DNA of 43,700 nt, taken from positions 1-43,700 of the forward strand of contig JALOQY010000001.1 in assembly GCA_025459285.1 (NCBI GenBank), written 5' to 3'. Both the position numbers and the translations under genes were made by a program. The DNA is from Planctomycetota bacterium. GTDB taxonomy: Bacteria; Planctomycetota; JAJSAM01. Positions 1-43,700 of the stretch are shown here, piece by piece. The stretch's first letter is position 1, and every line of letters starts with the position of its first letter. Below the pieces are notes generated by a model, which saw only the letters and a list, made by a program, of their open reading frames with translations, ran no database searches and was not told where the DNA came from.

Positions 1-1665
1 GTCTCCTTCGTCCAGGGGGCGGGTTTCGGCCGCCGCGCCGACTTCGGGGACGGCCACTCCCTGGCCGGCGGCATCGGCCTCCTCGTGGAGGCCGGGGGCG
101 ACGACTCCTACCTCGGCGGCGTCTACTGCCAGGGCGCGGGCTACTGGTTCGCGCTCGGCGCCCTGGAGGACCGGGCGGGCAACGACCGCTACTCGAGCGT
201 CCAGTACTCCCTCGGCTCCGCCCCCCACATGGCCGTGGGTTCCTGTGTCGATCTCGACGGAAACGACACCTACAACATCGACACGGCGGACCTCTACATG
301 CAGAGCGTCGGCTGCGCCCGGGATGGATCGCTCGCGGTCTTCATCGACGGTGCCGGAGACGACCAGTACCGGGTGGGGAACCGCTCGGCGGGCTCCGGGG
401 AGGTCAACGCGACAGGGTTCTTCTGGGACCGCGCGGGCGACGACACCTACGTCACGGAGCGGACCACACCCTCGCCGTCCTCGCCGGCCTTCGGTTGCGT
501 GGGCGTGGAGAGTGCCGAACCCGGTTCCTTCCGCGCAACGGTCCCCTCGGCGGGGGTCTTCCTCGACACCGGAGGGCACGACACCTTCGCCGAACGCCGG
601 CCGGAGGAGTTCACGGGGCCGCCCCTGCTCGCCGGGGAGGAGTCCTGCTGGCGACACTCGACGGTTCCGCGCCAGGCGAGCTTCGGCCTTGACGCCAGTC
701 ACTACCGCTCGATGCCGAGGCCAGTCTACTCGGACGAGTCTCTGGAGATCCACCGCTTCGAGACGAGCTGCAACACGTACTTCGTGACCTGCCGCCGGAC
801 CGGGAAGTTCACCGTCGTGGACCCCGGCGCCGGCATCCTCCCCGAGGCGCGGGCGTTCACCTCCGGCGGACGGGACCTTGAGGCGGTGTGGATCACGCAC
901 GAGCATGGCGACCACCTGACGGGGCTTGCGGAGCTGGTCGCGGCGTATCCGGTGGCCGTCTTCGCCCACCCCGAAACGGTCCTCGCGATGCCTTCGGTAC
1001 GGGAGCACTGGACCGACTGGTGGGCTCCCGCGGGTTCGCCCCGCCCACCCATGCCCGACCGCCTCGTGCGGGACGGAGAGGAGATCGCCGTGGGCCGGAC
1101 GAAGACCGTGGCCCTCCATGTCCCGGGCCACGCGCGGGGCTCGCTCTGCTTCCGGTTTGGCGACGCGGTGCTTCTGTCCGGAGACGTGCTTTTCCGGGGT
1201 TCGGTCGGCCGGACGGACCTCGATACGAGTGATCCCGAGCTGTTCCGCCGGGAACTCAGCGCGAAGATCTTCGATCTCCCCGACGAGATGGTCGTCCTGC
1301 CCGGCCACATGGGCGAGACGACGATCGGTGCGGAGAAGAGGGACAACTGGTTGTTCGTGGATTACGTGCGGGCGGCGCGGGGCGAGCCGCCGGTCCCGCG
1401 GCCGTGGATGGGTGTCATGCTCGACCAGGACTACGAGGGGCCGGGCCTCAGGGTCCGCGAGGTGCCCGCGGGCACGCCCGCGGACACGTCCGGGGTGAAG
1501 GCGGGAGACGTCATCCAGCGCCTCGGCGACGCCGAACTGGGGCGTGCCGAGGACCTCGCCACGGTCCTCCGGACCTTTCGGCCCGGTGACCGGGTCGTCC
1601 TGACGATTCTTCGAGATGGCACGGAGATCACCCTCGACTTCACGTTCGGCGAACGTCCGAGGTGA
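1..1665 (+). CDS. Beta-repeat / metallo-beta-lactamase / PDZ fusion protein (5' end outside window)
   Basis: The reading frame is open from base 1, so the true start lies upstream; a GTG at 85 is internal. Three parts are visible (residues counted from base 1). Residues ~1-220 carry repeats of the form D-x-x-G-x-D-x-Y (DRAGNDRY, DLDGNDTY, DGAGDDQY, DRAGDDTY), probably a stacked beta structure, possibly calcium binding. Residues ~245-450 are a metallo-beta-lactamase domain of the glyoxalase II type, with the full metal set: H300-E-H302-G-D304-H305, H377 in VPGH, D395 in SGD and H436 in LPGH. Residues ~469-553 are a PDZ domain beginning GVMLDQ. The family suggests hydrolysis of a thioester or similar bond; the repeat and PDZ parts suggest an extracytoplasmic place, but the N-terminus that would show export is missing. 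It converges on the next gene with a 26 bp tail overlap. Confidence 0.85.
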   Translation, partial: VSFVQGAGFGRRADFGDGHSLAGGIGLLVEAGGDDSYLGGVYCQGAGYWFALGALEDRAGNDRYSSVQYSLGSAPHMAVGSCVDLDGNDTYNIDTADLYMQSVGCARDGSLAVFIDGAGDDQYRVGNRSAGSGEVNATGFFWDRAGDDTYVTERTTPSPSSPAFGCVGVESAEPGSFRATVPSAGVFLDTGGHDTFAERRPEEFTGPPLLAGEESCWRHSTVPRQASFGLDASHYRSMPRPVYSDESLEIHRFETSCNTYFVTCRRTGKFTVVDPGAGILPEARAFTSGGRDLEAVWITHEHGDHLTGLAELVAAYPVAVFAHPETVLAMPSVREHWTDWWAPAGSPRPPMPDRLVRDGEEIAVGRTKTVALHVPGHARGSLCFRFGDAVLLSGDVLFRGSVGRTDLDTSDPELFRRELSAKIFDLPDEMVVLPGHMGETTIGAEKRDNWLFVDYVRAARGEPPVPRPWMGVMLDQDYEGPGLRVREVPAGTPADTSGVKAGDVIQRLGDAELGRAEDLATVLRTFRPGDRVVLTILRDGTEITLDFTFGERPR

Positions 1666-3118
1666 TTTCGAATGCTGGCGGCGTGGAGCCGTCGGGGGTC
1701 GAAGGCCTTGGCTTCGACCAGCGGTGGCGGATCGAGATCGTGATCGGGCCGGGAGCGGCGGCCTTCAGGCTCCGGTGACGATCGGCATGGGAGATCCCGA
1801 GGAGGCGGAGGAAGAGGATCAGGCAGACGCCGCCGCCGATGGCCACCAGGATGAGGGCTCCGCTCCGTGAGACCTCCTTCGGTGGTTCGGTGGTTGCCTC
1901 CGGTTCGACCTGCTGCTCCGGCGGCAAGGTGTGCCGGTCGAACCATACCAGCCCACCCTGGTTTGCGGGCCCGGGCTGCCGGTCACCGGAAGAAGCCGGT
2001 CCGAGGACGGCCTCGGCGAGGTCCCGGACGGATTCGCTCTCACTGTCCCGGAGTTCCTCCAGGCGGGCATGGACCTCCCGGCGGTGCAGCGTGGACAGGG
2101 AGAGCAGTCGGACGGCTTCGGCGACGGCGTCCGGATCGGGGCTTCCGAGGTCCGCGAGCAACTTCAGGCCGTTCTCCTCCCACCAGCGCTGCTCCGACTC
2201 GAACCACAGCCGCCAGCGTCCGATATCGGCGGGGAGGTCCAGGCCGCTCAGGTTCCGGAGTGCCCAGAGCGCGCTCGACCGGACTGCCTCGCTGTCGTCT
2301 TCGAGAAGGCGGATCAGTTCCCCCGCCGCCAGCGGATCCATGAGCTGTCCGAGGGCCTGGGCGCTCTGCCTTCGGAATGCCGGATCCGGATCCGCGAGGA
2401 AGCCCCGGATGCCCTCGAGCAGAGCCGCGCATTCCTGCCCGGGAGGCATGCGCCCCAGTCCGGAGAGGACGAGCAGGTCCATCGTGCGATTCCGGCCGAG
2501 GAGCCCGGCGAGGTACGACATCGAGGTCGTGCGGGAGGCAAGGAGCACGCACTCCGAGAGGTGAAGCCGATGGGCCTGGGGGATCGAGTCGTCGAGCTTT
2601 CGCAGGACCTCGGGGAGCGCGCGCTCCGGGATCCGGTCGATCGCCGCTACCGCGACGCGCTCCGCGGGCCGGCGGAGGTCAGGACCCGCCGAGCTGACGA
2701 TCGAAAGGAGCGTGGCGAGGTGGTGCGGAGTAGCGAAGTCCCGGAGCAGGTCGAGTGCCGCGAGTCGGATCCGGACATCGGTCTCGCCCGTCACCGTAGC
2801 GAGCAGCCAGGCCGCGGGTTCCGGCTCGGCGACCTTCGCGACGGCGAGCGCGATGGCCTCCCTCCGGCGGGCGTCCCCCCCTTCCGTGTGGAGGATCAGA
2901 AGCCGGGGGTACACGGTGGGTCCCCGGGCGGCGAGGAGCGAGGCCAGACCTTCGGCCCGCGAGGCGGCCGGGGCGTCCAGGATCTTCCGGCACTCGGCCA
3001 GCAGGGGGTCCCCCTCCGGCACCGCGTCCTCCCGGGCCAGGCCGAGCGCGGCGGCCAGCAGCAGGACTGACAGGCCGAGGATCGTGGACGTCAGAGCTGG
3101 GCGGAGCGGTCGGGCCAC
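1640..3118 (-). CDS. Secreted/membrane-anchored HEAT-repeat protein
   Basis: About 492 residues. The GTG start at 3118 is chosen because GGAGAA lies 8 bases upstream and it follows the previous stop by 4 bases; an upstream start at 3280 would run far into the pilin gene. Residues ~1-28 form a signal peptide (LGLSVLLLAAALGLA). The middle consists of helical HEAT-like repeats, for example DPAFRRQSAQALGQL and DSEAVRSSALWALRNL. A single membrane segment (ALILVAIGGGVCLILFLRLL) lies at about residues 419-440, followed by a basic tail of ~49 residues. HEAT scaffolds bind other proteins; as the last gene of a minor-pilin operon it may help pilus assembly, which is inference from position only. Its 3' end overlaps the opposing gene by 26 bp. 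Confidence 0.75.
   Translation of the reverse strand: MARPLRPALTSTILGLSVLLLAAALGLAREDAVPEGDPLLAECRKILDAPAASRAEGLASLLAARGPTVYPRLLILHTEGGDARRREAIALAVAKVAEPEPAAWLLATVTGETDVRIRLAALDLLRDFATPHHLATLLSIVSSAGPDLRRPAERVAVAAIDRIPERALPEVLRKLDDSIPQAHRLHLSECVLLASRTTSMSYLAGLLGRNRTMDLLVLSGLGRMPPGQECAALLEGIRGFLADPDPAFRRQSAQALGQLMDPLAAGELIRLLEDDSEAVRSSALWALRNLSGLDLPADIGRWRLWFESEQRWWEENGLKLLADLGSPDPDAVAEAVRLLSLSTLHRREVHARLEELRDSESESVRDLAEAVLGPASSGDRQPGPANQGGLVWFDRHTLPPEQQVEPEATTEPPKEVSRSGALILVAIGGGVCLILFLRLLGISHADRHRSLKAAAPGPITISIRHRWSKPRPSTPDGSTPPAFEITSDVRRT
1697..1719. terminator. Hairpin after the metallo-beta-lactamase gene
   Basis: A perfect 8 bp stem, GGTCGAAG (1697-1704) with CTTCGACC (1712-1719), and a 7-base loop. 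It lies 31 bases after the forward gene's stop, inside the 3' end of the opposing gene. No U-run follows, so termination is only plausible. Confidence 0.35.
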
Positions 3119-3122
3119 CGGC

Positions 3123-4349
3123 TCAATTCTCCGGGAAGGGAGCGCGGCGGACGGAGACCGAGTGCAACGTCTTCTTCCAGTCGGAGGTCTTCGAGAGCGA
3201 CTCGTCATAGTGGAACGTGGCTCCCCCCGAGATCTTGATCTGGCGCCCCACGAAGCTCCCGAAGATGTCGGTCGTGCCAACCGGTGTCACCACCGCGTTC
3301 GGCGCGTAGAGGGCGCCGTGGAAGCCCGAACTGCCGGTGAAGGCGACCGAGGTCGCCACGGAGTAGACGACGAAGTTCGCCGGGAGCCCGTCGCAGTTCA
3401 GGAGTCCCTGGCCGGTGAGGTCGAGGGTGCTGCCGCGGTGGTACAGCACGACCTTCGCGCCGGGGTTCACGATCCACTGGGACTGGCCGCTCATCTTGAA
3501 GTCGCCGTCGACGTAGACCGTCACCGCGCCGTTGCAGGTGACCGTCCGCGAGGCGGTGAGGCTCACGCTGGTGTAGTGGTAGATCCCGGCATTCAAGGTC
3601 CGCGAGGAGTTCAGACTCCCGGAGGCCGGGATGGGTGGCTCGTACTTCACGGGAGCCAGGGGGCTCGGGGCGGCCGCCGGTGTCGTGGAGCCCGAGATGT
3701 AGCTCGAGCCGCTGATGAGCACGGCATGGCCCGGACCGGGGGTCACGTCCCCGAACACGGTGACGCTTCCGCTGATCTGGATGTTTCCGTTCGAACCGAG
3801 GTGTCCGTGCGCCCGCGCGTAGGTCTCGCCGGTCTTGGGGTCGACGTGGACCGCCTGGCTGGCGTACGTGCCCAGCGTGGTATCGTAGCTGTCGGCGAAG
3901 ATGTTCCCGGTGCCTCGCAGGTCGAGGTCGCCGAAAAGGGCCTTCGCGAAGGGGGAGGTGATCTCCGGAGCGAGGACCATCTCGACGGCCCGCCGCTGCG
4001 CGCCGAGGATGCCGCAGGAGGTGATGGTGAACGTGTCGCCGGCGGGGATCGCCCGGACCCAGTAGGTTCCGCCGCCGAACCCGAGCGGTGCGGTCGATGA
4101 GCCGATGTTCCCGGAGCCGCCCGACTTGATGTCCACGATCGATGCCTGGAGTCCGCCTTCGGCGACGTAGTAGGCGCGGAGGCCCTGCGCCCGGGACGAC
4201 TGGAGCTGCGCTTCGCCCACGCCGCTCCGCGTCATGGCCATGGCCAGTCCGCCGATGGCCACCAGCAGGACGAGTCCGACGACGAGGACCGTGCCGTGTT
4301 CCTCGCGGTTCCCCTTCCCGCATCCGGGTCTCGAAGCAACGTGGTTCAT
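3123..4349 (-). CDS. PilX-like type IV pilus assembly / pilus-tip-type protein
   Basis: 408 residues. The N-terminus is basic, then a single hydrophobic helix (GTVLVVGLVLLVAIGGLAMA, residues ~19-38) as in PilX/PilX_N proteins; no glutamate-5 prepilin pattern is obvious. The rest is a Gly/Ser/Thr-rich, beta-rich ectodomain with repeated short strands (DLDLRGTGNIFA, GNIQISGSVTVFGD, DGDFKMSGQSQW, LYAPNAVVTPVG), resembling the C-terminal domain found in many predicted pilus assembly proteins. The ATG at 4349 follows AAGGAAC and lies 3 bases after the previous stop, so translation with the PilW-like gene is probably coupled. Likely role: minor pilin or adhesin displayed with the pilus. The fold call is from memory of the family. 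Confidence 0.7.
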   Translation of the reverse strand: MNHVASRPGCGKGNREEHGTVLVVGLVLLVAIGGLAMAMTRSGVGEAQLQSSRAQGLRAYYVAEGGLQASIVDIKSGGSGNIGSSTAPLGFGGGTYWVRAIPAGDTFTITSCGILGAQRRAVEMVLAPEITSPFAKALFGDLDLRGTGNIFADSYDTTLGTYASQAVHVDPKTGETYARAHGHLGSNGNIQISGSVTVFGDVTPGPGHAVLISGSSYISGSTTPAAAPSPLAPVKYEPPIPASGSLNSSRTLNAGIYHYTSVSLTASRTVTCNGAVTVYVDGDFKMSGQSQWIVNPGAKVVLYHRGSTLDLTGQGLLNCDGLPANFVVYSVATSVAFTGSSGFHGALYAPNAVVTPVGTTDIFGSFVGRQIKISGGATFHYDESLSKTSDWKKTLHSVSVRRAPFPEN

Positions 4350-4352
4350 GGT

Positions 4353-4997
4353 TCAGTTCCTTGGTCGAACAGTTGTGGCCGCGGTGGAGCTGAGAATCCG
4401 GCCGGTGGCGTCGGACCGCTCGATGGTCAGCCGGAGGATCCAGACGTCATCGCTCCGGTCCACGCAGAAGCCCCGCTCGTCGATGAGGCCGTTGCCGTTG
4501 TCGTCCAGCCCGTTCGGTATCTCGCCTTCCAGGTACTCCCGGACCCAGCGTGTCATCACGGTCGTACGAGTGGTCCCGGAAGCCGGGATCACCCGCTTCA
4601 CGAGCACTCCCTCGTCGATCAGCCCGTTGCCGTTGTCATCGTTCCCGTTGTTCTGTTCACCGGAGTCGTAGAGCAGCTCGACGACGATCGGATCGCCCCA
4701 CAGCGTCTTGCCTTCCGCGAAGCCGGCGCTCTCCTGGAAGGTGATCTTCGCGGTGCTCAGCGGTGCCACGGGAGCCGGCTCTATGATCTGCTGTCCGGAG
4801 TAGAGGAGGACCTCGGCGATCTCCTCGAGCATGGAGTGCGCGCGCTGGTCGAGCTCGGATCTCGTCACGCCGACGGCATAGGTGTCCGTGCTGGTACCGA
4901 GCAGGGCGTACATGGCGGCCGCGACGACCGACAGCACCCCGCCGACGATCAGGACTTCGACCAGCGTCACGCCGGTTTCCCGCCTGGCCAGGTCCAT
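4353..4997 (-). CDS. Prepilin-type protein, PilW-like minor pilin
   Basis: 214 residues. The start at 4997 overlaps the upstream stop as TAATG. The leader MDLARRETG is followed by VTLVEVLIVGGVL, a type III signal with cleavage after Gly9 and the conserved Glu5 of the mature protein. The ectodomain is PilW-like (SELDQRAHSMLEEIAEVLLY). It holds two copies of the acidic loop DDNGNGLIDE (genomic ~4640 and ~4490), which look like calcium-binding loops. It sits between PilV-like and PilX-like genes in one operon. Family role: minor pilin that primes pilus or pseudopilus assembly after PilD-type processing; no peptidase or ATPase gene is in this window. Confidence 0.82.
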   Translation of the reverse strand: MDLARRETGVTLVEVLIVGGVLSVVAAAMYALLGTSTDTYAVGVTRSELDQRAHSMLEEIAEVLLYSGQQIIEPAPVAPLSTAKITFQESAGFAEGKTLWGDPIVVELLYDSGEQNNGNDDNGNGLIDEGVLVKRVIPASGTTRTTVMTRWVREYLEGEIPNGLDDNGNGLIDERGFCVDRSDDVWILRLTIERSDATGRILSSTAATTVRPRN

Positions 4998-5536
4998 TAC
5001 CCGTCTCCCAACACCGTCGAGGTTTCCACGGACCGGAGGCCCGTCACTCCCTGCCACGAAACCCTCACCCGGAGGGGCAAGAGGACATAGTCCCCCGAGT
5101 GGTCGTTCCCATCGATGGTCCCGTCCCCGTTCAGGTCGCGGGGCATGCCGAAGTGCGCGTCCGTCGCATCTTCGCGGAGGAGTCCGTCGTCCCCCACGGG
5201 GAAGGAGATCCAGGCGGTGAGGTTCCCCTCTCCTTCGCCGCCGCGGCCGGGATCGAAGCGGAAACTGGCCCCGGGTGCCGTGTAGGCCCCGTCGGGGTCA
5301 TCGTAGGGGTTGCTGTTGAAGGACCGGAACACCACGCAGCACGGTATCGCGTGGAGGCGCTCCACGATCTCCCGCGCCGCCCCCGTGGCGACCGCCGTCT
5401 CCCGATTCACCGACGCCAGGGTCATCGCGTTGACCAGGGCGGCGACGAGCGCGCACGCCCCCACGGCCAGGATGGCCCCGGTCACGATGACCTCGACGGC
5501 CGTGAAGCCTGCGTCACCCCGTTCCGGATTGCTCAT
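4997..5536 (-). CDS. Prepilin-type protein, PilV-like minor pilin
   Basis: 179 residues. The ATG at 5536 is preceded by GGAG at 5-base spacing, better than the upstream in-frame ATG at 5566. Leader MSNPERGDAG precedes FTAVEVIVTGAILAVGACAL, with processing after Gly10 and Glu5 conserved. The ectodomain begins with the usual alpha helix (NRETAVATGAAREIVERL) and later has one EF-hand-like loop, DLNGDGTIDGND. First gene of the minor-pilin operon. It also resembles type II secretion pseudopilins; without a major pilin nearby the two cannot be separated. Confidence 0.8.
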   Translation of the reverse strand: MSNPERGDAGFTAVEVIVTGAILAVGACALVAALVNAMTLASVNRETAVATGAAREIVERLHAIPCCVVFRSFNSNPYDDPDGAYTAPGASFRFDPGRGGEGEGNLTAWISFPVGDDGLLREDATDAHFGMPRDLNGDGTIDGNDHSGDYVLLPLRVRVSWQGVTGLRSVETSTVLGDG

Positions 5537-5596
5537 GGTGCTCCAGTGGACCCGTGATCCGGCCATGCGTCCCTGTCTCCCGCCGCGTTGTCGGGG

Positions 5597-5602
5597 ATTC
5601 TA
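5597..5602 (-). promoter_or_regulatory. Candidate -10 box of the minor-pilin operon
   Basis: TAGAAT on the minus strand, preceded by GGCT. Predicted transcription start near 5590, giving a ~54-base leader before the ATG at 5536. No good -35 box is visible. Confidence 0.4.
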
Positions 5603-5683
5603 AGCCATCGACTCTATCGGGATTCTTGCCGGAACGGACTTGAGGGAATTCCATCGGGCCGCGGACCGGGGACCGGGCCCGGA

Positions 5684-5689
5684 TACAAT
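5684..5689 (+). promoter_or_regulatory. Candidate -10 box for a leaderless transcript
   Basis: TACAAT ends 7 bases before the ATG at 5697, so the predicted RNA start coincides with the start codon. The -35 region is weak. Same pattern as at 8240, 15329 and 28633. Confidence 0.5.
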
Positions 5690-5696
5690 CCCGAGG

Positions 5697-6461
5697 ATGG
5701 TGCGGATCGTCTCCCTGGTGCCGAGCCTCACCGACGCACTCGCCGCGATGGGCCGGGACGGGTGCGTCGTCGGGCGGACCCGCTACTGCCCCCCGTCCCT
5801 CGACGGAGGTTCCGAGGATGTCGGTGGGACGAAAGACCCCCGGGTCGACCTCATCGTCTCGCTTCGACCGGACGCGGTCCTCGCGGTGAAGGAAGAGAAC
5901 CGGGAACGGGACGTCGAGGCGCTGCGGGCGGCGGGCCTCGTCGTCGTCGTTTTCGAGCCCCGCCGCCTCTCGGACGTTCCGGCCCTGGCGTGGAGCCTCG
6001 GCCGGCTCGCCGGCGCGGCCCGGCAGGGGGAGGCCATGGCCGCGCGCGCGGCGGCGGCGATCCGGATGGCCCGGGGGCGAGCCGCGGAGCGCCGGCGGAT
6101 CCGGGGAGCCTGGCTTGTCTGGAGAGGCCCCTTCCGGATCGCCGGGCCCGATACCTACATCGCCGATCTGCTCCGCGCCTGCGGAGTCGATGATCTCTTC
6201 CCCTCGGGGGAGTCCAGGTACCCCGAGGTTGCCCCCCCGGCGATCGCCGCCGCCGGAGCCCGCATCGTGTTCCTGCCGAACGAACCGTTCGCCTTCGGCG
6301 CCGAGCACGTGCCGGAGTTCCGCGCGCTCGCCGGCCTCGGCACCGAGGGCCCTCCCGCCACCGTGCTCTGCCGGGGTGATCTCGTCGGCTGGTACCCGGC
6401 CCGGACCGCCGAGGCGCTCCGCCACGTCGAGGAGATCCTGCTCCGGGAGTTCCCCGGGTGA
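5697..6461 (+). CDS. BtuF-like helical-backbone metal/cobalamin-binding protein
   Basis: 254 residues. It begins directly with MVRIVSLVPSLTDALAAMG, the start of the periplasmic-binding-protein fold of BtuF/FecB-type receptors, followed by DVGGTKDPRVDLIVSLRPDAV and, in the second lobe, GPDTYIADLLRACGVDDLF. There is no signal peptide; many stand-alone homologues annotated as cobalamin-binding also lack one, so a cytoplasmic role is possible. No BtuC/BtuD permease or ATPase is adjacent. The ATG at 5697 fits the start of the fold and lies 7 bases after a TACAAT box. Ligand is not determined by the sequence. Confidence 0.78.
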   Translation: MVRIVSLVPSLTDALAAMGRDGCVVGRTRYCPPSLDGGSEDVGGTKDPRVDLIVSLRPDAVLAVKEENRERDVEALRAAGLVVVVFEPRRLSDVPALAWSLGRLAGAARQGEAMAARAAAAIRMARGRAAERRRIRGAWLVWRGPFRIAGPDTYIADLLRACGVDDLFPSGESRYPEVAPPAIAAAGARIVFLPNEPFAFGAEHVPEFRALAGLGTEGPPATVLCRGDLVGWYPARTAEALRHVEEILLREFPG

Positions 6462-6505
6462 CCGTTCTCTCAGGAGAGCGTGACGTCGCCGTGGCCGGCG
6501 GCGTT

Positions 6506-6511
6506 TACTCT
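6506..6511 (+). promoter_or_regulatory. Candidate -10 box for the TPR gene
   Basis: TACTCT, 17 bases before the ATG at 6529. A GGGAGG ribosome site lies between. Weak match, so low confidence. Confidence 0.25.
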
Positions 6512-6528
6512 GATGGGCGGGAGGTCTG

Positions 6529-8208
6529 ATGCGCGCGACCCTGTTCTTCCCCCTCGGGCTTGTCATCGGGGCGGCGGTGGCGTGGGCCGTCCGGTCCGGG
6601 TTCGACTCGACCCCGGCGAAGGCCCCCCCTCCGCCCGTTGCCGCCCCGAAGGCTGCCCGTGAACCTCCCGCGGCTCCGCCCCTCGAGGCCGGCGCTCCAG
6701 AGCCGGCTTCTCCCGGGGATTCCCAACCGGGCCGCGCCGCCTACCACGTCCTTCTCGCCGGCGCCCGGGCCTCGGAAGGGAACGGCACGGACCTCGAAGC
6801 CGAACTCGATCTCGCACTGGCCGCCGAGGCGACGCCGGAGCAGTTCTCGGCGGTGCTCGGTCTCCTCGAGCCGGGGGCGAGTCGCCTGCTGCTCGAGGCT
6901 CTCGCGTCGAGGTTGCCGCGGCCCGGCTTCAACTCCGCGAGGGCCGCGCAGTGGTTTGCCGAGGCGGACCTGACCGAGGGCAGCTTCCGGCTCCTCGCGG
7001 CCGCGATCGAGGAGCCGGGTGCCGACATCCCGAGCCTTTCGGGACGACTGGTCGAGGCCGACCCTGAAGCGGCCGCCACGCTGCTCCTTCGGCTCTCCGC
7101 CGAGATGGACTTCGACCAGCAGCTGCTCATGGCCATCGCGGAGGGCCTCGCGGATGAGGGCCGGCCGGATCTCGCCCGGCCGTTCCTCGATCGGGTGCTG
7201 GCCGGGGACCCCGGGAGCTTCCGGGCCGTGGACGTGCTGTCGCGGATGGACCCCGGGGCCGCGCTCGCCGCCGCGGAGGCGGGTGTCCGCCACGCGCCGG
7301 AGAATGCCGGCCTGTGGGGGAAGCTCGGCGAGCTGCGCCGGGCGGGCGGGGACACGAGGGGCGCCTTCGAAGCCTATCGGCAGGCCGCACTCCTCGCGTC
7401 GGACGAGGACGACCGGCGGACCTGGCTCGTCGGGATGGCCGGGGCGGACCCCCTCGCGGCCCTGCCGCTCATCCGGCGCTACGCCGCGGACGGTGACGAC
7501 GAGACGATGGGGGTTCTCGGGCGGACGCTCTCGGTGGTCGGAGAGCGGGCGGAGGCGTTCGAGGTGTTCCTCGCCGCGCACCGGAGGGACCTGTCGGACG
7601 CCGAGTGGCTCCACCGCCTCGTGGCCCTGGATCCGGCGCGAGCCGAATCCATCCTGCGCGAGGAGATGGACCGCCCGGATGCGGAGGTGAACGACGAGGT
7701 GGTCGGAGCCTACGCCCAGGCGGTGCTCCGGGACGGGCGGGCCGACGCGGCGTTCGACGCGTTCCTCCGCGCGCACGAGATGGACCGGGAGGACTGGGAG
7801 TGGCTCCGCGGCCTCGCCCGCTCGAACCCCGCCCGCGCCGCGCCGCTGCTCGAAGCCCTCCGGGACGAGATGCCGGAATCGGCGAACGTCCTCGGGGCCC
7901 TGGGCGATGCCTGGGCGGGCCTCGGGAGGCGGGCGGAGGCGGCGGAGCTCTTCCTCGAGGCGATCGAGTCGGACGACTCGCCCGCCCGCTGGATGGCCGC
8001 CCTCGTCGCGGTGGAACCGGGGCGGGGGCTGCCCATGCTCCTCTCGGCCGTCGAGGCGAAGTCCGGCGACGATGAGTACTGGGGCGCCCTGGGCGATGCC
8101 TACCGGTCCCTGGGACGGATCGAGGAGGCGCGAGAGGCCTACGACAAGGCCCTTGCCCTCGACCCCGACGACTGGGAGTGGAACCTGAACCGCGAGCAGA
8201 TCCGCTGA
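6529..8208 (+). CDS. Membrane-anchored TPR-repeat protein
   Basis: 559 residues. GGGAGG precedes the ATG. Residues ~4-22 (TLFFPLGLVIGAAVAWAV) form an N-terminal membrane anchor, followed by a Pro/Ala-rich linker to about residue 65. The rest is helix-rich with many TPR-type pairs; the clearest is the last, YWGALGDAYRSLGRIEEARE with YDKALALDPDDW, and others include LWGKLGELRRAGGDTRGAFE and VLGALGDAWAGLGRRAEAAE. TPR arrays bind partner proteins. No catalytic domain is visible. Promoter and spacing suggest a single-gene unit. Confidence 0.8.
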   Translation: MRATLFFPLGLVIGAAVAWAVRSGFDSTPAKAPPPPVAAPKAAREPPAAPPLEAGAPEPASPGDSQPGRAAYHVLLAGARASEGNGTDLEAELDLALAAEATPEQFSAVLGLLEPGASRLLLEALASRLPRPGFNSARAAQWFAEADLTEGSFRLLAAAIEEPGADIPSLSGRLVEADPEAAATLLLRLSAEMDFDQQLLMAIAEGLADEGRPDLARPFLDRVLAGDPGSFRAVDVLSRMDPGAALAAAEAGVRHAPENAGLWGKLGELRRAGGDTRGAFEAYRQAALLASDEDDRRTWLVGMAGADPLAALPLIRRYAADGDDETMGVLGRTLSVVGERAEAFEVFLAAHRRDLSDAEWLHRLVALDPARAESILREEMDRPDAEVNDEVVGAYAQAVLRDGRADAAFDAFLRAHEMDREDWEWLRGLARSNPARAAPLLEALRDEMPESANVLGALGDAWAGLGRRAEAAELFLEAIESDDSPARWMAALVAVEPGRGLPMLLSAVEAKSGDDEYWGALGDAYRSLGRIEEAREAYDKALALDPDDWEWNLNREQIR

Positions 8209-8239
8209 CGGACCTGTTCCGCGTCCCGGGTCCCGCCGG

Positions 8240-8245
8240 TATCAT
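8240..8245 (+). promoter_or_regulatory. Candidate -10 box for a leaderless transcript
   Basis: TATCAT ends 6 bases before the GTG at 8252; no Shine-Dalgarno sequence fits between them. Confidence 0.45.
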
Positions 8246-8251
8246 CGCCTT

Positions 8252-9247
8252 GTGGTGCTCTTCCCGGACGCCAGTCCCGACCGGCCGGTCTACCTGTCCT
8301 GCGACTGCGGGGGCCGGCTGACGCTCGATGCACCTCCCGAGAGCTGGCCCCTCGCCTGCCCCGGCTGCGGGCGCCCGCTCGTCCGGGTGGATGGTGCGAC
8401 CATCGGGTCGCCGGGGGCGGGGACGAAGCTCCTGGCCTCCACCGGCGCCACGGAGGTCCCGGCGCGGGTCGTTCCGCTCTCCGGAGCGGTGGAGCGGTTC
8501 CGCTCCGGCCTGCCCGCTCCGCGGGAGACCGAGCCCGTCATGGAGATCGCGGGGCGGGACTTCCGGAATCGCCCGGTGCGGCGCATCGTGAAGGTCGAGC
8601 CGCCGGAGACGTTCGGCATGGAGACCTTCGCCCTCGCGCTCTGGCTCGCCGTCGTGCTCGGCGTGATGCTCGGCCACGCGCTGCTCACCGAGGCGGAGTT
8701 CACCGCCGTCAGCGTGCTCCTGTCGAGCGCGCTGTTCGCCGGCGCGACCGTGGTCTTCGTCCTGCTCCAGACCTCCACCGTGTTCCCCACACTCCGTCAG
8801 CCGTCCCGGGCCGGGCCGTGGTTCACCTTTGCCGCTGCGGGCGTGCCGGTGTCGGTGGGGGTGGTGGCGCTCTACTTCCGCGCGCTCCGGGGCTCGGGGG
8901 AACTGCCCCTCTCGGACCCGCTGCAGGACCTGCTCCGGGACCCGGCGTCCTCGCTCCCGATCCTGGTCCTCGCCGTGGGCGTGATGCCCGGCTTCTTCGA
9001 GGAACTGGGATTCCGGGGCTGGATGCAGTCCACCTGGCGGGAGATCGTCTCCCCGCGCCGTGCCATCGTGCTCACCGCCTGTGTCTTCACGGTGGTCCAC
9101 TTCTCGATCCTGTCGATCGCCTGGCTCCTCCCCATGGGGCTCTGGCTCGGCTGGCTCCGGGAGCGCTCCGGGAGCCTCTGGCCGGGCGTGCTCGCCCACG
9201 CCGGCCACAACATCGGCATGGTCCTCCTCATGCGATTCACTGGCTAG
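8252..9247 (+). CDS. CPBP (CAAX-type) intramembrane metalloprotease with N-terminal zinc ribbon
   Basis: 331 residues. Cys17, Cys19, Cys36 and Cys39 form a zinc ribbon near the N-terminus. Membrane helices begin around residue 125. The CPBP/Abi catalytic signature is complete: E250-E251-x3-R255 (FFEELGFRGW), H283 (VVHFS) and H316 with N320 (HAGHN). Family members cleave membrane peptides, including prenylated CAAX substrates in eukaryotes and processed peptides in bacteria; the substrate here is unknown. The GTG at 8252 is followed by a second GTG, so the start could be 3 bases later. The stop TAG is part of a repeated palindrome (9243-9305). Confidence 0.85.
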   Translation: MVLFPDASPDRPVYLSCDCGGRLTLDAPPESWPLACPGCGRPLVRVDGATIGSPGAGTKLLASTGATEVPARVVPLSGAVERFRSGLPAPRETEPVMEIAGRDFRNRPVRRIVKVEPPETFGMETFALALWLAVVLGVMLGHALLTEAEFTAVSVLLSSALFAGATVVFVLLQTSTVFPTLRQPSRAGPWFTFAAAGVPVSVGVVALYFRALRGSGELPLSDPLQDLLRDPASSLPILVLAVGVMPGFFEELGFRGWMQSTWREIVSPRRAIVLTACVFTVVHFSILSIAWLLPMGLWLGWLRERSGSLWPGVLAHAGHNIGMVLLMRFTG

Positions 9248-9305
9248 CAGCCCTTCGGAGTAAGCCCTCATGCGCGCGGGAGCTTCTCGGCGACGGGCCG
9301 CTGGC
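9243..9305. repeat. Stop-codon palindrome, copy A
   Basis: 63 bp element beginning GCTAGCAGCCC and ending GACGGGCCGCTGGC. Its TAG (9245-9247) is the stop codon of the preceding gene. It matches the reverse complement of copy B (29602-29663) at 55 of 62 positions. Probable hairpin terminator or REP-type element. Confidence 0.8.
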
Positions 9306-9324
9306 GGCCGCCGGGGGGAGCGGT

Positions 9325-9330
9325 TAGAAT
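9325..9330 (+). promoter_or_regulatory. Candidate -10 box for the GYF_2 operon
   Basis: TAGAAT. Predicted start near 9337 leaves ~18 bases of leader that include GGGGAGGGA, a good ribosome site for the GTG at 9356. Confidence 0.45.
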
Positions 9331-9355
9331 GCGGCACCCCGGGGAGGGACGTGCC

Positions 9356-9967
9356 GTGGGTATTGCCATCAACGTGATCATCGCCGTCGTCGGCGGAGTA
9401 GTCTGCGCCGCCGTGGCCGCATCGAAGGGGCGGAACGCCGTGGGCTGGTTCTTCTTCGGGTTCCTCCTCCCGCTGCCCGGCATCATCGTCGTGCTGGTGG
9501 TTGCCAACCTGAAGACGGAACGGGCGCGGTTCGAGCACGCCGCGGCGGAGCGGCGCCGGCTCCGGGAGGAACTCCGCCTCGAGCGCATGCGGAACCAGCA
9601 GTTCCGGAGCCTCGCGCAACAGCGCCTCGATGTCCATGACCGGGCTCTCGGTGTCGACACCCGGCACCTCGCGCCGTCCCTCGGGGCGGCGGGCGACCCG
9701 GTGCGCGAACTCGGGCCGTCCGTGGCCGCGGCGACCGCGGACCCGCCACTCGCGCAGACGGGCGCGCCTCCCGTCGCTCCGCCGCCGGCCATCTGGCACT
9801 ACGCCACCCACGACGGCGTCCAGCGGGGGCCGGTGCCCTTCGAGGACCTCTGCCTGGCGTGGCAGTCGGCGGAGATCGACGGGGGATCGCTGGTGTGGAG
9901 GGCCGGGTGGAAGGACTGGCACCGCGTCGCCGACGTTCCCGAACTCCTCAACCGGCTGGAGGTCTGA
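9356..9967 (+). CDS. Membrane protein with C-terminal GYF_2 (DUF4339) domain
   Basis: 203 residues from GTG 9356; an ATG at 9329 lies inside the -10 box and is rejected. Residues ~2-18 and ~27-46 are two membrane helices separated by SKGRNAVGW, like small phospholipase D-nuclease-type membrane hairpins. A charged coiled-coil-like stretch (ERARFEHAAAERRRLREEL) follows, then a Pro/Ala linker. Residues ~148-195 match GYF_2: WHYATHDGVQRGPVPFEDL, then GGSLVWRAGWKDW. GYF_2 domains are thought to bind peptides near membranes. First gene of a three-gene operon; the next begins 1 base after its stop. Confidence 0.75.
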   Translation: MGIAINVIIAVVGGVVCAAVAASKGRNAVGWFFFGFLLPLPGIIVVLVVANLKTERARFEHAAAERRRLREELRLERMRNQQFRSLAQQRLDVHDRALGVDTRHLAPSLGAAGDPVRELGPSVAAATADPPLAQTGAPPVAPPPAIWHYATHDGVQRGPVPFEDLCLAWQSAEIDGGSLVWRAGWKDWHRVADVPELLNRLEV

Positions 9968-9968
9968 C

Positions 9969-10838
9969 GTGGACGGCGAACGGGGAGTCGCGAGGTTCGA
10001 CGGGCTCTTCACCGGGGCCTTCGCGATCCATCCGGGCCTCGAGGGCGAGCGGGAGGAAGCGATCCAGGCCCTGCTGGCGGCCTCTCCGGTCCGCTTCCAG
10101 GTCCAGCGGGAGCCGGGCGCGGCCACCCTGCTGCCCGATCTTTCCCCCGTGGAGTTCACGGTGCCGAATCGCCCCTCGGAACGCCTGCTCGGCGCGCTCC
10201 GTGACTTCGTCCTCTCCCTCGGGCCCGAGGGAGAGTGGCGCGTGGAGAGCACGCTCCGCGTCCAGGAGTTCGTCGGGAACCGGGTGTTCGAAGGGGTCTA
10301 CGTCCACGAGGACCTCGCGGGCATCACGCTGACCGCCCGCGAGCGGGCGGCGCGACCCGGGGAGGCGCCGTGTTCGCCGCAGGGGGGGGTCGCGGAACGG
10401 GCCGAGACCTTCGCGCGGCGGTGGCGGTGGCCTCTCGTGGGCGCCGCCGCTGTTCTCGCGGTGCTCGTGCTCCTCGGTTTCCAGACCGGGTTCCTCGGCT
10501 TCGGGGCGAGCGGCGTGGAGGGGCCGGCCATCGATCCGGGTCCACTCGCGGCCATCCTCGAGTTCACGGTGGTCCGCGGGGCGGGAGGAAGGCTCACGTT
10601 CCACCTCCGGCCGGGTCCCGAATTCGCCCGATTCCCGGAGGTCGCGGCATCCTGTGACCTTTCACCGGGCGTGTTCCGCGTGCTCCTCGTGAAGGAGAGG
10701 CGGGCTTCGGGTCCGATCCTCGCCCTGGATCTGCGGGACCTGCCGAGTCGAGCCGCGAAGCTCGGGGCCGGAGAGACCCTCACCGAAAGCCTTCCCTGGA
10801 ACGGCGCGAAGTTCGACGAGGTCCTCATTTGCCGTTGA
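9969..10838 (+). CDS. Unknown single-span membrane protein
   Basis: 289 residues, GTG start 1 base after the upstream stop, so probably translationally coupled. I do not recognise the family. Residues ~1-130 look like a soluble alpha/beta domain (GLFTGAFAIHPGLEGEREEA, then repeated strands through VYVHEDLAGITLTA). Residues ~154-178 are a membrane helix (WPLVGAAAVLAVLVLLGFQT). Residues ~190-289 form a second soluble domain rich in beta strands with a single Cys (AASCDLSPGVFRVLLVKE) and a terminal ICR. GC3 is high throughout, as in neighbours. The 3' end overlaps the next gene's TTG start by 10 bases. Confidence 0.6.
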   Translation: MDGERGVARFDGLFTGAFAIHPGLEGEREEAIQALLAASPVRFQVQREPGAATLLPDLSPVEFTVPNRPSERLLGALRDFVLSLGPEGEWRVESTLRVQEFVGNRVFEGVYVHEDLAGITLTARERAARPGEAPCSPQGGVAERAETFARRWRWPLVGAAAVLAVLVLLGFQTGFLGFGASGVEGPAIDPGPLAAILEFTVVRGAGGRLTFHLRPGPEFARFPEVAASCDLSPGVFRVLLVKERRASGPILALDLRDLPSRAAKLGAGETLTESLPWNGAKFDEVLICR

Positions 10839-12081
10839 GGACGCTGCTCCTCGCCCTGCTGGCGCTGCCCCTTCTCCCCGCTCCCCGGACCGCACCGGCT
10901 CTCGTGCCGGTGCGGGTGGACTTCCCGGCCGGGGCGGATCCCGCCCTCGCCGTACCGGTGACCGGCGGTGTCCCGTTCCCGGCAGGGGCCGTGGCCGAAG
11001 CCTCCCGGGTCCGGCTCGTCCGGGGCGAGGAGGAGGTTCCCGCCCAGGCCGACGTCACCGCCGTCTGGCCCGACGGCAGTGTCAAGTGGCTCACCGTCTC
11101 GACCGTGCTGGCGCCGATCGCGGCACGCGACCTCGCCCTCCAGTACGGAGCGGGAGTGGAGCGAGCGGCGGTGCCGGACCCGGTCCCGGTGCCCGATTCG
11201 GCGTTCCGGGTTCGGGTCGGCGGGCAGAGCGTGGACCTCGCTCTCCGCCTCGAAGTGACCCGTGTCCGGGGTCCGGACGCCTTCGCCGGTCCGGGGCGGC
11301 GCTGTCTCGATCCGAAGGGTGCAACCGCCGGGGACACCGTGGAATCCGGATCCTTGGAGGTTGAATTACGCGGCCCGGTCCGCGCCCGGGTCCTCGTCCG
11401 CGGCGCCTTCCGGATCCCGGGGTTCGGCGCCACGCTGCCCGACCAGGTTCGGGCGGTGGAGCCGGCGGAACGCGTGCCGTTCACGTTCCGGGTCACGGTC
11501 TTCCGGGGACTCCCGATCATCCTCGTGGACCACCAGATCGTCTACACCGGCGAGCCGGACCGGGACTTCATCCGGCGCTGGGCACTCGTGCTGCCGGACC
11601 GCGGGGCGGGGACGGAGCGGCTCGTCCTGGAGCCGGGAGTCACGATCGACCGGCGGGATGGCGGCGAAACGACCATCCCCGAACCGGCCGCGCGCCTCTG
11701 CCGCGCGCCGATCGCCGGCGGCGTCGCCCTCCTGCGCAACGGGTTCGAGGACCGTCCGGCCCGCGTGGGAGGGCCGAGAGGCCGGGACGCCGCCGTCGAC
11801 TTCTGGCCGGTGGAGGCGGGTCCCTTCGACCTCTCGATGATCTCGACTACGGCGGGAACATCGGTCTTTTCGCGCTCCGGTTCCTCCTGTCGGAGACGCA
11901 CCAGGTCGGACCGGGTCCGTGGAAGGAGAGGCTCGCGGACCTCGGCATCGAGCCCCGTGAACTGCTCCTCTCGATGGAGTGGCGCGAGGGCCTCCGCCGC
12001 CACTGCGAGAGGCGCGGCGTCCGCTACGACCCCGACCGCCCCGACGAGAGCGTGCGGCGTCTGATCGCGACGTACCGCTAG
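10829..12081 (+). pseudogene. Frameshifted RIFT-barrel (exo-rhamnogalacturonan-lyase-like) protein
   Basis: Begins at TTG 10829 with a signal peptide (LRTLLLALLALPLLPA). Residues ~20-330 resemble the N-terminal RIFT-like barrel of PcRGLX/YetA-type exo-rhamnogalacturonan lyases: VPVTGGVPFPAGAV, then WPDGSVKWL, and later IILVDHQIVYTGE. Around 11820-11838 the GC3 pattern leaves this frame and continues one frame over as DDLDYGGNIGLFALRFLL ... RRLIATYR, ending with TAG at 12079-12081. One inserted or deleted base explains this. The protein is also far shorter (~415 residues) than full lyases and lacks the large alpha/alpha barrel. Either a decayed gene or a sequencing error in a short RIFT-only protein. 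The function of the ~80-residue tail is not recognised. Confidence 0.6.
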
Positions 12082-12084
12082 CGG
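12075..12084. other. Palindromic double stop of convergent genes
   Basis: CCGCTAGCGG is a perfect 10 bp palindrome. It holds the TAG stop of the forward gene (12079-12081) and, on the other strand, the TAG stop of the CYTH-CHAD gene (12080-12078). Confidence 0.7.
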
Positions 12085-13634
12085 AAGCAGGCCGGCAGGC
12101 CGCGGCGGATGAAGATCCGCCAGGCCTTGCGGAAGCCCGCGCGGGCGGTCTCGGCGGCCTCGTCCTGCGTGCGGATCAGCTGGCCCATCGCCAGCGCCGT
12201 CCGGAGGGACTGCTTGCCGCGCGCGGGAAGTGCCGCGGCGAGCCGGCGCAGCTCGTGACCCGCGACGAAGGCATCCTGGTGCGCGCCGAGCAGGTCCTGC
12301 AGCGCCGTGAGGCGAGCGACGAGCGGAGGCGCCTGACGGGCGTAGAGAGGAGCGAAGGCCTCCGCGGCGTAGCGCAGGCGCTTGCCGAGGATCCGGAGCC
12401 GGTGCAGTTCCTCCGGTCGCGGGTTACGGGCGTGGATGCTCCCGCCGTAACGCGCGACCTTCCTGAACGCGCGCCGGACGATGGCCGGGGCGGCGACGAG
12501 CACCGGCTCGCGGGCCGGGAGGAGGGTCGGCCGGCGGGCCGGGCCGCGCGCCAGGAAGGCGTCGAAGCCGGTCAGGAACCGCTCGCAGCGCCGGGAGTCG
12601 AGGGTTCGCAGCAGGTCTCTCCGTGCCCGCGCCCGGCGCCTCTCGAGGCTGTGACGGAAGGGGATGAGGTGGGCGCGGTCCTCCTCGGGCAGGGGCGCGG
12701 CGTAGGCATCGATGTTGCCCAGATAGACGTCGAGGTCGCGCACGGCGCCCAGGGCGGCGGCGATGTGCCGGAGGTGGACGACGAAAGCGGTGGCCCGCTT
12801 CTCCGGGAGCGCCCCGGCGAAGGTGCGGAAGGCGGCGCGGAGCCGGCGGGTGGCCACGCGCATGTCGTGGAGCGCCTCGGGGTCTTCGCCGAGCCGGGTC
12901 CCCGGCTCCCGGGACTTCACCTTCTCGAACTGCTGGCGCAGGACGCGGAACGCCGTGTCGACGAGGCGGTCCGTGCGGCGGGGCACGACATCGAAGACGC
13001 GGTCTTTGCCGCGCGCCCGCTCGAAGAGCTCGAGCGCGAGGAGTGCGCGCTCGAGCTTGGTCCGGGTCGAAGGCTCGAGCCCCCGGACCTCGAGGCATTC
13101 CCTCGCCGCGGCATCGAGCGTTCCCGCCGGGGCTCCCCGATCCTCGATCTCCACCTCCAGGAACGACTGGACTGTGGACCGTCCGTCGCCGTCGAGGATC
13201 GCGACCCGGTCGAGTGCCAGCTCGGCGTCCGCGCCGAGTCTGAAGTGGATCCGGTGGGTCCGAATCCGTGCGACGGCTTCGATCGCCCGCCCCGACAGCA
13301 GAGGGGCGAGTCTCCGCGAGATTGCGCCGTCGGGGCGGAAGATCGTGCGGGAGGGCAGGAGGTCCTCGGTCATCTCGCCGCGGTCCCGCCAAGGGGCGAG
13401 GGAGGAGGTCACCTCCTTCACGGTGGCTTCCCGGGCGGCGTCCTTCGCACGAACGCGGAGGGAGAGGCCGGCCCGGTAGAGCCGGAAGTCGCCCGTGTCG
13501 TAGTAGGTGTCCTCGTGGCGGCTCTCGCCGGCCGCGGTGAGCGGCAACCCGCCGAGAACGGGGGTCGCGGCCAGCGCGGTGAGCTGCTCCTCGGAGGAGG
13601 CGGTCCACTTGATTTCGAGTTCGCGGCCTTCCAT
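12078..13634 (-). CDS. CYTH-CHAD domain protein (polyphosphate related)
   Basis: 518 residues, ATG at 13634 behind GAGGAGG and 4 bases after the ppx-like stop. The CYTH domain (residues ~1-200) opens with the ExExK signature in MEGRELEIKW and continues with DTYYDTGDFRLYRAGLSLRV, the triphosphate-tunnel pattern. The CHAD domain (~220-518) has the conserved His/Arg helices: ALHDMRVATRRLRAAFRTF, then LHRLRILGKRLRYAAEAFA. CYTH enzymes act on triphosphates such as inorganic tripolyphosphate; CHAD domains bind polyphosphate. Pairing with a Ppx/GppA gene strongly supports a polyphosphate role. Which activity the CYTH part retains cannot be told from sequence. Confidence 0.9.
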   Translation of the reverse strand: MEGRELEIKWTASSEEQLTALAATPVLGGLPLTAAGESRHEDTYYDTGDFRLYRAGLSLRVRAKDAAREATVKEVTSSLAPWRDRGEMTEDLLPSRTIFRPDGAISRRLAPLLSGRAIEAVARIRTHRIHFRLGADAELALDRVAILDGDGRSTVQSFLEVEIEDRGAPAGTLDAAARECLEVRGLEPSTRTKLERALLALELFERARGKDRVFDVVPRRTDRLVDTAFRVLRQQFEKVKSREPGTRLGEDPEALHDMRVATRRLRAAFRTFAGALPEKRATAFVVHLRHIAAALGAVRDLDVYLGNIDAYAAPLPEEDRAHLIPFRHSLERRRARARRDLLRTLDSRRCERFLTGFDAFLARGPARRPTLLPAREPVLVAAPAIVRRAFRKVARYGGSIHARNPRPEELHRLRILGKRLRYAAEAFAPLYARQAPPLVARLTALQDLLGAHQDAFVAGHELRRLAAALPARGKQSLRTALAMGQLIRTQDEAAETARAGFRKAWRIFIRRGLPACFR

Positions 13635-13638
13635 GGCC

Positions 13639-15174
13639 TCAGGCCTCCTCGATGCGGACTTCGAGACCGAACACTTCGGCGAAGAGACCGGTCTTCTCCC
13701 GCGCTGCCCACTTGGAGAGAGCCAGATCGCCGTCGGCCCTGACCCGAAGCCGGAGCTTGTCGCCATTGCGCTCCGCGTGGACGGACCGGACGCGCTGGGC
13801 GTGATCGCGGTCGAGGAGGTCCGCCGTGCGGAGAATGGCGGCGAGCTTGCGGACCGTCTCCCGGTCCTTGACCGTAAGCGCGTCGAAGTGGTCGTGCTGG
13901 CGGGTGGGGTGGCGGCGGCGATGGTAGCGGGCAACATTCGCGGCGAGCTGGCGCTGGCGTCGATCGAGGCCCACGATGTCGGACTGAGAGATGAGGTAGT
14001 GGGAGTGTTTGTGGTGTGAATCGGCGGAGACGTAGAGGCCGACGTCGTGGAGGATGGAGGAGGCTTCCAGCAGGGACCGGGCCTCCGAGGGGAGTTCGTG
14101 CAGATCGGCGAGCTGGTCGAAGAGGGAGAGGGCGAGTTCGGTCACCTTGAGCGCATGAGGCTCGTCCAGGGCGTAGCGCCGTCCCAGGCCGAGGGCGGCG
14201 GCGCGGATCTCCCGGCGCCGGGATTCGAGGGCCCCCTTCCGCTCGAGTTCCTCTACCAGGTCGAGGAGGATGCCGTCCTTCAGGCCGACTCCGGGTACGA
14301 GGATCCGGTCCACCTTGAAGACGTCCGCGATCTTGGTGCAGACAACGGCGGCGGGCAGGATGACGTCGGCGCGATCCTCGCGGAGGTTGAACTCCGTGAC
14401 CCGCTGGCGGAAAGTGCTCGAGGCGAGCCGGAGCACGAGATCGCGCAGCGCGCCGACGGAGACGGCCCGGCATCCGCCGTCGAGAGCGGGCGGTCCCTTC
14501 AGGTCCTGGCCCGCGATCTCCGCGAGGCTCTCCGCGGAACCCCCGGTGGCGGCCACGAAGTCCACCGGCTCGCGTCCCAAGGCGGTGCGGATCCGCGCGC
14601 GGATGGCGTCCACGTAGTGGTCGAGGAGCGAGAGGAAGTCGTTGCCCTTGCCCCGGCCGGGGACGGGGAGCGCCTCGAGCAGCCGCACGGCTCCGAACGG
14701 GTAGGACTCGGCACGGACGACGTCGCCGTGGTCGATGACGAGGACCTCCACGCTGCCGCCGCCGATGTCCACCGCGGCGGAGCGCCCCTTCGAGAGATCC
14801 AGGCGGCTGCCCACGGCCCGGCGGACCAGGTGGGCCTCCTCGGCGCCGTCGATCACGGTGATGGTGAGGCCCGTCTCAGCCCGGATCCGCTCGACGACCT
14901 CGGCCGAGTCCGAGGCCTCCCGGAAGGCGCTCGTGGCGATCGCCCGGACGTGTTCCGCGCCGTGGCGCTCGATGGCCCGGAGGAACTGCCGGAGGGCGGA
15001 GATCGTGCGCCCGGCGGCGGCTTCGCCGATCCGGCCCATGAGGAACACCTGCGTGCCGAGGCGCACCGGCTCCCGGAGGTTCTCCAGGACGCGAACTTCC
15101 CCCCGGGCGCCTGCTTCCGCGACGAAGCAGCGCATGGCGTTGGTGCCGATATCGATGGCCGCGAACCGACTCAC
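13639..15174 (-). CDS. ppx: Ppx/GppA family exopolyphosphatase
   Basis: 511 residues. GTG at 15174 is chosen: the protein then starts VSRFAAIDIGTNAMR, the phosphate-1 motif of the ASKHA fold, and GGGGG lies upstream. Phosphate-2 motif: AAVDIGGGSVEVLVID. The C-terminal part has an HD-type domain with ASSILHDVG and HKHSHYLI, as in long Ppx/GppA enzymes. Family reaction: removal of terminal phosphate from polyphosphate, or pppGpp to ppGpp. The downstream CYTH-CHAD gene favours polyphosphate. First gene of a two-gene operon, divergent from the cytochrome gene. Confidence 0.9.
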   Translation of the reverse strand: MSRFAAIDIGTNAMRCFVAEAGARGEVRVLENLREPVRLGTQVFLMGRIGEAAAGRTISALRQFLRAIERHGAEHVRAIATSAFREASDSAEVVERIRAETGLTITVIDGAEEAHLVRRAVGSRLDLSKGRSAAVDIGGGSVEVLVIDHGDVVRAESYPFGAVRLLEALPVPGRGKGNDFLSLLDHYVDAIRARIRTALGREPVDFVAATGGSAESLAEIAGQDLKGPPALDGGCRAVSVGALRDLVLRLASSTFRQRVTEFNLREDRADVILPAAVVCTKIADVFKVDRILVPGVGLKDGILLDLVEELERKGALESRRREIRAAALGLGRRYALDEPHALKVTELALSLFDQLADLHELPSEARSLLEASSILHDVGLYVSADSHHKHSHYLISQSDIVGLDRRQRQLAANVARYHRRRHPTRQHDHFDALTVKDRETVRKLAAILRTADLLDRDHAQRVRSVHAERNGDKLRLRVRADGDLALSKWAAREKTGLFAEVFGLEVRIEEA

Positions 15175-15184
15175 GCGAACCCCC

Positions 15185-15196
15185 AATGTAACTCTA
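15185..15196 (-). promoter_or_regulatory. Candidate -10 region of the ppx operon
   Basis: Minus strand reads TAGAGT (15196-15191) then TACATT (15190-15185), the latter ending only 10 bases before the GTG at 15174. Either could be the -10 box; both predict a very short leader. The intergenic 15175-15342 otherwise shows nothing but the facing promoter. Confidence 0.35.
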
Positions 15197-15328
15197 CAAG
15201 ATTAGCGATCCGCGCCGCTCTCCACGACGCAGATTCCCCGTCTTTATGAAAGCTTGACCGGTTGACGAACTTGGGGCCTGGCCGCAAAGTGATCAGGATG
15301 AAAGCACGGCCGGCCACACCGACTCTCG

Positions 15329-15334
15329 TAGAAT
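15329..15334 (+). promoter_or_regulatory. Candidate -10 box for a leaderless transcript
   Basis: TAGAAT followed by 8 bases (TCCCCGCC) and then the ATG at 15343. No ribosome-binding sequence is present. Confidence 0.5.
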
Positions 15335-15342
15335 TCCCCGCC

Positions 15343-15747
15343 ATGAGACCGAGAATCATCGCCGTATCCCTTGCCGTGGTCGTGGCCGCCCTGCTGGTCG
15401 GAACCCTCGCCGGCCGGGCCATCGGGGACGAGGACGAAGTGAAGGCCGCCGCCGCCCTGAAGAAGGCGGTGGATGAGGGCAACCGTCTGTTCCGGGATGC
15501 CGCCCTCGGCTCTGGCGGGAAGGCGTGCGCGGCGTGCCATGAGGATCCCGAGAGGCCCAAGCTCGCGCTGGCCTCCCGCGCCGGCGGCTACCCGAAGTGG
15601 GACCGCCGCGAGGACGCGGTCATCACGCTCGGGCAGAAGATCCGCCAGATGATCGAGAAGAACCTGAAGGGGACCCCGCCGGAACTCGGCTCGGTCGCCC
15701 TGGTATCGCTCGAGGCCTACATCGCCTCGCTCGCCAGCGCCCGCTAG
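15343..15747 (+). CDS. Exported small c-type cytochrome
   Basis: 134 residues. Signal peptide or anchor at residues ~4-24 (IIAVSLAVVVAALLVGTLAG). One covalent haem site, CAACH, in GGKACAACHEDPERP; the preceding GNRLFRDAALG is typical of class I cytochrome c starts. A likely axial methionine is in IRQMIEKNLKG, and the last helix is VSLEAYIASL. Electron carrier in the periplasm; partner unknown. Closest general resemblance is to short SoxA- or cytochrome-c peroxidase-like haem domains, but not enough to name it. Stop TAG lies inside palindrome copy C. Confidence 0.85.
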   Translation: MRPRIIAVSLAVVVAALLVGTLAGRAIGDEDEVKAAAALKKAVDEGNRLFRDAALGSGGKACAACHEDPERPKLALASRAGGYPKWDRREDAVITLGQKIRQMIEKNLKGTPPELGSVALVSLEAYIASLASAR

Positions 15748-15809
15748 CAGTCCGTCGGGGTGAAGGGTCGCACCGCAGAGATCGTCCTTGGCCCCGACGG
15801 GCTGCTAGC
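15743..15809. repeat. Stop-codon palindrome, copy C
   Basis: 67 bp with arms 15743-15766 and 15786-15809 that pair at 21 of 24 positions (GCTAGCAGtCCGTCGGGG against its complement). The TAG at 15745-15747 ends the cytochrome gene. The distal arm also carries GCTAGC. Strong hairpin; likely terminator or REP-type element. Confidence 0.85.
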
Positions 15810-15848
15810 CTCGTACCTCCCGGGGCCGTCTTCTGGTGAAATGGTGGC

Positions 15849-16886
15849 GTGGACCGCCAGGTATACCTATGCGCTCCGGGCTTCGAGGAGCCCCTGCGCC
15901 GTGAGATCGGCGAGGGGGCGGAAGCGCTCTGCACCGGCGTCGTGCGGGGGGGGACGGCTCTTCGACCGCTTTCGGAGGATGACCACGTCTTCGCCCGACA
16001 GGTGCTCCCCGCGGCGGCGAGCCTGCTGGCACCCTCGGTGCGGCAGCTCGCCGGCCGGGCATTCGACGCGCTCCTGCCCGGGCTCGACTCTTCGGCGGAG
16101 ACGTGGACCCTTCATGCGCTGGTCCCGGATGACCCGGCGGACCCCCACCTCCCCGGGGAACTCCGCCGCCGCGCGGACCTCGTCGCGGCAGCCTTCCTCG
16201 ACATCGCGAAGGAGCGGCGCCGGCGGGTCTTCCGCCGGTACCACCCCGACGGAGGAGCCGAGTCGCTCGTTCAGCTTCTCCTCGTCGGACGCGAGCAACT
16301 GCTCGTCAGCGCCGCCGCGCCCGCTCCCCTCCCTCGCGGAGGCCTATGGCCCGTGCCTTTCCCGGCCGGTCTGGTGTCGGTTCCCGAGGACCCGGCGGCG
16401 CCGTCCACCGCCTCCCGCAAGCTCCGCGAAGCCCTGGCGTGGATGGGGCGTTCCCTCCGGGAGGGGGAGAGGGTCGTGGACCTCGGGGCCGCTCCGGGCG
16501 GCTGGACCCACGTGGCTCTCCTGGGCGGAGCGCACGTCACGGCCGTGGACCGGGCCGGCCCGGGGCCGGCAGTGGAAGGCCACCCGCGGCTGCGATGGCT
16601 GCGGGGCGATGCCTTCCGCCACGAGCCGGAGAATCCGCCCGTGGACTGGCTCCTCTGCGACGTCATCGCGTATCCGGACAAGAGCCTCGAACTGCTCCGG
16701 CGCTGGGTCGAGAGGGGCTGGTGCCGGCGGCTCGTCTATCACCTGAAGTTCAAGGGTCGCGAGGACTACGGCCCGGCTTTCGAGGCGCGGGAGATGCTTC
16801 GCACCTCGCGCTTGCGCTTCGTCCGGGCGAAGCATCTCGGGAACGACCGGAACGAGGTCACTTTCATGGCGATGGAGACCACATGA
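15849..16886 (+). CDS. RlmM-like FtsJ-family RNA 2'-O-methyltransferase
   Basis: 345 residues, GTG start at 15849. An N-terminal THUMP-like region (residues ~1-160; QVYLCAPGFEEPLRREIGEG) precedes a Rossmann methyltransferase with the SAM motif VVDLGAAPGGWTHVALL. The K-D-K-E tetrad of the RrmJ/RlmM class is recognisable: K in SRKLREAL, D in WLLCDVIAYPDKS, K in YHLKFKG and E in RNEVTFM. E. coli RlmM modifies C2498 of 23S rRNA; this is the best guess for the target. ATGA overlap with the RlmB-like gene makes a two-gene RNA-modification operon. Confidence 0.88.
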   Translation: MDRQVYLCAPGFEEPLRREIGEGAEALCTGVVRGGTALRPLSEDDHVFARQVLPAAASLLAPSVRQLAGRAFDALLPGLDSSAETWTLHALVPDDPADPHLPGELRRRADLVAAAFLDIAKERRRRVFRRYHPDGGAESLVQLLLVGREQLLVSAAAPAPLPRGGLWPVPFPAGLVSVPEDPAAPSTASRKLREALAWMGRSLREGERVVDLGAAPGGWTHVALLGGAHVTAVDRAGPGPAVEGHPRLRWLRGDAFRHEPENPPVDWLLCDVIAYPDKSLELLRRWVERGWCRRLVYHLKFKGREDYGPAFEAREMLRTSRLRFVRAKHLGNDRNEVTFMAMETT

Positions 16887-17647
16887 GCGGACCCCGGGAA
16901 CGGGAGCGCAAGGTCTTCGGGCTCAACGCCGTGCGGGCGCTCGCGGCCTGCCGGCCGGAGGACGTTCTTCGGCTCTATGTGACTCCGGAGCGCGTGAAGG
17001 AGTGCGGCGCGCTGCTCAAGGCCTGCGCCGCCCGGCGACGACCGTACCGGATCGTGCCGGAGGACGAGATGGCGCGGGTCTCGGGCAGCGACCACCACGA
17101 GGGGGTCTGCGCGGTCGCCCGGCGGCGGGAGGTCCTGAGCCTCGCGGAGTTTCGCGCGCGGATCCCGGACTCGCCCGATCCGGTTCTTGTGGCCCTTCTT
17201 CACGACGTCCGCAATCCCCACAACCTCGGGGCGATCCTGCGTACGGCCGCGCACTTCGGAGCGTCCGTGGTTCTCACCGGCCGGTCCGGCGGGGCGGAAG
17301 TCTCGGGCGCGGCCTGCCGCCTGGCCGAGGGCGGCGCCGAGCACGTCCTCCTCGCGCGGGAGGCCGATCCGCTTGCCGTCGTGACCGCGCTGCGATCGCG
17401 GGAGGTCGCGGTCTACGCCACCGCGGTGGGGAAGGCGAAGCCGGTCCACGAGGTCGCGCTATCTCCCCGCGCGGCATTCCTCTTCGGCGCGGAGGAGGAG
17501 GGTCTGCCGAGGGCCCTCCTCGCCGCGGCCGACGCCGCCGTGACGATCCCGGGCAGTGGCGCGGTGGAGAGCCTCAACGTCTCGTGCGCCGTCGCGGTGG
17601 TGCTGGCTGACGCCCGCCGCCGTCACCCGCTTGCGTCCCGGCCCTGA
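16883..17647 (+). CDS. rlmB: TrmH/SpoU-family RNA 2'-O-ribose methyltransferase, RlmB-like
   Basis: 254 residues, starting in the ATGA overlap with the upstream gene. N-terminal substrate-binding domain (ERKVFGLNAVRALAACRPED) then the SPOUT knot with the three motifs: NPHNLGAILRTAAHFG, FLFGAEEEGLP and IPGSGAVESLNVSCAVAVVLA (shown in part). RlmB methylates G2251 of 23S rRNA; other TrmH members modify tRNA, so the target is likely but not certain. A good hairpin follows the stop. Confidence 0.88.
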   Translation: MSGPRERERKVFGLNAVRALAACRPEDVLRLYVTPERVKECGALLKACAARRRPYRIVPEDEMARVSGSDHHEGVCAVARRREVLSLAEFRARIPDSPDPVLVALLHDVRNPHNLGAILRTAAHFGASVVLTGRSGGAEVSGAACRLAEGGAEHVLLAREADPLAVVTALRSREVAVYATAVGKAKPVHEVALSPRAAFLFGAEEEGLPRALLAAADAAVTIPGSGAVESLNVSCAVAVVLADARRRHPLASRP

Positions 17648-17654
17648 GAATCGA

Positions 17655-17686
17655 AAGAGGCGCGGAACCGGAGTCCCGCGCCTCTT
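17655..17686. terminator. Bidirectional hairpin terminator
   Basis: Perfect 11 bp stem AAGAGGCGCGG (17655-17665) with CCGCGCCTCTT (17676-17686), 10-base loop, between the convergent rlmB-like and TRL-like genes. On the minus strand it is followed by a T-rich tail (TCGATTCTC). Confidence 0.8.
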
Positions 17687-17707
17687 CCCGTCTTCGGTCC
17701 CGGGCGA

Positions 17708-18031
17708 CTACTTGCCCGTGACGATTGTCGTCCACTTCGAATACAGTCCCAGAATGCTCCAGCCGTGGTGGTCGACGGTGTGGATCTTCGAGATCCCGCC
17801 GGCCTTGCAGGCTGCCTGGACGCTGGCGTCGCCGATGCCCACCAGGAACAGGAAGTTCTGCGCCATGGCGGTTCCCGTCTTCTCGCCCGGCCCGAGAGTG
17901 TCGGCGCCGTCGTAGTAGGACGGGTACTTCACGTCGGTGTAGATCACGCCGGCCATGGGGGTCGACATCATCCCGCAACCGCCGAGCAGCAGGAACGGAG
18001 CGACGAGCAGCAAGGCAAAGAGGACCTTCAT
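17708..18031 (-). CDS. TRL-like lipoprotein
   Basis: 107 residues. AGGAGG sits before the ATG at 18031. Signal peptide with lipobox LLGGC (FALLLVAPFLLLGGC). The mature part matches the TRL-like family: GVIYTDVKYPSYYDG, GDASVQAACKAGGISKIHTVDH and a final SKWTTIVTGK (each shown in part). These small outer-membrane-type lipoproteins have no agreed function; the family name comes from tRNA-linked loci in spirochaetes, but no tRNA is near here. It has its own sigma70 promoter and a terminator, so it is a single-gene unit. Confidence 0.85.
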   Translation of the reverse strand: MKVLFALLLVAPFLLLGGCGMMSTPMAGVIYTDVKYPSYYDGADTLGPGEKTGTAMAQNFLFLVGIGDASVQAACKAGGISKIHTVDHHGWSILGLYSKWTTIVTGK

Positions 18032-18128
18032 CCGAAACCTCCTGAAAAGGGGTTCTGCCCACCGGAGATGCCGGTCAAGCCGCGACCGTTCGCGTCCTTG
18101 CCCGCCCCGGCAACTCCCTCGAACGTTC

Positions 18129-18157
18129 TTTATGCGACTTTGTCCATCCGATGTCAA
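18129..18157 (-). promoter_or_regulatory. Sigma70-type promoter of the TRL-like gene
   Basis: Minus strand: TTGACA (18157-18152), 17-base spacer, CATAAA (18134-18129). Predicted start near 18122 gives a ~90-base leader to the ATG at 18031. Confidence 0.7.
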
Positions 18158-18193
18158 GACCCGGGTGGAACTCCGGTGAGAAGGAATGGCCCG

Positions 18194-18212
18194 AAAACCG
18201 GCGCGTGCCGGC
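18194..18212 (-). terminator. Intrinsic terminator of the BamE-like lipoprotein gene
   Basis: Minus strand stem CCGGC (18211-18207, within GCCGGC) - loop ACGC - GCCGG (18202-18198) followed by TTTT (18197-18194), 10 bases after the TAG stop at 18222. Confidence 0.6.
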
Positions 18213-18221
18213 AGGGCGGCG

Positions 18222-18827
18222 CTATTCGTGGACGCCCTCGGTCTCGAGGACGAGGTTCATGCCGGGGCTGAAGCGGACCACGATCTTCTCGGCGAACGTC
18301 CCGCGCCGCCACACCCACGTGTCGAAGTTCTCGATCTGCTCCAGAGTCATCGCGTCGGTGTCGTAGTCCCCGACCATGTGCGGCGGGCCGAGGGCAGCGT
18401 AGATCTCCCGGCGGGTCATCCCGATGCGGGCGACGCCCTTTTCGATCGCCTCGCGGGCTTCGGGGGAGAAGTCGCCGGACGACCGGGGGGAGGAGACGAC
18501 GAATTTCTCCAGGAAGTCGTCACCCGGCGCCCCGATATCGAGGTTGAAGGTCCGGCCGTTGCGGGGATCCCTCAGCACGTACTCCCTCGGTCCTCCGCTC
18601 AGCAGCAGCTCCGTGCCGACCGGCAGGAACTCGTCGACCGATTGCCAGTTTCGCCAGGTGATCTCCGTCTCGTCGAGGACCCGGAGGTTGCAGCAGGCGA
18701 AGACGGTACGTTCCGCCCCCAGCGGCTTCGGGGGGTCCCGGGGGAGCCGGATGGCCGAAAGCTCCGGGAATGTGTTGCAGGAGGTTGCGGCGAGGAGCAG
18801 GATCAGGCCCCAGAACCTCGGAAACAT
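18222..18827 (-). CDS. Lipoprotein with SmpA/BamE-like C-terminal region
   Basis: 201 residues, AAGGAGG before the ATG at 18827. Signal peptide with lipobox AATSC (GLILLLAATSC). The middle (residues ~40-110) is a beta-rich unknown domain. The region from ~133, KGVARIGMTRREIYAALGPP, fits the GMT-x-x-E-V-x-x-x-L-G-x-P start of SmpA/BamE/OmlA folds, followed by WVWRRGTFAEKIVVRF. In BamE this fold helps outer-membrane protein insertion; here the longer N-terminal domain makes a different task likely. A canonical promoter and its own terminator mark a single-gene unit. Confidence 0.65.
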   Translation of the reverse strand: MFPRFWGLILLLAATSCNTFPELSAIRLPRDPPKPLGAERTVFACCNLRVLDETEITWRNWQSVDEFLPVGTELLLSGGPREYVLRDPRNGRTFNLDIGAPGDDFLEKFVVSSPRSSGDFSPEAREAIEKGVARIGMTRREIYAALGPPHMVGDYDTDAMTLEQIENFDTWVWRRGTFAEKIVVRFSPGMNLVLETEGVHE

Positions 18828-18863
18828 CGTCTTCCTCCTTCCGGAACGACGCGACGTCAGGCG

Positions 18864-18891
18864 ATCATATCCGGCAAGCCGGCGATGTCAA
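18864..18891 (-). promoter_or_regulatory. Sigma70-type promoter of the BamE-like lipoprotein gene
   Basis: Minus strand: TTGACA (18891-18886), 16-base spacer, TATGAT (18869-18864). Predicted start near 18857, a ~30-base leader containing AAGGAGG. It faces the AI-2E family gene. Confidence 0.75.
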
Positions 18892-18921
18892 CGGCGGGAA
18901 GGACGGAGGCGGGAGGACGAC

Positions 18922-20004
18922 ATGGACCAGGCCCAGACTCCGGAGACCGTGCGTGCCCATCCGCGGGTGAGCGGCGTGAGGTTCCTGGTCGGCGCGGCGA
19001 GCTTCGTGATCGTCGTGGCGGGCCTGCAGGCCGCGCGACCCATCGTGATCCCCATCCTCATCGCGGTCTTCCTCGCCTTCGTCTGCGTCTACCCCATGCG
19101 CCGGTTGATGCGGCTCGGACTGCCTTCCTGGCTCGCCATGCCCCTGGTGTTCATCGGGCTGCTCGCGGTGCTCGCCGGTACCTCGCTCCTGGTGGGGAAC
19201 TCCGTGGCGAGTTTCACCGCCTCGTCCGGATACTGGAACGAGCGGATCGTGGACCTCGTCGATCGCGCGCTCTCCACCAGCCGTTCGCTCGGCCTGCGGA
19301 TCTCCCGGGAGAAACTCGCCGGTCTTCTCGAGACCGACCGGATCCTCACCTTCGTGTCCGACACCGTGGCCGCCGTCCTCTCGGCGCTCTCGAGCTTCAT
19401 CGTCATTCTCGTCATCTCGATCTTCCTCGTGCTCGAGGCGCACGGCCTGCCCGCGAAGCTCCGGAAGATCCACGGCGACGGCGACGCCCTCACGGGCTAC
19501 GTGGCGGTTTCGGATCGGATCCACGGCTACCTCTACCTGAAGGCCGTCACGAGTCTCTTCACCGGCGCTCTCGCCGCCGGGCTGTTCGCGATCTTCGGCG
19601 TGAGCTTCGCCGTCGTGCTCGGGCTCATCACCTTCCTGTTCAACTTCATCCCCACGATCGGCTCCGTGATCGCGGGCATACCCGCCGTGCTCCTCTGCCT
19701 CGTGGAGCACGGGCCTGGTCGCGCCCTGCTGCTCCTCGCGATCTACGTGGGCATGAACATGCTGATCGGCAACGTGCTCGAACCGAGGCTCATGGGCCGG
19801 CGGCTCGGCCTCTCGCCCGCCGTGGTGCTCCTCTCGCTCATTTTCTGGAACTGGGTCCTCGGCCCGGTGGGGATGCTGCTCTCCCCGCCGCTGACGATGA
19901 TGGTGAAGATCCTCATGGAGCAGAGCGCCGACCTGCGGGGCGCCGCGATCCTCCTCGGCACACCGGACGAGGACCCGCCGGCCCCTGACGCGCCCCCGGG
20001 CTGA
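18922..20004 (+). CDS. AI-2E family (PerM/TqsA-like) membrane transporter
   Basis: 360 residues, ATG at 18922 behind GGGAGG. Typical eight-helix plan: paired helices at the N-terminus (VRFLVGAASFVIVVAGLQAA, PIVIPILIAVFLAFVCVYP), a central soluble stretch, then a hydrophobic cluster including FNFIPTIGSVIAGIPAVLL and the family signature GNVLEPRLMGRRLGLSP. Members export small molecules or act in Na+/H+ exchange; the autoinducer-2 role is proven for very few. The acidic/Pro tail is cytoplasmic. Ends 1 base from the stop of the convergent malic-enzyme-like gene. Confidence 0.9.
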   Translation: MDQAQTPETVRAHPRVSGVRFLVGAASFVIVVAGLQAARPIVIPILIAVFLAFVCVYPMRRLMRLGLPSWLAMPLVFIGLLAVLAGTSLLVGNSVASFTASSGYWNERIVDLVDRALSTSRSLGLRISREKLAGLLETDRILTFVSDTVAAVLSALSSFIVILVISIFLVLEAHGLPAKLRKIHGDGDALTGYVAVSDRIHGYLYLKAVTSLFTGALAAGLFAIFGVSFAVVLGLITFLFNFIPTIGSVIAGIPAVLLCLVEHGPGRALLLLAIYVGMNMLIGNVLEPRLMGRRLGLSPAVVLLSLIFWNWVLGPVGMLLSPPLTMMVKILMEQSADLRGAAILLGTPDEDPPAPDAPPG

Positions 20005-20005
20005 T

Positions 20006-22255
20006 TCAGGCCCGCAGGGCCGCCGCTTCCACCACGCCCACCGTGGTCAGGTTCACGACCTGCTCCACCGTCGCTTCGTACTGGAGGACGTGGGCCGGGA
20101 GCGCCGTGCCCATGAGCACCGGGCCGATGGGGATCGCCTCGCCCATGTACTGGAGCGAGTGCATCGTGAGGTTCCCGGACTGGAGGTCGGGGAACACGAG
20201 GACGTTGGCGTCCCGATCGATGTCGGCGAAGGGGAAGCATGTCCGGCGGAGCGCGCCATCGCGTGCCGCGGCGAGCTGCATCTCCCCGTCGATCCGGAGG
20301 TCCGGCGCCATCTCGCGGGCGAGTGCCACGGCGCGGCGGACCTTCCTCGTGTGGGGGTGGTCGACGCTCCCGAAATTCGAGAACGAGAGCATCGCGACGC
20401 GGGGCTCCACGCCCAGGGCGCGGCTCGTGCGGGCCGCCAGCACGGCGATCTCAGCGAGGTCCGTGGCGTCCGGGTCGACCTGCACCGCGCAGTCCGCGAG
20501 GAACACGACGTCCCGCGGCAGCAGTACGAGGTAGTGGCTCGAGACCTTCCGCACGCCGGGCGCCGGACCGATCGCCTGGAGCATCGTGCGCAGCGTCTCC
20601 ACGTAGTGACTCGCATACCCCGCGATCAGCATGTCGGCGTCTCCGCAGCGGACCATCATCGCCGCGAAGATGTCCGGCCTCGTCACGAGCCTGGCGGCGG
20701 CATCGCGCATGACGCCGCGGCGCTTCCGCAGCTCGAAATAGGCCTCCACACAGGCCCCGAACCGGGGGCTGCGCTCCGGCTCCACGATCGGTACCCCCCC
20801 GAGGTCCAGGGAAAGCCGGTCGGCCTTCTCGCGGATCTCGCGCTCCCGGCCGAGCAGCACGGGGCTCGCGATCCCCTCGTCGAGGAGGATGCCGCAGGCG
20901 CGGAGGATCGCTTCGCTCGTCCCCTCGGAGAAGACCACGCGGAGTTTCGCCTGCCGGGCGCGGAGGATCAGCCCCCGCATGGTCTCGCGGCCGGTCCCGA
21001 TCCTCGTCGTGAGGATCTCGTGGTAGGCCGCCGCCTCCAGTGGTCGCCCCGCCACCTCCTCCCGGACGGCCTGCTCGGCCACGGCGGCCGACTCGCGCAC
21101 GAGGATCCGCGGGTCGATGGGCTTCGGCAGGAGGTAGCTCGGGCCAAACGCCATCGTCTCGTCCGCGTAGGCCCGCACGACCTCCTCCGGCACCTCCTCG
21201 CGCGCAAGGTCGGCGAGAGCCCGGGCCGCGGCGAGGAGCATCCCCTCGGTGATGCTGGTGGCCTGCACGTCGAGAGCGCCCCGGAACACATAGGGCACGG
21301 ACAGCAGGTCGAGGATGGCGTTCGGATACTGGCCGAGGCCGGTGGCCACGATCACGTCCTTGCGGCAGGCCCGGGCCACCCCGTAGTCGATCTCCGGCTC
21401 CGGGGTGGCCAGGGCGAAGACGATGGGGAACCGGGCCATGGACCGCACCATCTCCGGGGTGAGGACCCCGGCGGCGGAGGCCCCGACGAAAACGTCCGCG
21501 CCTCGAAGCCCTTCGCCAAGGGACGCCGAAGGGTGCGGGCGGGCGAACTCCCGCTGGTAGGCGTGGAGGTCCGTCCGGTCGGAATGGAGGAGGCCGTCCC
21601 GATCGTAGACGAGCAGGTTCTCCGGCCGGACGCCGAGCTTCACGAACAGACGGGCGCAGCCGGTGCCCACGGTCCCCGCTCCGCAGAGGACGACGCGCGC
21701 GCCGTCGATCCGCTTGTCGGTCAGATCGAGGGCGTTGAGCAGCGCCGCCGCGGCCACCACCGCCGTGCTGTAGAGGTTTTCGTGGAACACGGGGATCCGG
21801 AGGCGCGCGAGCAGGCGCTCGTAGATGATCAATCCCTCGGGCGCCCGGATGTCCTTCAGGTTCACGGCCCCGAATGTCGGCTCGAGCATCGCCACGGTCT
21901 CCACGAACTTCTCCGGATCCGTGGTGTCGATCTCGAGGTCGAAGACGTCGAGGTCCGCGAGCCGCTTGAACAGCACGGCCATGCCCTCCTGCATGGGCTT
22001 CGCGGCGAGCGGACCGACGGCCCCGAGCCCGGGGACGGCGGTACCGTTCGTCACGACCCCCACGAGGTTCCCCCGCGAGGTGAAGCGGAAGGCCGCCGAG
22101 GGATCGGCGGCGATCTCCTCCGCGGGGAACGATGCCCCGGGGAGGTAGGCGAGCCGCATCTCCCGCGGCGTGACGCAGGGCTTCGCCGGTCGGACCTCGA
22201 TCTTCCCGGGCCGGCCCGCGGCGTGATACTCGAGCGAATCGTGTCTCCGGATCAT
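20006..22255 (-). CDS. MaeB-like malic enzyme/PTA fusion with altered catalytic residues
   Basis: 749 residues. The ATG at 22255 overlaps the upstream stop (ATGA) and has GGAGG at 7-base spacing; ATG 22261 is too close to it. Residues ~20-410 align with the malic-enzyme part of MaeB (AYLPGA, SRGNLVGVVTNGTAVPGLG, NAD site VVLCGAGTVGTGCARLF). Residues ~430-749 are the phosphotransacetylase-like part (VVFSEGTSEAILRACGILLD, VFPDLQSGNLTMHSLQYMG). Known residues are changed: the catalytic Lys of the PVMEGKAVLFK motif is Met92 (KPMQEGMAVLFK); the metal-binding Glu-Asp of NLEDI is K134-D135; the HDDQHGTA motif reads H158-E-N-L-Y-S-T. Catalytic Tyr37 remains. It may be inactive in decarboxylation and act in regulation or on another substrate; alignment is from memory. 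Confidence 0.85.
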   Translation of the reverse strand: MIRRHDSLEYHAAGRPGKIEVRPAKPCVTPREMRLAYLPGASFPAEEIAADPSAAFRFTSRGNLVGVVTNGTAVPGLGAVGPLAAKPMQEGMAVLFKRLADLDVFDLEIDTTDPEKFVETVAMLEPTFGAVNLKDIRAPEGLIIYERLLARLRIPVFHENLYSTAVVAAAALLNALDLTDKRIDGARVVLCGAGTVGTGCARLFVKLGVRPENLLVYDRDGLLHSDRTDLHAYQREFARPHPSASLGEGLRGADVFVGASAAGVLTPEMVRSMARFPIVFALATPEPEIDYGVARACRKDVIVATGLGQYPNAILDLLSVPYVFRGALDVQATSITEGMLLAAARALADLAREEVPEEVVRAYADETMAFGPSYLLPKPIDPRILVRESAAVAEQAVREEVAGRPLEAAAYHEILTTRIGTGRETMRGLILRARQAKLRVVFSEGTSEAILRACGILLDEGIASPVLLGREREIREKADRLSLDLGGVPIVEPERSPRFGACVEAYFELRKRRGVMRDAAARLVTRPDIFAAMMVRCGDADMLIAGYASHYVETLRTMLQAIGPAPGVRKVSSHYLVLLPRDVVFLADCAVQVDPDATDLAEIAVLAARTSRALGVEPRVAMLSFSNFGSVDHPHTRKVRRAVALAREMAPDLRIDGEMQLAAARDGALRRTCFPFADIDRDANVLVFPDLQSGNLTMHSLQYMGEAIPIGPVLMGTALPAHVLQYEATVEQVVNLTTVGVVEAAALRA

Positions 22256-25200
22256 GACCATTCCTCCGAACCCGCCGAAAGCGGGAATCTCCCGAGCGTC
22301 GCCTCGAGCGCCGGGAGGAGAACCGGCACGGGGCGCACCTGAAGGATGAAGACACGGCTCCTCTCGATGCCGAACTCCACGTCCACCGGATGGCCGAAGA
22401 CCTCCTCGAGACGGGCGGCAAGGCGGACGAGTTCGGCGAGTTCCACGTACTCGAGCGCCGGCCGCAGGCGCTGGTGATAGAGGCTCTCCGCGCGGATCGT
22501 GCCCCGACCGGCGCGGCGGTCGAAGACGATCCGTTCCCGTTTGTCCGCCACCGCGTAGCTCATCCGGAAGCCGCCCCGCGTCAGGTCTCCCTCCTTCGAG
22601 ACGGTGACGTGGTCCGCGGCGACCGTGCCGGAGACGATGCCCTCTCCGAGCCCGAGTCCGGCATTGATGACCATCTCGCCCTCCTCCCCTCGCGCCACGT
22701 CCACGGTGAGCAGCACTCCGGACACCCGGGAGTCGACCATGCGCTGGACGAGGACTCCGCCGCCCCCGGCGCCGGGGCCGAAGAGAGTCCGGTTGTGGAT
22801 CGCGCGCTCCGTCCAGAGACCGCTCCAGCAGTTCGCGAGCGTTTCGAGCAGGGCCGCCTCGCCCCGGACGAAGAGGAAGGTCTCGAACTCGCCGGCGCGG
22901 GACGCGGCCTCCGCGTCCTCCTCGCGGGAGGAGGAGCGTACGGCCACGAACGTCTCCTCCCCGTCCGGTCCGAGGGCCCGGTAGGCCGAGCCGATCTCCT
23001 CGGCGAGGTCCTTCGGGGGGCGAACCTCGGCGAAGAGCCCGCGGATGAGCGCGGCCTTCTCGGCGGCGGTGGGCCCGTCGCGCGCGAGCACGGTGTCGAT
23101 GGCCGCGCGGAGGCTCCCGGACCGGCTCCGCTCGGCGGCGAGTCGCGGAGCGACCTCCGCCAGCGGACAGTCGAGAACGCGGCGCAGCGCGGCGTCGGTG
23201 ACCGTGAACCAGGGCGGCACGAACTCGGCCCCGAGGATGCGGGCGGTCTCCGCGAGGTTCGCCGCCTTGGCCCCCGCCAGCGGCAGCAGTTCGAACCCGC
23301 CGTCGGCGGCGGTGAGGATGGTCCGGCCGGCAAGGCGCCGCTCGCGCTCCGCGTCCCGGGCCGCAAGGTCTCTCGCCGGTCGCGCGAGGTCCTCGTGCCC
23401 GCCCTCCGGCGTTCCGAGCAGGGCGTCCGCGCGCGCCGCCCGGCGCAGCAGATGGCGGAGGTGGGGGTGCTCCGGTGAGATGGAGATCGCGGCGGCGTCG
23501 CGCAGTTCGTGGAGCCTCCGGCGGGCAAGTACATCCAGCGGGGCGGTGGAAGGCGCCCCTCCCGCGGGACCGGCGAGGGCCCTCGTGGCCCGTAGGGCTT
23601 CGAGGCGGGGGGCCAGCACCTCGAAGAGGCCGATGGCGCGCGGAATGCGGTCCTCGGCCCTCCGGAAGGCCCTCCGGCGGCGTGCCTCGAGTTCGCGGGC
23701 GGTCTGCGCGACGAAGGTCGGGACCACCGCCGTGACGGCGGGGTTCTGTCCGAGGGTCGCGAGGAGTTCCTCGCGATCCGTGACGGTCTCCCCGAGCAGG
23801 AGCTCCCGGACCGCGAACCGCGCGAGCACGGGATCGACGAGGCGCCCGAGCACTTTCGCCACCTGATGTCGGGCGCGCAATCGCCGGCCGCGGAGCACGA
23901 GCGCGTCGGCATCCGACGGGGCGGCGCCGAGGCACTGCTCGGCCTTCGCGAGGTGGCGCAACCCCTCGGCGAGGGCGAGGGTGTCACGGTCCTGGCCCAG
24001 GACTCGCAGGGTTCCGGCGGTGGCGTTGAGGACGAGGAGGTCCCCTTCGACGAGTCGGTGTTCGCGTTCCCGGAGGTTCCGGCGTTCGCCGATCCGGAAG
24101 CCGCGGACCTCGTATTCCTCCTCCCGATACTCGGGAACGGTGAAGAGGAGGATCGGAGCTCCGGAGGCATCCGCCGTCCAGCGTCCGGGGATCACCAGCG
24201 CGGGTTTGCGGAACTGGAGCGCGATGAGCCCGGCGTGGGAGAGGGCGCCCCCTCCGGTGGAGACGACGCCCGCCGCGCGGTAGAGGCCCGGGGTATCCTC
24301 CGGCCGGACCGCGGCCTTCACGAGGATGGCGCCCTCGAGGGCTTCCGCCGGGGTATCGCCGTTCCCGAAGACGGCGTGGCCGGAGGTCCGCCCGGGAGCC
24401 GCCGGCAGTCCGGTGATCACCCTCTCCCCGGGAAGTGGCCCCGGCTCCCGGACCAGATCCCCGGCGGCGATTTCGCGGAGCAGCCGCCGGGCCTCCTCGC
24501 GGGCCTCGGACGAGGACGGCTCGACCTCCACCAGGGGGAAGTTGGCCCGGCGGAGCTTCCCGGCGAGAGCCGGCAGCGGCACGCCGGGGCACCGGGCGAG
24601 TCGGATGATCCCCGCCTCGTCGCGCAGCACCGACAAGGCCAGTCCTTCCCCGGGCAGACCCAGCCGCGCGCTGAGGACGTCACGGCCCGCGACGTGGCCA
24701 ATGGTCCGGAACGACAGCGTCCGCGCCACGGGTCCCGTGAGGCGGGCGCAGGCCACCGCCTCGGCCACCGCGGCCTCGCCCTCCGCGAGGAGCTCCGCGA
24801 ACCGCACCGCCTCGTGCCGTCGGCCGGAGGCGGGCCGCGGGCCCTCCGGCCCCGGGATGATCTCGCCGCGGGCCAGGGCTTCCGCGAGTGGGGTGAGGAC
24901 CGTCTCTTCGAGCCGGATCTGCCCGAGGGCCCGCCTCCGGTCTTCCCCCCCGAACGATGGCTCGGGCAGGCGAAGGGCGGCGAGTCCGGCCGCGAGACGG
25001 TCGAGGAGCCCCGGGAGGGGCGGGCCGCCGAAGCGGTCCCCCGGGGGGCCCTCGCCGGTCCACGGGATCTCCTTCTCGCCGAGGGGACCCCGCTCGATCG
25101 CGGCGAGGACGCCCCGGCGGTCCTTCGTGAGGAGCGCGCGCAGGGGAAGCGCGCCGTGGCGCGCGAAGGACGCCGCCCACTCCTCCGCCAGCGTCTCCCG

Positions 25201-27030
25201 GGCCCCGGGCGGGAGATCCAGGGAGCCGAGGACCCAGTCGAGATCCATGAGATACGGCGCGAGGCGCAGCATCGCCGCGGCCCGGTCGCAGAGCGTCCCG
25301 AGGTCCACGACCGACTCCTTGTCCGCCCGCGCGTGGACCCGCGTGCCGCGGACTTCCACGTCGAAGCCGAGCGCGGCGAGGAAGGCGCGAAGAGACTCGA
25401 GGCCCGGTGCCGGGTGGGCGTCCAGCTCGTAGTTGCTGACCCCGAAGAACTCGAGGTCCACCATCCCGCCCCGCAGTGGGGGCGAGAGGTCGAGGCGCAG
25501 GAACGCCGGGTGGTTGCGGAACGAGAGATAGACGTGGACCTCGTTGCCGTAGGAGTGGACCTCCACCCAGGGGAACTTCTCCTGTCCGGCGAGGAGTTGT
25601 CGCGCGATGCCGTCGAGGGCGGCGCGCACGGGCCAGGGGAGGCCCGCGTCGCCGGAGAAGTCGGCGTACTTCACCACCTTCGCGCTGGCGAGGCGCCCCT
25701 TCGTCGCCACGACGACGTCGGCGGTGCGGCGCGGCGCCCGCCCGGCGCCGACGAACGAGAAGCCGAGGCGCAGACCGCGCTGGTGGAGATAGCGCTTCAG
25801 GCCGTGCAGCGTGCGGACCTCCCCCAGGTTCCGAGGGTCCTCGAACGCGTTCACGAGCCGGGTCAGCTCCGGGGACAGATGCTCCCGGCCGGCCTCGCGC
25901 CCGAGTTCCCGCGCGATGGCGTCGCGGAGATCCCGCCACGCCCCGGGGAGGAGCGCGCACTCTTCCGAGAGGTTCGCGAACAGCGCGATGAAATCTTCAA
26001 CGACCGCGCCCATGTCGGCGACGAGCGACTGTACGCGTTCCTTCGTCAGGGGCGCGAGATCGAGGATCCGCTCGAGAAGGGCGGCGTGACGGAGGTTGAG
26101 CGTGCGGAAGCGGTCCACGGGGGCGCCGGTTTCGCGCGCGTTGTCCGGACTGCCGGCCTCCCCGCCGTGGGCGAAGAAGATGACCGATTCGCCGGCGCGG
26201 CGGAGCCCGTCCGCGCCATCGAGGAGGGAGGCGGCGTAGGGGGGAACGAACAGCGGCAGGGCGCCGCCGGTGACGAAGCCCGCGAGGCGCTTCGCCTCGA
26301 TGCCGTGGTTCACCCTGGCCCAGCCGAGAGAGGCGACGACCTCGCGGAGGAGCTCGAAGCCGGCGACTTCCTCCGCCCGGCGCATGGCCGCGACGGTGCC
26401 GGCCGTCAGGTGCGAAAGATCGAGGTGCGACGCCCGCGTGTAGTCGAGATACCCGGCCAGGAAGTCGTGATCCGCGGGGGCGAGAAGCTGCCGGGCGGTC
26501 TCTGGTGGGGCGGGTTCGCCGGAAAGATCGAGGATGCGGGCGGCCAGCCTCCGGACGCTCTCGTCGCGGGCGTCGAGGAAGTGGCCGGTCAGCGGCCCCG
26601 CGCGGGCGAGGATGCGCCCGGCGTCGGCGATGGCGTCCGGTCCGGCGAAGGGCGAGTCATCGATCTCGACGCGCTCCGCGATCGCGGCGAGGATCGCCCC
26701 GCCGGGGAGTGCGTCCCGCTCCGCGGCGAGACGCAGCGCGCGGCGGGCGAGTGAGGGGTCGCGCGCGCCAAGGAGCGATCTGAAGAGGGGCCAGGGATCC
26801 GCGAGACCGGCGGCGGCCTCGGCGAGGAGGTCGAAGACCGGCACCAGGACCGCGCCCGCCCGCTCGCCGAGGAGGTCGCCGAGAGGGTGGAGCGGGGCCG
26901 GGTCCGGAAGCGGGAAGTACCGGCGGAGTCGATCGCAGTGGCCGGCGACATCCACGGGATCGGCCGTCGCGAGCCGCGCTGCGGCGGCCACGCGCCCGAC
27001 AAGGTCGGCGATCTCGTCCCGCGAGGACAT
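22252..27030 (-). CDS. Large phosphohistidine/ATP-grasp dikinase with GWD-like domain order
   Basis: 1592 residues. Residues ~1-850: large region of unknown fold, with a segment WVEVHSYGNEVHVYLSFRNH at about 490. Residues ~860-960: PEP-utiliser swivel domain with phospho-accepting His932 in GGGALSHAGLIALQFRKPAL. Residues ~1240-1585: nucleotide-binding ATP-grasp domain of the PpsA/PPDK type (AGAKAANLAETARILG, VAVRSSSREEDAE with Arg1365, GLGLGEGIVSG, ending VFILQVRPVPVL). The TIM-barrel PEP/pyruvate domain is absent. In PEP synthase the ATP-grasp part comes first; here it is last, the order known from glucan and phosphoglucan water dikinases. Likely reaction: ATP-driven transfer of phosphate through His932 to a substrate bound by the N-terminal region. 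Forms an operon with the MaeB-like gene. Confidence 0.8.
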   Translation of the reverse strand: MSSRDEIADLVGRVAAAARLATADPVDVAGHCDRLRRYFPLPDPAPLHPLGDLLGERAGAVLVPVFDLLAEAAAGLADPWPLFRSLLGARDPSLARRALRLAAERDALPGGAILAAIAERVEIDDSPFAGPDAIADAGRILARAGPLTGHFLDARDESVRRLAARILDLSGEPAPPETARQLLAPADHDFLAGYLDYTRASHLDLSHLTAGTVAAMRRAEEVAGFELLREVVASLGWARVNHGIEAKRLAGFVTGGALPLFVPPYAASLLDGADGLRRAGESVIFFAHGGEAGSPDNARETGAPVDRFRTLNLRHAALLERILDLAPLTKERVQSLVADMGAVVEDFIALFANLSEECALLPGAWRDLRDAIARELGREAGREHLSPELTRLVNAFEDPRNLGEVRTLHGLKRYLHQRGLRLGFSFVGAGRAPRRTADVVVATKGRLASAKVVKYADFSGDAGLPWPVRAALDGIARQLLAGQEKFPWVEVHSYGNEVHVYLSFRNHPAFLRLDLSPPLRGGMVDLEFFGVSNYELDAHPAPGLESLRAFLAALGFDVEVRGTRVHARADKESVVDLGTLCDRAAAMLRLAPYLMDLDWVLGSLDLPPGARETLAEEWAASFARHGALPLRALLTKDRRGVLAAIERGPLGEKEIPWTGEGPPGDRFGGPPLPGLLDRLAAGLAALRLPEPSFGGEDRRRALGQIRLEETVLTPLAEALARGEIIPGPEGPRPASGRRHEAVRFAELLAEGEAAVAEAVACARLTGPVARTLSFRTIGHVAGRDVLSARLGLPGEGLALSVLRDEAGIIRLARCPGVPLPALAGKLRRANFPLVEVEPSSSEAREEARRLLREIAAGDLVREPGPLPGERVITGLPAAPGRTSGHAVFGNGDTPAEALEGAILVKAAVRPEDTPGLYRAAGVVSTGGGALSHAGLIALQFRKPALVIPGRWTADASGAPILLFTVPEYREEEYEVRGFRIGERRNLREREHRLVEGDLLVLNATAGTLRVLGQDRDTLALAEGLRHLAKAEQCLGAAPSDADALVLRGRRLRARHQVAKVLGRLVDPVLARFAVRELLLGETVTDREELLATLGQNPAVTAVVPTFVAQTARELEARRRRAFRRAEDRIPRAIGLFEVLAPRLEALRATRALAGPAGGAPSTAPLDVLARRRLHELRDAAAISISPEHPHLRHLLRRAARADALLGTPEGGHEDLARPARDLAARDAERERRLAGRTILTAADGGFELLPLAGAKAANLAETARILGAEFVPPWFTVTDAALRRVLDCPLAEVAPRLAAERSRSGSLRAAIDTVLARDGPTAAEKAALIRGLFAEVRPPKDLAEEIGSAYRALGPDGEETFVAVRSSSREEDAEAASRAGEFETFLFVRGEAALLETLANCWSGLWTERAIHNRTLFGPGAGGGGVLVQRMVDSRVSGVLLTVDVARGEEGEMVINAGLGLGEGIVSGTVAADHVTVSKEGDLTRGGFRMSYAVADKRERIVFDRRAGRGTIRAESLYHQRLRPALEYVELAELVRLAARLEEVFGHPVDVEFGIERSRVFILQVRPVPVLLPALEATLGRFPLSAGSEEWS

Positions 27031-27053
27031 GGCGCCCTGTGCGCGGCCCGTGG

Positions 27054-27059
27054 ATTGTA
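27054..27059 (-). promoter_or_regulatory. Candidate -10 box of the dikinase operon
   Basis: Minus strand TACAAT, start near 27047, leader ~17 bases before the ATG at 27030. No clear -35 box and no strong ribosome site. Confidence 0.45.
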
Positions 27060-27110
27060 CGCTTCCGCGGAGCGCGGCGCCACCCCGTTGTGGCGACCGT
27101 CCGGCCTGGC

Positions 27111-27137
27111 CGCCCGTCGCCGAGAGGCTGCTAGCGG
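27111..27137. repeat. Stop-codon palindrome, partial copy D
   Basis: Reads GCCCGTCGCCGAGAGG joined directly to CTGCTAGCGG: the left arm of copy B fused to the outer end of the right arm, as after loss of the centre. The minus-strand TAG (27133-27131) is the stop of the membrane-protein gene. Confidence 0.6.
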
Positions 27138-27646
27138 CGTGAAGCGAGGCGGACGATTCCGGAGCCGAGGAGGCCGAGGAGGGCCACCGCGGTCCCGGTG
27201 AGGAGCAGGGCAGCCGTGCTGCTGACCCCGTTCGCGATGTCTGCCGGGGTCACTTGTGCGCTGAGCCGGCCGATCGTGTCCATGGCGCCCCGCAGGCCAG
27301 TCAGGGCGCCGAGCAGCGCGAAGAGGAACGCCGCTTCGCCGAGGCCCCGGACGAGCGCACCCCAGCAGGGCCACGCCCCTTCCCGGCGCACCGCGCAGGC
27401 CCCGAGCAGTGTGGCGGCGAGCACGGCGACCCCGAGCGCGAGGAGGGTCCACTGTCCCCACCCGCGCGCGGTGCCCACCCCCGGAAAGCCGGTCCCGGGC
27501 CTTCCCGTGTCCGGCCCGGCCGCCTCGGCCGCTTCGACCGTCCAGTCCGTGATTCGCACGGCGGGGATCTGCACGAAGGTGAAGGGCAGCGTGAGGAGCA
27601 GGAGTACCACCGCACCCCGCGCCGCGACGAAAGCCGCTCGTCCCAT
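27131..27646 (-). CDS. Small membrane protein, possibly MotA/TolQ/ExbB-like
   Basis: 171 residues. GGGAGG precedes the ATG at 27646, preferred to the upstream frame start at 27679. Four membrane helices: AFVAARGAVVLLLLTLPFTF, WTLLALGVAVLAATLLGACA, then a long one around FLFALLGALTGLRGAMDTIG, and the last, STAALLLTGTAVALLGLLGS. The pattern LTGLRGAMDTIGRLSAQVTP followed by DIANGVSSTAALLLTG recalls the C-terminal half of MotA/TolQ/ExbB proton channels, but the protein is short and no ExbD/TolR partner is adjacent. A TAGAGT box ~35 bases upstream could be its -10. Confidence 0.5.
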   Translation of the reverse strand: MGRAAFVAARGAVVLLLLTLPFTFVQIPAVRITDWTVEAAEAAGPDTGRPGTGFPGVGTARGWGQWTLLALGVAVLAATLLGACAVRREGAWPCWGALVRGLGEAAFLFALLGALTGLRGAMDTIGRLSAQVTPADIANGVSSTAALLLTGTAVALLGLLGSGIVRLASRR

Positions 27647-27727
27647 GGTCCGCCTCCCGGCTGTTCGATCCGGGGTCACTCTACCGGATGCGGCAGTCGC
27701 GGCGCAAGCAGGCGAAACGACTCCGAG

Positions 27728-28540
27728 TCACTTCGTCGTTTCGCCGAACAGCTCGCGGAAGAAGGACTCCGTCGCGGCGAAGGAGCGGCGGGCGGCCTTC
27801 TCGTCATAGGCGGAGCCGCGCGAGGGGTCGCTGCCGGCGCCGGGGTCGGAGAAGGAGTGGACCGCACCGCCGTAGAGGATCATCTGCCAGTCGGCCTCCG
27901 CCGCGTCCATCTCGGCGGTGAACGTCCGGACGTGCTCGGCGACCACGTGGGGATCCGCCGCGCCGTGGAGCACCAGGACCTTCGACCGGAGCGTCTCCGC
28001 GGCGGCGGGGAGGGGCGTGTCGAGGTTGCCGTGGAAGGAGACGACGCCCAGGACCTCCGCGCCGGACCGCGCCAGTTCGAGTACCGTGCCGCCGCCGAAG
28101 CAGAACCCCATCGCGGCGGTGCGCGCGGGATCCTCCCGCGGGTGGGCCTTCAGGAAGGCGAGACCCGCCGCCGCGCGGGCCCGGAGCAGGGGGCGGTCGC
28201 CGCGGTACTTTCCGGCCTGCCGGGAGGCTTCCGCCGTGTCCGCCGGCCGGACGCCCTTCCCGTAGATGTCCGCGGCGAGGACGACGTACCCCAGGCGGGC
28301 GAAGCGGCGAGCCGTCTCCTGCTCGTGCGGGCCGATCCCCTTCCAGGCGTGGACCACGAGGACGCCCGGGAGGTTCGTCGCCTCCCCCGGGGGCTGCGCG
28401 AGGAAGCCCTCCAGCACGGTCTCCCCGTGCCGGTACTCCACGGTTCCGGTCACGACGTCGGGCTCCGGGTCGCGCTCCGCCGCCGCCGGTGCGCAGGCCG
28501 CCGCGGCGAGGGCGAGGAGGATGATGTGCGCGTGTCTCAT
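27728..28540 (-). CDS. Dienelactone hydrolase family lipoprotein
   Basis: 270 residues, ATG at 28540. Signal peptide with lipobox AAAAC (IILLALAAAACAPA). Alpha/beta hydrolase of the DLH type: LVVHAWKGIGPHEQETARR (oxyanion region), nucleophile Cys in AAMGFCFGGGTVLEL, Asp in HGAADPHVV and His in GGAVHSFSDPG, giving the Cys-Asp-His triad. DLH enzymes open dienelactones in chlorocatechol breakdown; exported members have broader, mostly unknown esterase roles. Anchored in the membrane facing the periplasm by prediction. Divergent from the AbiEii-like pair. Confidence 0.88.
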   Translation of the reverse strand: MRHAHIILLALAAAACAPAAAERDPEPDVVTGTVEYRHGETVLEGFLAQPPGEATNLPGVLVVHAWKGIGPHEQETARRFARLGYVVLAADIYGKGVRPADTAEASRQAGKYRGDRPLLRARAAAGLAFLKAHPREDPARTAAMGFCFGGGTVLELARSGAEVLGVVSFHGNLDTPLPAAAETLRSKVLVLHGAADPHVVAEHVRTFTAEMDAAEADWQMILYGGAVHSFSDPGAGSDPSRGSAYDEKAARRSFAATESFFRELFGETTK

Positions 28541-28632
28541 GGTCCCATGCTGCCATGGACGGGCTAAAATAGGACAAGAACATCCGAAATATGTCGGCCG
28601 GCCGGGCGCTTCCCGCCCCGGGCGGCGTCCGA

Positions 28633-28638
28633 TACAAT
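28633..28638 (+). promoter_or_regulatory. Candidate -10 box for a leaderless transcript
   Basis: TACAAT, 8 bases before the ATG at 28647, with no ribosome-binding sequence between. Drives the small gene and the nucleotidyltransferase behind it. Confidence 0.5.
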
Positions 28639-28646
28639 GCGCCGCA

Positions 28647-28943
28647 ATGTCGCCTCTCTGTCCGACTCGCGAAGAACTCCTCGTGGATTGCCGGGGTCGT
28701 CCCTATTTCCTCTGGGACTGCGAGCTGACGCTGGACGAATTCCGCGCGAAACTCCGGACGGGAGACCGTGCGCAGCGGGCCTACCTCGCCGGGAAGCTCA
28801 TGCGCCAGGCGAAGCCCGACGACGTCTTCTCCTTCGTGAGTCTCTCTGAGATCCGGGACCTCTGGCCCGACCTGGCGGGCACCCTCGGCCGCACGCGCGA
28901 CTTCTGGGAGTGGATTCTCGGCGAGTGGGGGGTGGTGTCATGA
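28647..28943 (+). CDS. Small partner of the AbiEii-like nucleotidyltransferase (putative antitoxin)
   Basis: 98 residues. Acidic and helix-rich, with several Trp (FLWDCELTLDEFRAKLR, IRDLWPDLAGTL, DFWEWILGEWG). I do not recognise a named domain. The stop overlaps the start of the nucleotidyltransferase (ATGA), a coupling typical of toxin-antitoxin pairs, with the small gene first. Calling it an antitoxin is inference from order, size and overlap. Confidence 0.55.
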   Translation: MSPLCPTREELLVDCRGRPYFLWDCELTLDEFRAKLRTGDRAQRAYLAGKLMRQAKPDDVFSFVSLSEIRDLWPDLAGTLGRTRDFWEWILGEWGVVS

Positions 28944-29605
28944 CCGACTCGCGACTGACTCCCCTCCAGCAGAATGTCCTCGGGACCCTGGCCGGCATCG
29001 AACCGCCCTGGACCCTGACGGGGGGAGGCGCCCTGGCCGGCTTCCACCTGTGTCACCGCGCAACGCGGGATCTCGATCTGTTCTGGCACGCTCAGGTGAA
29101 GCTCGGTCCGTGGAGGGAGGAGTGCGCGCATCGCCTGCGCGACGCCGGATTCGAGGTCGCGATCCTGCAGAGGTTCGACACCTTCGAGAGGCTCCTCGTG
29201 TCGGACGGTGCCGATCGAGTGGTCCTGGACCTGGTCGCGGAGCCGGTGCCGGCGATCGAGCCGCCGCAGCAGGTCCCTCTCGGTGCCACCCGGATCCTGG
29301 TGGACACGCCGCACGAGATCCTCGTGAACAAGCTGTGTGCGCTTCTCGGCCGGGCCGAGCTCAGGGACCTCCACGAGCTGAGGGAACTGCTGGCCGTCGG
29401 AGGCGATCTCCCGCGGGCACTCCGCGACGCGCCACGGAAGGACGGCGGGTTCTCCCCGCTCATGCTGGCCTTCCTGCTCCGCGACATGCCCGTGGAGATG
29501 ATGGCCGCGGCGAGTGGACTCGGCGAACCGCTGGCCGGGGAACTCCTCCGCTTCCGCGACGAACTCGCGCCGCGCCTGCTCGCCGCGGCACGGCCCGGGC
29601 ACTAG
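28940..29605 (+). CDS. Nucleotidyltransferase, AbiEii/AbiGii toxin family
   Basis: 221 residues from the ATG in the ATGA overlap. The DNA-polymerase-beta-like signature is present: GGGALAGFHLCHRATRDLDL (GG ... D-L-D), third acidic residue in VVLDLV, and the AbiEii-type motif EILVNKLCALLGRAELRDLH. AbiEii-type toxins (type IV TA, including MenT relatives) transfer nucleotides to RNA or protein and arrest growth or block phage. The family also has members without shown toxicity. Codon use is like its neighbours. The stop TAG lies in palindrome copy B. Confidence 0.85.
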   Translation: MTDSRLTPLQQNVLGTLAGIEPPWTLTGGGALAGFHLCHRATRDLDLFWHAQVKLGPWREECAHRLRDAGFEVAILQRFDTFERLLVSDGADRVVLDLVAEPVPAIEPPQQVPLGATRILVDTPHEILVNKLCALLGRAELRDLHELRELLAVGGDLPRALRDAPRKDGGFSPLMLAFLLRDMPVEMMAAASGLGEPLAGELLRFRDELAPRLLAAARPGH

Positions 29606-29663
29606 CGGCCCGTCGCCGAGAGGCTTCCGCGCGCCTGAGGGCTTACGGCGACGGGCTGCTAGC
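29602..29663. repeat. Stop-codon palindrome, copy B
   Basis: 62 bp; arms CTAGCGGCCCGTCGCCG (29602-29618) and CGGCGACGGGCTGCTAG (29646-29662) pair at 16 of 17. The left TAG (29603-29605) ends the forward nucleotidyltransferase; the right arm's minus-strand TAG (29661-29659) ends the opposing gene. One element supplies both stops of a convergent pair. Confidence 0.85.
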
Positions 29664-30351
29664 GAACCACGGCGGGGCCCCCGGGGAGGAGGGCGGCGAA
29701 GACCTCCATCTGGGTGCTGCCGTCGGCTTCGTGCACGGAGAGGAGCGGTGAGCCGTCGCGGCGGCGCAGTTCGAAGATTCTCCCGCCGCAGTGCGGGACG
29801 GCCTCGACGTCCGCCTCCGCGAAGCCCGGGTCGCGGCCGAGGAACGGGAGGAAGCCCTGCCGAAGGGCTGCCTCCATCGCCTCGCGCGGCTGGCCGAAGC
29901 CCTCCGCGTAGCCGTCGATCTTCGAGGCGAAGAGGCGAAGGAGCGTCCCCTCGTCCCCGGCCCGGAACGCCTCCCCGAGAGCGACCGCGAAGGCCCGCAT
30001 CGACGCCTCTCCGGACACCGTCGCCGCAGCGAGCACCTTCGCGAGGGGCGCGATCTCCGAGTCGAACCGCCACTCCCGGTTATCTCCCGAGGGCAGCGCG
30101 AGCGGCCCGCCGCCGGCCTCCACCACCGTCCCCCGCCTCGACACGGTGATCCGGCCCGAGAGGCTCGCGCCGGGGCCGCGGTCCTTCACGGCGACCTTCA
30201 GGACGTTCCCCGCGCCGATGAGCAGCGGGTTGAGGGGCATGCCGCCCCCGGCCTGCTCCGGCCCGCGGTGGCGGAAGACCGGAAAACCGTTCAGGGCGAC
30301 CGTGACGTCGCAGTCCGCCGCGCTGATCCCGAGTTGGAAGATGTCCGCCAT
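29659..30351 (-). CDS. Hypothetical protein
   Basis: 230 residues, ATG at 30351 with GGAGG 8 bases upstream. Family not recognised. No signal peptide or membrane segment. The N-terminal ~75 residues look like a small beta domain (DCDVTVALNGFPVFRHRG, GNVLKVAVKDRG). Residues ~95-165 are helical (IAPLAKVLAAATVSGEASMR, ALRQGFLPFLGRD), and the end is again beta (GGRIFELRRRDGSPLLSVHE). The last part recalls Rhs/toxin-immunity-like cytosolic folds only vaguely. It lies 33 bases before the beta-propeller gene's stop and is probably expressed on its own. Confidence 0.6.
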   Translation of the reverse strand: MADIFQLGISAADCDVTVALNGFPVFRHRGPEQAGGGMPLNPLLIGAGNVLKVAVKDRGPGASLSGRITVSRRGTVVEAGGGPLALPSGDNREWRFDSEIAPLAKVLAAATVSGEASMRAFAVALGEAFRAGDEGTLLRLFASKIDGYAEGFGQPREAMEAALRQGFLPFLGRDPGFAEADVEAVPHCGGRIFELRRRDGSPLLSVHEADGSTQMEVFAALLPGGPAVVR

Positions 30352-30384
30352 CGTCTTGTCCTCCGGAGGTCTCCGGTCATGGTA

Positions 30385-31818
30385 CTACGCCCCTCGCCGA
30401 TCTCCGCGCCGTCTCGAAAGGAGGAGGGTCGCGGGGAGCACCACGAGAAGGAAGGCCCCGGCCGTCCAGAGCAGGCCGAGCCACAGGCTCGCCGGCGACC
30501 AGGTCCTCGTCCGGAGCGAGCACTCCCCCGTGACCGGCAGCACGTAGACCGTGCCGCTGTAAGAACCGAGGACGAGAGCCTCGTCCCCCGCGGCCTCGAC
30601 CACCGCCGGCGAGCCCCACTGGACGTCTCCCTTGGCGACCTTGTCCCAGATCGGCGTGCCGGTGAAGTACGAGGTGAGGACCTCCCCGGTCGAGGCGTCG
30701 AGGACGTAGGCGTGGTTGTCGAGGCAGGCCACGGCGAGGGCTGGACGGCCGCCCCGGGAGAAGAACGCCGGGGCGGCGAAGACTTCACCGCCGAGTGCCC
30801 GCGTGAAGAGCGGCTCCCCGGATCCGGCGTCGAAAGCATGGACCTTGTAGTCGTGGGAGCCGGCGTAGACCACGGTCCGTCCGCCGATCTCCCCCGCGCA
30901 GACCGTGTTGTCGATCCAGTTCCCGGCCATCCGCTTCCAGACTTCCCCGCCGGTCCGGGCGTCGAGGGCCACCAGGTTGCCGTACTTCGAGCCCAGGAAG
31001 AGGAGTTCCCGGCCGCCCGCGGCCGCGAGGCACGGGGCGCCGAGCACCTCGTGGGGCATCTGGTAGCGCCAGCGGATGGACGGCCTTCGCTCCGTCACGT
31101 CGACGCAGGAGAGGAGCCCCTTCTGCGCCGCCGCGAAGACGAGAGAGCGGCCGTCGATGACCCTGCCGGCCGGCGAGCCCACGGGTCCCTGGCTCACCTC
31201 CACCTCGAAGCGGCGGATCCCCGTCTCCGCCGCGAGGCCGTAGAGGCGGCCGGTCTGGCGGCTGCGGGGCAGCGCCTTGTCGTGGGTGAAGCCCGAAACC
31301 ACGAGCAGGTCGCCGATGAGGAGCGGCGAGGAGAACCGGGAGTCGCCGAGCGTGGTCGTGGGGGCGACGAGTTCCCGGCTCCAGAGCCGCGTCCCGTCGC
31401 GCGCGAGACAGGCGTAGACCGAGCGGTCCGCCGATGAGAAGTAGACGATCGGTTCGTCCCGGACGAGGCCCACCACCGGCGCGTCGAGGATCGGACCGTT
31501 CGTCATCCGCGACCAGCGGCGCTCCTTCGCCGCGAGGTCGAGGGCGGTGAGCGCGTGGTCGCAGCCGCCGAGGAAGGCGAGCGGCGTGCCGTCCACGACC
31601 GCGAGCGCCGGGGAGGTCCAGACGGGCACGCCCGGGCGGTACTTCCGGTCGGTGAGGCGCGCGTAGTGCCACTCCGGGAGCGGGGCGCCGCCGGGACAGC
31701 CGAGGGCCGCGCGCGCCGAGGCCTCCCGCCGGACCATGGGCCAGGGCGGTTCGGCGAGGGCGGCGACCGCCGCCGCGAGGAGAAGGGCTGCGCCGGCGAG
31801 CGCGGCGAGGCCCCTCAT
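30385..31818 (-). CDS. Exported PQQ-type beta-propeller protein with C-terminal membrane anchor
   Basis: 477 residues, starting in an ATGA overlap with the polyferredoxin gene. Signal peptide at residues ~1-24 (LAALAGAALLLAAAVAALA). The body consists of PQQ/WD-like blades, each with a pattern such as LVALDARTGGEVWKRMAGNW or YVLDASTGEVLTSYFTG. A membrane helix near the end (LWLGLLWTAGAFLLVVLPAT) is followed by a basic tail. No PQQ dehydrogenase active-site residues are evident, so a binding or scaffold role, as in BamB-like propellers, is likelier than catalysis. Co-translation with a polyferredoxin points to a membrane redox complex. Confidence 0.8.
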   Translation of the reverse strand: MRGLAALAGAALLLAAAVAALAEPPWPMVRREASARAALGCPGGAPLPEWHYARLTDRKYRPGVPVWTSPALAVVDGTPLAFLGGCDHALTALDLAAKERRWSRMTNGPILDAPVVGLVRDEPIVYFSSADRSVYACLARDGTRLWSRELVAPTTTLGDSRFSSPLLIGDLLVVSGFTHDKALPRSRQTGRLYGLAAETGIRRFEVEVSQGPVGSPAGRVIDGRSLVFAAAQKGLLSCVDVTERRPSIRWRYQMPHEVLGAPCLAAAGGRELLFLGSKYGNLVALDARTGGEVWKRMAGNWIDNTVCAGEIGGRTVVYAGSHDYKVHAFDAGSGEPLFTRALGGEVFAAPAFFSRGGRPALAVACLDNHAYVLDASTGEVLTSYFTGTPIWDKVAKGDVQWGSPAVVEAAGDEALVLGSYSGTVYVLPVTGECSLRTRTWSPASLWLGLLWTAGAFLLVVLPATLLLSRRRGDRRGA

Positions 31819-32912
31819 CGGGACGACCCGGCGGCGGGCCGGGGAGCGGGAGCCCGCCCGCATCGCTTCCAGTCGTCCACGATCCGGATCGCCTTCGTGG
31901 GGCAGTGGTCCACGCACTTGAGGCAGAGGTGGCACTCGTGGGGATCGACCGCGCCGTTGTCGATCGCGTCCACCGCGCAGCCCTCGGTGCAGGCGCCGCA
32001 GGCGTTGCACTTCGCGGGGTCGGTCACGAGGCTCCGGACGCTGTGGCGGGAGGCCCAGGCGATCGCCTCCCGCCACGGGCAGAGGTAGCGGCACCAGATC
32101 ATGGGCACGGCGAGGGCGGCGAGGATCACCATGACCGTGGCGAGGAGCGACGCCGGGTCATAGACCTTGCTGAAGCCGAAGTGCACCGGGGAGGTGATCC
32201 GCAGGCCGACAATCGCCGCGAGCAGGATGATCGCGAAGGAGAGGACCCGCAGGCGCCGGAGCTTCCCGTCCCACCGTTTCATCCCGAAGAGCAGGACGAG
32301 GAGGATGAGGACGAGCACCTCGGACCAGTAGATGCTCGCGTCCTCCACGAAGAAGATCCGCGTCTTCGCGAGGTAGGCCATCCACAGGAGGAAGACGCCG
32401 GCGATGGCGAGGGTGAGGAGCGCCGCCCCGCGGGAGAACCGCCAACCTCCCCGCTTGCGGCGCGCGGTCCAGCGCCGGGTGAGCATCCCGGTGAACTCCT
32501 GGAGCGCGCCGGTGGGGCAGATCCAGCCGCAGAAGCTCGGGCCGAAAAGGAGGGAGGTCACGAGGACGGTCACCGGCACCGAGCAGTAGTAGAGCGCCAC
32601 GATGTTCTCGCGGCCGATCTCCGAGAGGCCCCGGAAGAGGTTCCGCACCATCCCGAACACGCCGAGACAGGTGAAGACGACGAAGATGAAGATGACGATG
32701 CCGAAGACCTGGTTCAGGTGGCGGAAGAGTTGCCGTCGGCGCTCGGGGACCACGACGGGGACGATGGCGAGGAGGCCGAGGGCGAGGATCGTCAGCAGCT
32801 CGACGTAGCTGCCCTCGAGCCCCATGAGGGCCTTGTCCACGAGCTTCAGGTTGGCGGAGACGCCCTCGAAGACCTCCTCGAGGGCGGCGAAGAACCCGGA
32901 CTTCTCGGGCAT
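31815..32912 (-). CDS. NapH/NosR-like membrane polyferredoxin
   Basis: 365 residues, ATG at 32912. About five membrane helices (for example ILALGLLAIVPVVVP, VFGIVIFIFVVFTCLGVFGM). Two CxxxCP-type motifs lie at the membrane face: FCGWICPTGALQEF and WCRYLCPW. The C-terminus carries two [4Fe-4S] sites, CNACGACTEGC and CHLCLKCVDHCP. The plan matches NapH/CcoG/NosR C-terminal modules, which pass electrons from quinol to periplasmic or cytoplasmic partners. There are no nap or nos genes here; the only partner in the operon is the beta-propeller protein. Confidence 0.85.
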   Translation of the reverse strand: MPEKSGFFAALEEVFEGVSANLKLVDKALMGLEGSYVELLTILALGLLAIVPVVVPERRRQLFRHLNQVFGIVIFIFVVFTCLGVFGMVRNLFRGLSEIGRENIVALYYCSVPVTVLVTSLLFGPSFCGWICPTGALQEFTGMLTRRWTARRKRGGWRFSRGAALLTLAIAGVFLLWMAYLAKTRIFFVEDASIYWSEVLVLILLVLLFGMKRWDGKLRRLRVLSFAIILLAAIVGLRITSPVHFGFSKVYDPASLLATVMVILAALAVPMIWCRYLCPWREAIAWASRHSVRSLVTDPAKCNACGACTEGCAVDAIDNGAVDPHECHLCLKCVDHCPTKAIRIVDDWKRCGRAPAPRPAAGSSR

Positions 32913-32943
32913 GGGGTCACCGGCGGATGGCGGAACCGGAATC

Positions 32944-32949
32944 AGGATA
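32944..32949 (-). promoter_or_regulatory. Candidate -10 box of the polyferredoxin operon
   Basis: Minus strand TATCCT; predicted start near 32937, leader ~25 bases to the ATG at 32912. No clear -35. The rest of the 32913-33083 gap shows nothing else. Confidence 0.3.
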
Positions 32950-33083
32950 CGCCACGGGCCGAGGAAATGCCGGTCTCGCCGCTCGTCCGCCCGCGCGTCG
33001 GGACCGTGTCGGCCTTCGGCGGTTCCCGGTAATAGGATCGCGTGGAGCGGCGCCACCGCCTCCCGGCAGCTGCGGCCCGGTGG

Positions 33084-34055
33084 TCAGGCCCGGTGCCGGA
33101 AGAGCGGCTCGACGCCTTCGAGGCGGGCGAGGAGGGCCTGGCGCTCCCTGGCGGTGAGAGGCCGATGGCGGGCGGCGAGCTCCACCGCCAGGCGGAAGAG
33201 CCGCGCGTCCCCCGGGGGTATCGTGGAGGCGACCGGCAGGTCGAGGGCGTAGCGCAGAAGCAGGCCGGCAAGTTCCGGGTCGTCGGCGGGGCGGTACCAG
33301 CACTTCGGGTACGTCCGCTCCTCGCCCTCCTTCCACTTCGTCCACGCCAGCGCCTTGAGTCCGAGGAGGGTGGTGCCGGTCTCCTTCGCCTTGTCCACGA
33401 CCGTCGGGCCGAACTTTCCGTTCTCCACGCAGACCGCGTTCAGGGGGACGAGGACGCTGTCGAAGCGGAACCGGGAGAGCGCGTCCACCGCGAGGTCCGC
33501 GTCGTGGGCCGAGAAGCCGAGCCAGCGGACGAGCCCCTCCTCCCGCGCCGAAACGAGGGTCTCCAGCGCGCCGCCGGGGCCGAAAGCCGTCTCCACGTCC
33601 TCCTTCTTCGCGAGGCCGTGGAGCTGGTAGAGGTCGAAGTGGTCGGTCTTCAGCAGTTCGAGGGAGCGCGTGAGTTCCGCGCGCGCCCCGGCGGCGTCGC
33701 GCTTCGCGGTCTTGCACGCGAGGAAGACCTTCTTGCGGTGCGGGGCGAGCGCCGGTCCCAGCCGCTCCTCGGCGTTCCCGTAGGAGGGGGCGACGTCGAA
33801 GTAGTTTACGCCGCGGTCCACGGCCCAGGCGACGACCTCGGCGGCCTCCTGCGGCTCGATGCCGCTCACCACGATCCCGCCGAATCCGATGACGGACAGC
33901 TCCGGCCCCTGCGCGCCGTAGCGGCGCCGGGGAAGGGGGGCGGGAGCCGGTGGAGGCGCCGCCGTGGGCGGGTCTTCCGCCGCCAGGCCGGCGCGCGCCG
34001 CCACCGCTCCGGCTCCCGCCGCCGCCACGAGTTTCAGGAACTCCCTCCGATCCAT
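33084..34055 (-). CDS. TAT-exported aldo/keto reductase
   Basis: 323 residues, ATG at 34055 with GGAGG in the short leader. TAT-type signal DRREFLKLVAAAGAGAVAA, then a Pro-rich linker, then the aldo/keto reductase barrel from RRRYGAQGPELSVIGFGG. Catalytic tetrad visible: Asp and Tyr in NYFDVAPSYGNAE, Lys in LACKTAKRD, His in LYQLHGL. The C-terminal NADPH-site end is present but short. It lacks the extra ferredoxin cysteines of some twin-arginine AKRs. Substrate unknown. Single gene behind its own TACAAT box. Confidence 0.88.
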   Translation of the reverse strand: MDRREFLKLVAAAGAGAVAARAGLAAEDPPTAAPPPAPAPLPRRRYGAQGPELSVIGFGGIVVSGIEPQEAAEVVAWAVDRGVNYFDVAPSYGNAEERLGPALAPHRKKVFLACKTAKRDAAGARAELTRSLELLKTDHFDLYQLHGLAKKEDVETAFGPGGALETLVSAREEGLVRWLGFSAHDADLAVDALSRFRFDSVLVPLNAVCVENGKFGPTVVDKAKETGTTLLGLKALAWTKWKEGEERTYPKCWYRPADDPELAGLLLRYALDLPVASTIPPGDARLFRLAVELAARHRPLTARERQALLARLEGVEPLFRHRA

Positions 34056-34073
34056 GCCGCACCTCCGATGGCC

Positions 34074-34079
34074 ATTGTA
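34074..34079 (-). promoter_or_regulatory. Candidate -10 box of the aldo/keto reductase gene
   Basis: Minus strand GATACAATG, the same core as at 28631. Predicted start near 34067, about 12 bases before the ATG, with CGGAGG in the leader. Confidence 0.5.
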
Positions 34080-34141
34080 TCGGGGCGGGGGAGCGGGTCC
34101 CGTATCGGTGACCGATCCTGCTCCTGACTCGTGTCACGTGA

Positions 34142-34162
34142 CGCGGGACATCGGATCCCGCG
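34142..34162 (-). terminator. Hairpin after the carboxypeptidase-regulatory-like gene
   Basis: 7 bp stem CGCGGGA (34142-34148) with TCCCGCG (34156-34162), 7-base loop, 9 bases after the TGA-side end at 34172. A separate 10 bp palindrome GTCACGTGAC lies at 34134-34143. Confidence 0.45.
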
Positions 34163-34171
34163 CCGGCTTCG

Positions 34172-36760
34172 TCAGCGACGGAAGAGGACCTCGGTTTCCT
34201 CGCCGGAGCGGACCGTGACGGGCAGGGAGTTGCCGTAGTGCTTGCCGGACCACGTGCGGAGATCGAAGGTGCCCGGCGGGATGCCGTCGAGGAGGAACGA
34301 GCCGTCCGCGGCCACCGGGGTCCAGAGGTCGAGGATCGCGATGCCGATCAGGAGCGACTCGGAGGCGGCCGGTGGCTCCACGCTGCCCCGGATCGTGCCG
34401 CCGGGCTGCGCGATGAGCATGCCGAGATCGAGCGTCTCCCCGGCCTTCACGGTCTGTACCCCGAGGTCGCGGACCGCGAACCCCCCGACGACGAGGCGCA
34501 TCCGGTAGCGGCCGGCGGGAACGTCCCGCACGGTGAAGTCCCGTCCGTCGAACTCGGCGGGCACCCGCGACCAGGAGCCGGGTCGGGCCGGAGGCCCGTC
34601 TTGCCCGGCGAGGAGCAGCGCGACGCCGCCGAGGCGGGGAGGCATGAACAGGCGTCCGGTGATCCCCGGAGAGAGCGCGGCGAGCGCGAAGTCCGCTTGC
34701 TCCTCCAACGGTTCGAGGCGGACCTGCCGGCCAGCCCTGCCGTAGCCCACCGCGCTCACCGTGACGTGGCAGCCTTCCTCCCCGGTCGCTGGCCCGCGCT
34801 GGGACCAGGTGCCGTCCGGGCCGGTCCTCGTCTCGTAGACGGCCGCGCCGCCGAAGTCGACACGCACGCGCGCGCCGGGGATCGGTTCCCCGGCCTCGTC
34901 GGCGATCCGGCCGCGCACCTCGACGCCGGCGCGGGAGAGGACGAGGTCGGGAAGGTCGAGCCGCTCCTCCGCGGGCAGTGCGACCAGGACCGCCCGGGTG
35001 GGGGCGTAGCCGAGGGCGAAGGCCACGACGGAGGCCGTCCCGGCCGGGAGCCTCGCGGCCTCGAACCGCCCGTCGGCACCGGCCTCGAATGGTCGCCCGC
35101 CGATCAGTACCACCGCCCCCGGCACCGGCCGTGCCTGGTCGTCGATCATCCGGCCGCGCACCGAGGCCGTGCCCTCGACGCCGGTGCGCAGGACGATGCG
35201 GCCGGTCTCCGGGCCTCCGGCCCACGTGGCGGCCTCGGCGAGGATGACTCCCGACCTCGGGTCGATCACGCAGAAGGCCATGCGACCCAGGGGCGGCAGG
35301 CCTTCGAACGAGAAACTCCCGTTCGCTCCCGTGGGCGCCTCGCGCCGGAGGTCCGGCGGGCGGGGCGGTCGGTCCTCCGGCACCGTGCCGACATGGAGCG
35401 AAAGGAGGACGCGCGCCCCGGCCACCGGCCGATCGTCGGGCGCCCGGAGGACGACGCCGGAGACGGTCCGCTCGGGCAGGACCGTGAGGTCGTGGCGGGT
35501 CGTCGTCTTGTCCCCGACGGCCAGGAGTCTCGAGGTTGGTGGACGGCCTTCCACGCCGAGGAGCCAGGGCACGCGCGACCCCGGCCGGCGCGCCTCCGCG
35601 TACCAGATGCCCGGGGACAGCCACACCTCGTAGTCGCCCTTGGGCTCGGCGGAGATTCGGAGGGCCCCGCCGTCTTCGGACAACGGATCCGCATCGAGGG
35701 TCCGGACTCGGAAGAAGGCGACCTCGGCCCGGCCCACGCGCACCGGTTCCGGTGAGCCGTCGAGGACGAACCCCTCTACCCGCGCGCGTCTGGTGGCGGT
35801 CAGGGTGAGCTCCGGTGGCGCGCGGCCGGCCTCGACGGCGAACTCCCCGGGGGTGAACGCTTGTCCGGCGGCACTCCCGCCGATGCGGTAGCGGCCGCGC
35901 ACCAGGCCGCGCAGGATGAAGCGTCCGCCCCCGGTCAGTTCCACCTCGCAGGGCGGATCCGTCCGGATGGCGAGCCCGTCCCCCTTCGGCGCCCGGCCCG
36001 TGACCTCGATCGTGTCGAGGAGGCGGACGTCGATCCCGTCGACGGGGCAGGCCACGGCGGGGACGACGATCGTCTCCCGGCGCTCGGCGCGGACCTCCAG
36101 ATCGGTGAGGCCGGCGGGCAGGGACGACAGGCGGAAGACACCCGCGGCGTCGGTGCGGGCCTCGATCCGCTCGAGGGCCTCGCTCGAAAATCGCCCGAGC
36201 ATCGCCTCGTAGTAGGGTCGCAGCACGCCGCCCACGTCGGCGGTCACGACGGCGCCGGCCACGGGGGCGCCGTCCTCGCCGACCACCCGGCCCGAGACCG
36301 CGCCGCTCTCCATGAGCCGGATCACGCAGCAGACCGGCTCCCCGCCGATCCGCACGGCGGGCACGAAGCCCCGGGCATCCCCGGCCCGGGCGTCGAGGAG
36401 ATACGCCCCGGGCGCGAGTTCCCGGAAGGTGAAGCGGCCATCGGGACCGGCGGTGGCCCGGGGTGCGGGCGGGCCGTCCGGCCGGGGCCAGAGGTCTTCT
36501 CCGAGGAGGATCGCGCGGACCTCGGCTCCCGGCGCGGGCTCTCCAGCGAACGTGTGTACGACCCCGGACAGCGGCGCGGCCGAAGGCGGTGTGGCGGGGA
36601 GGGGCGGGTTCTCCGCCTCGGCTTCCCGCGCGGGGACCGTGGCCCGGCCGGCGGCCGAAGAGTCTCTTCCGGGTGTTCCCGAGGTGGCGACAAGCCAGAC
36701 GATCCCACCGAGCCCGGCAACGAAGACGACGAGGAGGAAGACCCGCCTTTCAAGCCCCAT
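34172..36760 (-). CDS. Membrane-anchored protein with multiple carboxypeptidase-regulatory-like domains
   Basis: 862 residues, ATG at 36760. Residues ~5-26 (RRVFLLVVFVAGLGGIVWLV) are an anchor or signal. The rest is a chain of about eight beta-sandwich CarboxypepD_reg/CNA-B-like modules, each with G-x-V/A-x-D-x-x-G-x-P-x-x-G-A-x-V: LSGVVHTFAGEPAPGAEVRA, VSGRVVGEDGAPVAGAVVTA, VRGRMIDDQARPVPGAVVLI and VRGRIADEAGEPIPGARVRV. Each module tends to close with G-x-Y/F-x-L (APGAYLLDARAG, PPGTFDLRTWSG). Such proteins are surface or periplasmic stalks and binding scaffolds, common in Planctomycetota and Myxococcota. No catalytic domain. Followed by a hairpin. Confidence 0.85.
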   Translation of the reverse strand: MGLERRVFLLVVFVAGLGGIVWLVATSGTPGRDSSAAGRATVPAREAEAENPPLPATPPSAAPLSGVVHTFAGEPAPGAEVRAILLGEDLWPRPDGPPAPRATAGPDGRFTFRELAPGAYLLDARAGDARGFVPAVRIGGEPVCCVIRLMESGAVSGRVVGEDGAPVAGAVVTADVGGVLRPYYEAMLGRFSSEALERIEARTDAAGVFRLSSLPAGLTDLEVRAERRETIVVPAVACPVDGIDVRLLDTIEVTGRAPKGDGLAIRTDPPCEVELTGGGRFILRGLVRGRYRIGGSAAGQAFTPGEFAVEAGRAPPELTLTATRRARVEGFVLDGSPEPVRVGRAEVAFFRVRTLDADPLSEDGGALRISAEPKGDYEVWLSPGIWYAEARRPGSRVPWLLGVEGRPPTSRLLAVGDKTTTRHDLTVLPERTVSGVVLRAPDDRPVAGARVLLSLHVGTVPEDRPPRPPDLRREAPTGANGSFSFEGLPPLGRMAFCVIDPRSGVILAEAATWAGGPETGRIVLRTGVEGTASVRGRMIDDQARPVPGAVVLIGGRPFEAGADGRFEAARLPAGTASVVAFALGYAPTRAVLVALPAEERLDLPDLVLSRAGVEVRGRIADEAGEPIPGARVRVDFGGAAVYETRTGPDGTWSQRGPATGEEGCHVTVSAVGYGRAGRQVRLEPLEEQADFALAALSPGITGRLFMPPRLGGVALLLAGQDGPPARPGSWSRVPAEFDGRDFTVRDVPAGRYRMRLVVGGFAVRDLGVQTVKAGETLDLGMLIAQPGGTIRGSVEPPAASESLLIGIAILDLWTPVAADGSFLLDGIPPGTFDLRTWSGKHYGNSLPVTVRSGEETEVLFRR

Positions 36761-36800
36761 GAGAATCTCTGACGCCCCCCGCCCCCCGTACTTCCATACA

Positions 36801-36883
36801 GGGGACGTACGTACCTAATCACCTTTTTCGACAGCCGGTGAGCCGGGGGAAGGCCAAAAAGGTGAAAAGGTACGTACGTCCCC
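36801..36883. repeat. REPIN-like 83 bp inverted repeat
   Basis: Arms 36801-36828 and 36856-36883 match at 26 of 28 positions after reverse complement; each begins GGGGACGTACGTACC from outside and ends in an A/T run next to the 27-base loop. The outer ends hold the self-complementary GTACGTAC. It looks like two REP units facing each other, the form mobilised by RAYT transposases, though no transposase is in the window. It overlaps the 3' end of the ABC ATPase gene. Confidence 0.75.
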
Positions 36884-37843
36884 CAGGGGGTGAGGGGGGG
36901 CGCGGCGGTGGAGGGGGAGGGGGGAGCCGTGGGCGAGGCCGCGGATCGCGGCGGGGGGGACGCGGGCGAGGAGGACGGTGCCGTCGGGAAGGCGCACCCG
37001 GAGTTCGGCAAAGGCGCCGCGATCGGTGACCGCGGTGAGCGTCCCGGCGTAGTGCGCCTCCTCCCCGGGCGCCGCGGGGACGAGGTCCTCCGGGCGCACG
37101 TAGACGAGGTTCCCCTCCGTGCCGAGCACGTTCCCGCCTCCGAGGAACTCGGCCACGAAGCGGTTCGCGGGGCGGCGGAAGACCTCCTCGATCGGGCCGT
37201 CCTGCATGAGCCTCCCACCGTCCATCACCGCGCAGCGGCCGGCCAGGAGCCAGGCTTCCTCGCGATCGTGGGTCACATGGATCGTGGCGGTCCGCGTGCT
37301 CTCCCACGCCTCGCGGAGCGCCTCGGCCATCGAATCGCGCGCCCGCCCGTCGAGACCGGCGAGCGGTTCGTCGAGGAGGAGGAGCGAGGGCCGGAGCACG
37401 AGGCTTCGCGCCAGCGCTACCCGCTTCGCCTCGCCCCCGGAGAGGCCGGCCGTCCGCCGGCGCGCGAGCGGGGCGATCCCGAGGAGTTCGAGGACCCCGG
37501 CGACGCGCGCCGCCCGCTCTCCCGCCGGGAGCCCGATCGACCGCAGGCCGAAGGCCACGTTGCCGGCGACGTCGAGGTGCGGGAAGAGCGTCGCGGCCTG
37601 CGGTACGTACCCCACGTCACGCCGCTCCGGCGGCAGGTCCGAGACGTCGCGGCCCTGAAGCCGGATCCGGCCCTCGTCGGGCGCCGCGAGCCCGCAGAGG
37701 CATCGCAGCAGCGTCGTCTTTCCGCCGCCGCTCGGCCCGAGGAGCACGAGGCGCTCTCCAGGCCCTAGCGCGAGCGAAACCGGACCGAGGACGAAGCCGC
37801 CGCGGGCGAGCGTGAGGCCCTCGATGGAGAGGAGCGTGTTCAT
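36815..37843 (-). CDS. Molybdate/tungstate-type ABC importer ATPase
   Basis: 342 residues, ATG in an ATGA overlap with the permease. Walker A GPSGGGKTT (residues 36-44), signature LSGGEAKRVALARS (~138), Walker B LLLLDEPLAGLDG (~155) and the switch His in IHVTHDREEAW. The C-terminal part (~235-320) has the TOBE-like strands YVRPEDLVPAA and VTDRGAFAELRVRLPDG. The last ~20 residues (GDVRTFSPFWPSP onward) and the TAG stop are encoded by the REPIN-like repeat, so the original C-terminus has been replaced. Energises uptake by the permease and binding protein encoded just upstream in the same operon. Confidence 0.88.
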   Translation of the reverse strand: MNTLLSIEGLTLARGGFVLGPVSLALGPGERLVLLGPSGGGKTTLLRCLCGLAAPDEGRIRLQGRDVSDLPPERRDVGYVPQAATLFPHLDVAGNVAFGLRSIGLPAGERAARVAGVLELLGIAPLARRRTAGLSGGEAKRVALARSLVLRPSLLLLDEPLAGLDGRARDSMAEALREAWESTRTATIHVTHDREEAWLLAGRCAVMDGGRLMQDGPIEEVFRRPANRFVAEFLGGGNVLGTEGNLVYVRPEDLVPAAPGEEAHYAGTLTAVTDRGAFAELRVRLPDGTVLLARVPPAAIRGLAHGSPLPLHRRAPPHPLGDVRTFSPFWPSPGSPAVEKGD

Positions 37844-39225
37844 CGCGCGTCCCCCTCGCCCGCCGCCCCGGCCGGCAGGAGCCGGATCGCGGTCTGCAGC
37901 AGGAAGAACATCACGAAGGAGAACAGGAGCAGCGTCACCACGAGCGGCGCCGTTTCCGCCGCGCCGGCGCTGAGGAACCGGGTGTAGGCCTCCACCGGGG
38001 CGGTCACCGGGGTCGGCGCGAGGATCACGATCGCGCCGAACTCCCCTGCGGCGCGCGCGAAGGCGAGGACCGCCCCGAGGAGGATCCCCCGCGAGGCGAG
38101 TGGCAGCGTGACCCGCCGGAAGGCCCCGAACGCCGAAGTCCGGAGCGTCCGTGCCACCGCCTCCAGTTCCGCGGGGACCGCGTCGAAAGCCGCGATGGCC
38201 GCCTTCGCGAGGAAGGGGAGCGAGACGAGGACCTGGGCCACGACGATCCCGAGCCGCGTGTTGTCCACCGGCACGCCGATGAGGCCGTGGACGAACTCTC
38301 CGAGGTACTGGTTCCGCCCGAGCACCGAGATGAGCGCGATGCCGGCCACCGACTGCGGGATCACCACCGGCAGGTCGATGACCGAAAGCAGCACGGTCCG
38401 GCCGGGAAAGCGGAGGCGGGAGATGCCGTAGGCCAGCGGCACGGTGACGGCGAGCAGCACGCCGGTGGAGATCGCCGCCGTTTCGAAGGTGAGAGCCAGG
38501 GCGGCGCGCACCCGCGCGTCCTTCAGGACGTTCCCCACGTTGAGGAGGTTCTCGCCGAGGACGGAGACGACCACCGGGAAGAAGACCAGCGTGAGGAGGG
38601 CGAGGCCGGCGCCCAGGAAGACCTTCGCGAGCCCGGCGCGGGCCGCTCCGCGCGCGCCGAAGACCGCGCTGAGGGCGAACCACGAGACGAGGAGGGTTTC
38701 GAAGGCGAAGGGCTGGAAGAACGTGAACGCGAGGACGAGCGCCCAGAAGTAGGCGAGGAGTCGGAAGCTCCGCGCGGCGGCGCAGAGCAGCAGGAGGAAG
38801 AGGAGGAACAGCGCCTCGGCGTTGTCGAGGAGGAGGACGAAGGTCGCGTAGAGGACGAAGTAGCTCGCGACGAAAGCCGCGAGGAACCGGAACGGCAGGT
38901 GGCGCGCCACCTTCGTTCCCACGTAGACCACGAGGACGTTCACGAGGAGAATCGCGCCGCTCGTGAGCGCGTCCGGGGCCACGAGGTCGCCCACGAAGGC
39001 GTGGGCGGCGACGAGGAACATGACCGCGCCGCCGAGGAGCGGTTCGCCGCGCCCGGTCAGGAGGAGCAGGAAGACGACCGCGTTCGCGGCGAGGAGCAGG
39101 AGCGGGAGCAGGCCGAAGGGCTCGGTCCCGCCGGAGGCCGAGAGGACGATGTGGGCCGCGACGTGGGCGGCGAGGAGTGCCCCCGTGAGGCTCGCCACGG
39201 TCCGCCCCCCCCCGCGCCCCGTCAC
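37840..39225 (-). CDS. Molybdate/tungstate-type ABC permease with extra N-terminal membrane domain
   Basis: 461 residues, GTG at 39225 with GGAGG upstream. The C-terminal ~230 residues are a ModB/WtpB-type permease: IDLPVVIPQSVAGIALIS, the EAA loop ELEAVARTLRTSAFGAFRRV, then GEFGAIVILAPTPVTAPVEA. Ordinary permeases of this type are 220-280 residues. Here ~230 residues come first, with about seven hydrophobic helices (PFGLLPLLLLAANAVVFLLL, FLAAFVASYFVLYATFVLLL, LLAYFWALVLAFTFFQPFAF and others). The extra domain is not recognised. One fused gene, no frameshift seen. Confidence 0.85.
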   Translation of the reverse strand: MTGRGGGRTVASLTGALLAAHVAAHIVLSASGGTEPFGLLPLLLLAANAVVFLLLLTGRGEPLLGGAVMFLVAAHAFVGDLVAPDALTSGAILLVNVLVVYVGTKVARHLPFRFLAAFVASYFVLYATFVLLLDNAEALFLLFLLLLCAAARSFRLLAYFWALVLAFTFFQPFAFETLLVSWFALSAVFGARGAARAGLAKVFLGAGLALLTLVFFPVVVSVLGENLLNVGNVLKDARVRAALALTFETAAISTGVLLAVTVPLAYGISRLRFPGRTVLLSVIDLPVVIPQSVAGIALISVLGRNQYLGEFVHGLIGVPVDNTRLGIVVAQVLVSLPFLAKAAIAAFDAVPAELEAVARTLRTSAFGAFRRVTLPLASRGILLGAVLAFARAAGEFGAIVILAPTPVTAPVEAYTRFLSAGAAETAPLVVTLLLFSFVMFFLLQTAIRLLPAGAAGEGDAR

Positions 39226-39247
39226 CGGCCGGCCTCCGCGGCACCCA

Positions 39248-40210
39248 TCAGCGGAGATCCCCGCCGAAGCGGACGAGCGTCCCGAGCAGGTCCCGCGCGC
39301 GCTGCGTCGCGGCGCCGGTCCGCCCGCGCAGGACCGGTGGAGCGAGCGGCCGGAGTCCCAGCGCCTCCAGCAGTCCGGAGCGCTTCATGAGCAGGTACTC
39401 GATGAACCGCCTCGTCTTCGCGGGGAGCCCCTCGGCGTCGGGCACGGTGAGGCACCAGTAGACCGGCATCCCCGCGACCCGCAGGGTCCGGTCGCCGCGC
39501 GTGCCGCGGACGGGGAGTTCGAGCGTGGCCGCCGAGTAGTCCGTCTCCGGGTTGCCGAGGTTCACCGCGGGATCGAGCTCGATGAACCGGATGCCTTGCG
39601 CGAGGCAGGTGGAGCGGTAGAGGAATGCGTAGTCAACGGAGCCGCTCTCGAGAAGTGCCGCGAGGATCGAGACGTTCTCCACCACCTGGGCCGGCTTCGC
39701 CCGGAGCGCGGCGAAGAGCCCGGGCCGCTTCGCCTCCATCAGCTTCCAGACGAAGAAGGTCCGGTATCCCGTCGGTGCCTGTTCCTCGTCGGCGCGGGCG
39801 AGGGAGACGTCGTCGCGGAGCAGGACCGAAGGCCAGTCCGCCTCCGCCTCGTCGACGAGCGGGGCGCGCCGGCCGACGCCGAGGACCATGGAGTCGGAGG
39901 CGAAGTCGATGCGGAAGGAGGCCACCCCGCCGAGGAGTTCCGCCACCAGCTCCGGATCCGCGAGCATGAGCAGGTCGCAGGGCTTGCGGAGTTCCGAGAT
40001 CTTCCGGCAGACCACCTGGGACGGGCCCGGCTCGTTCACGATCTCGATCCCGAGAGTGCGCGCGCAATCCTCGCGGAGGGCGTCGACGAGGGGAGTGAGC
40101 CCGGCGGCGTGGAGGATCCGGAGTTCCTCGAGAGGCCGGGGCGGGCCTTTCCCGCACGCCGCGGCGAAGGCGACGAGCCCCGCGAGAATCACGCGGCGCA
40201 GTCTCAGCAT
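39248..40210 (-). CDS. Tungstate/molybdate-type substrate-binding lipoprotein
   Basis: 320 residues, ATG at 40210, overlapping the activase stop by 7 bases. Lipobox FAAAC in VILAGLVAFAAACGK. Mature start LRILHAAGLTPLVDALRED is the WtpA/ModA-type lobe start, followed by ADPELVAELL, the conserved SDSMVLGVG, SGSVDYAFLYRSTCLAQG and FIEYLLMKRSGLLEALG. WtpA-like proteins bind tungstate and molybdate through octahedral or tetrahedral oxyanion sites; selectivity cannot be read here. Part of a four-gene operon: activase, binding protein, permease, ATPase. Confidence 0.82.
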   Translation of the reverse strand: MLRLRRVILAGLVAFAAACGKGPPRPLEELRILHAAGLTPLVDALREDCARTLGIEIVNEPGPSQVVCRKISELRKPCDLLMLADPELVAELLGGVASFRIDFASDSMVLGVGRRAPLVDEAEADWPSVLLRDDVSLARADEEQAPTGYRTFFVWKLMEAKRPGLFAALRAKPAQVVENVSILAALLESGSVDYAFLYRSTCLAQGIRFIELDPAVNLGNPETDYSAATLELPVRGTRGDRTLRVAGMPVYWCLTVPDAEGLPAKTRRFIEYLLMKRSGLLEALGLRPLAPPVLRGRTGAATQRARDLLGTLVRFGGDLR

Positions 40211-41007
40211 CCCTCCTTTCCGCGGTGCTTCGCGAGGGTCCGGAGGCCCTCTACCGCGGCCCCGAGGGCCACGACCATCTGGAACCGGGGCGGCACGCGG
40301 ACCTTCTCCCCGAGGTGTTCCTCCACCGCCCGGACCAGCGCGGTGTTGGCGGCCCCGCCGCCGACGAAGCAGATCTCCCCCTCGTGGCGCACCCGGCGCA
40401 CCATCGAGGCGACGCGGAAGGCGATGGAGTCGTGTGCCGCGGCGGAGAGGTTGGCCTTGCTGACATTGCGGGCGAGGAGGCCCACCACCTCGCTCTCGGC
40501 GAAGACGGCGCAGGTGGAGTTCATCTGGATCTCCTGGTCCGCCTCCGCCGCCACCCGCACGAACTCCTCATAGGGGAGTTCGAGCTTCCCGGCCAGCATC
40601 TCCAGGAACCGGCCGGTGCCCGCGGCGCACTTGTCGTTCATCGAGAAGTCCCGGATCTCGCCGTCCTCCTCGAAGGCGATGACCTTCGTGTCCTGGCCGC
40701 CCACGTCGATCACGTTCCGGACCGCCGGGGGGAGGCCCGAGTTCCGCACCCCGGCCACGCAGGCCTTGATCTCGGTCATCACGACGTCGCCGAAATCGGC
40801 GAGGCGTCGCCCGTAGCCGGTGGTGGCGACGACATCGACATCGCTCTCGACGAGGCTGTTCTCCGAGAGGAGCCGACCGTAGACCTCTCGGGCGGTCTGT
40901 CCCGGGAGGTTGCCGGTCCGCGTCAGGACGTGAGCCGTCCCGGCGCCTTCCCGGAGCAGCACGGCCTTCGTGGTGGTGGACCCGATGTCGATGCCGACGG
41001 AGATCAT
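40204..41007 (-). CDS. BadF/HgdC-type ATP-dependent activase of 2-hydroxyacyl-CoA-dehydratase-like enzymes
   Basis: 267 residues, ATG at 41007 with GGAGG. ASKHA fold: ISVGIDIGSTTTKAVLL, VIDVGGQDTKVI and FVGGGAANTALV. The two cysteines that hold the [4Fe-4S] cluster between the two subunits are present in NDKCAAGTGRFLEML and NSTCAVFAESEVVGLL. Such activases hydrolyse ATP to push an electron to a very low potential in a partner: 2-hydroxyacyl-CoA dehydratase, benzoyl-CoA reductase or a double-cubane cluster protein. The likely partner is the HgdB-like gene 1.6 kb away. First gene of the importer operon. Confidence 0.9.
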   Translation of the reverse strand: MISVGIDIGSTTTKAVLLREGAGTAHVLTRTGNLPGQTAREVYGRLLSENSLVESDVDVVATTGYGRRLADFGDVVMTEIKACVAGVRNSGLPPAVRNVIDVGGQDTKVIAFEEDGEIRDFSMNDKCAAGTGRFLEMLAGKLELPYEEFVRVAAEADQEIQMNSTCAVFAESEVVGLLARNVSKANLSAAAHDSIAFRVASMVRRVRHEGEICFVGGGAANTALVRAVEEHLGEKVRVPPRFQMVVALGAAVEGLRTLAKHRGKEGC

Positions 41008-41032
41008 CCGGCCTCCGACCCCTTCGCCGGGG

Positions 41033-41038
41033 AATGTA
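41033..41038 (-). promoter_or_regulatory. Candidate -10 box of the activase/importer operon
   Basis: Minus strand GTACATT; predicted start near 41026, an ~18-base leader with GGAGG before the ATG at 41007. Confidence 0.4.
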
Positions 41039-41063
41039 CCACGCGCCGCGTCCCCGGTGCCCG

Positions 41064-41298
41064 TCAGACCCGGTACGTGTCCGGGCGCCACTCGCGCATG
41101 GCGCGCTTGATGGCGTCCCCGGAGAGACCCTGTTCCGCCGCCCGGTGGGCCAGGTCCGCGAACTCCGCGTCGGAGGATCTGCCTCCCCCGCGTGATCGAC
41201 AGCGCGGGCGCGCCCGTCACCTTGGGCTGCGGGCGTGCCCGCACTGTGGTGATCCCGCCGGCGGGCGAGGATGTCCGGGGTCTCGCGGGGCGCGGCAT
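41064..41298 (-). pseudogene. Small frameshifted coding remnant
   Basis: The last ~35 codons read DAEFADLAHRAAEQGLSG, then DAIKRAMREWRPDTYRV and TGA at 41064, with very high GC3, yet this frame has no start codon before an upstream stop. One frame over, an ATG at 41298 leads through KVTGAPALSITRGRQIL with equally high GC3 until about 41175. A one-base indel near 41172-41178 would join them into a ~78-residue protein. Family not recognised. It could be a decayed gene or a sequencing error. The rest of the 41008-41406 gap holds a promoter and two short repeats. Confidence 0.4.
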
Positions 41299-41308
41299 GG
41301 GCCGCCCG

Positions 41309-41330
41309 TGTTACCGCTCCCTGTTACCGC
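41309..41330. repeat. Two direct TGTTACCGC repeats
   Basis: TGTTACCGC at 41309-41317 and again at 41322-41330, 13 bp apart (just over one helical turn), followed by CGGGTGACGGCGGG. Located between two divergent genes, so an operator is possible; it may also be chance. Confidence 0.3.
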
Positions 41331-41406
41331 CGGGTGACGGCGGGATCCGCCGGCTGCGTCCGGCGGGCGGCGGAGCGTGCGGCATCCGGCTTGCGAAGTG
41401 GCCCGC

Positions 41407-42684
41407 ATGCGGCCCGCGGGACTCCTGATCGCCCCATCGCTCCTCCTCATGGCCGCCCTCTCCGCGGCGAGGCTGAGCGACGGCGAGTGTGCCGACCTCA
41501 TTGCTCCCTCCGCGGCGCTCCGGCAACTCGCCTCCCCGGAACCACGAGAGGTGGCCTGGGGGGCGCGGTTTGCCGGTGAGACCGGTCTCCGGGAGGCGGT
41601 ACCCGGCCTCCTCGCCGTCCTGCGCCGCGAGGCCGGGGCGGAGCTGGACCGCGAGAGCCTGTTCCTCCGGGCCACGGTGCTCGACGCCCTGATCCGGCTC
41701 GGCGCGGAAGTGCCCGCCGCGGATCTGCTCCCGCACGCGAAAGACCTCCTCGTGCCGGCGGTGGTCATTGCCCTCTCCCGGCGGCCCGCCGATCACCGGC
41801 CGGAGCTTTCGCGGCTCTTCGACGAGCTCGAGACCGGCGACCCCGACGCCTGGCTTGCCGCGGGGAACCTCCTGTTCGCCTTGCGGGCGCCGGAGTTCGC
41901 GGCGCGGCTCCTCGGGCGGCTCCGCATGGACCTCCGGGTCCGGGTCTTCAGCGACGACAAGCCGTGCCTCGAACCCGGCGGCTCGGTCACCGGGTGCAGC
42001 TACGCCGACGTCCCCGAGGGCTGGCCTCCTCTCGCCGTCTACAAGCTCGGCGGGCCGCCGCCATCGGACTGGCCGGCGAGCCTGCCGCCGCTCCTCCCGC
42101 GGTTCCTCGTCGCGGACGGGATCCGCCCGATCTTCGCCCGCCGCGTGGGGGGGGAGCGCGTCTGGTTCTGCTGCGCGGGAGACGGGACCGACCGCGACGA
42201 GTGCCGGGCGGAATGGCTTGCGGAACTGCTGCGCGGGGCGAGGGCGAAGCCGGGAAAGGACGACGTGAGGCGGCGGCGCTGGTGGCGCCTTCGCCCGCTC
42301 GATCTGCCCCTCGACCTCGGCCCCCCGGCCCGCATCGTCGTGGACGTCCGCTGGACGGGCCGGCAGCCGTTCCTGCGGCAGGTCCGGGCGGAGGAGGAGG
42401 CTCTCCGGGCGACCTTCCGGGACGGCGTGCGCCACCTCGCCGCGGCCGGCGTGCTGACCCGCGAGGAGGGCCGCGCGCTCCGCCCGGAGGTCCGCGTGAC
42501 CGTGGACGACCGGCGGACGGACCGGCGGGCGCCACTCCCTCCCCTGGCGCCCCTCTCCGCGGCGAGAGGGACCCCGCGCCGACGGGCTGCTGGCGGGTTC
42601 AGGCCAGGGTTTCGAGGAAGGCCTCCAGGCGGACGCGGAGCTGCTCGGTGTCCTCGAGGCTGTAGTCGGTGCGGAGGCTCATGA
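41407..42684 (+). CDS. Exported helical-repeat (HEAT-like) protein
   Basis: 425 residues from ATG 41407, which gives a clean signal peptide (LLIAPSLLLMAALSAA). Residues ~40-170 are helical with HEAT-like units (REVAWGARFAGETGLREAVP, LVPAVVIALSRRPADHRPEL). Residues ~175-300 form a domain with several Cys (DDKPCLEPGGSVTGCSY, VWFCCAGDGTDRDECRAEW), not recognised. The last ~45 codons have lost normal character: the frame runs through palindrome copy E and 86 bp into the 3' end of the convergent gene. The original stop has probably been lost or shifted. Confidence 0.6.
   Translation: MRPAGLLIAPSLLLMAALSAARLSDGECADLIAPSAALRQLASPEPREVAWGARFAGETGLREAVPGLLAVLRREAGAELDRESLFLRATVLDALIRLGAEVPAADLLPHAKDLLVPAVVIALSRRPADHRPELSRLFDELETGDPDAWLAAGNLLFALRAPEFAARLLGRLRMDLRVRVFSDDKPCLEPGGSVTGCSYADVPEGWPPLAVYKLGGPPPSDWPASLPPLLPRFLVADGIRPIFARRVGGERVWFCCAGDGTDRDECRAEWLAELLRGARAKPGKDDVRRRRWWRLRPLDLPLDLGPPARIVVDVRWTGRQPFLRQVRAEEEALRATFRDGVRHLAAAGVLTREEGRALRPEVRVTVDDRRTDRRAPLPPLAPLSAARGTPRRRAAGGFRPGFRGRPPGGRGAARCPRGCSRCGGS
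42551..42598. repeat. Stop-codon palindrome, degenerate copy E
   Basis: Contains GCCGACGGGCTGCTGGC, matching the right arm of the family with TAG changed to TGG, and on the left a degenerate arm with a separate perfect hairpin CCCTCTC (42551-42557) / GAGAGGG (42564-42570). It lies between convergent genes, as copy B does, but supplies no stop. Confidence 0.5.
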
Positions 42685-43700
42685 AGGGGATGCGCCGTTC
42701 CTTCAGGACCGCGGAGAGCCGCGGGACCTCCATGTCGAAGAGCTGGCAGAGGCGAAGGCCATAGTGGACCACCCCGTCGGCGCGGTGCCGCTCCGCCAGT
42801 TCGAGGACGCGGTTCAGGCGTTTCGCCGAGGAGACGAAGCAGGGACAGGGGGCGGCGAAGAAGTACCGCTGGGCGAGCGCGCGAAGGAGCGCGGCACGCC
42901 CCCTCTCGTCCACCACCACCGGGTCGTAGAGGCTCTGGACCCCGGAGCAGAGCGTGTCGGCCACCACGTCCGCCCCGCACTCCTCGATCAGGTTCAGCGG
43001 CTTGAAGTTCGGCCAGATGATCGGGGCGCCGGTGAGGACGAGCCGCGGGCGCAGGCGCTCCCGGGTCGGCGCGAAGGTGCGGACATCCTCGAGGACGGCC
43101 TCGGTCCGGCGGATCCACTCCTCCGGTTCGGTGAGGACGAAGCCCGACTGTACGATGGCGGTCAGGTCGCGCACCGACAGGGCCTCGGGCTTCTCCGCGC
43201 GCACCTCCGCGAGTTCGCGGACGAGGCGCGTGCGCCGCCGCGTGAGGTCGATGGCGCTCCGGAGCGCACCGGTCCGGAGCCGTTCGCCGATGTGCTCCTC
43301 GAGGAACCCCACGAGCCGCTCGATCTCGGCCACCGCGGGTTTCCAGTAGCGATCGTAGTCCTGTTCCGGCGGCAGCGGCAGGACGAACGTGGGCTTGTAG
43401 TCGGCGAGCGCCTCGCCGAGCTTGCGCTTGGCGTCGCAGGTGCCGGCCACCACGATGCAGGCGGCGCGCGCCGGCAGGGAAGTCTCGTCGAGGAAGCCCG
43501 CGAACGTGGCCTTGGCGAGAGGACAGATCTCCCCGGAGAGCACCTCCTCGCCCGCCGGGACCAGCGCGGGGTTGCCGCAGTCGATCCGGGCGGGGACCGC
43601 GCCGAGGGCGAGGATCGGCTCCACCGGGACCGTGTTGCAGAGCGTCGCCACGACCTTCGAGCCCGGGGGGATCTGCGGATCGCCGAGCCGGTCGACGAAC
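42599..43700 (-). CDS. 2-hydroxyacyl-CoA dehydratase/benzoyl-CoA reductase family (HgdB/BcrC-like) subunit, 5' end outside window
   Basis: 367 residues visible; the frame is open to the window edge. It begins near the family start with PPGSKVVATLCNTVPVEPIL and RIDCGNPAL. Conserved cysteines: GEICPLAKATFAG, VVAGTCDAKRKLGE, ADTLCSG, AAPCPCFVSS, then VHYGLRLCQLFDMEVPRL and LRTDYSLEDTEQLRVRLEAF. The last motif (TDYS...Q-x-R-x-R-x-E-A-F) is typical for HgdB, BcrC and double-cubane cluster proteins. These receive a low-potential electron from a BadF-type activase; one is encoded 1.6 kb away. No second dehydratase subunit is in view, which fits a single-gene double-cubane type better than HgdAB, though it may lie outside the window. 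Confidence 0.88.
   Translation of the reverse strand, partial: FVDRLGDPQIPPGSKVVATLCNTVPVEPILALGAVPARIDCGNPALVPAGEEVLSGEICPLAKATFAGFLDETSLPARAACIVVAGTCDAKRKLGEALADYKPTFVLPLPPEQDYDRYWKPAVAEIERLVGFLEEHIGERLRTGALRSAIDLTRRRTRLVRELAEVRAEKPEALSVRDLTAIVQSGFVLTEPEEWIRRTEAVLEDVRTFAPTRERLRPRLVLTGAPIIWPNFKPLNLIEECGADVVADTLCSGVQSLYDPVVVDERGRAALLRALAQRYFFAAPCPCFVSSAKRLNRVLELAERHRADGVVHYGLRLCQLFDMEVPRLSAVLKERRIPFMSLRTDYSLEDTEQLRVRLEAFLETLA

What the first reader, a model, noticed from the sequence alone, without database searches (positions are those of the whole stretch)
9243..29663. A palindromic repeat family that carries the stop codons of its neighbours
Three long copies (9243-9305, 15743-15809, 29602-29663) and two partial or degenerate ones (27111-27137, 42551-42598) share GCTAGCAGCCCGTCG and its complement at the other end. 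A and B agree at 55 of 62 positions. In copies A, B, C and D the TAG inside the element is the stop codon of the adjoining gene, and B ends both genes of a convergent pair. Ordinary REP elements lie after the stop; here the outer edge of the element is the stop. They may be mobile terminators that insert at gene ends, or conserved stop-plus-terminator modules.
Basis: seen in the sequence. Interest (0 to 1): 0.72.

Follow-up and report, generated by a model that had tools for sequence, protein, structure and literature searches.

The report
Stop-codon-homing palindromic IS1182 mini-transposons
About 200 tiny hairpin-shaped mobile DNA pieces in this planctomycete genome have settled mostly at the stop codons of genes, because the jumping enzyme they depend on inserts at CTAG, a sequence this genome has largely purged except at stop codons, and the insertion copies the CTAG so that the gene still ends properly.

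Summary
The window lies in a planctomycete MAG. I found 153 copies in 1.28 Mb (estimate ~200 genome-wide), in 61- and 65-bp subfamilies. In 87 of 129 arms with a gene stop within 60 bp, the stop codon ends exactly at the element's core; no other offset holds more than 5. The elements are miniature, single-end derivatives of an IS1182-family insertion sequence whose ends are CTAG-hairpin-CTAG. Relatives carry intact IS1182 copies with such ends, and one case (G010) shows filled and empty paralogous sites: one CTAG stop becomes CTAG-IS-CTAG and the stop is kept. Orthologues without the element end at the same residue in most genes tested, so the stops are native. CTAG is strongly depleted genome-wide; 59% of CTAG stops are occupied, against 2% of CTGA and 0 of 229 GTGA stops. 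Non-stop CTAGs erode with element age; stop CTAGs do not. Intrinsic-terminator function is not supported: no U-tract. CTAG targeting itself is known (IS5, MITEPsy1), so this is a new variant: a MITE family whose niche is the stop codon. Unexplained: the stem-base tetranucleotides of one hairpin co-vary as inverted complements.

The parts
9244..9304 (+). Element copy, 61a subfamily: CTAG 9244-9247 (TAG = stop of gene 8252-9247), 53-bp core 9248-9300, eroded CTGG 9301-9304
15744..15808 (+). Element copy, 65b subfamily: CTAG 15744-15747 (TAG = stop of gene ending 15747), 57-bp core 15748-15804, CTAG 15805-15808 not a stop
   Evidence: RNA fold -49.5 kcal/mol, z -8
29602..29662 (-). Element copy, 61a subfamily: CTAG 29602-29605 (stop of + gene 28940-29605), core 29606-29658, CTAG 29659-29662 (stop of - gene 29659-30351); convergent pair
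   Evidence: fold -45.7 kcal/mol
27106..27134 (+). Internally deleted copy; CTAG 27131-27134 is the stop of the - gene 27131-27610
42580..42593 (+). Degenerate copy, right arm only recognisable (CGACGGGCTG + CTGG); not fused to a stop
8252..9247 (+). Gene ended by copy 9244 (CAAX protease, Rce1-like PF02517)
15376..15747 (+). Gene ended by copy 15744 (cytochrome c, SoxA/TsdA PF21342)
28940..29605 (+). Gene ended by copy 29602 (AbiEii-like nucleotidyltransferase PF08843)
29659..30351 (-). Gene ended by copy 29602 from the other side (no Pfam match)
27131..27610 (-). Gene ended by the deleted copy (no Pfam match)

Best explanation
The repeats are miniature, non-autonomous mobile elements (53- or 57-bp palindromic cores with inverted ends CAGCCCGTCG...CGACGGGCTG) that correspond to single ends of an IS1182-family insertion sequence and are moved in trans by its transposase. 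The transposase inserts at the tetranucleotide CTAG (context GCTAGC) and leaves CTAG on both sides. CTAG is strongly depleted in this genome, and a large share of what remains is ...C-TAG stop codons, so stop codons are a main available target. Because the insertion duplicates CTAG, the gene keeps its TAG; because CTAG is its own complement, two convergent genes sharing one CTAG each keep a stop. The stop-side CTAG is then kept by selection (drifting only among stop codons), while the other side erodes to CCAG or CTGG. Shown here: copy number, exact stop alignment, native C-termini in most genes tested, CTAG preference, erosion with age, IS1182 linkage, one filled/empty pair. Inferred: trans mobilisation of the lone hairpins, and neutrality of insertion as the reason for their success.
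For: 87 of 129 arms with a stop within 60 bp have it at offset 0, next commonest offset 5. Occupancy of stops: CTAG 61/104, CTAA 11/16, GTAG 7/127, CTGA 6/289, GTGA 0/229. Orthologues without the element of Rho, an aminoacyl-tRNA synthetase, RRF and ferredoxin end at the same residue or nearly so. CTAG: 213 in 1.28 Mb against 875 expected, 107 of them in elements. Non-stop CTAG falls 54, 23, 12, 9% with core divergence (p 1e-6); stop CTAG does not (p 0.43). IS1182 transposase between two hairpins in L117 and L132; intact IS1182 with CTAG-hairpin-CTAG ends in G006 (L229) and beside tandem hairpins sharing one CTAG in G005 (L231). G010 L230: IS1182 between two CTAGs at the TAG stop of a gene ending DGNTWRRLP*; its paralogue in the same locus has 44 identical bp, one CTAG, then GCGCCG in both. 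Replication: 17 stop-fused arms in G006, 5 in G005, 2 in G001. Orientation: convergent gaps 35% occupied, tandem 8%, divergent 12%.
Against: No same-species strain without a given copy was available, so there is no true allelic empty site for a G000 hairpin. Transposase copies assembled in G000 are broken or partial. At sites where the tetranucleotide is not CTAG, the two sides do not match as direct repeats, and in G006 and G003 they match as inverted complements, which a plain 4-bp duplication does not predict. In copies with identical cores the outer tetranucleotide has already changed in several, so erosion must be faster there than in the core, or the core is renewed by conversion or replacement. 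No Vsr repair gene was found that would explain fast CTAG loss. One ortholog test (CPSase) ended 10 aa earlier than its relative.
Confidence: 0.84

Rival explanations
1. Stem-loop replacement: as proposed for IS1272 (IS1182 family), incoming hairpins replace older hairpins at long-occupied sites (or cores are homogenised by gene conversion), so fresh cores sit between old, eroded CTAG feet; the first colonisation still used CTAG stops.
For: Twelve copies share an identical 57-bp core but have different outer tetranucleotides. IS1272 targets inverted repeats, replaces them and gives no target duplication (PMC5678879). Outer tetranucleotides show inverted rather than direct matching.
Against: CTAG on the non-stop side declines with core divergence, which replacement would blur. 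G010 shows a single CTAG becoming two with no hairpin lost that I can recognise. CTAG erosion is independently expected from its genome-wide depletion.
Confidence: 0.3
2. The CTAG belongs to the element, which lands near gene ends and supplies a new stop codon.
For: CTAG is at most ends of young copies; half of all CTAGs in the sample are in elements.
Against: Offset 0 against the next reading frame is 87 to 5, not about 1:1; orthologues end at the same residue in most genes tested; CTAA, CTGA and TTAG stops also occur at offset 0; tandem elements share one CTAG.
Confidence: 0.05
3. Host-beneficial stop-plus-terminator or mRNA-3'-end modules under selection.
For: Strong hairpins (-31 to -50 kcal/mol) at gene 3' ends, commonest between convergent genes.
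Against: No T-run downstream: 15% T, genome 14.6%, 2 of 87 with TTTT; gene ends without CTAG mostly lack them; identical copies in unrelated places indicate recent spread. RNA stabilisation is not excluded.
Confidence: 0.1
4. REP/BIME sequences moved by a tyrosine (RAYT) transposase.
For: Palindromic, extragenic, tetranucleotide at the ends; REPs occur in planctomycetes (PMC3733652).
Against: The only Y1 transposase hit in the assembly is flanked by a different repeat and has none of these arms nearby; the arms flank an IS1182 transposase instead.
Confidence: 0.03

Closest known systems
MITEPsy1 (Pseudomonas syringae)
   Same: Short MITE, 4-bp target duplication, target CTAG or YTAA (PMC3189936)
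   Different: 100 bp, IS5/ISPsy2-related ends, six copies, no stop-codon association reported in the passages read
IS1182 family: IS1272, ISPsy36
   Same: Same transposase family (NF033551); IS1272 deals with palindromic targets; ISPsy36 is reported with a 4-bp palindromic target, GGCC (PMC8027508)
   Different: IS1272 replaces inverted repeats without duplication; here CTAG is the target and lone hairpin ends are amplified to about 200 copies
IS5
   Same: Target Py-T-A-Pu, most often CTAG, which is duplicated (PMC5493358)
   Different: Different transposase family and ends; no stop-codon niche described in the passages read
REP/BIME and REPIN elements
   Same: Small high-copy extragenic palindromes ending in a tetranucleotide
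   Different: GTAG or CGTC tags (PMC3733652), GTAG ones tied to tyrosine transposases; not known to be fused to the stop codon
PATEs and SMRs of Haloquadratum
   Same: Fused or lone palindromic IS ends spread as mini-elements (PMC3119063)
   Different: IS605-type or unknown transposase, different targets

Membership tests
MITE of an IS1182-family element | Terminal inverted repeats shared with a transposase-bearing element of that family in the same genome | tested here: met
   Arms flank an IS1182 transposase (NF033551) in L117 and L132; same kind of ends beside IS1182 genes in G001, G005, G006
MITE of an IS1182-family element | No own coding capacity, short length | tested here: met
   53-57 bp cores
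MITE of an IS1182-family element | Target duplication | tested here: inconclusive
   CTAG on both sides of many young copies, one filled/empty paralogue pair, but non-CTAG sites do not match as direct repeats
MITE of an IS1182-family element | Mobilisation in trans by the transposase | not testable with these tools
   Needs a transposition assay
REP element with RAYT | Tyrosine (Y1) transposase flanked by the repeats | tested here: not met
   Single Y1 hit L309 without these arms
Intrinsic terminator | Hairpin followed by a T-run | tested here: not met
IS1272-type stem-loop replacement | Target inverted repeat removed, no duplication | tested here: inconclusive
   G010 pair shows 1 to 2 CTAGs; identical cores between eroded feet would fit replacement

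The most novel reading that the evidence does not exclude
The element's target is chosen by pairing: the tetranucleotide at the inner foot of the end hairpin pairs with the target tetranucleotide, so a changed inner foot (CTAC, CTCG, ATCG) retargets insertion (GTAG, CGAG, CGAT). That would be structure-guided target choice by a DDE transposase.
Probability: 0.06. Interest if true: 0.9.

Novelty: new variant of a known kind. Interest (0 to 1): 0.58.

Why it matters
It shows how a mobile element can reach high copy number with little harm: it targets a tetranucleotide that a genome has largely purged except at stop codons, and its target duplication hands the stop codon back, even to two convergent genes at once. 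It makes testable whether CTAG avoidance and CTAG-specific transposons shape each other, and it warns that stop codons and 3' ends in such genomes are shared with mobile DNA. The co-varying hairpin feet give a handle on how IS1182 transposases recognise ends and targets.

Tried and rejected
Rfam: no match in the window. Direct target duplication at non-CTAG sites: not found. One-ended target model (variable 5' side, constant 3' side): suggested by 65a copies but explained by which side is the stop. Vsr-driven CTAG loss: no vsr gene found (assembly 88% complete). Terminator: no T-run. RAYT: rejected. Integron attC: considered from the CTAA/TTAG ends, dropped because copies are dispersed among chromosomal genes without a cassette array (inference; no integrase search was made). 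Viral contigs: no exact match. Paper searches for elements inserting at stop codons found none, within the open-access library only.

Full report
Observation. The window is one contig (C374) of a 5.03-Mb, 534-contig genome; a genome of the same order (G005, the record reached as G004) is titled Planctomycetota. The palindromes reported are present and belong to a genome-wide family: 105 hairpins with exact 10-bp arms against 0 in the reversed control. In 104 stretches (1.28 Mb, chosen mostly because they carry copies) I found 153 copies with at most 6 arm mismatches, 74 of 61 bp and 63 of 65 bp. Scaling by exact-arm counts (76 in the sample, 105 in the genome) gives about 200 copies in all. 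Four subfamilies (65a, 65b, 61a, 61b) share the arms but differ in the loop.

Where the element ends. Conservation rises from about 70-90% in the outer CTAG to 92-99% from the first C of CAGCCCGTCG, apart from one C/T position, so the core is CAGCCCGTCG...CGACGGGCTG and the CTAG lies outside it.

Stop codons. With a codon-score gene caller of my own, none of 137 copies lies inside a predicted gene. Of 129 arms with a gene stop within 60 bp, 87 have the stop ending exactly at the core and no other offset exceeds 5. Those stops are CTAG 58, CTAA 11, GTAG 6, CTGA 5, TTAG 5, others 2. Twelve copies abut the stops of both genes of a convergent pair, including 29602 in the window. The stops are native: orthologues in relatives end at the same residue or within a few for Rho, an aminoacyl-tRNA synthetase, RRF and ferredoxin, are variable for LptB, and 10 aa longer for one CPSase. 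In the sample 61 of 104 CTAG stops are occupied, against 6 of 289 CTGA and 0 of 229 GTGA.

CTAG. The tetranucleotide is depleted: 213 in the sample against 875 expected from trinucleotides; 107 lie in elements and 42 of the other 106 are stops. The base before CTAG is G in 62% of arms against 36% genome-wide, with no clear trend with age, so the target looks like GCTAGC. On sides that are not stops CTAG falls from 54% in the youngest copies to 23, 12 and 9% in older ones, turning mainly into CCAG or CTGG; on stop sides it stays. The simplest reading is that fresh copies have CTAG on both sides.

The engine. L117 (713-2026) and L132 (5034-6229) show a 65b hairpin, a broken transposase and a 61a hairpin. 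The transposase is IS1182 family (NF033551, E 4.5e-56, below the curated whole-protein cut-off because the gene is broken). Several contigs break inside the same inner sequence, as repeated IS copies would cause (inference). Better preserved relatives occur in the same order: G006 L229 has a transposase frame between two CTAG-hairpin-CTAG ends; G005 L231 has an intact transposase beside two hairpins that share a single CTAG; G010 L230 has a related IS (end GAGCCCGTTGCGG) at the TAG stop of a gene ending DGNTWRRLP*, and its tandem paralogue in the same locus is an empty counterpart with 44 identical bases, one CTAG, and GCGCCG after the CTAG in both. Only this one pair was found, and the paralogues diverge soon after the CTAG.

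Replication. G006 has 39 exact-arm hairpins, most of them ends of internally deleted elements of a few hundred bp; 17 arms are stop-fused, plus 5 in G005 and 2 in G001. A Lentisphaerales MAG (G003) has three hairpins with the same arms.

Function for the host. The hairpins are stable (-31 to -50 kcal/mol) but no T-run follows, so they are not canonical intrinsic terminators. Convergent gaps are occupied most often (35%, against 8% tandem and 12% divergent). Protection of mRNA 3' ends remains possible and untested.

What does not fit. Identical cores with already eroded feet need fast CTAG erosion, gene conversion, or replacement of older hairpins as described for IS1272 (PMC5678879). No vsr gene was found. 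In G006 and G003 the outer and inner feet of a hairpin co-vary as inverted complements, in several cases while the other end of the element keeps CTAG. Arm-to-arm correction is the plain reading; target choice by pairing is the novel one.

Known or new. CTAG-type targets with 4-bp duplication are known for IS5 (PMC5493358) and MITEPsy1 (PMC3189936), and ISPsy36 of the IS1182 family is reported at GGCC (PMC8027508). I found no report of a family occupying stop codons, within an open-access library only. I rate it a new variant of a known kind.

Noticed in passing
window 36801-36883; L309:1145-2619: A second palindromic mini-element with ends GGGGACGTACGTACC; the same ends flank the only Y1 (tyrosine) transposase found in the genome, so it looks like a TIR-associated tyrosine transposase family.
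   Followed up: partly
L229:3019-3251 (G006): A 233-bp MITE with ends CCCGGACTATTCATG sits between CTAGs next to an IS1182 copy; the outermost CTAG is the stop of a TrkA-like gene, so two unrelated elements share one CTAG stop.
   Followed up: partly
G006 L261, L264, L267, L270, L275, L285, L287, L292; G003 L178, L182: Tetranucleotides at the two feet of one hairpin co-vary as inverted complements (GTAG..CTAC, CGAG..CTCG, CGAT..ATCG, CTGG..CCAG, CTAA..TTAG).
   Followed up: partly
L058:3749-3771: A minimal 23-bp palindrome CTAGCAGCCCGTCGGGCTGCTAG, arms without loop, at a stop codon.
   Followed up: no
G000 as a whole: CTAG is four- to eight-fold depleted although no Vsr repair gene was found; the cause is unknown.
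   Followed up: partly

Follow-up and report, generated by a model that had tools for sequence, protein, structure and literature searches.

A bacterial dikinase with a C-terminal ATP-grasp domain and its malic-enzyme-like partner gene: a candidate two-protein system near central carbon metabolism

A 43,700-nucleotide stretch of a Planctomycetota bacterium contig (JALOQY010000001.1; hereafter the window) encodes a protein of dikinase type, in which the swivel phosphohistidine domain is preceded by a large N-terminal region (residues 1–860) and followed by a C-terminal ATP-grasp domain; the locus raises the question of which acceptor such an enzyme would phosphorylate. Dikinases form a small enzyme class, in which every new acceptor domain has so far brought a new substrate with it (pyruvate, starch, rifampin, phenols). 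In the present case the putative acceptor region is accompanied by a strict genomic clue, a neighbouring malic enzyme relative with a systematically changed active site, and the pair constitutes two proteins and one pathway node that are testable together. A search of open PMC papers returned nothing on a pairing of a dikinase with a MaeB-like protein, or on bacterial dikinases with the domain order of plant glucan water dikinases (GWD).

Domain order and conservation of the dikinase

The reading frame was confirmed at exactly the limits given in Table 1, and Pfam matches place the His932 swivel domain ahead of the ATP-grasp domain, as the initial annotation had proposed. His932 lies within the motif TGGGALSHAGL (codon 24235–24237); catalytic roles for this histidine and for the ATP-grasp residues are assigned by reference to PEP synthase and rifampin phosphotransferase (RPH), and are presumed to hold here. 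The absence of a PEP/pyruvate TIM barrel was likewise borne out: Pfam finds no PEP-utilizers_C barrel in the dikinase at E ≤ 1, the secondary structure of a model of residues 1–862 lacks an eightfold β-α barrel pattern, and a barrel was looked for specifically in the N-terminal region, where none was found. In the PDB, the ATP-grasp domain is closest to PEP synthase and RPH entries; the 5hv/5fb entries labelled 'Phosphoenolpyruvate synthase' are RPH according to excerpts of PMC12167813. The protein falls below the NCBIfam equivalog cut-offs for both families (PEP_synth, 192.4 versus 739.75 bits; RPH, 170.6 versus 999 bits).

Table 1. Features of the dikinase–partner locus (positions in the window)
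Feature	Position	Strand	Description
Dikinase gene P0001	22252..27030	minus	1592 aa; ORF and translation; family of 20 loci
HEAT-like helical repeats	26518..27030	minus	residues 1–171; low conservation; shorter in L030 and L031; model and alignment
Conserved N-terminal core	25051..25905	minus	residues 376–660; proposed acceptor-binding/catalytic region; conservation and model
Swivel phosphohistidine domain	24175..24336	minus	residues 899–952; PF00391 (PEP-utilizers) match, E 1.2e-9
Linker between His and ATP-grasp domains	23296..24030	minus	residues 1001–1245; no Pfam match; conserved among members
ATP-grasp domain	22324..23283	minus	residues 1250–1569; PF01326 (PPDK_N), E 1.8e-54; K1255, R1365, E1552, Q1564 and R1566 kept
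ATGA overlap	22252..22255	minus	dikinase stop TGA (22254–22252) and partner ATG (22255–22253); GGAGGA just upstream of the partner start
Partner gene, MaeB-like malic enzyme–PTA hybrid	20006..22255	minus	749 aa; altered active site; Pfam malic, Malic_M, PTA_PTB

Genome searches added 19 further members, from Thermoanaerobaculia and their phylum, from Ignavibacteria and from one Bacteroidota metagenome-assembled genome (MAG), which brings the family to 20 loci, one per genome; 16 of them are full-length, one (L032) has no start, and three (L031, L051, L052) are cut at the 3′ end by contig ends. A scan of 84,980 species genomes contributed eight relatives, all titled MAGs (Thermoanaerobaculales/Thermoanaerobaculia, Ignavibacteriales/Ignavibacteriaceae, and the Bacteroidota member). 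In profile searches, with query genomes counted, members were found in 9 of 148 genomes in the class of L027 and 6 of 396 in its phylum; for the classes of L029 and L028 the counts were 2 of 245 and 1 of 295. Every named member is a MAG, and the others are draft genomes. Among 392 genomes of the window's own phylum, the N-terminal 861 residues match the window itself and give one weak local match (G329, E 3e-4); the latter, L026 (G329:C154), is a 364-aa ORF matching the N-terminal repeat region only, and may be a chance repeat match. A plasmid search with the same 861 residues gave no match. The GC content of the window is 0.718, compared with 0.666–0.702 in six other loci of the same genome, and its contig could be mis-binned; the family does not hinge on the window.

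The three-part order is common to all 17 loci that reach the ATP-grasp core, window included, and since relatives of 36–52% identity keep the whole of it, the dikinase ORF did not arise by chance. Of the covering rows, 18/18 retain His932 and K1255, and 17/17 retain R1365, E1552, Q1564 and R1566. In an ATP-grasp tree computed without GWD sequences, the 17 family rows form one group (support 100/100) on a long stem, placed beside L006, L007, L008 and L011 with moderate support only. These four (from G051, G044, G031 and G026) are long proteins, 1066–1256 aa in the stretch taken, with the ATP-grasp domain mid-protein, 340–450 unannotated residues ahead of it, and a swivel match further downstream.

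The initial annotation had described the N-terminal region as unrecognised and as the probable substrate-binding part. It matches neither a Pfam family nor a solved sequence, no fold match reaches significance, and it is conserved in the manner of a substrate site. Residues 1–860 match zero Pfam families, carbohydrate-binding ones included, at E ≤ 1, and nine aligned family members likewise gave nothing convincing. A model of residues 1–862 built from nine sequences (m520a33cc130e; pLDDT 81.8, pTM 0.71) opens with HEAT-like helical repeats, and a model of residues 298–640 built from 18 sequences reached pLDDT 86.9 and pTM 0.77. Foldseek returned no match at E ≤ 0.001 for the first, nor for the second in PDB or viral models. 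In VIA-align, most rows for the first model span only residues 1–171 and are HEAT/armadillo-type or designed helical repeats, and rows for the second (best Z 10.9) span mainly its four-helix part, the α/β part being at about 430–575; weak rows in these N-terminal fold searches include 2plg, RecJ and arginine kinase. The sole PDB sequence match of the N-terminal profile (E 0.087, an unrelated 122-aa chain) was set aside. Kinship with the acceptor domains of RPH and HpeH was considered and found no support by profile: hhalign against ten RPH-like proteins (ten of twenty loci, those with a usable frame and motif) gave the N-terminal region a probability of 0.2% to their acceptor domains and the His domain 97.9%. 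RPH is absent from the 50 fold-search matches listed for the N-terminal models.

Conservation within this region is concentrated in its core. Invariant positions number 148 across the 16 full-length rows; of these, 38 lie within the 200 residues at 401–600, versus four at 1–200, making 401–600 the densest stretch of invariants outside the ATP-grasp domain. H409, K412, R413, H416, N496, E497, H507, R512, D525, R568, D570, K571, D596 and D598 are present in 18/18 covering rows, a sequence pattern of the kind seen in binding or catalytic sites. From this conservation, and by analogy with RPH and HpeH, residues ~400–600 are likely the putative phospho-acceptor site.

Pairing with a malic-enzyme-like gene

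Missed in the initial annotation was the gene that overlaps the dikinase stop codon (Table 1). A MaeB-like gene lies directly downstream on the same strand in all 17 loci with an uncut dikinase 3′ end, its start within about 25 bases of the dikinase stop or overlapping it. In a comparison of the window with 15 other loci, no other neighbour family is common to three or more. One neighbour family is common to two loci of different groups (L028, 13434–14228; L029, 9009–9779). On the upstream side, the window holds at 27131–27679 (minus strand) a 182-aa hydrophobic-looking protein with no Pfam match, directly upstream of the dikinase, and at 28910–29605 (plus strand) an AbiEii-like nucleotidyl transferase (PF08843, E 5.2e-13).

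Among the 148 genomes in the class of L027, a full-length partner (57–75% identity) occurs in exactly the seven with an uncut dikinase (G392, G397, G398, G656, G745, G776 and G782); in two more (G777, G788) the dikinase gene is truncated by the end of its contig. G737, which gave no dikinase match, carries a partner fragment of 72% identity at the edge of contig C25. The partner in the genome of L031 (L060) is on another contig. Mean identity between members is 63% for the partner and 41% for the dikinase, and their distance matrices are correlated (r 0.87; 0/2000 permutations as high), as is expected if the pair travels together. Pairing of the genes is not proof that their products interact.

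Altered malic site and acetyl-CoA-linked residues of the partner

The malic, Malic_M and PTA_PTB domains extend over the full length of 7/7 partner proteins scanned with Pfam. The partners are nevertheless distinct from canonical MaeB: they are 39–51% identical to canonical MaeB paralogues, separate from those of the same genomes in a tree (100/100), and score 692.8 bits against the NCBIfam MaeB cut-off of 1178. Residue numbers below refer to a 764-residue translation starting at 22300 (subtract 15 for the 749-aa protein), nearly those of Bdellovibrio MaeB, and counts to 18 partner rows; the pattern was first seen in 14 rows.

Position 107, a lysine in every covered canonical row, is M/I/L/V/A in 18/18 partners; canonical E149 is replaced by K/R/L and canonical N299 by T/F/A, each in 18/18. 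At position 174 (canonical D) there is E in 16 and D in two, and at 175 N in 15, G in two and D in one, such that this aspartate is lost in 17/18; the exception, the partner of L033, retains the HDD motif. We take K107 to be the equivalent of the catalytic Lys183 of human ME2, and E149, D150 and D175 that of its metal ligands. D150 is kept in 18/18 partners and Y52 in 17/18, the outlier being L060, which has Ala at this position in the 18-row alignment (where there is a small duplication) and Tyr in the 14-row alignment. The pocket also has fixed residues of its own, with K101, D150, L176, N327 and R340 present in 18/18. Same-genome MaeB paralogues are intact at positions 107, 149, 175 and 299 wherever covered, and in the class of L027 the next-best MaeBs (≤51% identity) are canonical in 23/23 examined. 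Excerpts of the work on Bdellovibrio MaeB (PMC7902834) name Y52, D150 and N300 as active-site or cofactor residues, giving the equivalences D150–D256 and N300–N421.

At the putative acetyl-CoA site, R535 is kept in 18/18 partners and N718 in 17/18, both having been mutated in the acetyl-CoA work on the Bdellovibrio enzyme in the same excerpts; the position of Bdellovibrio E544 is Ala in the window. With its malate metal and catalytic site rewired, the partner has probably ceased to work as an ordinary malic enzyme, as judged from its sequence, although the retention of D150 and Y52, and of HDD in the partner of L033, makes residual or new chemistry possible. Automatic annotation would name it a malic enzyme despite the lost catalytic residues.

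Possible roles and comparison with known systems

These observations suggest a two-protein system close to central carbon metabolism that has not been described before, and not a starch kinase. We consider it somewhat more likely than not that the protein is a dikinase for a new acceptor and that it operates alongside a malic-enzyme-like protein with a rewired site. In the mechanism proposed, the C-terminal ATP-grasp domain would bind ATP and phosphorylate His932; the swivel domain would then deliver this phosphoryl group to an acceptor bound in the N-terminal region, most likely at the invariant core. The translationally coupled MaeB-like protein, which keeps the malic enzyme and PTA folds, would share one process with the dikinase. 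Since the partner gene is strict, it points to the malate/pyruvate/acetyl-CoA node, and a small organic acid of this node that the partner makes, uses or senses seems to us a more likely acceptor than a glucan. We are evenly divided on the broader formulation, in which the substrate of the dikinase, whether metabolite or protein, is one that a neofunctionalised malic enzyme makes, uses or senses. If true, this would amount to a new chemistry of phosphorylated C3/C4 acids, or to a phosphohistidine switch that responds to acetyl-CoA and the redox state.

A rival reading casts the MaeB-like protein as a pseudoenzyme that would sense acetyl-CoA, perhaps with NAD(P), and switch the dikinase on or off; the target of the dikinase, a protein or metabolite, would lie elsewhere. 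We regard this as possible but rather doubtful. The loss of malic-site residues with retention of the PTA sensor residues fits such a role, as do the PTA ring of genuine MaeB, which turns the ME domains in response to acetyl-CoA (PMC7902834, excerpts), and VadK of M. tuberculosis, a regulatory kinase derived from PPDK that autophosphorylates and has enzymes of the methylcitrate cycle as interaction partners (PMC13400623, excerpts). However, conservation is higher in the partner than in the dikinase, and a pocket with its own invariant residues looks like kept chemistry, not a decayed site; coupled small-molecule chemistry is slightly preferred to a pure sensor because of these fixed residues. 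That the MaeB-like neighbour is itself the phospho-acceptor, with the dikinase acting as a protein kinase, is unlikely: strict pairing and translational coupling would suit it, and the N-terminal helical repeats could bind a protein, but the compact invariant core appears more like a small-molecule site.

Conversion of pyruvate from a neighbouring malic enzyme to PEP, by a permuted PEP synthase, would account for both the PEP-synthase-like ATP-grasp domain and the adjoining malic enzyme relative; we rejected this very improbable reading on the absence of the barrel, and the neighbour moreover lacks malate-site residues, with the genome having other PEP-utiliser/ATP-grasp loci and a canonical MaeB. 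Least credible to us is a bacterial glucan water dikinase acting on glycogen or another glucan, to which only the order of substrate region, His domain and ATP-grasp domain would lead; its ATP-grasp domain is of PEP synthase/RPH type, Pfam detects no carbohydrate-binding domain (E ≤ 1), and the conserved neighbour is malic-enzyme-like and not of glycogen metabolism. With no supporting context from Pfam or from the neighbours, a glucan kinase was dropped as the lead reading. The initial annotation stands for the dikinase and its N-terminal region; glucan-dikinase kinship finds no support.

The plant enzymes GWD and PWD have the order substrate region, His domain, ATP-grasp, which the dikinase shares; it differs from them in the lack of a carbohydrate-binding match, in its ATP-grasp type and in having a partner gene. 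The likeness in order is supported by Pfam, with GWD represented by its generally known order; shared function or kinship is not supported, given the ATP-grasp type and the neighbour. According to a 2026 review (PMC12892837, excerpts), neither GWD nor PWD had a solved structure. With PEP synthase and PPDK, the dikinase shares the chemistry residues of the ATP-grasp and swivel His domains, but its order is reversed and the PEP/pyruvate barrel is absent. RPH, in which the ATP-grasp domain comes first, HpeHI and the phenylphosphate-synthase-type kinases likewise combine ATP-grasp and swivel His domains with an acceptor domain of their own instead of the PEP barrel, although the N-terminal region described here shows no profile similarity to the acceptor domains of the ten RPH-like proteins compared. 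In HpeH, as described in excerpts of PMC12167813, the acceptor region lies ahead of the His domain, with the ATP-grasp domain on a separate protein (HpeI); a fusion of HpeH with HpeI would give the order seen in the window. The partner, for its part, shares with MaeB the full-length ME and PTA architecture, R535 and N718, but forms a separate clade with changes at K107, E149, D175 and N299. Likened by its description in excerpts of PMC13400623, VadK (Rv1127c) is likewise a PPDK-derived autophosphorylating kinase near central carbon metabolism.
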